DNA of 64,000 nt from positions 45,003,313 to 45,067,312 of the forward strand of contig CM046855.1 in NCBI GenBank assembly GCA_025617745.1. The letters run 5' to 3'. Positions 1 to 64,000 of this stretch are shown piece by piece. The notes beneath the pieces were generated by a model that was given only the letters and a program-made list of their open reading frames with translations, was not told the origin of the DNA and ran no database searches. A program made the translations under genes and the position numbers. This stretch comes from Heliocidaris erythrogramma (Eukaryota; Echinodermata; Echinoidea; Camarodonta; Echinometridae). Each line of letters begins with the position of its first letter. Within the stretch, counting starts at the first letter, position 1.

Positions 1-300
1 TCTTCATCATCATCATCCTCATCAATATTATCACCCTTATCATCATCGTCATCAATATAGAGGGTTCTCACGGCAACCATGCTGGAGGACATAACAATAA
101 AAAGCTGTGCATCAGACTATGAAAAGCCATTGTTGTCACGGTCTTGAGCACATGTTTTTATTATGTTCTCCAACATGGCTGCTTGCGGAAACCCTCTATT
201 ATCACCCTTATCATTACCATCACATATATCACCAATTATCATCATCGTCATCAACCATCATCGTGTCATCAGCATTACCAAATATCTATTGAATATGAGC
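1..300. repeat. ATC-type microsatellite, imperfect
   Basis: Two runs of imperfect (ATC)n/(ATT)n trinucleotides (about 1-60 and 196-275) separated by unique sequence. The overlapping short reading frames are His/Ser/Tyr-rich, as expected from translating the repeat, and carry no gene signal. Confidence 0.8.
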
Positions 301-797
301 CGAGAAGAATATGGTGTACGATACTTGCCATAATACAATTTTTGAACACAAATAAGAACGGGTGGAGGGTTTACGGATATTTGAATCCAAAATTAGTGGA
401 GAGAAAGAAAAGAAGAATGTAAGAAGATAGTTTTTCAATACTTAAGTCTTATGTTCTTAGTAGTCAATGTATGTTATTTGTAACAGGTGGCTTCGGTAGG
501 CCTCACTTTCAAAAGACAGGATTGGCATAGCAACAAGAGTTGAGTAGAGAGTAGAAGATTACCATCGATTTTTGTTCAGGTGTTTGGCTTTCAAGACTTT
601 TTTTGTAAGGACGTATTTTAGTTGGATATGTAATGTAAGCCAAATAAGCCATTCTCGCAATGCATTCAAATTTAATGCTTACCTCTTTGTCAAACGCCTA
701 GTAACGATCTATTACATCGACCTGTCGCAAGTATTTCGAATGTCAGAATGCATTAACTGTTCCTAGGTTGGGCAAGCCAAATTGTATGTCCGACCTA
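301..797. other. Non-coding, nothing recognised
   Basis: AT-rich sequence without a convincing reading frame, splice-site pair or repeat that I recognise. Confidence 0.5.
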
Positions 798-810
798 ACA
801 ACACCTAATA

Positions 811-981
811 ACTGGGCGTTGTGGCGTGCGCCTGTAATCCAGCTAACAGTGGAAGTTATAAACATATTCAGCGGACCCAGGTTCGAGACTGAATCACGTC
901 TTTCGGATGGTGACGTTAAAGGTCGTTCCCAGACGTAAATAATTATAACTGATTGATACACGTCTATAAAAACCCAATTAC
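811..981 (+). mobile_element. SINE with 7SL-like (Alu-domain-like) head
   Basis: The first 40 bases follow the 5' domain of 7SL RNA: GGGCG, then GTGGCGTGCGCCTGTAATCC and AGCTA. A box-B-like GGTTCGAGAC follows at about 883. The body has a CGGATGGTGACGTTAAAGG stretch like the central segment of several animal SINEs, and the element ends in an A-rich tail. It is flanked by a perfect 13-bp direct repeat, ACAACACCTAATA, at 798-810 and 982-994, which I read as the target-site duplication. About 171 bp long. The head assignment is by eye; a tRNA-derived head is the alternative. Confidence 0.65.
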
Positions 982-994
982 ACAACACCTAATA

Positions 995-1929
995 CATGAA
1001 TTTGTAAATCACATTCAGATTGTTGAGAAGGAATAGGTTTTTACAGGTGAGTGTAATAGTCTGTCACTAGGCAAACAGTGTATGAATTTGAATTCATTAT
1101 ACGAAAATGGCCTCTTGCTAAAGCCAGCTCGCTCTAAAACATGATTTTGGATAGAGAGGAGTGAACTTGCAGTAGCCTTTGTAGTTTAGGGGCGTTTTGA
1201 TGGTAGGGCAAGCAGCAGGGCGTGGTAAAGCCAAACCAGTGCCAAGGCTGATTGTTCCCATCTTCTGAGAAGCCATTTTGTAATTAATCTTTTATTTATG
1301 CTATATTTTAAAGAAACTCCGTGATGTCAAATAGGCCATGAGATGACCATTCACCTCTTCCCATCCTGGGTGAAGAGAATAAATCTTAGATGAATTGTTT
1401 TTTAAGGGTTACACATCACTAATAAAATCGTTATTGAAATGTACAATACAAACAAGATGTTATAAATAAAAGGTGATTTTGTATAAGCTGGTATAATCTT
1501 GGACATTTTTCTATAAAGCATTTCACTCCATGTTACATCCCACAATATAGCGTAAATCATCAGCGTAAAGGGCCATGGTTGAAGAGTCAGTGCATAAACA
1601 CTTCTTTCAAGAAGGAGCTTTTGCAAAGGGCTTTAGCCTTCTTTGCTTCAAAGGTAAAAAATTGCACACTTCCAGTGCTTTTTGTATGTAATGTAACTGA
1701 AACCTAGTATAATTTTGATTGCACGTTTCTGATTTTTGTCTATATCATCTGTGGTTTTGTTTTTGGTAAGGCTTGGGTGAAAAAGAGTTACACAGTATTC
1801 TAAAATGGGTCTAACATAATGTGTGAGAGATTGAGATTCTTTACTTGGATGCTAGTACATAATTTTCTCCATTAAGGCCTTACCTAAGAGAGAGAGACGC
1901 ATATTTTCGCTGTTTGAAAATCAGGTTGT
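995..1929. other. Non-coding, nothing recognised
   Basis: AT-rich. The 74-aa minus-strand frame at 1402-1626 has no recognisable features and no clear gene context. Confidence 0.5.
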
Positions 1930-2095
1930 GTATTAAGGGAATTAAGAATTCAGAATTAGACAATTAGCAAATCTCCTACAACAGAAATGGAACGGCAACA
2001 TTCGACGGAGGGAAACTGCCAATGCCAATATTTGAGCAATAATTTAATTATGATCTCCACCACCCTCCTGTCGCCCAAACTCACACTTCTAAAGT
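1930..2095 (+). pseudogene. Decayed copy of the array gene, 5' half
   Basis: Aligns by eye with the start of the array gene (see 14538-14861): the leader before the start codon, then the MEWQHSIEENCQCQYL segment, read here as MERQHSTEGNCQCQYLS from 1987. The position of the array start codon is changed and the frame runs into stops soon after QYL. The match fades after about 2095 at the region equivalent to SPKPLS. It is on the same strand as the array but 10 kb upstream, so it is an old dispersed relative rather than an array unit. Confidence 0.7.
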
Positions 2096-3199
2096 AATAA
2101 ATGGCACACGTAAACAAATGATTCTAAAAGTATTGTAATTATATCTTGACATTTTAAATTTTTATTATGTGTTTTGACTCTCGATAAGAAATTAAATAGG
2201 TAAAAACAATTCGTTCACTTCTCCATGATATGACAAAGTATTAAAAGAGTATATAATACAATATATCTGAACACAGTATCAATATTCTCAAAATATAGAT
2301 TATGATGTGCATGTAATAATTAACTTTTATTTATTATATTTATATCATATTATGTTATTATATTATATTTATATCATAAAAAGAGCTGTATAGAAACAAT
2401 GCCATCCTAAATAAAATACATCGCTTCTATTACCATAAGGAAATTTATGAATAAAACTTATCTAAGTCAACTTGACCATAATCCTTTTCATTGAATCACC
2501 TTTAAAAAGACAGGTTTTGTATAAATTGAAAAGAAACATGTTCATAAATCGTACCTATATATAGGCTCACATTCCATCAGTATGAATATACACACTGCAT
2601 TAATTAGGTATATAGGTATGAAGAGACATGTGATTCTTAAACTAACAGATAATTAGGTTCCCTCTGTCATAAATTGTTCGAGGTTTTCACAAATCTGCAG
2701 TACATTATTTTACAGCATTTTACAGAACTATCATGAATTCAATTGATTAAAATTTCTTGACATTTTATATATATTATTGATTATATACATCTTAAATTAC
2801 GGACATAACAAATATTTTTGAATAACACGTATCTCGAGGTCTCAAATGCTCGAATCAATTACTGCAGGGCAGCTGTGGTCACCATAGGACATATGGAGTG
2901 TGGCTCTGATGACCCTAGAAATTCTTATATAATAATTGCCCCCGAAAGAATTCTTGGATGCATTTCTCGCCTCTCTCACTCACAGATAATAAGCTACCAG
3001 AATAATATTGAGCTGACTGCCTGCTCAGAAACAACCCGTCCGACGTGTATAAAAGTCACAGGTACAGTGCAGAATACCTGACGCAGGGTGCGGTTCAATT
3101 CACCTCCTTCTTAGATCATTTCTATTTTTATTTTTAAAAATGTTCGAAAGCTGAAAAGAAATCAAAATATAATCCAGACTCTATTCAGAAATATACATG
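2096..3199. other. AT-rich non-coding
   Basis: Very AT-rich with short TA-rich runs near 2335-2380. The 87-aa frame at 2818-3081 begins with a non-ATG codon and has no recognised motif. Confidence 0.5.
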
Positions 3200-3480
3200 T
3201 ATATATTATAATATGTCCATTTATATAGTGCAGCTACTATACAAATATACTCTACTGCGCGTAATACAAAGTATCACATTATTACCCCGGCTTTAGCCGA
3301 GCCGCTTTGATAGGCGCCAAAGCATTCAAGGATTTTTTTTCCTACCGGGTACCCATTTACTGAACCTGGGTGGAGAGTGGCAAAAGTAGATGAACGGCGG
3401 GAACCATGTGATCCACAGTCCGGTGGCGTATCCTCTAGATTACGACACCTCTACGACACCTCTACTTACCAGCTTCCAAC
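3200..3480. repeat. Interspersed-repeat-like segment
   Basis: Contains a stretch with a CTACCGGGTACCCATTTACT motif, an internal small inverted repeat (GGCTTTAGCC near 3290) and a piece (TATAGTGCAGCTACTAT, about 3224) that recurs in diverged form at about 9307. The general look resembles short interspersed repeats seen in marine invertebrates, but the family is not identified. Confidence 0.4.
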
Positions 3481-3845
3481 ATACATAAATATATATTATT
3501 CTTTTCCTCAAAAAGTAAAGTCTATCAATGTAAAATTGAGTGCTTTTCGTTATTTTATTAGGAACAAATAAAAGGCCATAATCATTGCCTGAAAATTAGT
3601 TACCTAATTAACTTCTTAAATGAAGTCGCTTCTACTCAAAAGTCAGCCGCAACATTCTCCTTACCTTATGGCTTCTACATGTTACGGAGGACTCTGCCAT
3701 TAGCAACCTCATCTGTGTTTATCGCTAACAAGGGCTCGTGATCGACCTCGGGTACCAGACCACTGCCAGACATTTTCGCTTGTTGAGTAGTTACGTGCGC
3801 CGGGAAGTAACTTCCTGCTAGCAATTGCTGCAGAAAAACCTTTTA
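3481..3845. other. Non-coding, nothing recognised
   Basis: No supported gene. It borders the 3' side of the Ty3/gypsy relic and may contain undetected remains of it. Confidence 0.4.
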
Positions 3846-6180
3846 CTACGATATCAGATGTGTTTTCGTCTCGGGTCTCCTAATTATTATATTACTCTCT
3901 AGAATGGCTCCTATCTTGTCACCGTTTGACTTCAGAATTCCTTTCATGACCTGATGCCCAAGAAAATCAATCCTCTCGAACGCGGTGTACCACTTGCTGG
4001 GCGTCGCCTTCAAGTTCGCTGTCCTTAGGAGCGTCAGCACTTCCTCTAGTATCTCAAGATGCTCCTCCCATGTTTCCGCATGAATTAGTATGTCGTCGAT
4101 AATGGTAGTCGCAGCAGAACCGATTACTCCCGTCTTTCTCCTTCATGAGAACGATCGGAGATGAATAGGGTGATGTTGACGGCTCGATGACCTTATACTC
4201 TGACGTCACTGTAACTTCTGAGAAGTCGTTGCAGCTGCTTCTTCTGAGGTTTAGTGATCGTCTCACCTATGGCGACGTCATCGACGGTTTGGGTCCGACG
4301 AAGGTTTGGTAGTCGAAAAGGATCTTCCTTTAGTACTCTATCATGGTCTACCATTTCATAATCGCCGTCTTCGATCACGCTACATCAAACGGGGTCGGTT
4401 GATCAGCTCCCGGTAGTTGACCCTCTTCCCGTCGATGATACTTCTTCAGTAGATTTGCGTGGAATGTCGTCTTCCCGGTGTCGACCCGATAGTCGAGCTT
4501 CCCCTACAACATCAACAATACGGAAAGGTCCTTTGTAATGCATTAGCAATTTCTTTTATGAACAGTCGGTGATAGTAGTAGTTCAAGGGAAATCCAACCT
4601 GAATGGCAAGTTGCTCTGAAAGAAGGAGAAATCAGAGAAGCAGATTGGTGAAGGTTTGAACAAAATCGAACAAGCAATAAGAAATTTATGCAATTTTGAA
4701 AGTTGTAATCACTCTACATATGGGAATTTCAAATTGACTGAATATGTACACTGTGATGTAATTGTGGACATGTCACTCTCCCATTTGCTCCAACACACAG
4801 AATGACTAAAATGCCACTTTTTCAAAATGTATTACTTTGTATGATCTTTTTTCTTTCATGAGGACCTATACCAATATGTTATCTCCAATATGTTTTGAGT
4901 ACTGCCCCGAGGGTAAAGGCTCTTCGGTGAAAACCGCAAATTATATTTTTCTGTACAACAAAGGGGAGAGTTGTCCGCAAGTATATGTATGTCACAACTG
5001 ACTCACCAAATTGCCAATTTGATTCGCATAGATGTAGTGATCTCATTTTTCAAACATACATAACTTTCTTATTCGTTGTCCAATTTATTTCAAACTTTCA
5101 CCATCCTGTTTTTCTTATTTTTCTGCTTTCGCACAAATTATCTTATTACCACGGTTGGATTGCCTTTTCATCACCCACCTTAAATTTTCGGTTTCTTGCC
5201 TTCTTGCTGTACTGAGTACGATACTTCTCGTGTGACTTTCGAAGTTCTCCACGTACAAGCTCACACTCTGCTGCAGATTTTCCTTGAGATCAATGACGTA
5301 CTGGTACGTTGACTTAGTCTCTGGTTCAGTGTGGTCATTGGTCCAGAGCTCCTTGAGTGGTCCTCGAACAACCCGACCATACCGCAGCTCGAATGGTGCG
5401 AAACCTGTGCTATCATGAGGAGTATCCCTGTATGCAAAAAGCAAAACATCAACATATATATCCCAGTCAGTAGGCCTTTCTTCACACATTTTCTTCAGCA
5501 TCTGCTTAAGAGTACCATTGAACCGTTCCACGAGGCCACGAAGCCGGATGGTACGGAGCAGTCGTATAATGACTTATTAACAACAAACGACTTACCTCAC
5601 GCACGAGGTCAGATGTGAACAGTGCGCCTCTATCTCTCAGCATCTCTCGTGACAGTCCCACCCGTGAAAAGATGTTCAGAAAAGCTTCAGCTACCGATGC
5701 CGTATCAATGTGCCAACGGACAACGGCCTCTGGATAATCTGGTAAGCCATCATCATAGGGGGTGCTGGAGGTGCTGTAGCTAAAAAGTAGTTAAAAAGAG
5801 ACCCCTTTGGTTTTTTTTTTTTTTTTGCTTGTCAGAAATTTTTGGAATAAAAAAAGAGACCCCAAAATGCTGGGGACCATTTTTTTTTTGCTCACAGCAC
5901 CCCCAGTAACAAAATCGTTCCCAGGTGCCAGCATCAAGGTGAGGATTTATCTGTAGCCCTTCTCAGTCACTGGTGCAATGGGTCCTACGATATCGACTGC
6001 GACTCGTCTGAATGGCTTGTCGATTAATGGAGGGGTTCCTAATGTAACTTTGCAGACTCTGCCCTTGGGTAGACATCACTGACAAACATCACACGAACGA
6101 CAGTACCGCTTTGCACATGAGTGAAGTCCCGGCCAGAAGAAGTTGCTCATCACCTTCTCTGTCATCTTGCTGACCCCGAG
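3846..6180 (-). mobile_element. Fossil Ty3/gypsy element, integrase before RT (Gmr1-like order)
   Basis: A minus-strand pol relic. In transcription order: an integrase zinc-binding end (CRSCDVCQ near 6085), integrase core including MERFNGTLKQMLKKMCEERP (about 5470-5531), the integrase C-terminus (LLMHYKGPFRI near 4540), a linker, then RT segments with EPSTSPYSSPIVLMKEKDGS (about 4140-4200) and FERIDFLGHQV (about 3950-3980). Integrase therefore lies upstream of RT, the order known for the Gmr1 branch and unlike most Ty3/gypsy elements. About 0.5 kb of unrelated sequence sits at about 4600-5110 and about 0.18 kb at about 5755-5930, both probably later insertions. The copy is old and broken in several places. 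LTRs, gag and protease were not found. Confidence 0.75.
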
Positions 6181-6224
6181 GTGTCTGCAGATTATCTAAA
6201 TAAATATTCATGAGGCATATTTTA

Positions 6225-7065
6225 GTTTTAAAATGGCATTTATCTTGTGACACCACCAAACAACATTTCCCAAATCTCTCCAAACACCACAGTTCAGACG
6301 TGAACTCACAGAAACTTTCAAACGCGGAAGAATCAATGGCATCATTGCAGCATTTTAGTGACAAGTTCCCTTACATCCTGGGTTCTTAATTATTTGTAAG
6401 GAGGGCAAGAAATATTCTTGAAATTACTTCGCGGACCACAGAGTATTATACATACATACATACATACATACATACATACAAAGACGTATGGGACTCACGA
6501 CTATATTAGCTTTCTGAGTTTTTTTATCAAGCGAGCGAAGCTTGCTCGTAAAAAGATTACACTTTAGAATTGTGATAATGTAATTTCGTCATCAACATGT
6601 GCTAATTTAGATAAGATATAAAAGTTACAAAGAGACCATTTCACTGCCAGAAAATGAGATGTGGGTGCCCAATGCAGGAATATTTTGATATTCTCGGGGA
6701 GAGGGCTGCTGCCACCATCCCCCGCCTCAAACGTTAATGCATACACACCCTCCTTATTTTTTCTTCGTTGGATTAAAAAACCCCACAACTGTAATACGTG
6801 GGATAAATATGCTATTTGCAAGCGAGCATAAAATTTGATACTTTTATTCATACCAATAATTAGGATGATATAATTTATCAATATAATACATAAAACAAGA
6901 TTCGTACTAAATATTTTTGGCGGGCCGCACGAAATCATTTAACGGGCCGCACTTTAAGAAGAGGGGCTTTACAGTGAAAACTAAATAGTCGACACTCCCC
7001 CGTAAACAATATCGACACTCCAAGGCCCAAGATCTGAGTTCAGACCTGGAAACATGAAGACTTCA
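6225..7065 (+). pseudogene. Decayed copy of the array gene, split by an insertion
   Basis: The part at 6225-6374 matches the middle of the array gene (SQKLSNAEESM, then QHFSDKF). The continuation (LYSEN...VDTPP, then a segment like TPQDLSSDLENLKISD) resumes at about 6963-7065. About 0.6 kb of unrelated sequence lies between, flanked by a similar CTTACA/CTTTACA at both edges, consistent with a target duplication. Several substitutions and stops show that the copy is not functional. Confidence 0.7.
6375..6962. mobile_element. About 0.6-kb insertion within a gene relic
   Basis: Sequence foreign to the array gene, with a (CATA)n microsatellite at about 6448-6482 and a GC-rich edge containing GGGCCGCAC near 6946. 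The family is unknown. It is called mobile only because it splits an otherwise collinear relic with a possible short target duplication. Confidence 0.4.
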
Positions 7066-7136
7066 GATAAATAACAGAATACACCGCGTACAAACATCCA
7101 AACAGTATGGAAGCTCAAAAGAGCCTGAGAATTAAG

Positions 7137-8296
7137 ACGAGATAAATCAGGACAAAAGGACAAGAAGACGAGAAGAGAATCTCGTCAGTTGGACTTGATT
7201 TGGCTGAGAAGATGAATAGATCAGATCGTGTATCTCGTTATGTCATACTCGATTTAGACGAGAAGATAGGGCACAATATCTCCCGAAGTCGACTTGATTT
7301 CGACGAGAAAATGAGAAAACATGATCATTGATCTCGTTAATTCGACTTGCTGAGAATGAAAAGACGAGAAGACGAGATAAAGGATCTTGTCAAGTCTTCT
7401 TCATCACACGAAAAGACGAGAAGATGAGATAGTGGATCTCGCCAAGTCGACTTGATTGCTACGAGAAGACGAAAATACAAGATCCCGGATCTAGTCAAGT
7501 CTACTTGACAAGCAAGGATCTTGTTTTCTCGTCTTCTCATCCCCATGAAGTCGACTTGACTAGATTCAGTATCTTGCCTTTTTCGTCTTCTCGTCTAAAT
7601 GAAGTCGACTTGACGAGATTCAGTATCCCGTTCTGTCGTCTTCTCATTCTCATGAAGTCGACTTGACGAGATTCAGCATCTTGTCTTTTTCGTCTTCTCG
7701 TCCTGATGAAGTCGACTTGATGAGATTCAGTATCTTGTTCTGTTGTCTTCTCATCCTCGTGAAGTCGACTTGACGAGATTCAGTATCCCGTTCTGTCGTC
7801 TTCTCATTCTCATGAGGTCGACTTGACGAGATTCAGTATCCCGTTCTGTCGTCTTCTCATCCTCATGAAGTCGACTTGACTAGATTCAGTATCTTGTCTT
7901 TCTTGTCTTCTCGTCTAAATGAAGTTGACTTGATGAGATACAGATCTTATTTTTTTCATCTTTTCCGCCAAGTTAAACCTATACCTATTCAATATTACTT
8001 TCTCTGTCCTATGTAATTTTCTTGTCTTGCTTGTATAATTATTATGTATGTTAATTTCTTACGCCCCTTGAGAATCCCTTGGGATGGATATGTGCGCATT
8101 ATAAATGATGCTATTATTATTATTATTTCAATATGGCATGAAAAAGAGATATTGAAATTTTGTAGTACCAAGAAATTATTATTATTATTATTATTATACG
8201 AGATCGAGGATCTCGTCTTATTAGATTCTCGCCTCGTCTTATTGCCATCTTGACTCGTTTCCTTGTAAGTTCTCGTCTCGTCTTCTTGTCTTCGCG
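7137..8296. repeat. GTCGAC-containing minisatellite in inverted halves
   Basis: Imperfect repeats of about 50-60 bp built on AAGTCGACTTGA, GAGATTCAGTATC and TCGTCTTCTCGTC. From about 7137 to 7500 the units read GACGAGAAGACGAGAT...CAAGTCGACTTG. From about 7510 to 7990 they read in the opposite orientation, so the block is a large imperfect inverted repeat centred near 7505. A short outlier cluster of the same words lies at 8198-8296, after about 200 bp of AT-rich sequence. Confidence 0.75.
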
Positions 8297-9127
8297 TCCT
8301 AAATTATTGGGCCCCTTTTAAGCTTCCGAAAAACAGGCTGCAAGTTTTTAGAAAAAATAAAATGTTCAAAACAGGCACCATTATTATGATTACGAGAAGT
8401 GAAAATAGCAAACACAACGAATTTCACATCTTGCAGTGCAATATAGACGACTACATGAAAAGCTCAATTATTTTTTTTTTCAAATGCTTGTAAGTTGTAA
8501 GTTTCTCAAAGAGTGAACATAAATAGAAATAAACGACATGCAGTCGTGCGAAATAAAAATTGCAAAACATAAAAAACCGGCTGCATCATTCATGATGAGC
8601 GCAATCATTAAAAATAGAACAAAAACGCAAAGTACCGGACCTCAATAGTTCATTAAATCGTGAAAACCTTGTTTGAAAGAATACAACAGTGAAGAGAACC
8701 TGTCAATTTATTATTGTAAGAGAAACTATACTAAGGAAGTGTCGCAACAGTCTACCGGAAAGAAGTGGTGAAAAGAAACTGCAGTTTCTGTCAAACTATA
8801 TACAATGTCAAGGCACAATGATTGAAGAAAACAATATATTGCACATAAACAGACCTGCGTAATACCAAGGAGGTACTACCTCCTTGTTAATACATTGTCA
8901 CTCTAGAATGCACACGAGGAATGCAATGAATAAAATACACAGCGTACTAACATCCCAACAGGCTACACGGTCAGAAACATTTAAAAAAATCATATGTTCA
9001 AAACCGGCAGATTTATTGTGAGTACGGCAAGTGAAAATAGCATGCTGATGCACAACGAATTTCAAACATTGCAGTGGAATGTAGACTAATAGGCTACATG
9101 AAGAGCTCTACAGTTCTTTTTTTACAG
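8297..9127. repeat. Diverged segmental repeat, copies 1 and 2
   Basis: A block near 8330-8470 (GTTCAAAACAGGCACC, then GAATTTCACATCTTGCAGTG) recurs diverged at about 8975-9115 and about 10065-10190. A second motif (AAACCTTGTTTGAAAGAATAC) recurs near 8660, 9465, 9790 and 10395. These words spread across 8.3-10.6 kb around relics of the array gene. No coding content was seen. Confidence 0.55.
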
Positions 9128-9285
9128 GCCTCCATGTTTCTCAAAAAGAGAATAGAGAGTCAATGGAATCATGGCAGCATTTTAGTAACGAGTTCTTTTA
9201 CAGTGAAAACTAAATAGTCGACATTCCCCATGAACAACATTTACACCCCAAGGAGTTCAGACCTGGAAAAGCTGAAGATTTAATA
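9128..9285 (+). pseudogene. Decayed copy of the array gene, 3' half
   Basis: Matches the second repeat and tail of the array gene: ESMESWQHFSNEFFY, then a stop and residues like VDIPHEQ, then a diverged end. It is collinear with 6290-7065 but without the 0.6-kb insertion. It has substitutions, a stop and small length changes, and is non-functional. Confidence 0.65.
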
Positions 9286-10640
9286 CTACTAATAATAAGA
9301 TTAATCTATACAGCGCAGCTACTATTTGAATATACTCTACTGGAGATGGAGACTCCTATATCAAGAAAACCTAAACTTCGATGATATGTACATTATTATG
9401 TTCATGAAAAAGCAGAAATACTGCACCTCAATATTTGATAAAAACATGAAGCGGGCCATGAAACCCTTATGTTCGAAAGAATGCAATCGATGAAGGAGAA
9501 TAGCCGAGAAAGTGTAGATTCGTAGTTCCGAATCTACGAGGCGTAGCCGAGTAGATTGGGAGTGGCGAATCTACACTTCCAAGGCTATTCTCTGATTTAA
9601 GCCATTGCGTACATTCGTAAAAATAATCTACACTTTATTGAATAGATTTATTGAATAGCAATGGTTTAATTGAAAAGAAACTTTTCAGTTACAGAAAGAC
9701 AAACCGTAGAACTACAGATGAATCTCCACAACGGAAGCAGAAGTACCAAGAGAACCTGCACCTCAATACGTGATAAGTCTCATGAAAACCTTATGTTTGA
9801 AAGAAAACAAACAGTGAAGAGAACCTGTCCATTAATTACCAAAAGACAAACTGTACAAATTTATTGTCACAACCAAAAAATCAGGAAAGAACATGTGAAA
9901 AGAAACTACAGTTTCTGTCAATTGTACTATGCCAAGGCACAAGGATTGAAGAAAATGATATTGCGAATAAACAGATTAAAGGCCTGCATAAAAACCCTGT
10001 CTCTGTAGACGTTTACAGTACAATAAATAAAATACACAGCTAGGGTACAAACATCTGAACAGCTGCAAGGTAAAAAAGGCACTATTTAACCAGCAGCATT
10101 ATGATCATGATCAATAAAAGAGCATGCGCATGAAATTTCACACCTTGCAGTATAGCATGTAGACGAATACACGGAGAGCTCTACAATGAATACAATGAAC
10201 AGAGCAAATTTCTCAACAGTTTATGAATACAATCTATTGTTTAGAAATTAGAAAAGCTGTAGGGCTGCAAGGACAAAACAGTTCAAAACAGCTTTGGGCA
10301 TAATTGATGAGAACTGCATATGGACATGCGTGTATAGACGAAGCAGAAGTACTAAGAGAACCTGCACTTCAATACTTGATAAGTCTTATGAAAACCTTAT
10401 GTTTGAAAGAATACAAACAATGAAGAGAACCTGCCCATTTATCAAAAGATAAACTGTACGAATTTATTGTCACAACTGTGTATAAAACAAAAACAGGAAA
10501 GAACCCGTGAAAAGAAACTACAGTTTCTATCAATCGTATTATTATTATAGAATGCCAAGGCACAATTATTGAAGAGAATGATCTTGCAAATAACCGGATA
10601 AAAGGCGCATAAAAATTGGCACTATATAGAATGTACAACA
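9286..10640. repeat. Diverged segmental repeat, copies 2-3, non-coding
   Basis: Carries further copies of the words described for 8297-9127 (for example AAACCTTATGTTTGAAAGAA near 9790 and 10390). The 112-aa frame at 9670-10008 lies entirely in this repeat, begins with a non-ATG codon and has no recognised motif. Confidence 0.5.
9496..9592. repeat. Imperfect hairpin, about 97 bp
   Basis: Outer arms GAGAATAGCC and GGCTATTCTC, inner arms GTGTAGATTCG and CGAATCTACAC, and a further CGAATCTACG/TAGATTCG pairing in the loop. It may be a small foldback element or an RNA hairpin. Confidence 0.7.
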
Positions 10641-12252
10641 CTTGATGATTTTTTTAAGCCTGCCCATGAGAGGACATGAATGAAAACCTTGGGCTGTGTG
10701 TAAGTACCCAAACATCGAAAGTTTATTGAGAAGCACAAAAGAATATCCCCCATAAAACATAATAGCTGATTTCATCTTTGAAAATATTTTTCACTTAGTC
10801 AAACTTCTTTACCTACATCACACGATTGCAGTTCTCTTGCTAAATTAATATAGAAAATCTACAAAACCTCATGAGCGAATAATGGAGAAAAAAATTGTTA
10901 GTTAACCCACTTTTCACTTCACAGGCCGATTTTGGGCCTGGATGGATACGATAAGAGTAGAATAGTCAGTGCGGTGGGATTGAAGAAAAACCGACATTTA
11001 TGTAGGAAACCCTGCAAACCCTGCAACAAAAATTTAAAGAACCTTGAGATAAATCCAATTATTGGGGTAGCGAAATTTTATTAACCGTACCCGACTTTGG
11101 AGGACACTCCAGGCCAGCAGAGCCCCTGGTAACGAGTCCACGAAACGGCTCGTTACTGGAGGCTTTTTTTTAAAGTGCAACCCAGAGGGCTTGGTGGCTG
11201 AGGGCTTTTTCATTTGCCATTTTTCAAGTAAGTAAGTAAGTAAGTATGTAATGAATGCATGAATGATTTTTTGTCTTACCTCTTTTACAACCCAGGAATG
11301 CTACCCCGCCCAGACAGACAAAAAAGTCAGGTGAGTAACAGGATCGTCGGTTAGTGGCTGACTCCTCATACCAAGGAGTTATCCTTGCTCATACTAGTTT
11401 GATTCGTTTACAAAAGTACTTTTATCTTGAGGGACCCAGGAGACAGCAGCCTCAGCTTAGAGCAGCGGTGCGACCATGGTTAGAATTTCGGCTTCTTTCT
11501 GCAAGGGAAGGGGAGGAGGATGGAGATGGAGAGTGGGAGCTGAAGAAGGAACAATAGTTAAAAGATTCAATTTCAAGATTTATTGTCCATATATAAAAAC
11601 ATAAATTTGCTTTCCATTGGTGGCATACATGCAATATGTGAAACATAGACAAAAACATGTTATCGTGTGCTGAGAGACAGAAGGGAGATAACACAATAAT
11701 TAAAACTCTCATCACACAAAATAACAAGACAGTATAACAGTATTGTGAATAGCAAGACAATATAAATATAATTCTGAGTCACATCATAAAATGCATTCAT
11801 GTATGGATATAAATATACGAGCAGGAGCTGAGCTCGAAATATTGAGAGAGAGACACAGAAAGAAAAACGCATCGGTATGAGCTGCAAAAAGAGTCAACCT
11901 CAACTCCACCACGGAACACTGATCGCAAGACAAAAAGATACAGCAAGATACAGTGATATGAGTAAGAGTAATATTCAGATAATCCAAAAATGCTAACAAA
12001 TAATCATAATCGTCATTCTAAAAATGCAGGAACATTCAATTAATCTACCTTCAAAGGGTATTCTCTTTATTTTTTAATAAAAGAAAAATTAAACAAAAGG
12101 GGTGGGTGGTTCTTGCACCCCATTGGTTTGTGAACCGAATGGAGTCTCCAGCTTCGTCGAGCAGGCAGGTGCCTCCGCAGCGCAGGGCGCTGGACAAGGC
12201 GTAGGACAAGGCAAGACTGCCACTGTTCAAATCCCCCTAGATAAGGGTACAA
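10641..12252. other. Non-coding, few small structures
   Basis: No supported gene. It holds a strong hairpin followed by a T-run at 11121-11172 (listed separately) and an (AAGT)n run near 11228-11246. A GC-richer patch at 12100-12250 is joined directly to the first array relic. The 67-aa frame at 11354 and the 66-aa frame at 12102 do not look like genes; the latter reads through into the relic. Confidence 0.5.
11121..11172 (+). other. Hairpin followed by T-run
   Basis: Arms GCCCCTGGTAACGAG and CTCGTTACTGGAGGC (one-base bulges), loop of about 12 nt, then eight or nine T. The form is that of a Pol III transcript end or simply a chance foldback. No A and B boxes were found upstream. Confidence 0.4.
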
Positions 12253-12510
12253 AAGAATCAATGGATTGGCAGCATTCTAGTGAAAAGTTCCTTTACAGAT
12301 AAAACTCAATAGAGGACACTCCCCCTAAAAAGACAATATCCACACCCCAGGATCTGAGTTCAGACTTAGAAAACCTAAGGATTTCAGATGACAATCACAT
12401 GGAATTAGTGTGATTTGCATCAGTAACCCGAGAGTGAAAACGTGAGCGGCTGCGTACCATGCAGTGAGCATAGTGCGCATGCTGTCTTCCGTATCAACTC
12501 GTCTAGCCTA
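12253..12510 (+). pseudogene. Array gene copy 0, 5'-truncated
   Basis: Starts in the second repeat of the protein (ESMDWQHSSEKFLYR), has an in-frame stop where copies 1-5 encode Gln, then follows the array gene through its stop codon and about 90 bp of 3' sequence. The match ends abruptly at about 12505 and joins spacer A0. It marks the upstream edge of the array and is much closer to copies 1-5 than the relics at 1.9, 6.3 and 9.1 kb. Confidence 0.8.
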
Positions 12511-13369
12511 GAAATACCTACACGCACAAGTGCCTACACGATAGGCCAATAGAAATTGAAGGAGGCAGACATAATCTGAAGAAGAAGAAGAAGAAGAAGG
12601 GAGGCTAAGGCGTTCTTCTACCGGGTGCCTACCATTCCCATGCCGGCAGGCCAGGCGGGGTGAAGAGGTAGTGGTCACCTCGAATTTCAGCTGCCTTTTG
12701 AAAATTGCCATTAGCAGTTCTAAACGACCTCGATTCGAGACAAAAGGGCCCACAACCGCAACGGTGCCTCGGTCTTCCAATCGAAGAGGAACAAAAAATC
12801 TGGAGGTATCCAAATCCCATTGACTTGCCTGTTATTAGGGGCAAAAACAGAGGGGGTTCTTGCTTCCCAATTATAGTGGTCCACGTGCTGAAGGGAGCAC
12901 TCGGTGTTCGTCTACCGGGACGCTGGCCATTCCCAGGCCGCTGGGTAAGGCCGAGGCGGGGGCTTGAAATACCTTCTTTCAAATTTTCTGCAGTCTCGGC
13001 TAAGACGACGGCCCTGCTCGTCCCGCATTGGCGGCATTCTGCAGGTCACCTCAGCGTTCCGTACCCGTGCCGGAGCTCCTGGCCGCCGCGGTCGCTCTTC
13101 GGAAGTAACGTTACCGTAATTCCAAGCAATCAACTTGTCTATGAAAAGAGTGCCGGAATATAGAAAATCCACGACATACAACCACCCGAACTAAATCCAC
13201 TTTATTTACCGGATAAACACAATTTATGACGTTACATTTTGCTTGAAAGAGAAATGTGAAAGATGACTGTCATGTTGTTACAGTCAAATGGTAAATTTGG
13301 TTTAGCCGGTCAAACAATTTGGCCGGTACGTTGTTTTATTATTGATTGAAATACAGGGTTGTATATATG
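12511..13369 (+). repeat. Array spacer A0 (5'-shortened)
   Basis: The first spacer module lacks the C-tract half and starts at GAAATACCTACACG, with a short local duplication of CCTACACG. It then has a (GAA)n run near 12577-12599, two related GC-rich halves (each opening with a TCTACCGGG...CCATTCCCA motif, at about 12616 and 12910), and an end with two GCCGGT boxes and TATATATG. None of its three long overlapping frames begins with ATG, so I read it as non-coding. Confidence 0.8.
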
Positions 13370-14434
13370 CAATATGAATGCAATGCAGCTCCAACACCTG
13401 TCAAAGCATATTATCATAATATCCAGACATCACCACCATCATTGGCGTTACTGGTGGGGGTGGGCTTATTCCACGCCCCGCCACTTCTACACCCCCCCCC
13501 CCCCCCCCAAGCAAATAGGGGGAAATGAAATACCTACACGATAGGCCAATAGAAACTGAAGGAGGCAGACATAATCTGAAGAAGAAGAAGAAGGGAGGCT
13601 AAGGCGTTCTTCTACCGGGTGCCTACCATTCCCATGCCGGCAGGCCAGGCGGGGTGAAGAGGTAGTGGTCCCCTCGAATTTCAGCTGCCTTTTGAAAATT
13701 GCCATTAGCAGTTCTAAACGACCTCGATTCGAGACAAGAGGGCCCACAACCGCAACGGTGCCTCGGTCTTCCAATCGAAGAGGAACAAAAAATTTGGAGG
13801 TATCCAAATCCCATTGACTTGCCTGTTATGAGGGGCAAAAACAGAGGGGGTTCTTGCTTCCCAATTATAGAGGTCCACGTGCTGAAGGGAGCACTCGGTG
13901 TTCGTCTACCGGGACGCTGGCCATTCCCAGGCTGCTGGGTAAGGCCGAGGCGGGGGCTTGAAATACCTTCTTTCAAATTTTCTGCAGCCTCGGCTAAGAC
14001 GACGGCCCTGCTCGTCCCGCATTGGCGGCATTCTGCAGGTCACCTCAGCGTTCCGTAACCGCGCCGGAGCTCCTGGCCGCCGCGGTCGCTCTTCGGAAGT
14101 AACGTTACCGTAATTCCAAGCAATCAACTTGTCTATGAAAAGAGTGCCGGAATATAGAAAATCCACGACATACAACCACCCGAACTAAATCCATTTTATT
14201 TACCGGATAAACACAATTGATGACGTTACATTTTGCTTGAAAGAGAAATGTGAAAGATGACTGTCATTTTGTTACACTTACAGTCAAATGGTAAATTTGG
14301 TTTAGCCGGTAAAATAATTTAGCCGGTCAAACAATTTAGCCGGTCAAACAATTTAGCCGGTCAAACAATTCAGCCGGTCAAACAATAATATTTAGCCGGT
14401 ACATTGTTTTATTATTGATTGAAATACACGGTTG
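13370..14434 (+). repeat. Array spacer A1 (full, gene-proximal type)
   Basis: Full module in order: a stretch of about 120 bp before a C-tract (13492-13508), a (GAA)n run, GC-rich half 1, GC-rich half 2, an AT-rich end, then six GCCGGT-type boxes. It has the marker bases of spacers that directly precede a gene copy (GCTGCTGGGTAAGG, AGAGGTCCACG). Confidence 0.85.
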
Positions 14435-14445
14435 TATATAAATAG
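14301..14445 (+). promoter_or_regulatory. Array gene promoter 1: six boxes plus TATA
   Basis: Six GCCGGT-type boxes spaced mostly 17 bp apart (unit TTTAGCCGGTCAAACAA) at 14301-14400, then ATTGTTTTATTATTGATTG and a TATA box, TATATAAATA (14435-14444). The start codon is 94 bp beyond the TATA box, leaving a leader of about 65-70 nt. Within the unit, AACAAT fits an HMG/Sox core and TCAAACA resembles a forkhead half-site. Both are guesses from short words. Confidence 0.65.
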
Positions 14446-14537
14446 ATGAAGACATTAAATTTTTGTTTAGAAACGCAATAGACACTGTAGCTGCTTGTAC
14501 ATGTACAATATACCGAGACTTAAGGAAAATTAAACAG

Positions 14538-14861
14538 ATGGAGTTGGTAGACAATGTTGAAGATATGGAATGGCAACATTCGATTGAGGAGAATTGCCAA
14601 TGCCAATATTTGACTACGTCATCCACTGCCCACCAAACAGCAACTCTTTCGCCCAAACCCCTCAGTTTAGACGTGGACTCTCAGAAACTTTCAAACGCGG
14701 AAGAGTCAATGGATTGGCAGCATTTTAGTGAAGAGTTCCTTTACAGGCAAAACTCAATAGACGACACTCCGCCTAAAAAGACAACATCCACACCCCAAGA
14801 TCTGAGTTCCGACTTAGAAAATCTAAAGATTTCAGATGACGATCCCATGGAATTAGTGTGA
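14538..14861 (+). CDS. Array gene copy 1, 107-aa acidic protein, unrecognised
   Basis: First ATG (CAGATGGAG context) downstream of a TATA box; upstream in-frame sequence has no ATG. The product has no signal peptide or membrane segment and is rich in Ser, Asp and Glu. It contains an internal duplication: EDMEWQHSIEENCQCQYL (about 8-25) and ESMDWQHFSEEFLYRQ (about 56-71), each followed by a Ser/Thr/Pro-rich stretch (SPKPLSLD; DTPPKKTTSTP). It opens with MELV and closes with DDDPMELV. I do not recognise the family. The two WQH repeats could form amphipathic helices of a binding motif, which is inference. A good donor (CAA|GTGAGT, 14991) and acceptor (TTGTCTTCAG, ending 15115) lie 3' of the stop. 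Confidence 0.65.
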   Translation: MELVDNVEDMEWQHSIEENCQCQYLTTSSTAHQTATLSPKPLSLDVDSQKLSNAEESMDWQHFSEEFLYRQNSIDDTPPKKTTSTPQDLSSDLENLKISDDDPMELV

Positions 14862-15400
14862 TTTGCTTGAGTAACCCGAGAGTGAAAACGTGAGCGGCCG
14901 CGTACCATGCAGTGTACATAGTGCGTAATCTGTCTTCCGTATCAACTCGTCCAGTAAACTTTCTCACTTTCTGTCAGCGTCCGAGATCAAGTGAGTGGCT
15001 ACACTTCGTCCAATTATTGATGGTCCTGTATTTGCCTAGCTGTGTTCCCGTTTGCCATTCTTCTACGTACGTCATCGTCATCGTTAACGTTTCATCATTC
15101 TTGTCTTGTCTTCAGATTACTTTGTCATCCGATCGTCCCTTTCGGTCCCACCTTAGCCCGGGACTTAGGTATATATTGCCAGCACCCCAGTGCTTCTTGG
15201 TGTGACTGTTTGGCAGTGAACTGATCTGGTTGTGTTTGTGATGTTCTTGATATCTACAACCTCGACCTCGCTCCAGCTTCATCTCAAAAGGTCGGTTCAA
15301 CATCTTCCACCCCCCCCCCCCCCTTTAGCCCGTTAACCTTCTGTAATTCATCGGCTATCGTAACCTCCAATAATATTCAGCAATAGCGATCCACCTGGTG
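14862..15400 (+). other. 3' part of gene module 1, candidate intron 14991-15115
   Basis: Shared by all five copies. The sequence GATCAA|GTGAGT at 14991 and a polypyrimidine tract ending TTGTCTTCAG at 15115, with GTTAAC as a possible branch site at 15083, define a 125-bp candidate intron. The same signals lie at 18916-19040, 24667-24791, 27662-27786 and 36366-36490. If spliced, the stop codon lies about 130 nt before the junction. No AATAAA was seen downstream, so the 3' end of the transcript is unknown. A short C-tract lies near 15310-15322. Confidence 0.4.
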
Positions 15401-16384
15401 ATGAATGCAGTGCAGCTCCAACACTTCTCAAGCATAATATCCAGATATCACCACCATCATTGGCGTTACTGGTGGGGGTGGGCCTATTCCACGCCCCGCC
15501 ACTTCTACACCCCCCCCCCCCACCCCCAATCAAATAGGGGGAAATGAAATACCTACACGATAGGCCAATAGAAACTGAAGGAGGCAGACATAATCTGAAG
15601 AAGAAGAAGAAGAAGGGAGGCTAAGGCGTTCTTCTACCGGGTGCCTACCATTCCCATGCCGGCAGGCCAGGCGGGGTGAAGAGGTAGTGGTCACCTCGAA
15701 TTTCAGCTGCCTTTTGAAAATTGCCATTAGCAGTTCTAAACGACCTTGATTCGAGACAAGAGGGCCCACAACCGCAACGGTGCCTCGGTCTTCCAATCGA
15801 AGAGGAACAAAAAATTTGGAGGTATCCAAATCCCATTGACTTGCCTGTTATGAGGGGAAAAAACAGAGGGGGTTCTTGCTTCCCAATTATAGTGGTCCAC
15901 GTGCTGAAGGGAGCACTCGGTGTTCGTCTACCGGGAGGCTGGCCATTCCCAGGCCGCTGGGTAAGGCCGAGGTGGGGGCTTGAAATACCTTCTTTCAAAT
16001 TTTCTGCAGCCTCGGCTAAGATGACGGCCCTGCTCGTCCCGCATTGGCGGCATTCTGCAGGTCACCTCAGCGTTCCGTACCCGCGCCGGAGCTCCTGGCC
16101 GCCGCGGTCGCTCTTCGGAAGTAACGTTACCGTAATTCCAAGCAATCAACTTGTCTATGAAAAGAGTGCCGGAATATAGAAAATCCACGACATACAACCA
16201 CCCGAACTAAATCCACTTTATTTACCGGATAAACACAATTTATGACGTTACATTTTGCTTGAAAGAGAAATGTGAAAGATGACTGTCATGTTGTTACAGT
16301 CAAATGGTAAATTTGGTTTAGCCGGTCAAACAATTTAGCCGGTACGTTGTTTTATTATTGATTGAAATACAGGGTTGTATATAT
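15401..16384 (+). repeat. Array spacer A2 (full)
   Basis: Full module following gene copy 1. It carries the non-proximal marker bases (GCCGCTGGGTAAGGCCGAGGTGG, read as two overlapping words) and ends with only two boxes and TATATATG. C-tract near 15511-15523. Confidence 0.85.
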
Positions 16385-17277
16385 GCAATATGAATGCAAT
16401 GCAGCTCCAACACCTGTCAAAGCATATTATCATAATATCCAGACATCACCACCATCATTGGCGTTCTTGGTGGGGGTGGGCTTATTCCACGCCCCGCCAC
16501 TTCTACACCCCCCCCCCCCCCCCACCCCCAAGCAAATAGGGGGAAATGAAATACCTACACGATAGGCCAATAGAAACTGAAGGAGGCAGACATAATCTGA
16601 AGAAGAAGAAGAAGAAGGGAGTCTAAGGCGTTCTTCTACCGGGTGCCTACCATTCCCATGCCGGCAGGCCAGGCGGGGTGAAGAGGTAGTGGTCACCTCG
16701 AATTTCAGCTTCCTTTTGAAAATTGCCATTAGCAGTTCTAAACGACCTCGATTCGAGACAAGAGGGCCCACAACCGCAACGGTGCCTCGGTCTTCCAATC
16801 GAAGAGGAACAAAAAATTTGGAGGTATCCAAATCCCATTGACTTGCCTGTTATGAGGGGCAAAAACAGAGGGGGTTCTTGCTTCCCAATTATAGTGGTCC
16901 ACGTGCTGAAGGGAGCACTCGGTGTTCGTCTACCGGGACGCTGGCCATTCCCAGGCCGCTATTTACTATATTACTTCCGAAGAGCTCCTGGCCGCCGCGG
17001 TCGCTCTTCGGAAGTAACGTTACCGTAATTCCAAGCAATCAACTTGTCTATGAAAAGAGTGCCGGAATATAGAAAATCCACGACATACAACCACCCGAAC
17101 TAAATCCACTTTATTTACCGGATAAACACAATTTATGACGTTACATTTTGCTTGAAAGAGAAATGTGAAAGATGACTGTCATGTCGTTACAGTCAAATGG
17201 TAAATTTGGTTTAGCCGGTCAAACAATTTAGCCGGTACGTTGTTTTATTATTGATTGAAATACAGGGTTGTATATAT
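16385..17277 (+). repeat. Array spacer A3 (short, hairpin variant)
   Basis: About 120 bp of the second GC-rich half are missing and replaced by CTATTTACTATATTACTTCC. This creates a perfect 15-bp inverted repeat, TTACTTCCGAAGAGC at 16971-16985 and its complement at 17003-17017. It ends with two boxes. Confidence 0.85.
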
Positions 17278-18359
17278 GCAATATGAATGCAATGCAGCTC
17301 CAACACCTGTCAAAGCATATTATCATAATATCCAGACATCACCACCATCATTGGCGTTACTGGTGGGGGTGGGCTTATTCCACGCCCCGCCACTTCTACA
17401 CCCCCCCCCCCCCCCCCAGCAAATAGGGGGAAATGAAATACCTACACGATATGCCAATAGAAACTGAAGGAGGCAGACATAATCTGAAGAAGAAGAAGAA
17501 GGGAGGCTAAGGCGTTCTTCTACCGGGTGCCTACCATTCCCATGCCGGCAGGCCAGGCGGGGTGAAGAGGTAGTGGTCACCTCGAATTTCAGCTGCCTTT
17601 TGAAAATTGCCATTAGCAGTTCTAAACGACCTCGATTCGAGACAAGAGGGCCCACAACCCGCAACGGTGCCTCGGTCTTCCAATCGAAGAGGAACAAAAA
17701 ATTTGGAGGTATCCAAATCCCATTGACTTGCCTGTTATGAGGGGCAAAAACAGAGGGGTTCTTGCTTCCCAATTATAGAGGTCCACGTGCTGAAGGGAGC
17801 ACTCGGTGTTCGTCTACCGGGACGCTGGCCATTCCCAGGCTGCTGGGTAAGGCCGAGGCGGGGGCTTGAAATACCTTCTTTCAAATTTTCTGCAGCCTCG
17901 GCTAAGACGACGGCCCTGCTCGTCCCGCATTGGCGGCATTCTGCAGGTCACCTCAGCGTTCCGTACCCGCGCCGGAGCTCCTGGCCGCCGCGGTCGCTCT
18001 TCGGAAGTAACGTTACCGTAATTCCAAGCAATCAACTTGTCTATGAAAAGAGTGCCGGAATATAGAAAATCCACGACATACAACCACCCGAACTAAATCC
18101 ATTTTATTTACCGGATAAACACAATTGATGACGTTACATTTTGCTTGAAAGAGAAATGTGAAAGATGACTGTCATGTTGTTACACTTACAGTCAAATGGT
18201 AAATTTGGTTTAGCCGGTCAAATAATTTAGCCGGTCAAACAATTTAGCCGGTCAAACAATTTAGCCGGTCAAACAATTTAGCCGGTCAAACAATTTAGCC
18301 GGTCAAACAATAATATTTAGCCGGTACATTGTTTTATTATTGATTGAAATACACGGTTG
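17278..18359 (+). repeat. Array spacer A4 (full, gene-proximal type)
   Basis: Full module with gene-proximal marker bases and the largest box cluster (seven). A small indel in the first GC-rich half (CACAACCCGC) is shared with A9 and A11. Confidence 0.85.
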
Positions 18360-18369
18360 TATATAAATA
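18209..18369 (+). promoter_or_regulatory. Array gene promoter 2: seven boxes plus TATA
   Basis: Seven GCCGGT-type boxes, most in perfect 17-bp register, then TATATAAATA at 18360-18369. It has the largest box number in the array; the sequence from the last box to the TATA box is identical to promoter 1. Confidence 0.65.
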
Positions 18370-18462
18370 GATGAAGACATTAAATTTTTGTTTAGAAACG
18401 CAATAGACACTGTAGCTGCTTGTACATGTACAATATACCGAGACTTAAGGAAAATTAAACAG

Positions 18463-18786
18463 ATGGAGTTGGTAGACAATGTTGAAGATATGGAATGGCA
18501 ACATTCGATTGAGGAGAATTGCCAATGCCAATATTTGACTACGTCATCCACTGCCCACCAAACAGCAACTCTTTCGCCCAAACCCCTCAGTTTAGACGTG
18601 GACTCTCAGAAACTTTCAAACGCGGAAGAGTCAATGGATTGGCAGCATTTTAGTGAAGAGTTCCTTTACAGGCAAAACTCAATAGACGACACTCCGCCTA
18701 AAAAGACAACATCCACACCCCAAGATCTGAGTTCCGACTTAGAAAATCTAAAGATTTCAGATGACGATCCCATGGAATTAGTGTGA
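18463..18786 (+). CDS. Array gene copy 2, 107-aa acidic protein
   Basis: Encodes the same protein as copy 1 and sits exactly 3925 bp after it; the interval is one gene module plus three spacers. The flanking 3' sequence is also nearly identical. For the description of the protein see the copy at 14538. Confidence 0.65.
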   Translation: MELVDNVEDMEWQHSIEENCQCQYLTTSSTAHQTATLSPKPLSLDVDSQKLSNAEESMDWQHFSEEFLYRQNSIDDTPPKKTTSTPQDLSSDLENLKISDDDPMELV

Positions 18787-19323
18787 TTTGCTTGAGTAAC
18801 CCGAGAGTGAAAACGTGAGCGGCCGCGTACCATGCAGTGTACATAGTGCGTAATCTGTCTTCCGTATCAACTCGTCCAGTAAACTTTCTCACTTTCTGTC
18901 AGCGTCCGAGATCAAGTGAGTGGCTACACTTCGTCCAATTATTGATGGTCCTGTATTTGCCTAGCTGTGTTCCCGTTTGCCATTCTTCTACGTACGTCAT
19001 CGTCATCGTTAACGTTTCATCATTCTTGTCTTGTCTTCAGATTACTTTGTCATCCGATCGTCCCTTTCGGTCCCACCTTAGCCCGGGACTTAGGTATATA
19101 TTGCCAGCACCCCAGTGCTTCTTGGTGTGACTGTTTGGCAGTGAACTGATCTGGTTGTGTTTGTGATGTTCTTGATATCTACAACCTCGACCTCGCTCCA
19201 GCTTCATCTCAAAAGGTCGGTTCAACATCTTCCACCCCCCCCCCCCTTTAGCCCGTTAACCTTCTGTAATTCATCGGCTATCGTAACCTCCAATAATATT
19301 CAGCAACAGCGATCCACCTGATG

Positions 19324-20309
19324 ATGAATTCAGTGCAGCTCCAACACTTCTCAAGCATAATATCCAGATATCACCACCATCATTGGCGTTACTGGTGGGG
19401 GTGGGCCTATTCCACGCCCCGCCACTTCTACACCCCCCCCCCCCCCCACCCCCAAGCAAATAGGGGGAAATGAAATACCTACACGATAGGCCAATAGAAA
19501 CTGAAGGAGGCAGACATAATCTGAAGAAGAAGAAGAAGAAGGGAGGCTAAGGCGTTCTTCTACCGGGTGCCTACCATTCCCATGCCGGCAGGCCAGGCGG
19601 GGTGAAGAGGTAGTGGTCACCTCGAATTTCAGCTGCCTTTTGAAAATTGCCATTAGCAGTTCTAAACGACCTTGATTCGAGACAAGAGGGCCCACAACCG
19701 CAACGGTGCCTCGGTCTTCCAATCGAAGAGGAACAAAAAATTTGGAGGTATCCAAATCCCATTGACTTGCCTGTTATGAGGGGAAAAAACAGAGGGGGTT
19801 CTTGCTTCCCAATTATAGTGGTCCACGTGCTGAAGGGAGCACTCGGTGTTCGTCTACCGGAGGCTGGCCATTCCCAGGCCGCTGGGTAAGGCCGAGGTGG
19901 GGGCTTGAAATACCTTCTTTCAAATTTTCTGCAGCCTCGGCTAAGATGACGGCCCTGCTCGTCCCGCATTGGCGGCATTCTGCAGGTCACCTCAGCGTTC
20001 CGTACCCGCGCCGGAGCTCCTGGCCGCCGCGGTCGCTCTTCGGAAGTAACGTTACCGTAATTCCAAGCAATCAACTTGTCTATGAAAAGAGTGCCGGAAT
20101 ATAGAAAATCCACGACATACAACCACCCGAACTAAATCCACTTTATTTACCGGATAAACACAATTTATGACGTTACATTTTGCTTGAAAGAGAAATGTGA
20201 AAGATGACTGTCATGTTGTTACAGTCAAATGGTAAATTTGGTTTAGCCGGTCAAACAATTTAGCCGGTACGTTGTTTTATTATTGATTGAAATACAGGGT
20301 TGTATATAT
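19324..20309 (+). repeat. Array spacer A5 (full)
   Basis: Full module after gene copy 2. A one-base shortening (CTACCGGAGGC) fuses two minus-strand frames into a 183-aa frame at 19571-20122. That frame starts at a non-ATG codon, so I treat the fusion as accidental. Shared with A7. Confidence 0.85.
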
Positions 20310-21202
20310 GCAATATGAATGCAATGCAGCTCCAACACCTGTCAAAGCATATTATCATAATATCCAGACATCACCACCATCATTGGCGTTCCTGGTGGGG
20401 GTGGGCTTATTCCACGCCCCGCCACTTCTACACCCCCCCCCCCCCCCCACCCCCAAGCAAATAGGGGGAAATGAAATACCTACACGATAGGCCAATAGAA
20501 ACTGAAGGAGGCAGACATAATCTGAAGAAGAAGAAGAAGAAGGGAGTCTAAGGCGTTCTTCTACCGGGTGCCTACCATTCCCATGCCGGCAGGCCAGGCG
20601 GGGTGAAGAGGTAGTGGTCACCTCGAATTTCAGCTTCCTTTTGAAAATTGCCATTAGCAGTTCTAAACGACCTCGATTCGAGACAAGAGGGCCCACAACC
20701 GCAACGGTGCCTCGGTCTTCCAATCGAAGAGGAACAAAAAATTTGGAGGTATCCAAATCCCATTGACTTGCCTGTTATGAGGGGCAAAAACAGAGGGGGT
20801 TCTTGCTTCCCAATTATAGTGGTCCACGTGCTGAAGGGAGCACTCGGTGTTCGTCTACCGGGACGCTGGCCATTCCCAGGCCGCTATTTACTATATTACT
20901 TCCGAAGAGCTCCTGGCCGCCGCGGTCGCTCTTCGGAAGTAACGTTACCGTAATTCCAAGCAATCAACTTGTCTATGAAAAGAGTGCCGGAATATAGAAA
21001 ATCCACGACATACAACCACCCGAACTAAATCCACTTTATTTACCGGATAAACACAATTTATGACGTTACATTTTGCTTGAAAGAGAAATGTGAAAGATGA
21101 CTGTCATGTCGTTACAGTCAAATGGTAAATTTGGTTTAGCCGGTCAAACAATTTAGCCGGTACGTTGTTTTATTATTGATAGAAATACAGGGTTGTATAT
21201 AT
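20310..21202 (+). repeat. Array spacer A6 (short, hairpin variant)
   Basis: Same replacement as A3, with inverted arms at 20896-20910 and 20928-20942. Nearly identical to A3 overall. Confidence 0.85.
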
Positions 21203-22191
21203 GCAATATGAATGCAATGCAGCTCCAACACCTGTCAAAGCATATTATCATAATATCCAGACATCACCACCATCATTGGCGTTACTGGTGGGGGTGGGCT
21301 TATTCCACGCCCCGCCACTTCTACACCCCCCCCCCCCCAAGCAAATAGGGGGAAATGAAATACCTACACGATAGGCCAATAGAAACTGAAGGAGGCAGAC
21401 ATAATCTGAAGAAGAAGAAGAAGGGAGGCTAAGGCGTTCTTCTACCGGGTGCCTACCATTCCCATGCCGGCAGGCCAGGCGGGGTGAAGAGGTAGTGGTC
21501 CCCTCGAATTTCAGCTGCCTTTTGAAAATTGCCATTAGCAGTTCTAAACGACCTCGATTCGAGACAAGAGGGCCCACAACCGCAACGGTGCCTCGGTCTT
21601 CCAATCGAAGAGGAACAAAAAATTTGGAGGTATCCAAATCCCATTGACTTGCCTGTTATGAGGGGCAAAAACAGAGGGGGTTCTTGCTTCCCAATTATAG
21701 TGGTCCACGTGCTGAAGGGAGCACTCGGTGTTCGTCTACCGGAGGCTGGCCATTCCCAGGCCGCTGGGTAAGGCCGAGGTGGGGGCTTGAAATACCTTCT
21801 TTCAAATTTTCTGCAGCCTCGGCTAAGATGACGGCCCTGCTCGTCCCGCATTGGCGGCATTCTGCAGGTCACCTCAGCGTTCCGTACCCGCGCCGGAGCT
21901 CCTGGCCGCCGCGGTCGCTCTTCGGAAGTAACGTTACCGTAATTCCAAGCAATCAACTTGTCTATGAAAAGAGTGCCGGAATATAGAAAATCCACGACAT
22001 ACAACCACCCGAACTAAATCCACTTTATTTACCGGATAAACACAATTTATGACGTTACATTTTGCTTGAAAGAGAAATGTGAAAGATGACTGTCATGTTG
22101 TTACAGTCAAATGGTAAATTTGGTTTAGCCGGTCAAACAATTTAGCCGGTACGTTGTTTTATTATTGATTGAAATACAGGGTTGTATATAT
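21203..22191 (+). repeat. Array spacer A7 (full, mosaic)
   Basis: The first half resembles gene-proximal spacers (GGTCCCCTCGAATTTC), the second half resembles A5, including its one-base shortening. This mosaic pattern suggests exchange between spacer types. Confidence 0.8.
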
Positions 22192-23078
22192 GCAATATGA
22201 ATGCAATGCAGCTCCAACACCTGTCAAAGCATATTATCATAATATCCAGACATCACCACCATCATTGGCGTTCCTGGTGGGGGTGGGCTTATTCCACGCC
22301 CCGCCACTTCTACACCCCCCCCCCCACCCCCAAGCAAATAGGGGGAAATGAAATACCTACACGATAGGCCAATAGAAACTGAAGGAGGCAGACATAATCT
22401 GAAGAAGAAGAAGAAGAAGGGAGGCTAAGGCGTTCTTCTACCGGGTGCCTACCATTCCCATGCCGGCAGGCCAGGCGGGGTGAAGAGGTAGTGGTCACCT
22501 CGAAATTCAGCTTCCTTTTGAAAATTGCCATTAGCAGTTCTAAACGACCTCGATTCGAGACAAGAGGGCCCACAACCGCAACGGTGCCTCGGTCTTCCAA
22601 TCGAAGAGGAACAAAAAATTTGGAGGTATCCAAATCCCATTGACTTGCCTGTTATGAGGGGCAAAAACAGAGGGGGTTCTTGCTTCCCAATTATAGTGGT
22701 CCACGTGCTGAAGGGAGCACTCGGTGTTCGTCTACGGGACGCTGGCCATTCCCAGGCCGCTATTTACTATATTACTTCCGAAGAGCTCCTGGCCGCCGCG
22801 GTCGCTCTTCGGAAGTAACGTTACCGTAATTCCAAGCAATCAACTTGTCTATGAAAAGAGTGCCGGAATATAGAAAATCCACGACATACAACCACCCGAA
22901 CTAAATCCACTTTATTTACCGGATAAACACAATTTATGACGTTACATTTTGCTTGAAAGAGAAATGTGAAAGATGACTGTCATGTCGTTACAGTCAAATG
23001 GTAAATTTGGTTTAGCCGGTCAAACAATTTAGCCGGTACGTTGTTTTATTATTGATTGAAATACAGGGTTGTATATAT
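22192..23078 (+). repeat. Array spacer A8 (short, hairpin variant)
   Basis: Third short module, arms at 22772-22786 and 22804-22818. It has a small private change near 22735 (CTACGGGACG). Confidence 0.85.
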
Positions 23079-24108
23079 GCAATATGAATGCAATGCAGCT
23101 CCAACACCTGTCAAAGCATATTATCATAATATCCAGACATCACCACCATCATTGGCGTTACTGGTGGGGGTGGGCTTATTCCACGCCCCGCCACTTCTAC
23201 ACCCCCCCCCCCCCAAGCAAATAGGGGGAAATGAAATACCTACACGATAGGCCAATAGAAACTGAAGGAGGCAGACATAATCTGAAGAAGAAGAAGAAGG
23301 GAGGCTAAGGCGTTCTTCTACCGGGTGCCTACCATTCCCATGCCGGCAGGCCAGGCGGGGTGAAGAGGTAGTGGTCCCCTCGAATTTCAGCTGCCTTTTG
23401 AAAATTGCCATTAGCAGTTCTAAACGACCTCGATTCGAGACAAGAGGGCCCACAACCCGCAACGGTGCCTCGGTCTTCCAATCGAAGAGGAACAAAAAAT
23501 TTGGAGGTATCCAAATCCCATTGACTTGCCTGTTATGAGGGGCAAAAACAGAGGGGGTTCTTGCTTCCCAATTATAGAGGTCCACGTGCTGAAGGGAGCA
23601 CTCGGTGTTCGTCTACCGGGACGCTGGCCATTCCCAGGCTGCTGGGTAAGGCCGAGGCGGGGGCTTGAAATACCTTCTTTCAAATTTTCTGCAGCCTCGG
23701 CTAAGACGACGGCCCTGCTCGTCCCGCATTGGCGGCATTCTGCAGGTCACCTCAGCGTTCCGTACCCGCGCCGGAGCTCCTGGCCGCCGCGGTCGCTCTT
23801 CGGAAGTAACGTTACCGTAATTCCAAGCAATCAACTTGTCTATGAAAAGAGTGCCGGAATATAGAAAATCCACGACATACAACCACCCGAACTAAATCCA
23901 TTTTATTTACCGGATAAACACAATTGATGACGTTACATTTTGCTTGAAAGAGAAATGTGAAAGATGACTGTCATGTTGTTACACTTACAGTCAAATGGTA
24001 AATTTGGTTTAGCCGGTCAAATAATTTAGCCGGTCAAACAATTTAGCCCGGTCAAACAATAATATTTAGCCGGTACATTGTTTTATTATTGATTGAAATA
24101 CACGGTTG
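23079..24108 (+). repeat. Array spacer A9 (full, gene-proximal type)
   Basis: Full module before gene copy 3, with the smallest gene-side box cluster (four). Confidence 0.85.
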
Positions 24109-24118
24109 TATATAAATA
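24008..24118 (+). promoter_or_regulatory. Array gene promoter 3: four boxes plus TATA
   Basis: Four GCCGGT-type boxes, one altered to GCCCGGT, then TATATAAATA at 24109-24118. Confidence 0.6.
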
Positions 24119-24211
24119 GATGAAGACATTAAATTTTTGTTTAGAAACGCAATAGACACTGTAGCTGCTTGTACATGTACAATATACCGAGACTTAAGGA
24201 AAATTAAACAG

Positions 24212-24532
24212 ATGGAGTTGGTAGACAATGTTGAAGATATGGAATGGCAACATTCGATTGAGGAGAATTGCCAATGTCAATATTTGACTACGTCATCCAC
24301 TGCCCACCAAACAGCAACTCTTTCGCCCAAACCCCTCAGTTTAGACGTGGACTCTCAGAAACTTTCAAACGCGGAAGAGTCAATGGATTGGCAGCATTTT
24401 AGTGAAGAGTTCCTTTACAGGCAAAACTCAATAGACGACACTCCGCCTAAAAAGACAACATCCACACCCCAAGATCTAAGTTCCGACTTAGAAAATCTAA
24501 AGATTTCAGATGACGATCCCATGGAATTATAG
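24212..24532 (+). CDS. Array gene copy 3, 106-aa variant
   Basis: Identical to the other copies except at the end, where two extra bases create GAATTATAG. The protein ends DDDPMEL and lacks the final Val. It shares two synonymous differences (TGT for Cys in CQCQ; CTA for Leu in DLSS) with copy 5 but not with copies 1, 2 and 4. The frame otherwise stays open. Confidence 0.6.
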   Translation: MELVDNVEDMEWQHSIEENCQCQYLTTSSTAHQTATLSPKPLSLDVDSQKLSNAEESMDWQHFSEEFLYRQNSIDDTPPKKTTSTPQDLSSDLENLKISDDDPMEL

Positions 24533-25072
24533 TGTGATTTGCTTGAGTAACCCGAGAGTGAAAACGTGAGCAGCCGCGTACCATGCAGTGTACATAGTGC
24601 GTAATCTGTCTTCCGTATCAACTCGTCCAGTAAACTTTCTCACTTTCTGTCAGCGTCCGAGATCAAGTGAGTGGCTACACTTCGTCCAATTATTGATGGT
24701 CCTGTATTTGCCTAGCTGTGTTCCCGTTTGCCATTCTTCTACGTACGTCATCGTCATCGTTAACGTTTCATCATTCTTGTCTTGTCTTCAGATTACTTTG
24801 TCATCCGATCGTCCCTTTCGGTCCCACCTTAGCCCGGGACTTAGGTATATATTGCCAGCACCCCAGTGCTTCTTGGTGTGACTGTTTGGCAGTGAACTGA
24901 TCTGGTTGTGTTTGTGATGTTCTTGATATCTACAACCTCGACCTCGCTCCAGCTTCATCTCAAAAGGTCGGTTCAACATCTTCCACCCCCCCCCCTTTCG
25001 CCCGTTAACCTTCTGTAATTCATCGGCTATCGTAACCTCCAATAATATTCAGCAATAGCGATCCACCTAGTG

Positions 25073-26053
25073 ATGAATGCAGTGCAGCTCCAACACTTGT
25101 CAAGCATAATATCCAGATATCACCACCATCATTGGCGTTACTGGTGGGGGTGGGCCTATTCCACGCCCCGCCACTTCTACACCCCCCCCCCCACCCCCAA
25201 GCAAATAGGGGAAATGAAATACCTACACGATAGGCCAATAGAAACTGAAGGAGGCAGACATAATCTGAAGAAGAAGAAGAAGAAGGGAGGCTAAGGCGTT
25301 CTTCTACCGGGTGCCTACCATTCCCATGCCGGCAGGCCAGGCGGGGTGAAGAGGTAGTGGTCACCTCGAATTTCAGCTGCCTTTTGAAAATTGCCATTAG
25401 CAGTTCTAAACGACCTCGATTCGAGACAAGAGGGCCCACAACCGCAACGGTGCCTCGGTCTTCCAATCGAAGAGGAACAAAAAATTTGGAGGTATCCAAA
25501 TCCCATTGACTTGCCTGTTATGAGGGGAAAAAACAGAGGGGGTTCTTGCTTCCCAATTATAGTGGTCCACGTGCTGAAGGGAGCACTCGGTGTTCGTCTA
25601 CCGGGAGGCTGGCCATTCCCAGGCCGCTGGGTAAGGCCGAGGTGGGGGCTTGAAATACCTTCTTTCAAATTTTCTGCAGCCTCGGCTAAGATGACGGCCC
25701 TGCTCGTCCCACATTGGCGGCATTCTGCAGGTCACCTCAGCGTTCCGTACCCGCGCCGGAGCTCCTGGCCGCCGCGGTCGCTCTTCGGAAGTAACGTTAC
25801 CGTAATTCCAAGCAATCAACTTGTCTATGAAAAGAGTGCCGGAATATAGAAAATCCACGACATACAACCACCCGAACTAAATGCACTTTATTTACCGGAT
25901 AAACACAATTTATGACGTTACATTTTGCTTGAAAGAGAAATGTGAAAGATGACTGTCATGTTGTTACAGTCAAATGGTAAATTTGGTTTAGCCGGTCAAA
26001 CAATTTAGCCGGTACGTTGTTTTATTATTGATTGAAATACAGGGTTGTATATA
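25073..26053 (+). repeat. Array spacer A10 (full)
   Basis: Full module after gene copy 3, two boxes at its end, very close to A2. Confidence 0.85.
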
Positions 26054-27105
26054 TGCAATATGAATGCAATGCAGCTCCAACACCTGTCAAAGCATATTAT
26101 CATAATATCCAGACATCACCACCATCATTGGCGTTACTGGTGGGGGTGGGCTTATTCCACGCCCCGCCACTTCTACACCCCCCCCCCCCCCCCAAGCAAA
26201 TAGGGGGAAATGAAATACCTACACGATAGGCCAATAGAAACTGAAGGAGGCAGACATAATCTGAAGAAGAAGAAGAAGGGAGGCTAAGGCGTTCTTCTAC
26301 CGGGTGCCTACCATTCCCATGCCGGCAGGCCAGGCGGGGTGAAGAGGTAGTGGTCCCCTCGAATTTCAGCTGCCTTTTGAAAATTGCCATTAGCAGTTCT
26401 AAACGACCTCGATTCGAGACAAGAGGGCCCACAACCCGCAACGGTGCCTCGGTCTTCCAATCGAAGAGGAACAAAAAATTTGGAGGTATCCAAATCCCAT
26501 TGACTTGCCTGTTATGAGGGGCAAAAACAGAGGGGGTTCTTGCTTCCCAATTATAGAGGTCCACGTGCTGAAGGGAGCACTCGGTGTTCGTCTACCGGGA
26601 CGCTGGCCATTCCCAGGCTGCTGGGTAAGGCCGAGGCGGGGGCTTGAAATACCTTCTTTCAAATTTTCTGCAGCCTCGGCTAAGACGACGGCCCTGCTCG
26701 TCCCGCATTGGCGGCATTCTGTAGGTCACCTCAGCGTTCCGTAACCGCGCCGGAGCTCCTGGCCGCCGCGGTCGCTCTTCGGAAGTAACGTTACCGTAAT
26801 TCCAAGCAATCAACTTGTCTATGAAAAGAGTGCCGGAATATAGAAAATCCACGACATACAACCACCCGAACTAAATCCATTTTATTTACCGGATAAACAC
26901 AATATTGATGACGTTACATTTTGCTTGAAAGAGAAATGTGAAAGATTACTGTCATGTTGTTACACTTACAGTCAAATGGTAAATTTGGTTTAGCCGGTCA
27001 AATAATTTAGCCGGTCAAACAATTTAGCCGGGCAAACAATTTAGCCGGTCAAACAATAATATTTAGGCGGTACATTGTTTTATTATTGATTGAAATACAC
27101 GGTTG
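26054..27105 (+). repeat. Array spacer A11 (full, gene-proximal type)
   Basis: Full module before gene copy 4. It shares GTAACCGCGCC in the second GC-rich half with A1 and A13, and an extra AT near 26902. Confidence 0.85.
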
Positions 27106-27115
27106 TATATAAATA
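26989..27115 (+). promoter_or_regulatory. Array gene promoter 4: five boxes plus TATA
   Basis: Five boxes, two of them degenerate (GCCGGG and GGCGGT), then TATATAAATA at 27106-27115. Confidence 0.6.
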
Positions 27116-27208
27116 GATGAAGACATTAAATTTTTGTTTAGAAACGCAATAGACACTGTAGCTGCTTGTACATGAACAATATACCGAGACTTAAGGAAAA
27201 TTAAACAG

Positions 27209-27532
27209 ATGGAGTTGGTAGACAATGTTGAAGATATGGAATGGCAACATTCGATTGAGGAGAATTGCCAATGCCAATATTTGACTACGTCATCCACTGC
27301 CCACCAAACAGCAACTCTTTCGCCCAAACCCCTCAGTTTAGACGTGGACTCTCAGAAACTTTCAAACGCGGAAGAGTCAATGGATTGGCAGCATTTTAGT
27401 GAAGAGTTCCTTTACAGGCAAAACTCAATAGACGACACTCCGCCTAAAAAGACAACATCCACACCCCAAGATCTGAGTTCCGACTTAGAAAATCTAAAGA
27501 TTTCAGATGACGATCCCATGGAATTAGTGTGA
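27209..27532 (+). CDS. Array gene copy 4, 107-aa acidic protein
   Basis: Same protein as copies 1 and 2. Upstream, CATGAACAA replaces CATGTACAA and interrupts the in-frame upstream extension seen in other copies, yet the 107-aa frame is unaffected. This supports the ATG at 27209 as the true start. Confidence 0.65.
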   Translation: MELVDNVEDMEWQHSIEENCQCQYLTTSSTAHQTATLSPKPLSLDVDSQKLSNAEESMDWQHFSEEFLYRQNSIDDTPPKKTTSTPQDLSSDLENLKISDDDPMELV

Positions 27533-28066
27533 TTTGCTTGAGTAACCCGAGAGTGAAAACGTGAGCAGCCGCGTACCATGCAGTGTACATAGTGCGTAAT
27601 CTGTCTTCCGTATCAACTCGTCCAGTAAACTTTCTCACTTTCTGTCAGCGTCCGAGATCAAGTGAGTGGCTACACTTCGTCCAATTATTGATGGTCCTGT
27701 ATTTGCCTAGCTGTGTTCCCGTTTGCCATTCTTCTACGTACGTCATCGTCATCGTTAACGTTTCATCATTCTTGTCTTGTCTTCAGATTACTTTGTCATC
27801 CGATCGTCCCTTTCGGTCCCACCTTAGCCCGGGACTTAGGTATATATTGCCAGCACCCCAGTGCTTCTTGGTGTGACTGTTTGGCAGTGAACTGATCTGG
27901 TTGTGTTTGTGATGTTCTTGATATCTACAACCTCGACCTCGCTCCAGCTTCATCTCAAAAGGTCGGTTCAACATCTTCCACCCCCCCCCCTTTAGCCCGT
28001 TAACCTTCTGTAATTCATCGGCTATCGTAACCTCCAATAATATTCTGCAACAGCGATCCACCTGGT

Positions 28067-29049
28067 GATGAATGCAGTGCAGCTCCAACACTTCTCAAGC
28101 ATAATATCCAGATATCACCACCATCATTGGCGTTACTGGTGGGGGTGGGCCTATTCCACGCCCCGCCACTTCTACACCCCCCCCCCCCCACCCCCAAGCA
28201 AATAGGCGGAAATGAAATACCTACACGATAGGCCAATAGAAACTGAAGGAGGCAGACATAATCTGAAGAAGAAGAAGAAGAAGGGAGGCTAAGGCGTTCT
28301 TCTACCGGGTGCCTACCATTCCCATGCCGGCAGGCCAGGCGGGGTGAAGAGGTAGTGGTCACCTCGAATTTCAGCTGCCTTTTGAAAATTGCCATTAGCA
28401 GTTCTAAACGACCTCGATTCGAGACAAGAGGGCCCACAACCGCAACGGTGCCTCGGTCTTCCAATCGAAGAGGAACAAAAAATTTGGAGGTATCCAAATC
28501 CCATTGACTTGCCTGTTATGAGGGGAAAAAACAGAGGGGGTTCTTGCTTCCCAATTATAGTGGTCCACGTGCTGAAGGGAGCACTCGGTGTTCGTCTACC
28601 GGGACGCTGGCCATTCCCAGGCCGCTGGGTAAGGCCGAGGTGGGGGCTTGAAATACCTTCTTTCAAATTTTCTGCAGCCTCGGCTAAGACGACGGCCCTG
28701 CTCGTCCCGCATTGGCGGCATTCTGCAGGTCACCTCAGCGTTCCGTACCCGCGCCGGAGCTCCTGGCCGCCGCGGTCGCTCTTCGGAAGTAACGTTACCG
28801 TAATTCCAAGCAATCAACTTGTCTATGAAAAGAGTGCCGGAATATAGAAAATCCACGACATACAACCACCCGAACTAAATCCACTTTATTTACCGGATAA
28901 ACACAATTTATGACGTTACATTTTGCTTGAAAGAGAAATGTGAAAGATGACTGTCATGTCGTTACAGTCAAATGGTAAATTTGGTTTAGCCGGTCAAACA
29001 ATTTAGCCGGTACGTTGTTTTATTGATTGAAATACAGGGTTGTATATAT
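28067..29049 (+). repeat. Array spacer A12 (full), interrupted at its 3' end
   Basis: Full module after gene copy 4. Its final TATATAT word is split by the LTR element at 29050. The array resumes at 34747 with a 4-bp duplication (ATAT). Confidence 0.85.
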
Positions 29050-29913
29050 TGTAACGAACCTGTGCTAAATATTTTAGCACTATCCTGTAGTAATGGATGG
29101 GTATAAGTAACAGCACATCCGCTATAACGTGTAGACCAATGGGGATTGCAACGTATCGGTATAGGTACTGCTTAATGAAGGAAAATTAGCATAATTCGCA
29201 TATTCAAATTATATGGGGGGTTTGTCATGACTAATTTTGATAGATTATTTGTTGGACAAGTTATCTGGACGGGAATCAGTGGTTACATTTGATAATTCAG
29301 TCGGGGTTATATTGTTTTAAGCGAAAGTGTTGTTTTTACTAACTGTTTTCACAATGATTTGTCATATGGGTAAATATTGGAATACAAATTGTGTATGGGA
29401 GGATTATGTGCTTAGGACTAGCCATCACATTGTATCCGCCCCCTGAGTAGCCCGATCAATCTCACCGAGATTTGGCTTCCACCCTGTAACCTGTACTCTT
29501 GTGTTGCCTAAAGGTAATGATTAAACATGCTTTTCAACTGAAAATGATGGTTCCAGACTGTACTAATTCCTTTGCATAATTAGTTCAATTGATTAATTAA
29601 CATTATAGGGCTTCGAAAGACGATGAATGCTAATGAATGATCTTCAATAGAGTGACTGATTGTTCGAAGGATGATCAATTGTCTGCTGCTGTGCCGAGGC
29701 GAGAAGGGTGATCAATTGAAATCGACGGATGGGTGATTGCTGTTAGATCTGGTGGTGAGCAGTACCTGACGGTTGGTGATGGTTGTATGCCGGTAACTCC
29801 AGCCATCAGCAGCGGTCATATATTTTGACCAAACGGACGGGGAGCTCGGCAAGGCACGGGGCATCCTGACAAGATTGCCGTGTCACCTGGCGTGGCGAAC
29901 CGTGGCCGTTACA
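29050..29913 (+). repeat. 5' LTR
   Basis: 864 bp, TG...CA ends extended to a 6-bp inverted TGTAAC/GTTACA. Almost identical to 33890-34746. Confidence 0.9.
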
Positions 29914-29915
29914 CG

Positions 29916-29934
29916 TGGTGTCAGGAGTGGGATT
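29916..29934 (+). other. Primer-binding site, tRNA-Leu type
   Basis: TGGTGTCAGGAGTGGGATT begins two bases after the 5' LTR and is complementary to the 3' end expected of a tRNA-Leu, a primer used by many Ty3/gypsy elements. Confidence 0.75.
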
Positions 29935-29952
29935 GCTGACGGTCTGGAGTAT

Positions 29953-30842
29953 AAAGGCAGAGCTGGTAGGCGACGGGCAGCAGAACTGACTGCGTCTAGG
30001 CTAGGCAGAGCTGGTGGGCGACGGGCAGCAGAACTGGTGGGCGACGGGCAGCAGAACTGACGGCGTCACAGCTAAGGCAGAGCTGGTGGGCGACGGGCAG
30101 CAGAACTGACGGCGTCACAGCTAAGGCAGAGCTGGTGGGCGACGGGCAGCAGAACTGACGGCGTCACAGCTAAGGCAGAGCTGGTGGGCGACGGGCAGCA
30201 GAACTGACGGCGTCACAGCTAAGGCAGAGCTGGTGGGCGACGGGCAGCAGAACTGACGGCGTCACAGCTAAGGCAGAGCTGGTGGGCGACGGGCAGCAGA
30301 ACTGACGGCGTCACAGCTAAGGCAGAGCTGGTGGGCGACGGGCAGCAGAACTGACGGCGTCACAGCTAAGGCAGAGCTGGTGGGCGACGGGCAGCAGAAC
30401 TGACGGCGTCACAGCTAAGGCAGAGCTGGTGGGCGACGGGCAGCAGAACTGACGGCGTCACAGCTAAGGCAGAGCTGGTGGGCGACGGGCAGCAGAACTG
30501 ACGGCGTCACAGCTAAGGCAGAGCTGGTGGGCGACGGGCAGCAGAACTGAAGGCGTCACAGCTAAGGCAGAGCTGGTGGGCGACGGGCAGCAGAACTGAC
30601 GGCGTCACAGCTAAGGCAGAGCTGGTGGGCGACGGGCAGCAGAACTGACGGCGTCACAGCTAAGGCAGAGCTTGTGGGCGACGGGCAGCAGAACTGACGG
30701 CGTCACAGCTAAGGCAGAGCTGGTGGGCGACGGGCAGCAGAACTGAAGGCGTCACAGCTAGGCAGAGCTGGTGGGCGACGGGCAGCAGAACTGACGGCAT
30801 CACAGTCAGACAGAGCTGGTGGGCGACGAGCAGCAGAACTGA
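29953..30842 (+). repeat. 49-bp minisatellite in the LTR element leader
   Basis: About 17 copies of a 49-bp unit (GGCAGAGCTGGTGGGCGACG, GGCAGCAGAACTGACGGCGT, CACAGCTAA in order), nearly perfect in the centre and degenerate at both edges. It lies between the primer-binding site and gag. Confidence 0.9.
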
Positions 30843-31067
30843 CGGTGATTGAATACTCGACGGCAGTTGATAATGGAATCTTTACAGACCAAATATGGTT
30901 GTCATCTGTCACCAGCAGAATTGATACAGCAAGTGGAAGGTAACATAACAGCAGTGGATGAGATGCTTGCCGAGTAACAGCGATCGTCAGAAGCACCAAC
31001 ATCACAACCTCGGCCAGAGCAGAGCACTCCACTTTTTCCACATTCTGCTGACACAGGGTTTGTCAGC

Positions 31068-33173
31068 ATGCCGTCATCAGGCATCAAACCGTCAGTAATC
31101 AGCGATGGGGATAGAGTAACATTGTCAGAACCGTCACTTGGACAGGGGAGTGTCGGGGCCAATGCGGCAGTACGGGCGAGGCATGCTGAGAGAAGGGTTC
31201 CAGTTATAGGAAGCTTTGACGGTGTCTATACTGAGATGCCCCAGACAGGAGCAGGCAACTGGCAGAGCCCACGGGTCAGTCCACCCTTTCCCAGACCAAC
31301 TTATTCTGAGCTTCCTAGCTTTAGTATGCGCCAGCAGTTACCACAGGAGTTCCCCATGACGAACGAGGCAGCCCAGGCCCAATATCAGCCACAGTCGCGG
31401 CCAGGCAGTCTTCAGGGAGGGATGTTTCGGCGACCATTGGATGACAGCCATACAAAACCCTACATGCTGCCGGATCGGTTCGATGGGAAAACTCCAATAC
31501 TGGATTACTTGGAGCATTTCGAGGCATGCGCAGTTATCAATAACTGGACGGATAGAAAGGCGACGCACTATCTAGCAGCCAGTCTACGTGGGCCAGCGCT
31601 GAAACTACTGGGGAAGAATGGTGAGACAGAACTGACGTACCGTGACTTGGTCAGTCGGCTCAAACATCGCTTCGGACCTTCAGGAAAAGCTGATGTGTTT
31701 TTGGCTGAACTACGTTCCCGACGAAGAAAGCCACATGAGACTCTTCAAGAACTGGGTCAAAGCATCAGAGACCTGGCGGGGATGGCTTACCAGGAATTCG
31801 ATCCTGATGGACAGGATAAGCTGGCTCGGGGTCATTTTCTGGATGCAATAGTGAATCCGGCGATCCGAGAGGGTTTGTTTCGAGCCCAACCACATACCTT
31901 GGACGAAGCCATCGAAGCAGCTCTAAACACCGAGGCATTCCTTAAGATGGAAACAGAGAGGGGCGAGTTGAAATATTCTCACCGTCACAGCCACAGCCGA
32001 GCTTTGACAGACAGTGGTTGGCCTCAGCCTCATGATAGCGATACATTAGAACTTGTGAGAAAGATGGAGAAAGCGCTAGGTGATCTTACAGCTAGATTGG
32101 AATCACTGACAAGCCAAGTGGGAGGTACGTCACATGGTGGTAACGAAGGACCACACTCCCAGAGGAGACGCCAAGTCGGGGCTTGTTACAATTGTGGTCA
32201 ACTAGGACATTTCTCCCGAAATTGTCCTCACCCTAAGATGCAGTACACACCTGATGGTTCGGAAATTATGGAAGTTGAGAGCAAACGCTGTCACCAATGT
32301 CATGAGGCTGGACACTTCAAGAGGAATTGCCCTCATAACCAAGCTGGTAGGGGAGACTGGGCAGCTAAACACCCTGGTAGGGATACAGGTGATTTGATGT
32401 CAAGCCGTGATCGAACGGCTGAGAACAACAGACAACCAGAAGCTGGGCAAGTGAGAGTAGGCACGACAGAAAGAGTGAAACGCCAAGGACTGTTCATCAA
32501 ATCCAAGATAAATGGGCAGCCTGTGACATTCCTCATCGATACTGGGTCAACGCAGTCGTTCATTACCGACGCCGTTTTCAACAAAATTGAGGAAGCCAGA
32601 AAACCAGTCTTGCAGAGAGTGCCCAATACAATTCATCAGGCTGATGGATCGCCTTTGGACACCATGGGGAGAGCCTCCATGGAGTTGCAGGTTGGAGGTT
32701 TACTCTTCATCGTTGAGATGACAGTTGCCGCTCTTAAGAACGAAGGAATCCTTGGCCTAGATCTCTTGATGCAGATGCATGCCGAATTAGACTGCCACAA
32801 AATGGAACTACGGACGCCATGGCAGTCCATCGCCTGTCAGGACCAAGAAGGCCGAGATTTCTGTTCTCGAGTCGTGGCGAGTGAGACAAGCATTGTCCCT
32901 ACTGGTCATGAGGTAGTACTGAGGGGAGAAGTAACCGGCCGTAACCCTAGCGTCGTTAACCAAGTTGGTTTGTTAGAGCCTCCTCCTAACCCGACGGAGC
33001 TAAGCAGAAAGGGCCTACGGGTAGCAAGAGCCGTGGTTACTGCAGATTCCGGAATTCTGCCAGTGAGAATGTTCAACCCAACCGGGAGAGAGACCACTGT
33101 CAAGAAGGGCACAATGGTGGCCAGTCTCAGCTCAGTCCAGGACCCATCAGATGACACCTTAACAGGTGATTAG
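31068..33173 (+). CDS. gag-protease frame of the LTR element
   Basis: A 701-aa frame. Residues about 138-300 read as a retrotransposon gag core (FDGKTPILDYLEHFEACAV onward). Two CCHC zinc knuckles follow: CYNCGQLGHFSRNC (about 373) and CHQCHEAGHFKRNC (about 408). An aspartic protease signature, FLIDTGSTQSFI, lies at about 488 with the catalytic Asp at about 491, and ILGLDLLM follows near 564. Gag would form the particle and the protease would process it. As part of a non-autonomous element it would need RT and integrase from elsewhere. Confidence 0.85.
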   Translation: MPSSGIKPSVISDGDRVTLSEPSLGQGSVGANAAVRARHAERRVPVIGSFDGVYTEMPQTGAGNWQSPRVSPPFPRPTYSELPSFSMRQQLPQEFPMTNEAAQAQYQPQSRPGSLQGGMFRRPLDDSHTKPYMLPDRFDGKTPILDYLEHFEACAVINNWTDRKATHYLAASLRGPALKLLGKNGETELTYRDLVSRLKHRFGPSGKADVFLAELRSRRRKPHETLQELGQSIRDLAGMAYQEFDPDGQDKLARGHFLDAIVNPAIREGLFRAQPHTLDEAIEAALNTEAFLKMETERGELKYSHRHSHSRALTDSGWPQPHDSDTLELVRKMEKALGDLTARLESLTSQVGGTSHGGNEGPHSQRRRQVGACYNCGQLGHFSRNCPHPKMQYTPDGSEIMEVESKRCHQCHEAGHFKRNCPHNQAGRGDWAAKHPGRDTGDLMSSRDRTAENNRQPEAGQVRVGTTERVKRQGLFIKSKINGQPVTFLIDTGSTQSFITDAVFNKIEEARKPVLQRVPNTIHQADGSPLDTMGRASMELQVGGLLFIVEMTVAALKNEGILGLDLLMQMHAELDCHKMELRTPWQSIACQDQEGRDFCSRVVASETSIVPTGHEVVLRGEVTGRNPSVVNQVGLLEPPPNPTELSRKGLRVARAVVTADSGILPVRMFNPTGRETTVKKGTMVASLSSVQDPSDDTLTGD

Positions 33174-33182
33174 GTAGCTGGG

Positions 33183-33430
33183 GATCCGCCGGACAATAGT
33201 CTAGCAGATGACGAGGTAGCTGGAGATCCGCCAGACAACAGCCTAGCGGGTGACGAGGCAGCTGAAGACTTGCCACATGACAGCCTAGCAGATGACGAGG
33301 AAGCTGGAGATCCGCCAGACAACAGCCTGGTGGGTGACGAGGCAGCTGAAGACTTGCCACATGACAGCCTAGCAGATGACGAGGTAGCTGGAGATCCGCC
33401 AGACGACAGCTTTCCAGTAACTGGTGACAA
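33183..33430 (+). repeat. 42-bp repeats after the protease
   Basis: About six copies of a 42-bp unit that would encode variants of DSLADDEVAGDPPD, an acidic 14-residue repeat. Unusual in Ty3/gypsy elements. Confidence 0.75.
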
Positions 33431-33889
33431 CCCAAGGGGAGATGATCGAGACACTACACAAAAACCTTGCTAGGGCCATTTGAGCCGAACAGTTGAACAC
33501 TTAACACAAGGAGAACTTGAATTGTCGAAAAACGACTTGGTTGTGAACTGTAGTTTTTAGCATGTTGTTGATTTTCATATGTTGTATATAAGCTCGAGTA
33601 GTGCTGTTGACCAGTCGTCATAAGAAAGTGTGACGACGATACAGATGTTTTCATAAGTCGTAAAGGGAAGAATATGTCATAAAAGGTGAATAGTTGATAG
33701 TTCTGTTTGTTTATAAGCCTAGTGATATTTGGAGACGGGTAATGGCAGAAAGCGGGAGATAGAATTGTACGTCGAGAAGTGTTGATCATAATGTTCTACG
33801 TAAGAAAGTGCATGCTGATTTTTGTTTTAAGCTGTCAATAATTGTGGATTTGTTAGCTTGGGGACCAAGCTTGGGAGAGAAGGGGGTCG
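33431..33889 (+). other. Non-coding 3' part of the LTR element
   Basis: No pol-like frame seen. Ends in the purine tract next to the 3' LTR. Confidence 0.7.
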
Positions 33890-34746
33890 TGTAACGAACC
33901 TGTGCTAAATATTTTAGCACTATCCTGTAGTAATGGATGGGTATAAGTAACAGCACATCCGCTATAACGTGTAGACCAATGGGGATTGCAACGTATCGGT
34001 ATAGGTACTGCTTAATGAAGGAAAATTAGCATAATTCGCATATTCAAATTATATGGGGGGTTTGTCATGACTAATTTTGATAGATTATTTGTTGGACAAG
34101 TTATCTGGACGGGAATCAGTGGTTACATTTGATAATTCAGTCGGGGTTATATTGTTTTAAGCGAAAGTGTTGTTTTTACTAACTGTTTTCACAATGATTT
34201 GTCATATGGGTAAATATTGGAATACAAATTGTGTATGGGAGGATTATGTGCTTAGGACTAGCCATCACATTGTATCCGCCCCCTGAGTAGCCCGATCAAT
34301 CTCACCGAGATTTGGCTTCCACCCTGTAACCTGTACTCTTGTGTTGCCTAAAGGTAATGATTAAACATGCTTTTCAACTGAAAATGATGGTTCCAGACTA
34401 ATTCCTTTGCATAATTAGTTCAATTGATTAATTAACATTAGGGCTTCGAAAGACGATGAATGCTAATGAATGATCTTCAATTGAGTGACTGATTGTTCGA
34501 AGGATGATCAATTGTCTGCTGCTGTGCCGAGGCGAGAAGGGTGATCAATTGAAATCGACGGATGGGTGATTGCTGGTAGATCTGGTGGTGAGCAGTACCT
34601 GACGGTTGGTGATGGTTGTATGCCGGTAACTCCAGCCATCAGCAGCGGTCATATATTTTGACCAAACGGACGGGGAGCTCGGCAAGGCACGGGGCATCCT
34701 GACAAGATTGCCGTGTCAGCTGGCGTGGCGAACCGTGGCCGTTACA
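33890..34746 (+). repeat. 3' LTR
   Basis: 857 bp, partner of 29050-29913. It ends GTTACA directly before the duplicated ATAT and spacer A13. Confidence 0.9.
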
Positions 34747-35809
34747 ATATGCAATATGAATGCAATGCAGCTCCAACACCTGTCAAAGCATATTATCATA
34801 ATATCCAGACATCACCACCATCATTGGCGTTACTGGTGGGGGTGGGCTTATTCCACGCCCCGCCACTTCTACACCCCCCCCCCCCCATCCCCCCCCCCCC
34901 AAGCAAATAGGGGGAAATGAAATACCTACACGATAGGCCAATAGAAACTGAAGGAGGCAGACATAATCTGAAGAAGAAGAAGAAGGGAGGCTAAGGCGTT
35001 CTTCTACCGGGTGCCTACCATTCCCATGCCGGCAGGCCAGGCGGGGTTAAGATGTAGTGGTCCCCTCGAATTTCAGCTGCCTTTTGAAAATTGCCATTAG
35101 CAGTTCTAAACGACCTCGATTCGAGACAAGAGGGCCCACAACCGCAACGGTGCCTCGGTCTTCCAATCGAAGAGGAACAAAAAATTTGGAGGTATCCAAA
35201 TCCCATTGACTTGCCTGTTATGAGGGGCAAAAACAGAGGGGGTTCTTGCTTCCCAATTATAGAGGTCCACGTGCTGAAGGGAGCACTCGGTGTTCGTCTA
35301 CCGGGACGCTGGCCATTCCCAGGCTGCTGGGTAAGGCCGAGGCGGGGGCTTGAAATACCTTCTTTCAAATTTTCTGCAGCCTCGGCTAAGACGACGGCCC
35401 TGCTCGTCCCGCATTGGCGGCATTCTGCAGGTCACCTCAGCGTTCCGTAACCGCGCCGGAGCTCCTGGCCGCCGCGGTCGCTCTTCGGAAGTAACGTTAC
35501 CGTAATTCCAAGCAATCAACTTGTCTATGAAAAGAGTGCCGGAATATAGAAAATCCACGACATACAACCACCCGAACTAAATCCATTTTATTTACCGGAT
35601 AAACACAATTGATGACGTTACATTTTGCTTGAAAGAGAAATGTGAAAGATGACTGTCATGTTGTTACACTTACAGTCAAATGGTAAATTTGGTTTAGCCG
35701 GTCAAATAATTTAGCCGGTCAAACAATTTAGCCGGTCAAACAATTTAGCCGGTCAAACAATAATATTTAGCCGGTACATTGTTTTATTATTGATTGAAAT
35801 ACACGGTTG
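34747..35809 (+). repeat. Array spacer A13 (full, gene-proximal type)
   Basis: Resumes exactly where A12 stopped, so the LTR element sits at an A12/A13 junction. The C-tract is interrupted by AT. It is otherwise close to A1 and A11. Confidence 0.85.
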
Positions 35810-35819
35810 TATATAAATA
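35693..35819 (+). promoter_or_regulatory. Array gene promoter 5: five boxes plus TATA
   Basis: Five well-kept boxes, then TATATAAATA at 35810-35819. Confidence 0.65.
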
Positions 35820-35912
35820 GATGAAGACATTAAATTTTTGTTTAGAAACGCAATAGACACTGTAGCTGCTTGTACATGTACAATATACCGAGACTTAAGG
35901 AAAATTAAACAG

Positions 35913-36236
35913 ATGGAGTTGGTAGACAATGTTGAAGATATGGAATGGCAACATTCGATTGAGGAGAATTGCCAATGTCAATATTTGACTACGTCATCCA
36001 CTGCCCACCAAACAGCAACTCTTTCGCCCAAACCCCTCAGTTTAGACGTGGACTCTCAGAAACTTTCAAACGCGGAAGAGTCAATGGATTGGCAGCATTT
36101 TAGTGAAGAGTTCCTTTACAGGCAAAACTCAATAGACGACACTCCGCCTAAAAAGACAACATCCACACCCCAAGATCTAAGTTCCGACTTAGAAAATCTA
36201 AAGATTTCAGATGACGATCCCATGGAATTAGTGTGA
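35913..36236 (+). CDS. Array gene copy 5, 107-aa acidic protein
   Basis: Same protein as copies 1, 2 and 4, but sharing two synonymous changes with copy 3. Without the LTR element it lies about 3.0 kb after copy 4, the same interval as copies 3 to 4. Confidence 0.65.
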   Translation: MELVDNVEDMEWQHSIEENCQCQYLTTSSTAHQTATLSPKPLSLDVDSQKLSNAEESMDWQHFSEEFLYRQNSIDDTPPKKTTSTPQDLSSDLENLKISDDDPMELV

Positions 36237-36777
36237 TTTGCTTGAGTAACCCGAGAGTGAAAACGTGAGCGGCCGCGTACCATGCAGTGTACATAGTGCG
36301 TAATCTGTCTTCCGTATCAACTCGTCCAGTAAACTTTCTCACTTTCTGTCAGCGTCCGAGATCAAGTGAGTGGCTACACTTCGTCCAATTATTGATGGTC
36401 CTGTATTTGCCTAGCTGTGTTCCCGTTTGCCATTCTTCTACGTACGTCATCGTCATCGTTAACGTTTCATCATTCTTGTCTTGTCTTCAGATTACTTTGT
36501 CATCCGATCGTCCCTTTCGGTCCCACCTTAGCCCGGGACTTAGGTATATATTGCCAGCACCCCAGTGCTTCTTGGTGTGACTGTTTGGCAGTGAACTGAT
36601 CTGGTTGTGTTTGTGATGTTCTTGATATCTACAACCTCGACCTCGCTCCAGCTTCATCTCAAAAGGTCGGTTCAACATCTTCCACCCCCCCCCCCCCCCC
36701 CTTTCGCCCGTTAACCTTCTGTAATTCATCGGCTATCGTAACCTCCAATAATATTCAGCAATAGCGACCCACCTGGT

Positions 36778-37233
36778 GATGAATGCAGTGCAGCTCCAAC
36801 ACTTGTCAAGCATAATATCCAGATATCACCACCATCATTGGCGTTACTGGTGGGGTGGGCTTATTCCACCCCCCGCCACTTCTCCCGCTCCCCCCCCCCC
36901 CCCCCCCAGCAAAAAGGAAAAAATGAAATACCTACACGGTAGGCCAATTGCAATTTAAGGAGGCAGACTTCATCTGAAGAAGAACAAGAAGAAGAAGGGA
37001 GCCTACGGCGTTCTTCTACCGGGTGCCTGCCATTCCCAAGCCGGCAGGCCAGGCGGGGTGAAGAGGTAGCGGTCACCTCGAATTTCAGCTGCCTTTCGAA
37101 AATTGCCATTAGGAGTTCTAAACGACCTGGATTCGAGACAAGAGGGCACACAACCGCAACGTTGCCTCGGTTTTCCAATCGAAGAGGAACAGAATATTTG
37201 GAGGTATCCAAATCCTATTGACTTGCGTGTTAT
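36778..37233 (+). repeat. Array spacer A14 (diverged, truncated)
   Basis: Last spacer, clearly more diverged than the rest (several substitutions in the C-tract region, the GAA run and the first GC-rich half). It is cut at 37233 by a foldback element, which ends the array. Confidence 0.8.
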
Positions 37234-37899
37234 CCCTGATAGCAGAAAGTGGTAAAAATTACGTGATATTTACGTCGTGGTTTTCGTCTTTTTTACGTCC
37301 TGTAATTACGTCAATAAGACGACAACTTGCACCAACGCAAGACCTCAAGAGGACGTCTTATTTTGACGTCATCTGTACACTGCAAAAACTGAAGTGCTGA
37401 GCACTTTTTGAGGGCATGCATAGGGACTGCACTCAGAGTGTTATTGAATGCACAGAGCGTGCTATTTCAGCACTTTCACGGGAGCTGGACCGGCTCCTTA
37501 AACTGCTAAACATTCACACAATAAAATGATTTGGGCGAGGTTCGAACCAGGGTCCGCTGATCAAGAATTGCTGGCATTACCGCTAGACTAACTCACATTG
37601 TACGATTTAGAGCAGATCATATTGTTACATAGTGAATTTACGACACCACATAGTTCATGTTATCTACTTGACTCCCATGACTAAACTGGATTGCAAGAAG
37701 CATTTGTTAGTCCATCGGTAACGTCAGCGCCTCTCAATCAGCGGAACCTGGTTCGAGGCTCGCCACGGTCACATTTTTTTTTTTGCTGGTAAATTAGCAC
37801 ACTACAAGTGCTATAAACAGCATTTCAGGTGCAGTCACTATACATGCCCCTAAAAGTAGCACTTTAGTTTTTACGGTGTACAAGACGTAGAGATGACGT
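37234..37899 (+). mobile_element. Foldback/MITE composite a (right end missing)
   Basis: Starts CCCTGATAGCAGAAAGTG with the roughly 140-bp end rich in GACGT words, followed by an inner element (37375-37881). The right inverted end is present only as its first bases (AAGACGTAGAGATGACG). The inner element starts ACACTGCAAAAACTG and ends with the matching inverted motif. Confidence 0.75.
37531..37785. repeat. Inverted pair of tRNA-like arms inside the MITE
   Basis: On the minus strand (37600 to 37531) TTAGTCTAGCGGTAA and GGTTCGAAC resemble A and B boxes. On the plus strand (37705-37785) TTAGTCCATCGGTAA and GGTTCGAGGCT are followed by a run of T, a Pol III stop signal. The arms face each other and recur at 43556-43813 and 45244-45502. 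Confidence 0.6.
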
Positions 37900-39812
37900 A
37901 GCTTACACTATTTGTATATCCATGTCACCGGAATACCACGACACTATTCGACTAAACTCTGAACGTTAATACTCCCACATAACCTACACGGGGCCTGCAT
38001 TTTGGGCCTTGACGATTTCATTTTCTAATTTCAACAACCTACACACCACTATTATTTGTATCTACAGCAGTGAGAGGAACGTGGAAGAAATAATAGCAGT
38101 ATGATCAGACAAGTTTGCGCTTGAAAGGAGTGAGCCTTTACAATTACTGCATGGACTAAATTTGTTAACACTGATCATCGAAATGGAAAGTGTATCGCCA
38201 GTGTAGAGGACTCGAACAGGACTGCTCTATTCTGACAATATAATGTCGTATCCGAGAACGAACCTAGAACGCACGATTAAACCTGAAGAATCTTAGCGAT
38301 GAGAATGAACAACATATCTTCATCAATGATAGCCCAGAACTACTCCGGAAGGTTAGAAACAAATTCAAGAAAATCGTCGACAAAACGACCCAAGATGGAC
38401 GTATTTGCATCAGACTGAATGATGAAATGGGACGAGTGAATGGAACAAGAGGGAGAGAGAGAGAGAGACCTCAACAATTTGAGTAAGTATATATAAAATC
38501 CACTAATTCGTACTATGCGTCTAAGCAGAACATAAAATACGTACTTGTTTGCCCATTTCGACAAACTCTTCTGAAATAGAAATAGAATTATTATTACTAA
38601 GAATTCCAAGTTTATGCGAGTTTAGATCATAATTATGTTGACAATGTCATATAACATACGACTTTCTATAGTGGCTACTTACCAAATTAGTATTATTATC
38701 ATTTTATAAGTGACAGTATCTAAATTTCAGAGTTACCTCTTGTGTTATATAGTATTTATTCAATTGTATGCCTTGCTCTACCTATTATTTTTTTTATTGC
38801 GTTTTTCGTGTCATATTATGTGAGAGGCATGTAATGTACTTCAAAAAGCGCTACTTTGTATAAAATATAATCAGTGGAATCATATTGGATGTGGAGATGT
38901 TTCTTCCCGACAATATGATGATAGAACAATTTCTCAACTGGCAATGTCCCAAATGTATTTTGCAATAAATGCCATTTTGGAATACAGTGATACATTTATA
39001 AAAGATACAGGTGTGAATTTGAATGATAAACAAACGCTGACTTGAGCATACATGTCTGTAGAAATGGCTTCCCAAAGGTTAAAGGACTGATAATTTCACA
39101 TTTATATGTTCGAAGTCTAAGAAATAAGGGGGGATGATTTACAATTATTTTTGAAAATATCCATATGAAATACTGACCTTGTCAGGAACATGGTCAAGTG
39201 AAAACATCTGTAATCCACTGTTGCAAATTGATGAGCATCATTTTGAAAGACCGTCTGGATTAATCTCGTTGCAGAAAAGTGGTCAAATATCCACAGTACT
39301 ATGATATTTGATATCAGAATGCATGAGGTGGGAACGAAGAACTGGACGGTCATCTCAGATGAAAATGAAGGTATGAAATTTTCATTGCACTAAGGAAAGG
39401 CACACAAGTATGTCGGTGTGAGTGTGTGTGTGTGTGTGTGTGGGTGTGGGGGTGTGTGTGTGTGTGGGGGGGGTGTGTCTGTCTGTCTGAAAACACTTTG
39501 ATAACTGAATGAAATTCACAATGGCTGTAAGCTGGTCAGGAAGTTTATCTCTCTCTCTGCAATCAGGGAGGGGACTTATACGCTATTTTTATTCGAATCA
39601 ATGGGTTCTCCCCCTCCCCCATCCTATATGGGTGGATCGATTAGTTTGCGATAAGACAGAAGTATAACATATTGAATTGATGTGTAATAATCGTCATTAC
39701 AGAGACTGATCTTGTGGTGTTATGTACAAAGTGAGTGAATTGCACTGAGATTCAACATGTAAACGATTGCGGTGTCATAATATTTGGGTGTGGTTTGGGT
39801 AAATTCACTGAC
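37900..39812. other. Intergenic or intronic, no firm gene
   Basis: Open segments on the plus strand at 38268-38482 (followed by GAGTAAGTAT), 38873-39010 and 39271-39370 have splice-like edges, but more than one frame is open in each and I recognise no protein. (GA)n near 38452-38468 and (GT)n near 39418-39482. Confidence 0.4.
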
Positions 39813-39870
39813 CATTTTTCAGTGATGCATTCAGAATGTCATGAAGTTCCCAAGCGTTGATCTCCATGTC
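39813..39870 (-). CDS. Candidate calpain-type EF-hand exon (partial)
   Basis: A 58-nt minus-strand segment framed by a long polypyrimidine tract ending GGCAG and by the donor ATG|GTCAGT. It reads DMEINAWELHDILNASLKN, closely resembling the first EF-hand of the calpain penta-EF-hand domain (DMEI..xEL..ILN). This would be the Ca2+-binding C-terminal part of a cysteine protease gene. No catalytic exon (Cys, His or Asn region) was found in the window. The exons at 40992 and 42028 could be upstream, but the reading phase between 40992-41053 and this segment does not fit directly, so an intermediate exon or an error in my model is needed. Confidence 0.4.
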
Positions 39871-40991
39871 CTGCCAAAAAAAAGAAAAGAAAGAAAGAGC
39901 ACATTGCAGATTTATAAGCAAACTATCATTTCTAATTAGCTGGGTATATTGATTGTTTTTATGTGGATACAGTTAACTGTGCCGTTATTTCATAATGATC
40001 CCCTGAGGCCCTTAACTATTAGTTATCTACTATATTAATTGAAATAAAATCCATATTATTTTTGCATTCGATATAGGCGTACCTATAACAGCCAGGCGTG
40101 AAAAGTAAAACACAAAACATATAAAAGGGTCTCTTACAGCAAGAATTAGATAATCCCTAAGTCAAGTTCTTGAACGTACAAACTCTCAATTGTTCTTCTT
40201 GTTTCCTGCATGTTCAATGCGTAATGTATACCGCTTCTCAAAGGTAATGTGAAAAGGAAAAGGAAAATCACAAACGTATACTGGCATTCGGCTGAAATAG
40301 AACAATGAAAACAAAGTGTGGGAATCGTCGGTTGTCCAAGGTACCTTTGTTCCTTTTCACAAAGAGTACCTACCACATGGTGTAAAAGCCTCAACATTTT
40401 GAATATAATATTGCATTGTTGATATTTGTCGTTTTCATGCGGGCGTTTGAACCAACTTTGTCTTCTTATTATGCACCACCTTCTCCCATTATGCTTCTTG
40501 TGTCGACAAACCTTGGAAAGGTCCAAGAATATTACATATCACAGTGTCAAGTGTGCGTTGTGTTGCAGAATGCTGTACTCGAAAACCACATTGTAGTTTA
40601 CTCAAAATCGATTGTGTGTTGTAAAAACAAAATAAAATTTTGTGCACAATCCTTGAAAAAGGGTTATTGTATTCCATTTATAATTTGCACTTTTAAGGAC
40701 TATCGAATTCTTATGTTTTATATATACAATCCAGACAAATTTATTGAATTCGATATGTAAATATCAACTATAATCAAATGTAACGAAAAATCAAGTCGTT
40801 TTCAGCTATAAAGAAATGAATAAAATCTAGTAGTTTCAATTTGTAATATTTCACCCACTTCTTCTTGACTTTCTTCTCCTCCTTTTTTCTATTTCTCCTC
40901 ATGCTTTCCATGATTTTTCCTTTCATTATCTTCTCTCTCTCTCTCTGCTACTTCTGTAAAATGTATATTGGAACATAATTATTGTGCTTAC

Positions 40992-41053
40992 CGGACCAGA
41001 GAGTTTCTCGAAGGTATTTCGCAACCGATATCAACATCTTTTTCTCCTCCTCG
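40992..41053 (-). CDS. Candidate exon, possibly upstream of the EF-hand exon
   Basis: 62 nt between CAACAG and the donor G|GTAAGC. One frame reads EEEKKMLISVAKYLRETLWSG, comparable to the acidic stretch and helix before calpain EF-hand 1. It fits in phase with the candidate exon at 42028-42064. No independent proof. Confidence 0.25.
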
Positions 41054-42752
41054 CTGTTGAATTGATATTTCCAAAATGATGTTAATGTTTAAAAGAATGT
41101 GTAAAAGTACGATCGATAGGCGCTTATACGTTAGCACACACTGAAAACATAGCTCACACCGTCACACGAGGTATCGTTTGCTGTCGTTCACACCGCTTTA
41201 TCAGTGTATTTCGAGCGTTGTGAAAGAGAAATGTCGTTTAAAAAGTGATTGCGAAATGATTCTCGCTACCCCAAATACGCAATTTCGCCAACAGATGGCG
41301 TTTGTCATGCAAACCACGCACGCGCAGTGCTGACAATATCCCGATTGGGTCGACAAGTGTTTGTCTTTTTGCATTGAAAATGAACACAGGTATTACAAAA
41401 ATCCTCGAGTTTGAGTATAAATTAACCGACATGTTTGAAAAGATACCATCATTTATTGAGACAATTGGTTGCATTTTTAAAATTTAAGTGGTTTATGTGA
41501 TGCGATCCAAAAATTAAGCATTTTAGCACTCATTTTATTCATAAGCCGTAGCCAATACGGACCGGAAGTGAAGTTGCGAAGATGCGGACCATGCACAATA
41601 TTGCCATGCACAATATTGCCCTCTACGTCGAAAATTGCATATTTGAGGTAGCGAGAATTGCCTTCACAGGCTCAATTTGCGCAGATATTGACGAAATCGA
41701 ATTGACGCATCATGTGAGGCAAGCTTAACACTCTCACATGACGCGTCAAAGACCGCGACAGGCGATGACGCAGTCTTGCGTCAGCAATATTAATGACGCC
41801 CCGCGGGCAGAGGTTTAACCACAAATACTCTTCATAACATACCGACATGAAGAAAAATCAGTGGGATAACAGGATAATAAGAAATCAAAGTGAGAACCAG
41901 CTAAATATGTGAGACATAAAGGGACAATTACCCCCCCCCTCCTATTCGTACGTCTATACATTCGTGCATAATAAGCCGAGATGAAGAAAAATGATAAGAA
42001 AGGGTGTAATTAAGTTGCTTGCATTACCTGCCTGTGTGACATCTTAGAATGTTTGTTGATGGAACTACACGAGACAAAACAGAAAAGAAACATTTATCTG
42101 ATATTTATGGGGGAATACATCCCAGTTCATACGATTAAAGTCTAAACATGGCTTGGTATATAGAACTTCTTTTATGATCACTGCTAGCAAGACAAAAAGA
42201 TATTTTAATGCGGTTCCGGGGGAGGGACAGTGAGGCAATTTTCCCACTTATTTTCCCAAATGAACAAAAGTGGAATATATCTCCCCCAGTAAAAATGGTG
42301 CCCTCATTTAACCTTGTGTCTGACAATGCCCTTAAAAATCAATATTTGTCTCCTTCTTGACAAAAGCAGGCACCCCCTTTGTAATAAAATAAGTTATTAC
42401 TTGAAAAAATAATGTATGATAACAGGCTATTCCCTACGGGAGAGAGACACATGTTATATATTTTAAGATAATTTAAACAATTCGAGAACATCAGTTATTT
42501 CAAATGACCGGCTAATCAATATAATATTAGCTTAAGCCGACCGCCTCACGCTATACGATCTGTTTGCAGTCCCATTTAGGTAGAAATGTAATAGCATTTG
42601 ATTTGGACATTGAAACACAGGAAATATATTTGATTGATATTCTACATAGTTATCTAGATATAGTAAAATCGAAACCACGGATTATTGCGAGCCTTCTACT
42701 CGGAGGAAAGGCTAAATCGGCTTCAAGTCCTGGGAGAGTCCTAGAAGTTCTA
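41054..42752. other. Non-coding apart from the 42028 candidate
   Basis: No recognised gene. The words GCACAATATTGCC are duplicated near 41593-41622, and GACGC/GCGTC words are frequent at 41700-41810. A plus-strand frame at 41302-41487 has no recognised motif. Confidence 0.4.
42028..42064 (-). CDS. Candidate 37-nt exon
   Basis: Strong polypyrimidine tract and TAG before it, CAG|GTAATG after it. In the frame that continues into 40992-41053 it reads PSTNILRCHTG. Only splice-site quality and phase support it. Confidence 0.2.
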
Positions 42753-44251
42753 CACTGCAAAAACTGGGTGTTAAATCCAACAGCAATGGTGTTAAATTTA
42801 ACACTTTCTCGGGATCTAAAGAGGACGATTCCAACTGGTCTTACTTTACACCATTTTCTGGAATTAAAACAATTTAATTCCTCTTTTAGCGTTATTTTAT
42901 ATTAGTGCAAAAAATGGGGTGTTAAATCCAACACCAATGGTATTAAATTTAACATTTCTCGGGATCTATAGGACGATTCCAACTGGTCTTACTTAACACC
43001 ATTTTATGGAATTAAAGCAATTTAAAATTTAAAAGCAACAACACAATCTCATTCAAGCAACACCAACTACTGGAATTACACAAGTTAACTTCCACGTTTG
43101 GTGTCATGGAGACACCAAAGATAGGTTTATTTAACACCTTTTTCAAAATGCCAGCCAGCAAATTTGAATGGTGTTAAATGAACACCATCGAGAGTACATG
43201 CCTCAATTATTCAACACTAAGGGTGTTGTTTTCTTTTAATTCTCCACTGCCCTGATAGCAGAAAGTGGTAAAAATTACGTGATATTTACGTCGTGGTTTT
43301 CGTCTTTTTTACGTCCTGTAATTACGTCAATAAGACGACAACTTGCACCAACGCAAGACGTCAAGAGGACGTCTTATTTTGACGTCATCTGTACACTGTA
43401 AAAACCGAAGTGCTGTATATAGCACTTTTTGAGGGCATGCATAGGGACTGCACTCAGAGTGCTATTGAATGCACACAGCGTGCTATTTCAGCACTTTCAC
43501 GGGAGCTGGACCGGCTCCTCAAACTGCTAAACATTCATCAAAAGAAAAAAAATGATTTGGGCGAGCTTCGAACCAGGGTCCGCTGATCGAGAATTGCTTG
43601 CATTACCACTAGACTAACTCACATTGTACGATTTAGAGCAGATCATTATTGTTACATAGTGAATTTACGACACCACATAGTTCATGTTATCTACTTGACT
43701 CCCATGACTAAACTGGACTGCAAGAACCATTTGTTAGTCCATCGGTAACGTCAGCGCCTCTCAATGAGCGGAACATGGTTCGAGTCTCGCCACGGTCACA
43801 TTTTTTTTTTTTTGCTGGTAAATTAGCATACTACAAGTGCTATAAACAGCATTTCAGGTGCACGCCCCTAAGAGTAGCACTTTACTTTTTACAGTGTAGG
43901 CCTACAAGACGTAGAGATGACGTCAAAATAAGACGTCCTCTTGACGTCTTGCGTTGGTGCAAGTTGTCGTCTTATTGACGTAATTACATGACGTAAAAAA
44001 GACGAAAACCGCGACGTAAATATCACGTCATTTTTAACACTTTCTGCTATCAGGGAAGAGGAATGAAGACGTAGAGATGACATCAAAATAAGACGTCCTC
44101 TTGACGTCTTGCGTTGGTGCAAGTTGTCGTCTTATTGACGTAATTACATGACGTAAAAAAGACGAAAACCGCGACGTAAATATCACGTCATTTTTCAACA
44201 CTTTCTGCTATCAGGGTGGTGTATGAATTTTAACACCCTGGCTTTTGCAGT
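42753..44251 (+). mobile_element. Outer MITE-like element, ends ACTGCAAAAACTGGGTGTTAA
   Basis: The left end, CACTGCAAAAACTGGGTGTT, has a near-complement at the right end (AACACCCTGGCTTTTGCAGT, ending 44251). The left part is internally duplicated (42759-42905 and about 42908-43010). The composite at 43250 has inserted into it. Confidence 0.7.
43250..44216 (+). mobile_element. Foldback/MITE composite b, nested
   Basis: Left end CCCTGATAGCAGAAAGTG, inner element 43391-43898 with tRNA-like arms, right inverted end finishing at 44055, then a second tandem right end finishing at 44216. It lies inside the outer element 42753-44251. Confidence 0.8.
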
Positions 44252-44339
44252 CTATACGATTTTCTCCGATTTGAAGCTTTGGATTGATATGATGGTTTAT
44301 TTTAGCTGAATCCAAGAAATCATGAATATATTTGTAAAC

Positions 44340-44510
44340 TAAGCAACCAGGGGACCGACGGCTCTAAGTTCTCTCCGATGAACTTTGTAATGGGGATCAT
44401 TGCCTTACCAAAGGGCACTGGTGCATCCACTTGGTTTCGAACCCGGGTCCTCCCAGTTACGAGGCCACTGCTTTACCACTGAGCCATCCGGCCTCCTGAT
44501 TTGGCCTAAC
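44340..44510 (-). mobile_element. tRNA-derived SINE fragment
   Basis: On the minus strand, GGATGGCTCAGTGGTAAAGC (A box) and GGGTTCGAAACC (B box) are spaced as in a tRNA, with a CGT in the anticodon-loop position suggesting a tRNA-Thr-type head. Downstream sequence (about 44395-44340) is likely its body. Confidence 0.55.
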
Positions 44511-44711
44511 TGATTTGAAGCTAACAGGACCCCCCCCCCCCCTGCCCGTTTTGAAAAAATTCGCCTCGAACGTACACCAAGGTGCGGAGGTAAAAAATGG
44601 GCGTGGCGTTATATAAAAGAAACACATTTTACAGTGCAATGCTGGCGTCGAAGCATATTCGTCACGTAAAAGACCATGGAAGGTTGGACTTTGGGTGGAA
44701 CGAGCAGATGG

Positions 44712-44800
44712 ATACAGTGGCGTATCTAGGGGGCAGGGGGGCACGTGCCCCGGGCGGCACTTGGAGGGGGCGCAAAAAACGCAAAAGAGATAAAGGGAAA
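44712..44800 (+). repeat. hAT-like end fragment
   Basis: Begins CAGTGGCGTATCTAGGG followed by a G-rich, GGGCGC-containing stretch. Similar starts occur near 49767 (CAGTGGCGTATATCC) and 58994 (CAGTGGCGTACCCGG). The CAGTGGCGTA start is typical of some hAT inverted ends. No transposase was seen. Confidence 0.4.
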
Positions 44801-44945
44801 AAAGAGGGGAAAATGGTAGGGTAAATGCATTAGGAATACAGTTTTGAGGGTTTAAAGTGCGACAATTTTCTAAAGCTCGGTCGTTTTGCTCCTTCGCATA
44901 ATTATTGTCTTTCAGGATCTCGTAATTTCGCGCCTTCAGTATATA

Positions 44946-45920
44946 CCCTGATAGCAGAAAGTGTTAAAATGACGTGATATTTACGTCGTGGTTTTCGTCT
45001 TTTTTACGTCCTGTAATTACGTCAATAAGACGACAACTTGCACCAACGCAAGACGTCAAGAGGACGTCTTATTTTGACGTCATCTGTACACTGTAAAAAC
45101 TGAAGTGCTGTATATAGCACTTTTTGAGGGCATGCATAGGGACTGCACTCAGAGTGCTATTGAATGCACACAGCGTACTATTTCAGCACTTTCACGGGAG
45201 CTGGACCGGCTCCTTAAACTGCTAAACATTCATTGAAAAAAATGATTTGGGCGAGCTTCGAACCAGGGTACGCTGATCGAGAATTGCTGGCATTACCGCT
45301 AGACTATCTCACATTGTACGATTTAGAGCAGATCATATTGTTACATAGTGAATTTACAACACCACATAGTTCATGTCATCTACTTGACTCCCATGACTAA
45401 ACTGGATTGCAAGAATCATTCGTAAGTCCATCGGTAACGTCAGCGCCTCTCAATCAGCGGAACCTGGTTCGAGGCTCGCCACGGTCACATTTTTTTTTTT
45501 GCTGGTAAATTACCACACTACAAGTGCTATAAACAGCATTTCAGGTGCAGTCACTATACATGCCCCTAAAAGTAGCACTTTTTTTTTACAGTGTACAATG
45601 TACAGTGTACAAGACGTAGAGATGACGTCAAAATAAGACGTCCTCTTGACGTCTTGCGTTGGTGCAAGTTGTCGTCTTATTGACGTAATTACATGACGTA
45701 AAAAAGACGAAAACCGTGACGTAAATATCACGTCATTTTTAACACTTTCTGCTATCAGGGAAGAGGAATGAAGACGTAGAGATGACATCTAAATAAGACG
45801 TCCTCTTGACGTCTTGCGTTGGTGCAAGTTGTCGTCTTATTGACGTAATTACAGGACGTAAAAAAGACGAAAACCACGACTTAAATATCACGTCATTTTT
45901 AACACTTTCTGCTATCAGGG
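44946..45920 (+). mobile_element. Foldback/MITE composite c
   Basis: Same structure as composite b: left end, inner element 45086-45596 with tRNA-like arms, then two tandem right ends (to about 45758 and 45920). It is flanked by TA on both sides, a possible TA target duplication. Confidence 0.8.
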
Positions 45921-46454
45921 TAGTTCTTAAAAAGCTTTTTTTAAGGGTTGAAAATTTCAAAAATAAAGATATAATTGTCGTTGCTTTGCTTGATATCATG
46001 TTTCATCTGCCTCTTGCTAAGTATTGCGCCCCCAATATAGGATAAAATACATAAAACATGCATTGCATAGGTTCAACATTTTAAAAGAAATCTCAACTTT
46101 CAGTCGATTTCCTAAATTCCTCGACTATTTCGTTAATTTTCGTTAATTTTCCTCCCAATTTTAGAAGGGAATGAATAGAAAACTGTTTATCAATGTACAA
46201 AATTTTGAACTTCTCTACCGCGTCGTTGTAGTGGTTATTTGAAAAAATTATGGGTAAAGTGCGCAAGAAATTGTGCTTTTTAGGATTAAAAATGCAAAAA
46301 ATGATAATTACGATGATTTCGCAATACATTATCCTCGGGAAGTTGCTTCTTTCTAGAATTATTGTCGTGATAATATGATATTGATCATTTTCCCATGTAA
46401 TTAAAGTGTCTGAAGCAGAATTAAATGGCAAAATATAATCGGCCTATTTCCCCA
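45921..46454. other. Non-coding, nothing recognised
   Basis: AT-rich. The 112-aa minus-strand frame at 46093-46431 shows no family motif. Confidence 0.45.
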
Positions 46455-49400
46455 TCTTTCTATTTTTTCACGACTCCAGGCCTCTGTTCTTCAAAACTTC
46501 AACACATGGCCAAACCCATCCTTCAGACGTTATTCCACATCCTGATTCTTATATTATTTTATCTGACATAACTGATCATGATCCTATTGCAATGTTTTAT
46601 CAACTAGGTCAATCTGTTAGCAGAAATAGTTCTTCAATATATAGACGTAAAGTTAATGCCGAAAGCCTAGCACGTCTTGCCATTAATCTTGAAAACTTTG
46701 ATTGGTCGTGTATAATACTAATGAAGACATTAACAGTTCATATGAAACTTTTTCCTTAATATTGACCAATCAATTGGATATTAATATGCCGAAACAAAAA
46801 ATCAAAACCAACGATAAGAAAACACCTAAGCTCCCATGGATTTCTAAATCCATACTACGCTCAATTAATCGGAAGAATAATCTCTTTTATAAATATAAAA
46901 TAAAAGGTACTGAAAAATCAAAGGAAAAGTATACATCCTATAGAAACACATTGACTCAAATCATTCGCCTTGAAAAAAGAAAATACTTCGTAAATCGTTT
47001 GGAAATGTTCAAACACGATATGCAAAATACCTGGAAAATTATTAAACAAGAGATGAATTTGACAGATAAAAGATCTGAAATCAACAAAATCATGTATAAC
47101 CATGAAATTATTGAAGATTCCAAAGATATAGCGAATATCTTTAATACTTACTTTTCGTCAATCGGCAACAATCTCTCTAAAAATATTCCCCCATCAAACA
47201 GAAATTATATTGATTTTTTAGGCCCTGCTAATCCAAATTCTATTTTTCTCTTTCCTACGAATAGGCAAGAAGTCATTAATATTGTATCCAACTTACAGAA
47301 TAAAAAAGTTAAGGTTTTGATGGAATTAATAACGTAATGTTGAAAGCCATTATTCCTGTTATTGTAGATCCTTTGGTCCATATTTTTAATTTATCATTGA
47401 TGCATGGTAAATTTCCCAAGTCCATGAAACTAGCAAAAATTATTCCCTTATTCAAAAATGGTGACAAACTTGAAGTAGGTAATTATCGGCCAATCTCGTT
47501 ACTATCTTCTTTTTCCAAAATTTTGGAAAAGATAGTGTTTACTCGAATGATTTCTTTCCTTAAAAATATGATATCCTCTCTAATTTCCACTTTGGTTTTA
47601 GGGAGAAACATAGTACTGTTCATGCTTTGATGTCTTTTGTTGAGAAAGTTGCCCATTCAACTGACTCGTCTTCTCACACAGTAGGTATATTCCTGGACTT
47701 CTCCAAGGCCTTTGATACGATAAATCATGATATTTTACTTTATAAACTTGCTCATCTTGGTGTCCGTGGAAAGGCCTTTGAGTGGTTCAGGAGCTACCTT
47801 TCTAACAGAAAACAGTTTGTTTTTTTAAACGAGCAAGCATCAGATTTTAAATATATTTCTTGTGGCGTCCCTCAAGGAAACCTGTTAGGCTCATTATTGT
47901 TTATACTTTATATAAATGATTTTCATAAATCATCCGATTCCCTGTCATTCATCTTATTTGCAGATGACACCAATTTATTTTTTCTCACAGTGATCCAAAT
48001 GTTCTTGTCGATGTAATCAATAGAGAGCTGCGTAACATATTAGAATGGATAAGGGCTAATAAATTATCATTGAATCTTCTGAAGACGAATTATATATTGT
48101 TTAGTAACTCCTAAGCATCATTACCTACTGATATTGTTTTTGACAATATCCCTCTTGAGCAAGTCTCTCAAACCAAATTTTTAGGTGTTTTGGTTGACAG
48201 TAAATTTTCCTGGAAAATCCACATCGAAAATATTTGTAAAATTATCTCTCGCAATATCGGTATCATTAACAGACTTAAATCACACCTTCCTGAAGCATCT
48301 TTACTTATGCTTTACTCATCTCTTATTTTACCATATTTAAACTATGGTCTTTTGGTTTGGGGAAACAGTCATCAAACACTGCTGGAAAGAGTTTTACTAC
48401 TACAAAAGAAAGTCATTCGTATAATTTGTAATGCTCCTATACATGCCTATACGGATTCTCTTTTTCTTTAACATAACACCCTAAAAATTAAAAAACTGTA
48501 CTTATTTCATCTTGTATAAATATAATTGTGGTACTCTACCATGTGCGTTTCACGATATGTTTCTAAAAAATCGTACAATTCACAAATATCCCACCAGACA
48601 GTCGGATGAATTTCATTTACCATTTTTGAAAACATTTTCTGCACAAAAAACATTTATTTTTGAAGGTCCTAACCTTTGGAATACTTTGCACCATAAATTG
48701 GAAAAATCCTCTTCACTCACAATCTTTAAGAGAAATCTAAAGAAATTTTTATTGGCTCCTTACAAAACCTAACTCGCTTTGTCAGTTGTTTGTAGCATTT
48801 AGATTACCTCTATATGCAGCATTTAAATGTGTATGTGTGTCTATGTATATATGCATCATTATTATTATTATTATTATTATTAAATGATCATTATTATTTA
48901 TTATTATTATTATCCAAAGAACTCGTCACCACTCGTCAACCAGGAACATCCTTATATAACTATTTCCCTTTTCACACGAATCGATGTTGCGCGCTACCTT
49001 TGTTTTGATTAGTTACATCTATTCATCTTTCATTCGTCATTCCTCAGTCCCACGTGCAGTCAATTTCTCTCCTCTTTCTGTCTTTCCTTTTACTTTTCCC
49101 TCGTTACTTTCACACATTTTGTATGATATGTTTATGCTTTCCCCTCTCTGTTGGCCATTATTATCTTTTTTTTTGTTATGTAAATTACTATTATTGAATA
49201 CTTTCACCTGAGGGGTCCACAATTTACAAGCTTAGCTTCACAATGGACCTCTCCATTTCCAACCAAAAACATTGATAAAATTATTTTTCATACTGCAATA
49301 GTTTGATACATCTTATCTAATCTACAATACTGTTATATTTATGTGTTGTATTGCGTGTATCCTTCTTTGTTGATTTAATGATGTATGTGTATTGTATATT

Positions 49401-49455
49401 TCTCTTTTGTTGGAAATGAAATAAAATTAAAACTGAACTGAACTGAACAGACAGT
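46455..49455 (+). mobile_element. LINE 1, 5'-truncated non-LTR retrotransposon
   Basis: Begins in the last part of an endonuclease (SDITDHDPIAMFY, 46552 on), then the RT region: FLDFSKAFDTINH (47696), GVPQGNLLGSLLFILYINDF (47866) and FADDTNLFF (47956), and a C-terminal region with PTRQSDEFHLPF. Frames shift near 46704, 47330, 47560, 47620 and 47990, with stops near 48112 and 48470, so it is dead. It ends with AAATAAAATTAAAACTGAAC and three ACTGA units. It belongs to the broad jockey/CR1/L2 group; the clade is not resolved. Confidence 0.85.
48857..48912 (+). repeat. (ATT)n microsatellite in the LINE 1 3' region
   Basis: Two runs of ATT separated by AAATGATC. Confidence 0.85.
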
Positions 49456-50564
49456 GTAAGCGACTCATTTAAATTTTCTTTCAAAATAGATGAATGTGTA
49501 TCGAAACAGTAATTTTCGAAGCAAATTTCAAGCATATTTTTTTCAATAAAGGGGTATTTTGTTGGATGGCGACAACCCCCCCCCCCCCCTCACCTCATTA
49601 ACGGATCGACAAACGTGTTTACAAAATTACCGGCTCAGCCCCTAAGAAATGTTTTAGGTCACTGCGCCATTGACTAGGAGACAAGAAAACTGTTTCTGCA
49701 TCCTATAGGCCAACTAAATATACCCTGCACATGATCTACCCCCGACAACTACTCACTCCCCATCCCAGTGGCGTATATCCAAAGGGGCAGAGCCGGGGCG
49801 CAAAAATCGCAACAACGACCCCAGACAGCCCCTCCGCCCACCCCCGTAGGGGAATAGCCCAATATATATTGGGGTAGATTTCGGTGGTAATATAAATTTT
49901 ATAAGTAAAATTATAATGTTGTCTACTTGTCTATAAACCGATATAATTATATTAAATCTGTATACCATCATTTTCAAGTATTGTTCCTTGGTGTGGTTTG
50001 ATTGCAAAAATGTGATCTATATACGACAAGAATTATTGTTTGGTTTTATTCTATAGATCCTCTTATCGGTCGATTTCGATTTTATCGATTTGTTCTTTTT
50101 ATTATTATGAAAGATGTACGGTATATGAGTCTCTAGATTGTCTTTTATTGTTGTTCTACTGTTCCTCGGAGGCCGACTTTCGGCCTCTTCCTCGGACTGC
50201 ACATGGAAGGGTTGAGTCAAACATTATTCAAACCATTAGTCCACATTTATAGGAAAGAGAATTGAAGACAAGTTGTTTGAGCGACTGAATCAGTGTGTGA
50301 TCAACTCCATATAGGTGGATTCAAGGATGAGTCGTAGGGGCCACATTTTCCCCTTTGAAAAATTAGGAAAAAAAAAACGAATAAATCATGTTATAATAAT
50401 ATTAATAGGTTTGATTTAGGTTTAATAGGTTTGATTTAGGTTTAATAGGTTTTTGTTATGCCGTCAATTATTAAAGAACGGTGCTCCATAGGCTAGGCCA
50501 CATAATAATAATACGCTACTTTACCCCTCCCCCATCTCCCTTAATGAATTAATGAATCGATTGT
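49456..50564. other. Intergenic, small repeats
   Basis: C-tract near 49577, a hAT-like end fragment at about 49767, and two and a half copies of a 20-bp unit (AATAGGTTTGATTTAGGTTT) near 50403-50450. No supported gene. Confidence 0.5.
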
Positions 50565-53275
50565 ATTTTTTACAGATTGGTCTCCACTATATTGTTCTTC
50601 GAATGCTAATGTTGCATATGAGTTGTTTTATTTTACATTAGAAACTGCATTTGATAAACACTTACCTCTAACTAGGAATAAATTTAAAAGATCTTGAATT
50701 CGTAAACCCTGGATAACACCGACTTTATTACGTTCCACAAGAAAGAAAAATAAGCTTTACAAAATTTTCTTACATGATAGTAAATCTTCAAGTGAAATAA
50801 AATATAAGATATACAGAAATAAAGTAAATAATAAGCTTCGACATGCTAAGAGGTTTTTCAATTGCAATAAATTAAAACAAAGGCAAAATAATATTAAAGG
50901 AACATGGTCTGTAATGAACAAACTGTTAGGTAAGACCCAAGGAAGTCATCCTAAATATTTCATACGTGATAACAGTCATACAAATTGAGGATCCACAACA
51001 GATTGCAGATGAATTCAATACATATTTCATAAACTCTTAAACAAGCTAATACTTTTCTTCAACAGGATGATAGTCATTCAAATTTTACAGATTATTTAAA
51101 TTCAATTTCTATAGGTTTTAAGCCTATCGATGAAAATGATATTATAAAAACTTGTAAATCACTTCATAACAGCAAAGCACGTGGTTTTGATAATATTACT
51201 TCTGTTATTTTGAAAAGAAATATACATTTCATTGTTAATCCTGTAACATACATTTTTAATCAATCTTTAATAACAGGATTTGTTCCTGATAAATTAAAGA
51301 TAGCCAAAATTACCCCTGTACATAAGAAAGATGACCCTCATGTATTTGAGAACTATAGGTCAATTTCAATACTTTCAGCCTTATCAAAAATATTAGAAAA
51401 ATGTGTACATAATCGTTTATATTCTTATTTACGTACTCATAATATTATTACTAATAGCCAATACGGTTTCCGTCCTAATCACTCAACTGTGCATGCATTG
51501 ATAAATTTACAGGATAGAGTTATTTCTGTTATTAAATGCAATACATTTGGGATAGGGATTTTTTTAGACCTTTCAAAATACTTTTATATAAACTGAACTA
51601 TTTTGGTGTCAGGGGTATTCCATTACAATGGTTTCAAAGCTATCTGAAATATCGTTATCAATATACTGTTTATGATAATTATTCTTTTGACCGTTCCCTC
51701 ATACATCATGGTGTTCCCCAGGGGTCTATCCTAGGCCCCTTATTTTTTTGGATTTATGTTAATGATATTATTAAATCATCTGATAAGTTTATATTTAAAA
51801 TGTATGGAGATGATACAACGTTATTTTATACTCAAAATGATATGTCAAATTTAGAGCAGAATGTTAATTTTGAACTAACCAACGTTTCTAAATGGTCAAT
51901 AAACTGAAAATTAATAAGAAAAAACTACTTTAATGATATTTTGTAACCAAAATAGAAAAAATATATCCAATACACTTGATAGTAGGCCTATAACTCTTTA
52001 TATAGATTCTACTCCTCTGATTAAAGTGGATGTTAATTTTCTTGGTATTTATATTGAACGTAACCTGAAGTGGGATGCGCATGCATATATATTATGTAAC
52101 TGGTAAAGTATCGAGATGCGTTGGTATTTTGTATAAAATAAAGCATTATCTTCCCCTTTCTTCTATGATTTTGATGTATAATATTCTAATATTACCATAT
52201 TTATCTTATTGTATTACGGTTTGGGGGAACTGTGGCAAAACAAAGACAGATACACTATTTAAATTACAGAAAAAAGCCTTGCGTACATGTATGTACTAAT
52301 AGCCACTACCTTGCCCATTCTGCTCTTCTGTTTATTAAAGTAAAAACACTTACCATATCTGATTTATATCAGTTTTATACTGCAGTTCTGGGATTCTCCT
52401 ATTTTCAAAATCTACTTCCAAATACAATATCAAGTATGTTTAATGTCAATATCGGTCTTCATAACCATAATACAAGGAGTAAACATTGTTTTCATCGTTG
52501 GAAAGTTTCTTACGTTTTGAGTTAAAGTTGCCATAGTCAACGATTATTTAAGAGATCACTGAAAAAAATACTTCTTATCCAGATATTCAAAATGTTACTC
52601 CACTGATTAATACATATATACCTACCGTTCCCCTCTCTGACATGTTTTATTGTTTAATTTTATTTTCTTTTTTTTTTCTTATCTTACACACTTAGTTTAT
52701 TATTGAAATATTAAAATAATTCTGATAAAACGTTAACTTACTTCAAAGAACTTTTTGTTAGAGGACTTCTAGACAAGGCCTTTATGGCTTTTTAAAGGGA
52801 TACTCAATTGCAGATTGTGGACGTTTTAATGCCGCGAGAGGGCACCGTGATCGTTACCCGATCATGCCGTTCCCGGGGCCCCTGCGGAGCGCAAACCTCG
52901 GATAGACTGGTCGCCGCACAAACATGCACGCTCCACCTGAGCTCGAGCTCTCGTGCGAGATTCGGTCGGCATCGTTGTAATCCCACTTAGTCCAACGGAC
53001 GCGTTCGACGCACAAACTTTGTGTACGAGTGAATGGGGCTTACGCAATCCTGACTTTCCCCACGGCCGCCCGGTGGCGTATCCCTTTAAGTTTCTCTTTT
53101 TCTCATTTTCACTTTGTTTACCTTGGTTATATAAATGCATTATGTCATACTTGTATACTCATAGCAATAAGGTGTAGGAACATGATGTTTTTATTGTTAT
53201 GTTTATGTATTGTATATTTGTAATATATGGAAATGGAAATAAAGGAACGAAGGATGTCATATAATAAAATTTCTT
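50565..53275 (+). mobile_element. LINE 2, decayed non-LTR retrotransposon
   Basis: Starts near the end of an endonuclease-RT linker (about 50575), then an RT with ENYRSISILSALSKILEKCV (51350), QYGFRPNHSTVHALI (51459), GIFLDLSK (51557), GVPQGSILGPLFF (51709) and YGDDTTLFY (51804). Right after DLSK about eight residues of the conserved AFDTINHD stretch are lost with a frameshift. Further frame breaks lie near 50694, 50985 and 51905. The 3' end has GGAAATAAAGGAACG. A MITE interrupts the 3' region. Confidence 0.8.
52796..53085 (+). mobile_element. TTAA-flanked MITE inside LINE 2
   Basis: 290 bp, GC-rich, ends AGGGATAC and GTATCCCT, flanked by TTAA at 52792-52795 and 53086-53089. The TTAA target fits a piggyBac-type non-autonomous element. 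It carries no coding sequence. Confidence 0.75.
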
Positions 53276-53277
53276 CT

Positions 53278-53875
53278 TCTCGATGCCTTCTCCTCCTCCT
53301 CTAATTCCTCCTCTTCCTCCTCCTCTTCCTCCTCTTTTCTCTTCTTCTTCTTCTTCTTCTCCTTCTCCTTCTCCTCATTCTTCTTCTCCTCTTTCCCCTC
53401 CTTCATCTTCTTCTCCTTCTCCTTCTTCTTCTTCTTCTTCTCCTCCTTCTTCTTCTTCTAAGTTCTCCTTCTTCTTCTTCTAAGTTCTCCCTCTCCATCT
53501 TCTAAGTTCTTCTCCTCCTCCTCTTCATTTTCTTCTCCTCCTTCTTGTTCTCATCTTCTTCTCCTTTTCCTTCTTCTTCCTTCATCTTTCTTATTCTTGT
53601 TCCTTCTTGTTCCTTCTTCTTCCTCCTATTCCTCCTTCTTCCTCCTAATTCTTCCTCCTTCTTCCTCCTCCGAGGAGTTCTTCCTCCTTCTTCCTCCTCC
53701 TTCCTCCTTCTTCCTCCTTCTTCCTCGTTCCTCCTCCTTCCTCCTTCTTCCTCCTCCTTCCTCCTTCTTCCACCTTCTTCCTCCTTCTTCCTCCTTCTTC
53801 TTCCTTCTTCTTCCTTCTTCTTCCTTCTTCTTCTTCTTCTTCTATCTCCTTCTGCTTATCCTACTTAATAATCCA
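53278..53875 (+). repeat. 600-bp polypyrimidine (CTT/CTC) tract
   Basis: Almost uninterrupted C/T on the plus strand in CTT, CTC and CCT arrangements with occasional A. Translations give Ser/Pro/Leu runs that mean nothing. Confidence 0.95.
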
Positions 53876-54303
53876 GATAATGATCCTCCTTCTTCTTAAT
53901 AAAGCTGAAAAATAAGCGCGCCCGCGGCCGCCCGCTCTCGACATCTGTTAATCATTCTGCATTGAGCGCTGTTACCCTGATTATGTGCTGGAGATGAACC
54001 ACTATCCTGACAAAATTGCAGGGAAAGACCTCTATTTTCTTCAATGGATTCCTATTATAAATTTAGCTTACAGATTCCCAGATATGTTATTGCTATCAGT
54101 ACTGAATGGTTATCAGGTAGGAATATCTATTTCATTTGGAATTTTGTTGCTCTGACTTGCCAAACAAATATTGGGGTCCCACACGTTCATTTTCCAGTGT
54201 CCTAACGCCGGGCAAACTCATATTCATAATTCGGAAGTCTGCCGATTTCGGCAGTCCCTGAGCTTTGCTAAATGTCATGAATGGGGGGGGGGGGGGGGGG
54301 GGG
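53876..54303. other. Non-coding, ends in a G-run
   Basis: Includes a short CG-rich patch (GCGCGCCCGCGGCCGCCCGC, 53916) and a run of G at about 54284-54303, next to the foldback family. Confidence 0.5.
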
Positions 54304-57300
54304 GCACACCACGAATAGTGGTCATATTGACCACTACGAATACAAAATGCAAAAATGGTTCGTATTTTCTGTCGCGTGTAGTAAAGGTATGGGGGGAAAA
54401 ATAAGATAAATATTTTAAATACTTGCTTTCAAATTCAGGCATTAAAAATCTCACTCCTACCTCAAATGGCCGTTAGGAAGAACTTTTGATATTTTCAGCA
54501 AAATCCAAAGTCAAAATCTTGTCCAAAACCGGAGAAATCCCCGCCGATTTGTTTCGCGATCGCGTGTTGTTTACATACTGCCACTCCTGGGCACTCCCGG
54601 GTACATTTCTGTAAAATAGTTGGTATTTTCTGTCGCATGTACTAAAGGTATGGGGGGGAAAATAAGGTAAATATTTTAAATACTTGCTTTCAAATTCAGC
54701 CCTTAAAAATCTCACTCCTACCTCAAATGGCCGTTAGGAAGAACTTTTGATATTTACAGCAAAATCCAAAGTCAAAATCTTGTCCAAAACCGGAGAAATC
54801 CCCGCCGATTTGTTTCGCGATCGCGTGTTGTTTACAAACTGCCGATGTCTTAGACTAAAATCGGCCAATATAATTTTTGTCCACGAAGAAACTCGGGATC
54901 GCAAGGGCACATCGATCTTTACGATCGCGCACACAGAAAATCGGAACTTTTCCGTGTACGCCATAGGGACCGAATTTTTGAGGACAAAACTCTTTTGGGG
55001 AGATGTCAGCGCCCGCGGCGACCAGGAAATGTACACAATGACTCCGATAGCTCGTTTCGCGAGAATCAACAGTAAATTGCGGATTTCATTTTTGTAAATA
55101 TCTTTTCCAACATTGGTGAGTTGAATTTATTGTATTTCTTGGATATTTTGGGGTCGGTTTTTGAAAATTAAATGCCGATTTTGAGTGAATATTGGTGACT
55201 TTTGTGCAGTGGTGTTTTAAAAAGATGAGGTGTATGACTGCCTACATTATACACACGAAGTATAGGAATGTACCTATGAGTGCTCCCGGGTACATTTCTG
55301 TAAAATAGTTGGTATTTTCTGTCGCATGCACTCATAGGTACATTCCTATACTTCGTGTGTATTTTTTTTTGTACCTTTAGTACATGCGACAGAAAATACC
55401 AACTATTTTACAGAAATGTACCCGGGAGTGGTCGCATGTACTAAAGGTATGGGGGAAAAAATAAGATAAATATTTTAAATACTTGCTTTCAAATTCAGCC
55501 CTTAAAAATCTCACTCCTACCTCAAATGGCCGTTAGGAAGAACTTTTTATATTTTCAGCAAAATCCAAAGTCAAAATCTTGTCCAAAACCGGAGAAATCC
55601 CCGCCGATTTGTTTCGCGATCGCGTGTTGTTTACAAACTGCCGATGTCTTAGACTAAAATCGGCCAATACAATTTTTGTCCACGAAGAAACTCGGGATCG
55701 CAAGCGCACATCGATCTTTACGATCGCGCACACAGAAAATCGGAACTTTTCCGTGTACGCCATAGGGACCGAATTTTTGAGGACAAAACTCTTTTGGGGA
55801 GATGTCGGCGCCCGCGGCGACCAGGAAATGTACACAATGACTCCGATAGCTCGTTTCGCGAGAATCAACAGTAAATTACGGATTTGATTTTTGAAAATAT
55901 CTTTTCCAACATTGGTGAGTTGAATTTATTGTATTTCTTGGATATTTTGGGGTCGGTTTTTGAAAATTAAATGCCGATTTTGAGTGAATATTGGTGACTT
56001 TTGTGCAGTGGTGTTTTAAAAAGATGAGGTGTATGACTGCCTACATTATACACACGAAGTATAGGAATGTAGCTATGAGTGCATACTGCCGATGTCTTAG
56101 ACTAAAATCGGCCAATAAAATTTTTGTCCACGAAGAAACTCGGGATCGCAAGCGCACATCGATCTTTACGATCGCGCACACAGAAAATCGGGACTTTTCC
56201 GTGTATGCCACAGGGACCGAATTTTTAAGGACAAAACGCTTTTGGGGAGATGTCAGCGCCCGCGGCGACCAGGAAATGTACACATTGACTCCGATAGCTC
56301 GTTTCGCGAGAATCAACAGTAAATTACGGATTTGATTTTTGGAAATATCTTTTCCAACATCGGTGAGTTGAATTTATTGTATTTCTTGGATATTTTGTTG
56401 TCGGTTTTGTAAATTAAATGCCGATTTTGAGTGAATGTTCGTGACTTTTGTGCAGTGGTGTTTTAAAAAGTTGAGGTGTATGACTGCCTACATTATACAC
56501 ACGAAGTATAGGAATGTAGCTATGAGTGGGGGGGGGGGGGGGGGGGATGAGATAAATATTTAAAATACTTCCTGTGAAATTTAGATCTTAATCTTACCTT
56601 AAGTGGCCATTAGGAAGAAATTCTGATATTTCTAGCAAAATCCAAAGCCCAAATCCTGTCCAAAACAGAATAAAACTGCCAATTTCTTCGCCATCGCATG
56701 TTTTCATTCCGCCAATTTTGGACTAAACTCGGCCAATAAATTTTTTGGCCACAAAGAAACTCTATGTCGAGCGCGCACACTAAAGTTAAGATCAGGACTT
56801 TTACTAGACCGAAAATTCTGTCTCTCGTTCGTTAGCTCTTCACTTAGACTTTTAGAGACAGAAACGCTCCATACACTCACTCATAGGTACATTCCTATAC
56901 TTCGTGTGTATAATTTAGGCAGTCATACACCTCAACTTTTTAAAACACCACTGCACAAAAGTCACAAACATTCACTCAAAATCGGCATTTAGTTTACAAA
57001 AACCAACATCAAAATATCCAAGAAATACAATAAATTCAACTCACCGATGTTGGAAAAGATATTTCCGAAAATCAAAGCCGTAATTTACTGTTGATTCTCG
57101 CGAAACGAACTATCGGAGTCAATGTGTACATTGACTCGGGCGCTGACATCTCCCCAAAAGATTTTTGTCCTTAAAAATTCGGTCCCTGTGGCATACACGG
57201 AAAAGTCCCGATTTTCTGTGTGCGCGATCGTAAAGATCGATGTGCGCTTGCGATCCCGAGTTTTTTCGTGGACAAAAATTTTATTGGCCGATTTTAGTCC

Positions 57301-57587
57301 AAGACATCGGCAGTATGTAAACAACGCGCGATCGCGAAACAAATCGGCGGGGATTTCTCCGGTTTTGGACAAGATTTTGACTTTGGATTTTGCTGAAAAT
57401 ATCAAAAGTTTTTCCTCACGGCCATTTGAGGTAGGAGTGAGATTTTTAAGGCCTGAATTTGAAAGCAAGTATTTAAAATATTTATCTTATTTTCCCCCCC
57501 ATACCTTTACTACACGCGACAGAAAATAGCAACTATTTTTGCATATTGCATTCGTAGTGGTCAATATGACCACTATTCGTGGTGTGC
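54304..57587. mobile_element. 3.3-kb foldback repeat family with inverted ends
   Basis: Left end GCACACCACGAATAGTGG and a near-exact inverted copy at the right end (57587). Each continues with GTCATATTGACCAC and at least 290 bp of matching sequence. Inside, four or five direct copies of a roughly 400-600-bp unit (about 54393, 54655, 55450, 56087 and a diverged one at 56546) face an inverted copy (57592 back to about 56880). Reading frames of about 110 aa recur on both strands with no recognised motif. Confidence 0.7.
55248..55440. repeat. Nested palindromes
   Basis: CGAAGTATAGGAATGTACC (55255) is matched in inverse at about 55332-55355. CTCCCGGGTACATTTCTG (55283) is matched in inverse at about 55413-55433, so two long hairpins interlock. 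Confidence 0.8.
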
Positions 57588-57739
57588 ATACACTCGCCTG
57601 TGCAAACTGAATGCACATTGACTTACACACTATCAATCATGTATAACACTTGAATACGGCTGGAAGATTTTCAAACGGAGAAAACCTTGGACCCTGAATT
57701 ACCTGAAAAAGGAGCAAAAAGGAATAAAACTTCACTCAT

Positions 57740-58102
57740 AGCTACATTACTGTAAAATAGTTGGTATTTCATGGTATTTTCTGTCGCATGTACTAAAGGT
57801 ATGGGGGGAAAATAAGATAAATATTTTAAATAGCTTGCTTTCAAATTCAGCCCTTAAAAATCTCACTCCTACCTCAAATGGCCGTTAGGAAGAACTTTTG
57901 ATATTTTCAGCAAAATCCAAAGTCAAAATCTTGTCCAAAACCGGAGAAATCCCCGTCGATTTGTTTCGCGATCGCGTGTTGTTTACATACTGCCGATGTC
58001 TTAGACTAAAATCGGCCAATAAAATTTTTGTCCACGAAAAACTCGGGATCGCAAACGCACATCGATCTTTACGATCGCGCACACAGAAAATCAGGACTTT
58101 TC
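57740..58102 (+). repeat. Partial extra copy of the foldback unit
   Basis: Direct copy of the unit described for 54304-57587, cut at its 3' side by the next element. Confidence 0.7.
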
Positions 58103-58948
58103 CACATCAGCGAGCAATGGTCATATTGACCATTAGGATCACTCATAGGTACACGCCATTGCCGACTGTGTAGTAACGCAGGCAATAGTGAGTACGGTAC
58201 TAATATGTATCACTGTGCATTTTTGGCTATATTTAAGTGAAACCCATATCTTGGTGTTTACTTAAATATAACTAATTATGTTGAATAATAGATGATTAAA
58301 ACTTACCAGTTTGTTTTGTGACCTTTGAAGAGGGTTTCCTGAAATTTTGGGTCCTTTTTGTCGATAACTGCTATCGAGACTGTCCCGTCAGCATCCAGTT
58401 TGTATTTTTCACGATTATGATGAAGGGAGCCCTCAGTGCTTGTAGTAGTACCGGCGCGATCGGTTCGTCGATCTCCTACGAAGACCTGGAAGGGCCGAAC
58501 TGACGACGTAAAAAAATAAAAAATATTACGTACGTACGTAATAATTACTACGTACGTACGTAATATTTTTTATTTTTTTACGTCGTCAGTTTGGCCCTTC
58601 CAGGTCTTCGTAGAATAGCTTGTGTGCGTAACATTCTGCGTACGTATCTACGGTGCGTAACCATGTAGAGCGGCCTCACTAGTGCGCAACATATTGAGAG
58701 CAGTCGTCATCCGTATGGAGGTGTGGGTAACAAGTACCAAAAAGAGGGCTGTAAATGTAAGTTTTTATAACTTTCTACATTTTGTATCTTAACGAACTGA
58801 TAACTTAAAATCTAAAGAATGATACTTAAGTATCAGTTTGCCCACAAAAACCTCCATTTCAAACAAAATTACATCTGTATCCCCAATACCCAGTATACAC
58901 ACATGTATATGATCCTAATGGTCAATATGACCATTGCTTGCTGATGTG
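58103..58948. mobile_element. Second inverted-end element with a central palindrome
   Basis: Ends CACATCAGCGAGCAATGG and its inverse (about 58948), each followed by GTCATATTGACCAT, a word related to the ends of the 3.3-kb element. A partial additional copy of the end lies at 58949-58970. Confidence 0.7.
58476..58613. repeat. 138-bp near-perfect palindrome
   Basis: Arms of about 66 bp starting CTACGAAGACCTGGAAGGGC and ending with the complement, centred at about 58544 on repeats of ACGT. Very few mismatches. Confidence 0.9.
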
Positions 58949-59194
58949 ATTAGGATCACATCAGCAAGGATTTGTCTATGTGTGTAGCATGTATTCAGTG
59001 GCGTACCCGGGCAGTATATAGTACGTAACGCGAACGATAACCGGAACGTAGGCAGCAAACTTGGTAGCGAACTCGTAGAGTCGTAGCCGGCTGCTCGGTA
59101 AGTCTATTCTATTTCTAATTGTATCCCCCGGCAGTATGCCGGAGCATACTTTGGATTCAGCAGCGTTTCGCCGCCGCCGCCGCCGCGTCACATT
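58949..59194. other. Non-coding with GCC run
   Basis: A hAT-like end word at 58994, then a short (GCC)n near 59171-59187. No gene. Confidence 0.4.
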
Positions 59195-60560
59195 CTTGTG
59201 TGCGCTCTAGCGGTCACATTTCTCGACGAATTTCTTTCAGACTTCCTGTGGATGTGTATCTTGGTAAAATCTGGACCCCTATAGTTTCTGGTGATGCTGC
59301 CCCCAGTGTTCCGTCTTTTATAGGGTAAAAGGCCATATTTTTGGGGATAGTTTGTGTGCACTCTAGCGGTCACATTTCTCAACGGATTTTGTTCAAATTT
59401 TGTATGAAGGTGTCTCTTGGTAAAATCTGGAACCCTATAGTTTTTGGTGATGCTGCCCCCAGTGTTCCGTCTTTTATAGGGTCAAAGGTCATATTTTGAT
59501 AGATGTCTTGTGTGTACTCTTGTGTGCGCTCTGGCGGTCACATTTCTCAACGGATTTCGTTCAAATTTTGCATGAAGGTGTCTCTTGGTGTAATTTAAAA
59601 ACCTATAGTGTTTGGTGATGCTGCCACCAGTGTTCCGTCTTTTATAGGGTCAAAGGCCATATTTTTGGGGATAGTTTGTGTGCGCTCTAGCGGTCACATT
59701 TCTCAACGGATTTTGTTCAAATTTTGTATGAAGGTGTCTCTTGGTAAAATCTGGAACCCTATAGTTTTTGGTGATGCTGCCCTCATTGTTCCGTCCTTTA
59801 TAGGGTCAAAGGTCATTTTTCCATTTCTTGCACTCTTACTTCTGCATTTCTCGACGGATTTCGTTCAAATTTTGCATGAAGGTGTCCCTTGGTGTAATCT
59901 AAAAATCTGTACTTTTTGGTGATGCTGCCACCAGTGTCCCGTCTTTTATAGGGTCAAAGGTCATACTTCAAGGGATGGCGTGAGTTCACTCTGCAGGCCA
60001 CATTTCTTGATGGATTTCTTTCAAATTTTGTATGGACATGTATCTTGGTATAATCTACACATCTTTACTGTTTGGTGATGCTGCCCTCATTGTTCCGTCC
60101 TTTATAGGGTCAAAGCTCATTTGTCCCTTTTGTGCACTCTTACTTGAATTCTTCTGCATTTCTTGACGGATTTCATTCAAATTTTGTATGGAGATGTATC
60201 TTGGTATAATCTACACATATTTAATTTTTGGTGATGCTGCCCTCATTGTTCCGTCCTTTATAGGGTCAAAGGTCATTTTTCCATTTCTTGCACTCTTCTG
60301 CATTTCTTGACGGATTTTGTTCAAATTTTGCATGAAGGTGTCTCTTGGTGTAATCTAAAAACCTATAGTTTTTGGTGATGCTGCCACCAGTGTTCCGTCT
60401 TTTATAGGGTCAAAGGTCATACTTCAGGGCATGGCGTGAGTGCACTCTGCAGGCCACATTTCTTGATGGATTTCTTTCAAATTTTGTATGGAGATGTATC
60501 TTGGTATATCTCTCAACACATTTCTTTCAAATTTTATATGAAGATGTGTCTTAGTGAAAC
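59195..60560 (+). repeat. Satellite-like tandem repeat, about 155 bp
   Basis: About nine diverged units, each with CATTTCTNGACGGATTTC, then TTCAAATTTTG, then GGTGATGCTGCC, then GTTCCGTCTTTTATAGGGTC and AAAGGTCAT. Unit starts lie near 59215, 59371, 59539, 59695, 59844, 59999, 60156, 60300 and 60455 (spacing 144-168 bp). Confidence 0.85.
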
Positions 60561-60920
60561 CTACACATCTAATTTCTACACCATCCTTTTGTTTGAGGGA
60601 GGGGATGGGGGAGGGTCTTTGTCCCTCCTTCAAATTGCTGCCAGTGCCGGGGGATACATTTAGCATTGCGCGGCCCCAGCAATGCACATTTCTAGTTATT
60701 ACCTTATCTACTTTATTTTTTAAACTTTTAATTATATAGAAGTAGGTTCGCCAGACCGTCCGTGCGATACCCTGACGCTTACCTAAACGCGCACGTACGT
60801 GTACGTTGTCAGAGTTGTTGTATGTGGGACTAAGAAATTTGTAGTTTAAAAATACTTATTGTAAGAGGTCCATGAAATAACGACGATTTTACAATAACAG
60901 ACATAGCTGCAATTACGATC
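60561..60920. other. Non-coding, nothing recognised
   Basis: A GC-rich patch near 60590-60660, then ordinary AT-rich sequence. Confidence 0.4.
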
Positions 60921-61004
60921 TTTTAGCGTACTTACGTTTGTGTCTGCAATATATCGATAAATGGCGGATACTTCGGACCAAAATCTTCCGCAGCAGAAGC
61001 ACAA

Positions 61005-61220
61005 ATGTTCGAAAACGTCAGGAACGAAGATCACACCATACATGTAAAGTTAATACGTGAAATGAGGCAAGTTTTAGAGAGGGCGCATGGGGTGATCACT
61101 AAAAATCCTTCTAATTGGCAACTGGTTGACCCTAAAAATATAGTCTCCAACTTCAGTCAAAGAACTTTTGATAGAGTACAATGCGTCAGATGTCAAGCTA
61201 TGTCACCCCAGTACACTTGA
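61005..61220 (+). CDS. Possible small ORF or exon, unrecognised
   Basis: 71 codons from ATG to TGA, with the frame open further upstream. The residue mix looks protein-like (VKLIREMRQVLERAHGV near the start, a CVRCQ near the end), but there is no family match. A competing ATG at 60962 (MADTSDQNLPQQ, 28 codons) uses another frame with a better start context. It could be an exon, a short peptide gene or chance. Confidence 0.25.
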   Translation: MFENVRNEDHTIHVKLIREMRQVLERAHGVITKNPSNWQLVDPKNIVSNFSQRTFDRVQCVRCQAMSPQYT

Positions 61221-61344
61221 AAATATAAACAAAAACCAGGATATTTGTCTTAATCGACACTTTTACGACTTTGACAAGCATGTGTGGATAGAACATGATT
61301 TTTAAGTTCATTTTAATCCGGTTGGACGTCCATAGCTGTAGCCA

Positions 61345-61460
61345 TCTTAAAAATAGCGGGAAAACGTGGAAGATGACATCATATTTGCTCTGAGATCGCG
61401 CACTTTACTTATGTTATCGCTAAAGAGATATGAATATTCATGAAGTCCACGCAGGGCCCG
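61345..61460. promoter_or_regulatory. Promoter-like cluster of short motifs
   Basis: AGCGGGAAAA (E2F-like), ATGACATCA (CRE-like) and ATATGAATATTCAT (palindromic, octamer-like) within about 90 bp. Short words only; no transcript is visible. Confidence 0.25.
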
Positions 61461-61599
61461 TCGCGTAGCTAGTCTCGCAAACAGTCCTTGTTTGTCACTT
61501 TACTACACACAACGTCAAGGTGCACACACTACCGTATGAGTGGGCAAAGTGTTTCAAAAGGATATTTTAGTAAAGGTGACTGGATAACAGTCTATAACT

Positions 61600-62105
61600 A
61601 TGGTAAACAGTGCTCTAGGGGAAAAAAGCAAAATGTGTCATGCATGGCATGCATGGTACATGAATATACAATGGAAGCTCTGTTCTGCGAGTGCCGTGGT
61701 GGCAGATCGTGGGGAGCCGGAGAGAGAGCTAGAGAGAAAGAGTGACGTACGTGAGAGCTAGAGAGAGAGAGTGCGCGATCGCAATTTCGTGTACGTGAAC
61801 AAACAGGAGATGAATCATTTACTACATGTAGCTCGTGCAGTGTGGTACATTCATTATGAATAATAACGGTCTATAAAAGTATACAAATAAAAGCAAACAC
61901 ACAAACAAACAAACTATGGTAAACAGTGAGGGGGAAAAAGCAAAACATGTCTTTGCATGGCATGCATGATACACGAGTGTACAATGGAAGCTCTGCGATT
62001 GCTGGTCATGGGTGTGGTGGCAGATCGTGGGGCGGGAGAAAGAGAGAAAGAGTGACGTGAGAGCTAGAGAGAGAGCGAGAGTGCGCGATCGCAATGCACG
62101 TGATT
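61600..62105 (+). repeat. Duplicated block of about 200 bp
   Basis: 61600-61800 and about 61915-62105 share GGTAAACAGTG, GCATGGCATGCATG, ACAATGGAAGCTCTG, GTGGCAGATCGTGGGG, a GAGAGA-rich stretch and GTGCGCGATCGCAAT in the same order, about 85% alike by eye. Confidence 0.8.
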
Positions 62106-62530
62106 CCCACACATGCAGAACCTTGCCAGCCACCCTCGGTATTTGCTGTGGTGGTTCTGGTCATATTTAAAATCTAAAGATATCAATCGACAAAAATTCT
62201 CAAAACTTATCTACAAAAATTTGGCAGCGGGGATAGGATTCAGCTTACCTTCCGCATGTTGCTGTAAGAATTGTCATTATCATGACAAACAATGACCTCT
62301 AATTCTCTCGACGTTTTTAATTATTTTGTCCGTAAAACCATGAAGCTATAGGAGCTACATGTATACAAACCCTGTGTGTATGTGTTTGCGCACCCAGCGT
62401 AGAACGGTTCGAAGTCCACCGATTCACTGTCCCCACAAATTCACCTTCCCCGAAATTTCGGGTTTGTATATAGCTTGTATAGCTCGTATAGCTAGCAGTG
62501 ACCAGTGTTTGAAAGTGTTGAGGTGTATGA
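62106..62530. other. Non-coding, nothing recognised
   Basis: No supported gene. The last bases (TTGAGGTGTATGAC, 62518) repeat a word found at the unit ends of the 54-57 kb family. Confidence 0.4.
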
Positions 62531-62532
62531 CC

Positions 62533-63182
62533 CACTCATAGGCCCTTGCCTATGTGGGACTGTGTCAAAATTGCTCTAAACAAGATTTAATTTTCTTAAA
62601 TTTGCTAGATTACCTGATTCAAGTACTCTTCAACTCTTACTTTGCCACAAATGTAGGGATTCAGACTTGAAAGTGAAATTTTAAATAATTATTTTCCTCT
62701 CCTGTATGATCTAGCCTGGAAAAGGGCCTGCTGATACACACAAAAGCTATTGAAGCCTATTCACCCGTAAAAGCTAGTCTGGAGTACAAGGTTATCTTCA
62801 GATAAGCTTGTACATGTATAAGTGTGTATGACCGTACGAGAGTGTACACACATAGTATAGAAAAGTCGCTATGTGTGAATATAGACTTCTACTAGGATGA
62901 TAGAATATCTGATTTCATGCCAGATTCTTCTGTAGGAACTTTATTTATCATATTGATCAAGTGAAATTTTCAGGCTGTTTTTGGCCGGCAATCTTGCTCC
63001 TTTTTAATTTAGCACTCATACATGTATGTGCTAGAGATCACACACTTGCTATGGGAGGCAATTCTTCGGGGTGCAAGGTTATCTACAATAACCTTGCCTA
63101 AGTGTGAGTGACTAGACACTAACATGTACAACTACAACAAGTACCACTCACACTTATGCGAGGTTATATCTAATAACCTCAC
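62533..63182. repeat. Hairpin cluster
   Basis: Short hairpins: TACAAGGTTATC/GATAAGCTTGTA (62788-62815), ACACATAG/CTATGTGT (about 62850-62877), GCAAGGTTAT/ATAACCTTGC (63073-63097), TAAGTGTGAGTG/CACTCACACTTA (63099-63110 and 63145-63156) and GAGGTTAT/AATAACCTC (63160-63180). The last three are stacked next to each other. Confidence 0.75.
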
Positions 63183-64000
63183 ACAACGGACGTGCTGTAA
63201 CTGGTAATTTTACAGTGCCCCTATTTCACAGCCCAGTTTGGCTGTCTTCTTCATCATGACAAAATAATTGTGCTCAATGTGTATGCTAGTACCCTGGCAA
63301 GCAACAGAAATTTAAATTATCAATAAAAGGGAAAAACTCATTGGTTTTACATCTTACCTTCAGACAGCTTCATGCAGCAGTCCTCATATGTCCAACGATG
63401 GTGGAAAAGTGCATTGTGAATGGGTGAAGATATTTGTCACCAAGTCACGGGGATGAAGGTAGCCCAGTGTAAAGACAGTAATGCGTGGAATTGCCAATTT
63501 AAAGAGTGGACAGATCGCATGCTATCTACATAAAACTCCATTTACGTGTGCATTGTGTAAGCATTGTGTGAAGTTATAAATGTATGGAAATCACTTAAAT
63601 GCGTACACAGCTCATGTAAGTAAATAGAGTGATGTGTAGGGTGCGATCTTTGAATTGGCAATTTTACAAATTAGTTTATTTACACTAGGCTACCTTCATC
63701 CCTGTGTGTGAAATAGCACGTGCTGAGCATTCTCAATCTGTTGTTCATATGTTGTTACCACGCGTGTACAACATACAGAAGACGAAGCCCGCACGTTCTT
63801 ACACCGATATGTGCTGGTACTTCTCGGTAAGAGACACTAAAAAGTGTCACTACCGCCTGATGAGATGATCAAGTAACATGCAGAGAGGAAAGACATTTAC
63901 CAATGTACAGTCTAGATTATTATAAAAAAAGGGCAGCATGTTACCCTGTAATCTGTGTACATGTAAAATCGTACACAGCAACACAGCAATGGCTTCATGA
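63183..64000. other. Non-coding with one foldback
   Basis: 63451-63520 and 63640-63703 form an inverted repeat (GGGATGAAGGTAGCC, AGTGTAAA, ATTGCCAATT in the left arm), a foldback of about 255 bp. Nothing else recognised up to the window end. Confidence 0.55.

Follow-up and report, generated by a model that had tools for sequence, protein, structure and literature searches.

What kind of locus repeats an almost unchanged short acidic reading frame several times over, with spacers of 0.88-1.08 kb in between, and where did those spacers come from? The window analyzed here, a 64,000-nucleotide stretch of contig C3 of Heliocidaris erythrogramma, holds such a tandem array, which by its repeat structure is a higher-order repeat shaped by unequal exchange. 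We consider it most likely, at a probability of about 0.7, that a lineage-specific short acidic gene was amplified together with a captured block of ribosomal DNA (rDNA) spacer.

Layout of the array

The first-pass annotation described five almost identical frames alternating with spacers, and all five starts were confirmed by position. Five short frames of near-identical sequence lie in the window; four have 107 codons and one has 106.

14538..14861, forward strand: gene copy 1, 107 codons
18463..18786, forward strand: gene copy 2, 107 codons, coding sequence (CDS) identical to copy 1
24212..24532, forward strand: gene copy 3, 106 codons, two synonymous differences plus a 2-bp insertion just ahead of the stop
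27209..27532, forward strand: gene copy 4, 107 codons, same CDS as in copies 1 and 2
35913..36236, forward strand: gene copy 5, 107 codons, with the two synonymous differences also seen in copy 3

Over 324 bp, copies 1, 2, and 4 do not differ from one another at all, and the two synonymous differences are common to copies 3 and 5. In copy 3, the 2-bp insertion near the end results in the terminus MEL* (106 aa) instead of MELV*. Start-to-start distances between the genes are 3925, 5749, 2997, and 8704 bp, the last becoming 3003 bp once an LTR element and its 4-bp target duplication are subtracted. The intervals reported earlier (3925, 5749, 2997, and about 3003 bp without the LTR element) are therefore upheld, but the accompanying count of 1-5 spacers is not, as successive pairs of complete genes have 3, 5, 2, and 2 spacers between them.

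The spacers fall into position-specific subfamilies: type A after a gene, type B before a gene, and type D, which has a deletion. One further spacer is an A/B hybrid.

12533..13367, forward strand: left-edge spacer, 5' end truncated, by sequence comparison
13378..14440, forward strand: B-type spacer before copy 1
17287-18365, 23088-24114, 26064-27111, 34760-35815, forward strand: other B-type spacers
15405..16383, forward strand: A-type spacer after copy 1
19330-20308, 25077-26053, 28072-29048, forward strand: other A-type spacers
16394..17276, forward strand: D-type spacer, about 100 bp shorter
20319-21202, 22201-23077, forward strand: other D-type spacers
21212..22190, forward strand: hybrid A/B spacer, 98.6-99.0% identical to both classes
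36783..37233, forward strand: right-edge spacer, truncated, 91-93% identical to the core over ungapped columns

Outside the intact units, gene relics were recognized by similarity, and one mobile element interrupts the array.

12253..12506, forward strand: gene relic with the frame's second half and 3' flank, in-frame TAA
9156..9281, forward strand: older gene relic, in-frame TAA
6945..7068, forward strand: older gene relic, frame-breaking gaps
6253..6375, forward strand: older gene relic, frame-breaking gaps
1983..2080, forward strand: older gene relic, frame's first half
29050..34746, forward strand: LTR retrotransposon, 5697 bp, inserted at the TATA in the spacer that follows copy 4

The array had earlier been taken to start at 12253; what begins there is the truncated relic with its in-frame TAA, and no sixth gene. 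Core identity is at least 99% within spacer classes, compared with 77-91% DNA identity to the relics and 91-93% to the right-edge spacer; at 96.7-98.3% to the core, the left-edge spacer stands out less. Array copies are thus more alike among themselves than they are to the right edge or the relics, as concerted evolution would have it. The earlier proposal of a gene family amplified and homogenized by unequal exchange is borne out by the spacer subfamilies, the A/B recombinant spacer, the diverged right-edge unit, and the older relics. The LTRs of the retrotransposon are 98.8% identical over 864 columns, and the element is younger than the array and separate from it.

Another, unrelated array of short acidic genes adjoins. 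Kinship of the 107-aa protein with the neighboring 92-aa protein was rejected, the two aligning at a score of 29 versus a shuffle mean of 28.7.

The 107-codon frame and its promoter

The product is 107 aa long with a pI of 4.1, is probably mostly disordered, and is encoded with no intron visible in the frame. Within it, a repeated motif of roughly 46 residues occurs twice. The two protein halves align at a score of 65 versus a shuffle mean of 23, and 0 of 5000 shuffles reached 65; the other two forward frames scored 25 and 24, values reached by 168 and 84 of 1000 shuffles. Two of the three antisense frames, scoring 44 and 56, also beat every one of 1000 shuffles, an excess that might reflect mirrored codons, and DNA similarity between the gene halves is slightly over chance (11/1000 shuffles). 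Both CDS substitutions among the copies are third-position and synonymous. Because the internal duplication is specific to the protein when compared with the other forward frames, and because the substitutions are exclusively synonymous, we regard the frame as probably a genuine orphan gene. Single-sequence AlphaFold2 gave a mean pLDDT of 53.6 and a pTM of 0.20, with helices at residues 7-19, 60-72, and 89-95, the first two coinciding with the two motif copies; this model is too poor to support a fold search.

The gene is previously unrecognized. The earlier remark that the 107-aa protein matches no known one holds for the sources searched: Pfam, the PDB, two contig collections (viral and prokaryote), and the rest of its own genome gave no relative past cut-off. 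The PDB sequence search returned two matches up to E 10, the best (0.21, Contactin-1) being at chance level, and in the viral and prokaryote contig collections the peptide pattern occurred in 5 and 46 stretches, respectively, with 0 confirmed. Pfam at E up to 1 reported PF02827 alone. At that threshold, membership in hbox12/pmar1/micro1 was rejected for lack of a homeodomain, and membership in Stellate, which is casein kinase 2 beta-like, for lack of a CK2 regulatory subunit domain. A histone gene repeat was likewise rejected, with neither a Pfam histone fold nor an Rfam match to the histone 3' stem-loop in the window, as was a transposable element, because frame matches (E up to 0.1) were confined to the array locus.

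Upstream of each frame lies a compact set of elements, given here for copy 1.

14301..14386, forward strand: 17-bp tandem repeat TTTAGCCGGTCAAACAA, upstream of the TATA
14437..14444, forward strand: TATA motif TATAAATA, by motif position
14501..14533, forward strand: upstream 10-codon frame, stopping 4 bp short of the ATG

The motif TATAAATA occurs at -101 to -94 relative to the ATG in 5/5 copies, a constant distance that agrees with the TATA box placed 94 bp upstream of each frame by the first-pass annotation. AGCCGG occurs 3-7 times ahead of the five genes, versus 1-2 times in the three promoter regions examined that belong to spacers only. The 10-codon frame is present in all five copies, differing by one residue in copy 4; it is opened by one of the two upstream ATGs that precede the start, which were counted against the gene reading. 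AATAAA is absent within 3.5 kb 3' of copy 1, and ATTAAA is absent from that 3.5 kb between copy 1 and the next gene's 5' leader. Likeness of the TATA region to the rDNA region upstream of 18S was at chance level (213/1000 shuffles).

Spacer homology to the rDNA intergenic spacer

The spacers had been treated as anonymous, and their relationship to the rDNA intergenic spacer (IGS) was overlooked: part of each is IGS-like. Homology to the IGS of the same genome was found in 15/15 spacers, over up to about 415 bp per spacer, the equivalent segment being shorter in the D and right-edge units.

28320..28734, forward strand: IGS-homologous segment of one full-length spacer, by homology to the IGS

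The spacer-IGS alignment spans 403 columns at 72%. The homologous stretch amounts to most of one IGS repeat (L020 481-872); beyond it, the match continues in a module located later in the IGS, up to L020 2032. On contig C17 the repeat period is 10,319-10,320 bp, and in L022 the same repeats are followed by small-subunit (SSU) rRNA (Rfam RF01960, 834.6 bits). The array on C3 thus lies outside the rRNA gene cluster, and scans of the window with Rfam at gathering score and for tRNAs gave no match.

A D-type spacer searched against the genome gave 72 matches, with 40 of 81 candidates scored. Among the scored candidates, C17 was the only contig besides C3 with matches exceeding about 55 bp, and a short GAA-rich stretch of the spacer, about 40-55 bp in length, was scattered across many contigs. 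The reciprocal search of the IGS against the 1.06-Gb genome (13/13 candidates scored) returned 32 matches: 6 on C17, 15 in the spacers of the array, a further 10 there as second pieces, and 1 on C9. Array spacers matched at 70-73% identity (E 1e-57 to 1e-22), and a single 141-bp piece on C9 was the only IGS match outside the rDNA on C17 and the array, making the homology nearly absent elsewhere in the genome. Spacer matches were accordingly limited to the array locus, rDNA, and short pieces. The frames gave no match to a known transposon or satellite, a result that had been named earlier as refuting; it is the spacers that match a known repeat.

By this homology, the spacer piece in the array is an old relative of the IGS, which suggests that the spacer was borrowed from rDNA when the gene was multiplied. 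Among 13 spacers, variable sites numbered 23/415 in the IGS-derived segment versus 13/164, 1/80, and 10/226 in the other parts; since the segment is no more conserved than these, it gives no sign of function. Comparing nearness to the IGS, the edge spacer was closer at 11 sites, the core at 7, and neither at 12, a split that favors neither of them.

Origin of the array

We propose that a short protein gene became linked to a stretch of rDNA IGS and that the two were amplified together, the ancestral unit consisting of promoter, gene, 3' flank, and IGS-derived spacer. Gene-less units with promoter region and spacer would also have spread. Misaligned units would exchange unequally, yielding 2 to 5 spacers per gene and holding same-class copies about 1% apart, and edge units and excluded relics would decay. 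RNA polymerase II would read each gene from its own TATA promoter, and we infer that the frame is transcribed and translated. The IGS would have moved from rDNA to the array locus and not in reverse. It may matter mechanistically, as the source of repeated homology for amplification and possibly also as a recombination- or replication-stalling signal, the new gene thereby being multiplied in the manner of rRNA genes. That the IGS piece itself promoted amplification or expression is rather doubtful. Copy number in rDNA is maintained by cis signals located within the spacer or close to it. It is similarly doubtful that the protein gene took over this machinery, with the IGS as an amplification/recombination element, and perhaps an enhancer, acting through the same cis signals; if so, the extra promoter-bearing spacers would be counterparts of rDNA spacer promoters. 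If an IGS piece beside a protein gene suffices for expansion and homogenization, IGS-driven array formation could be tested outside rDNA, where copy number can change without harm to ribosome production, and orphan genes would have a new route to a multi-copy state.

IGS-derived satellites outside rDNA are described in tomato, potato, tobacco, and legumes in the excerpted account of PMC2679016; like the present spacers, they are tandem DNA homologous to IGS subrepeats and lie away from rRNA genes. Those form satellite blocks, whereas here spacer blocks alternate with a 107-codon open frame bearing its own TATA. The tobacco rDNA amplification-promoting sequence (Borisjuk 2000, as cited in the excerpt of PMC8724763) is also an IGS piece that goes with a higher copy number of the gene linked to it. 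That was a transgenic experiment, whereas the present association is natural and any activity putative. Drosophila Y chromosomes can retain IGS repeats without most rRNA sequence, with unequal sister-chromatid exchange proposed at IGS-bearing rDNA and Indra as an IGS-binding protein (PMC8794474, PMC9031259); the excerpts of these accounts describe no protein-gene amplification, and the likeness is by description only.

Could the array instead be a non-coding higher-order satellite from the rDNA spacer, its frame open by chance and making no protein? The plant satellites (PMC2679016, as excerpted) provide a precedent, spacers outnumber frames 15 to 5, AATAAA is absent downstream, and no protein homologue passes cut-off. 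We nevertheless find this unlikely, given the internal protein duplication missing from the other forward frames, the two synonymous CDS substitutions, and the canonical TATA at a fixed distance with the 17-bp upstream repeat expanded at gene promoters. Still less likely is that a mobile or simple repeat entered the IGS and the array independently, so that the array owes rDNA nothing. The dispersed GAA-rich piece and the C9 piece would fit such an origin; however, the homology covers most of an IGS repeat and continues into a further module, and a mobile repeat should be dispersed, whereas beyond the C9 piece no other carrier of the homology was found in the genome.

As to identity, distant membership in the family of cAMP-dependent protein kinase inhibitors (PKI) is highly improbable. 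PF02827 aligned residues 70-102 with profile positions 18-50 at E 0.053, and this stretch includes both RQNSIDD and LSSDLENLKI, which on this reading would be a substrate-like site and an export signal. However, the score of 14.3 bits against a Pfam gathering cut-off of 25 ruled out membership, and the PKI pseudosubstrate pattern is presumably not kept. A PKI search of the genome gave no match, which says little because 14 control genomes were silent too. A separate suggestion, by analogy, concerns the gene's use and is compatible with amplification alongside a captured rDNA spacer: it may possibly act in the germline or early embryo, as a selfish or dosage-sensitive gene that is multi-copy for fast high output or drive, in parallel with the echinoid hbox12/pmar1/micro1 clusters or Drosophila Stellate. 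No homeobox or other Pfam domain passed cut-off, which argues against this tentative reading. In its favor, the gene is short, single-frame, TATA-bearing, and tandem, an unrelated short acidic gene array adjoins, and multi-copy early genes with copy-number variation are described in sea urchins in the excerpt of PMC5370098. Those hbox12/pmar1/micro1 clusters are likewise small genes of variable copy number, but they are two-exon homeobox genes, and the excerpt mentions no rDNA spacer.

Composition of the array and its decayed margin

A blastn search of the window with the 324-bp frame as query yielded five near-identical copies, at 14538, 18463, 24212, 27209, and 35913, in agreement with the five almost identical acidic frames described in the first-pass annotation; the remaining matches were 10-20 bp chance hits, apart from the weaker matches to the relics listed below. 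The coding sequences of copies 1, 2, and 4 were identical, while copies 3 and 5 had two synonymous differences in common, and a 2-bp insertion in copy 3 shortened its product by one residue. The window corresponds to C3:45003313-45067312 in a 1.064-Gb genome of 26 contigs. When the whole genome was searched, all 10 matches of the frame DNA fell inside the window, and the frame protein, at E up to 10, gave 11 matches, nine of them in the window and two elsewhere (E 2.2 and 5.1). Relics with 77-91% DNA identity to the gene were found beside the array:

12253: second half of the frame, truncated; in-frame TAA
9156: second half of the frame, weaker blastn match; in-frame TAA
6945: second half of the frame, weaker blastn match; alignment with frame-breaking gaps
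6253: middle piece of the frame (weaker blastn match at 6280); alignment with frame-breaking gaps
1983: first half of the frame, weaker blastn match; alignment with frame-breaking gaps

The short protein-matched stretches of the relics at 1983 and 6253 were without a stop. The family at this locus therefore predates its present uniform copies.

Landmarks and an all-versus-all comparison sorted the spacers into type A (after a gene), type B (before a gene), type D (shorter by deletion), and one A/B hybrid, X. The left part of the array reads edge spacer, B, gene 1, A, D, B, gene 2, A, D, X, D, B, and the right part reads gene 3, A, B, gene 4, A, LTR element, B, gene 5, edge spacer. Identity within classes was at least 99.3% (A), 99.2% (B), and 99.7% (D), versus about 97-98% between classes. 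Spacer X (21212-22190) was 98.6-99.0% identical to A and to B alike, as would be expected of a recombinant spacer. The left-edge spacer was 96.7-98.3% identical to the core spacers, and the right-edge spacer 91-93% (ungapped columns). Judged from these comparisons, block exchange together with decay at the right edge explains the pattern, and the homogenization by unequal exchange proposed at first pass fits the class identities, the hybrid X, and the diverged right edge.

An LTR retrotransposon (29050-34746) was inserted at the TATA of the A spacer after gene 4. Its LTRs were 98.8% identical over 864 columns, and it was flanked by copies of the 4-bp target ATAT. The element is therefore younger than the array. 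The long frame scanned in it (31068-33173) gave matches to zinc-knuckle and aspartyl-protease families, and a 49-bp repeat occurs 16.7 times at 30028-30845.

Kinship of the spacers with the rDNA intergenic spacer

Searched against the genome, a D-type spacer gave at least 72 matches, a lower bound given that 40 of 81 first-look candidates were scored, on the array, on contig C17, and in many short pieces; many dispersed matches were about 40-55 bp long, around a GAA-rich stretch. The C17 matches included three places 10,319-10,320 bp apart. In one C17 piece, Rfam detected eukaryotic SSU rRNA at 6511-7623 (834.6 bits) and 7798-7937, with the spacer-matching repeats at 4027-5650. These repeats, a short way upstream of the SSU rRNA, belong to the rDNA intergenic spacer (IGS). 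Much of the surrounding C17 rDNA was N, and the single readable SSU copy appears to have small deletions.

An A-type spacer and the IGS aligned over 403 columns (72%); beyond these, the spacer matched a module further along the IGS. Reciprocally, 2,161 bp of IGS searched against the genome (13 of 13 candidates scored) gave 32 matches. Six lay on C17, 15 represented every spacer of the array (70-73% identity, E 1.3e-57 to 1.1e-22), 10 were second pieces in that array, and one was on contig C9. So, the C9 piece aside, no IGS-like DNA other than the array was found outside rDNA in this genome at the sensitivity of the tool. The array and its relation to the IGS are firm. No constraint special to the IGS-derived part of the spacer was seen in the sequence.

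The repeating unit comprises promoter, gene, 3′ flank, and spacer, and spacer-only units retain the promoter region without the gene. The IGS-derived stretch lies about 300-790 bp upstream of the TATA, an arrangement reminiscent of rDNA, whose repeats lie upstream of 18S. The putatively captured IGS may have helped amplification, a causal role that is a testable idea. Indra and the IGS to which it binds are reported to function in nonrandom sister-chromatid segregation, with unequal exchange proposed (PMC9031259), and some Drosophila Y chromosomes are reported to have kept IGS without most rRNA sequence (PMC8794474). In the portions of open-access literature covered, no published case of a protein-coding array whose spacers derive from rDNA came up, a weak negative result.

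Coding status of the frame

The frame is likely a gene. Its protein is internally duplicated: the two halves aligned with a score of 65, whereas shuffles averaged 23 and none of 5000 reached 65, each repeat having a first part E-x-M-[ED]-W-Q-H-x-x-E-E and a second part L-S-x-D-[VL] ... K-[LI]-S. The other forward frames scored 25 and 24, near their own shuffles, and two antisense frames scored 44 and 56 (0 of 1000 shuffles). At the DNA level the halves matched over 27 bp at best, which 11 of 1000 shuffles reached; over 45 codons (NG86), dN was 0.54 and dS was not computable, presumably saturated. Both substitutions among the gene copies were synonymous, two sites alone being a weak sign of coding. 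TATAAATA stood at a constant place before the genes, and a repeat lay nearby:

14301-14386 (equivalents at 18209, 24008, 26989, and 35693): 17-bp repeat TTTAGCCGGTCAAACAA, just upstream of the gene promoters

The number of 17-bp repeats varies by gene, with AGCCGG occurring three to seven times before genes versus once or twice in three spacer-only regions examined. TTTAGCCGGTCAAACAA contains AACAAT, a motif reminiscent of Sox sites. Counted against a gene were the absence of AATAAA over 3.5 kb and the upstream ATGs preceding the gene start. The protein had been said to match none known, and, again counting against a gene, no homologue above the cut-off was found in Pfam, PDB, viral contigs, or prokaryote genomes, none of which covers animal proteins well; the predicted structural model was poorly determined.

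A second array and other repeats

Just left of the window, on the minus strand (C3:44973372-44998489), lies a second tandem array, in which an acidic frame unrelated to the first and about 92 aa long occurs seven times, one copy being broken. Neighbors were 2.3-2.5 or 7.5-7.6 kb apart, with long repeats 91-96% alike, and the protein had no Pfam or PDB match. For a copy at 70% protein identity, dN and dS were 0.18 and 0.29 (NG86) versus 0.21 and 0.22 (maximum likelihood), values that together do not demonstrate constraint on this copy. With the two arrays side by side, the locus is thus a neighborhood of tandem short acidic genes without known relatives. At least two diverged copies of the second gene were found on C9 (L049:8776-9036, that is, C9:42424775-42425035, and L050:9666-9938; E 0.79 genome-wide, 1e-7 and 8e-6 in a local search), with MEF(E/Q)EAM and GEEDMEID in common. 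The IGS-like C9 piece (C9:42635391-42635531) is a lone 141-bp stretch, 88% like the rDNA IGS, about 210 kb from these relatives.

Elsewhere in the window were broken reverse transcriptase frames (PF00078; 47337-48016 and 51210-51907), a direct and inverted repeat family of several hundred bp, 93-98% alike (54613-58103), tandem units of about 156 bp with the GGATTTCGTTCAAATTTTG motif (59196-60508), and AAGTCGACTTGA-rich tandem units of about 53 and 107 bp (7286-7948).
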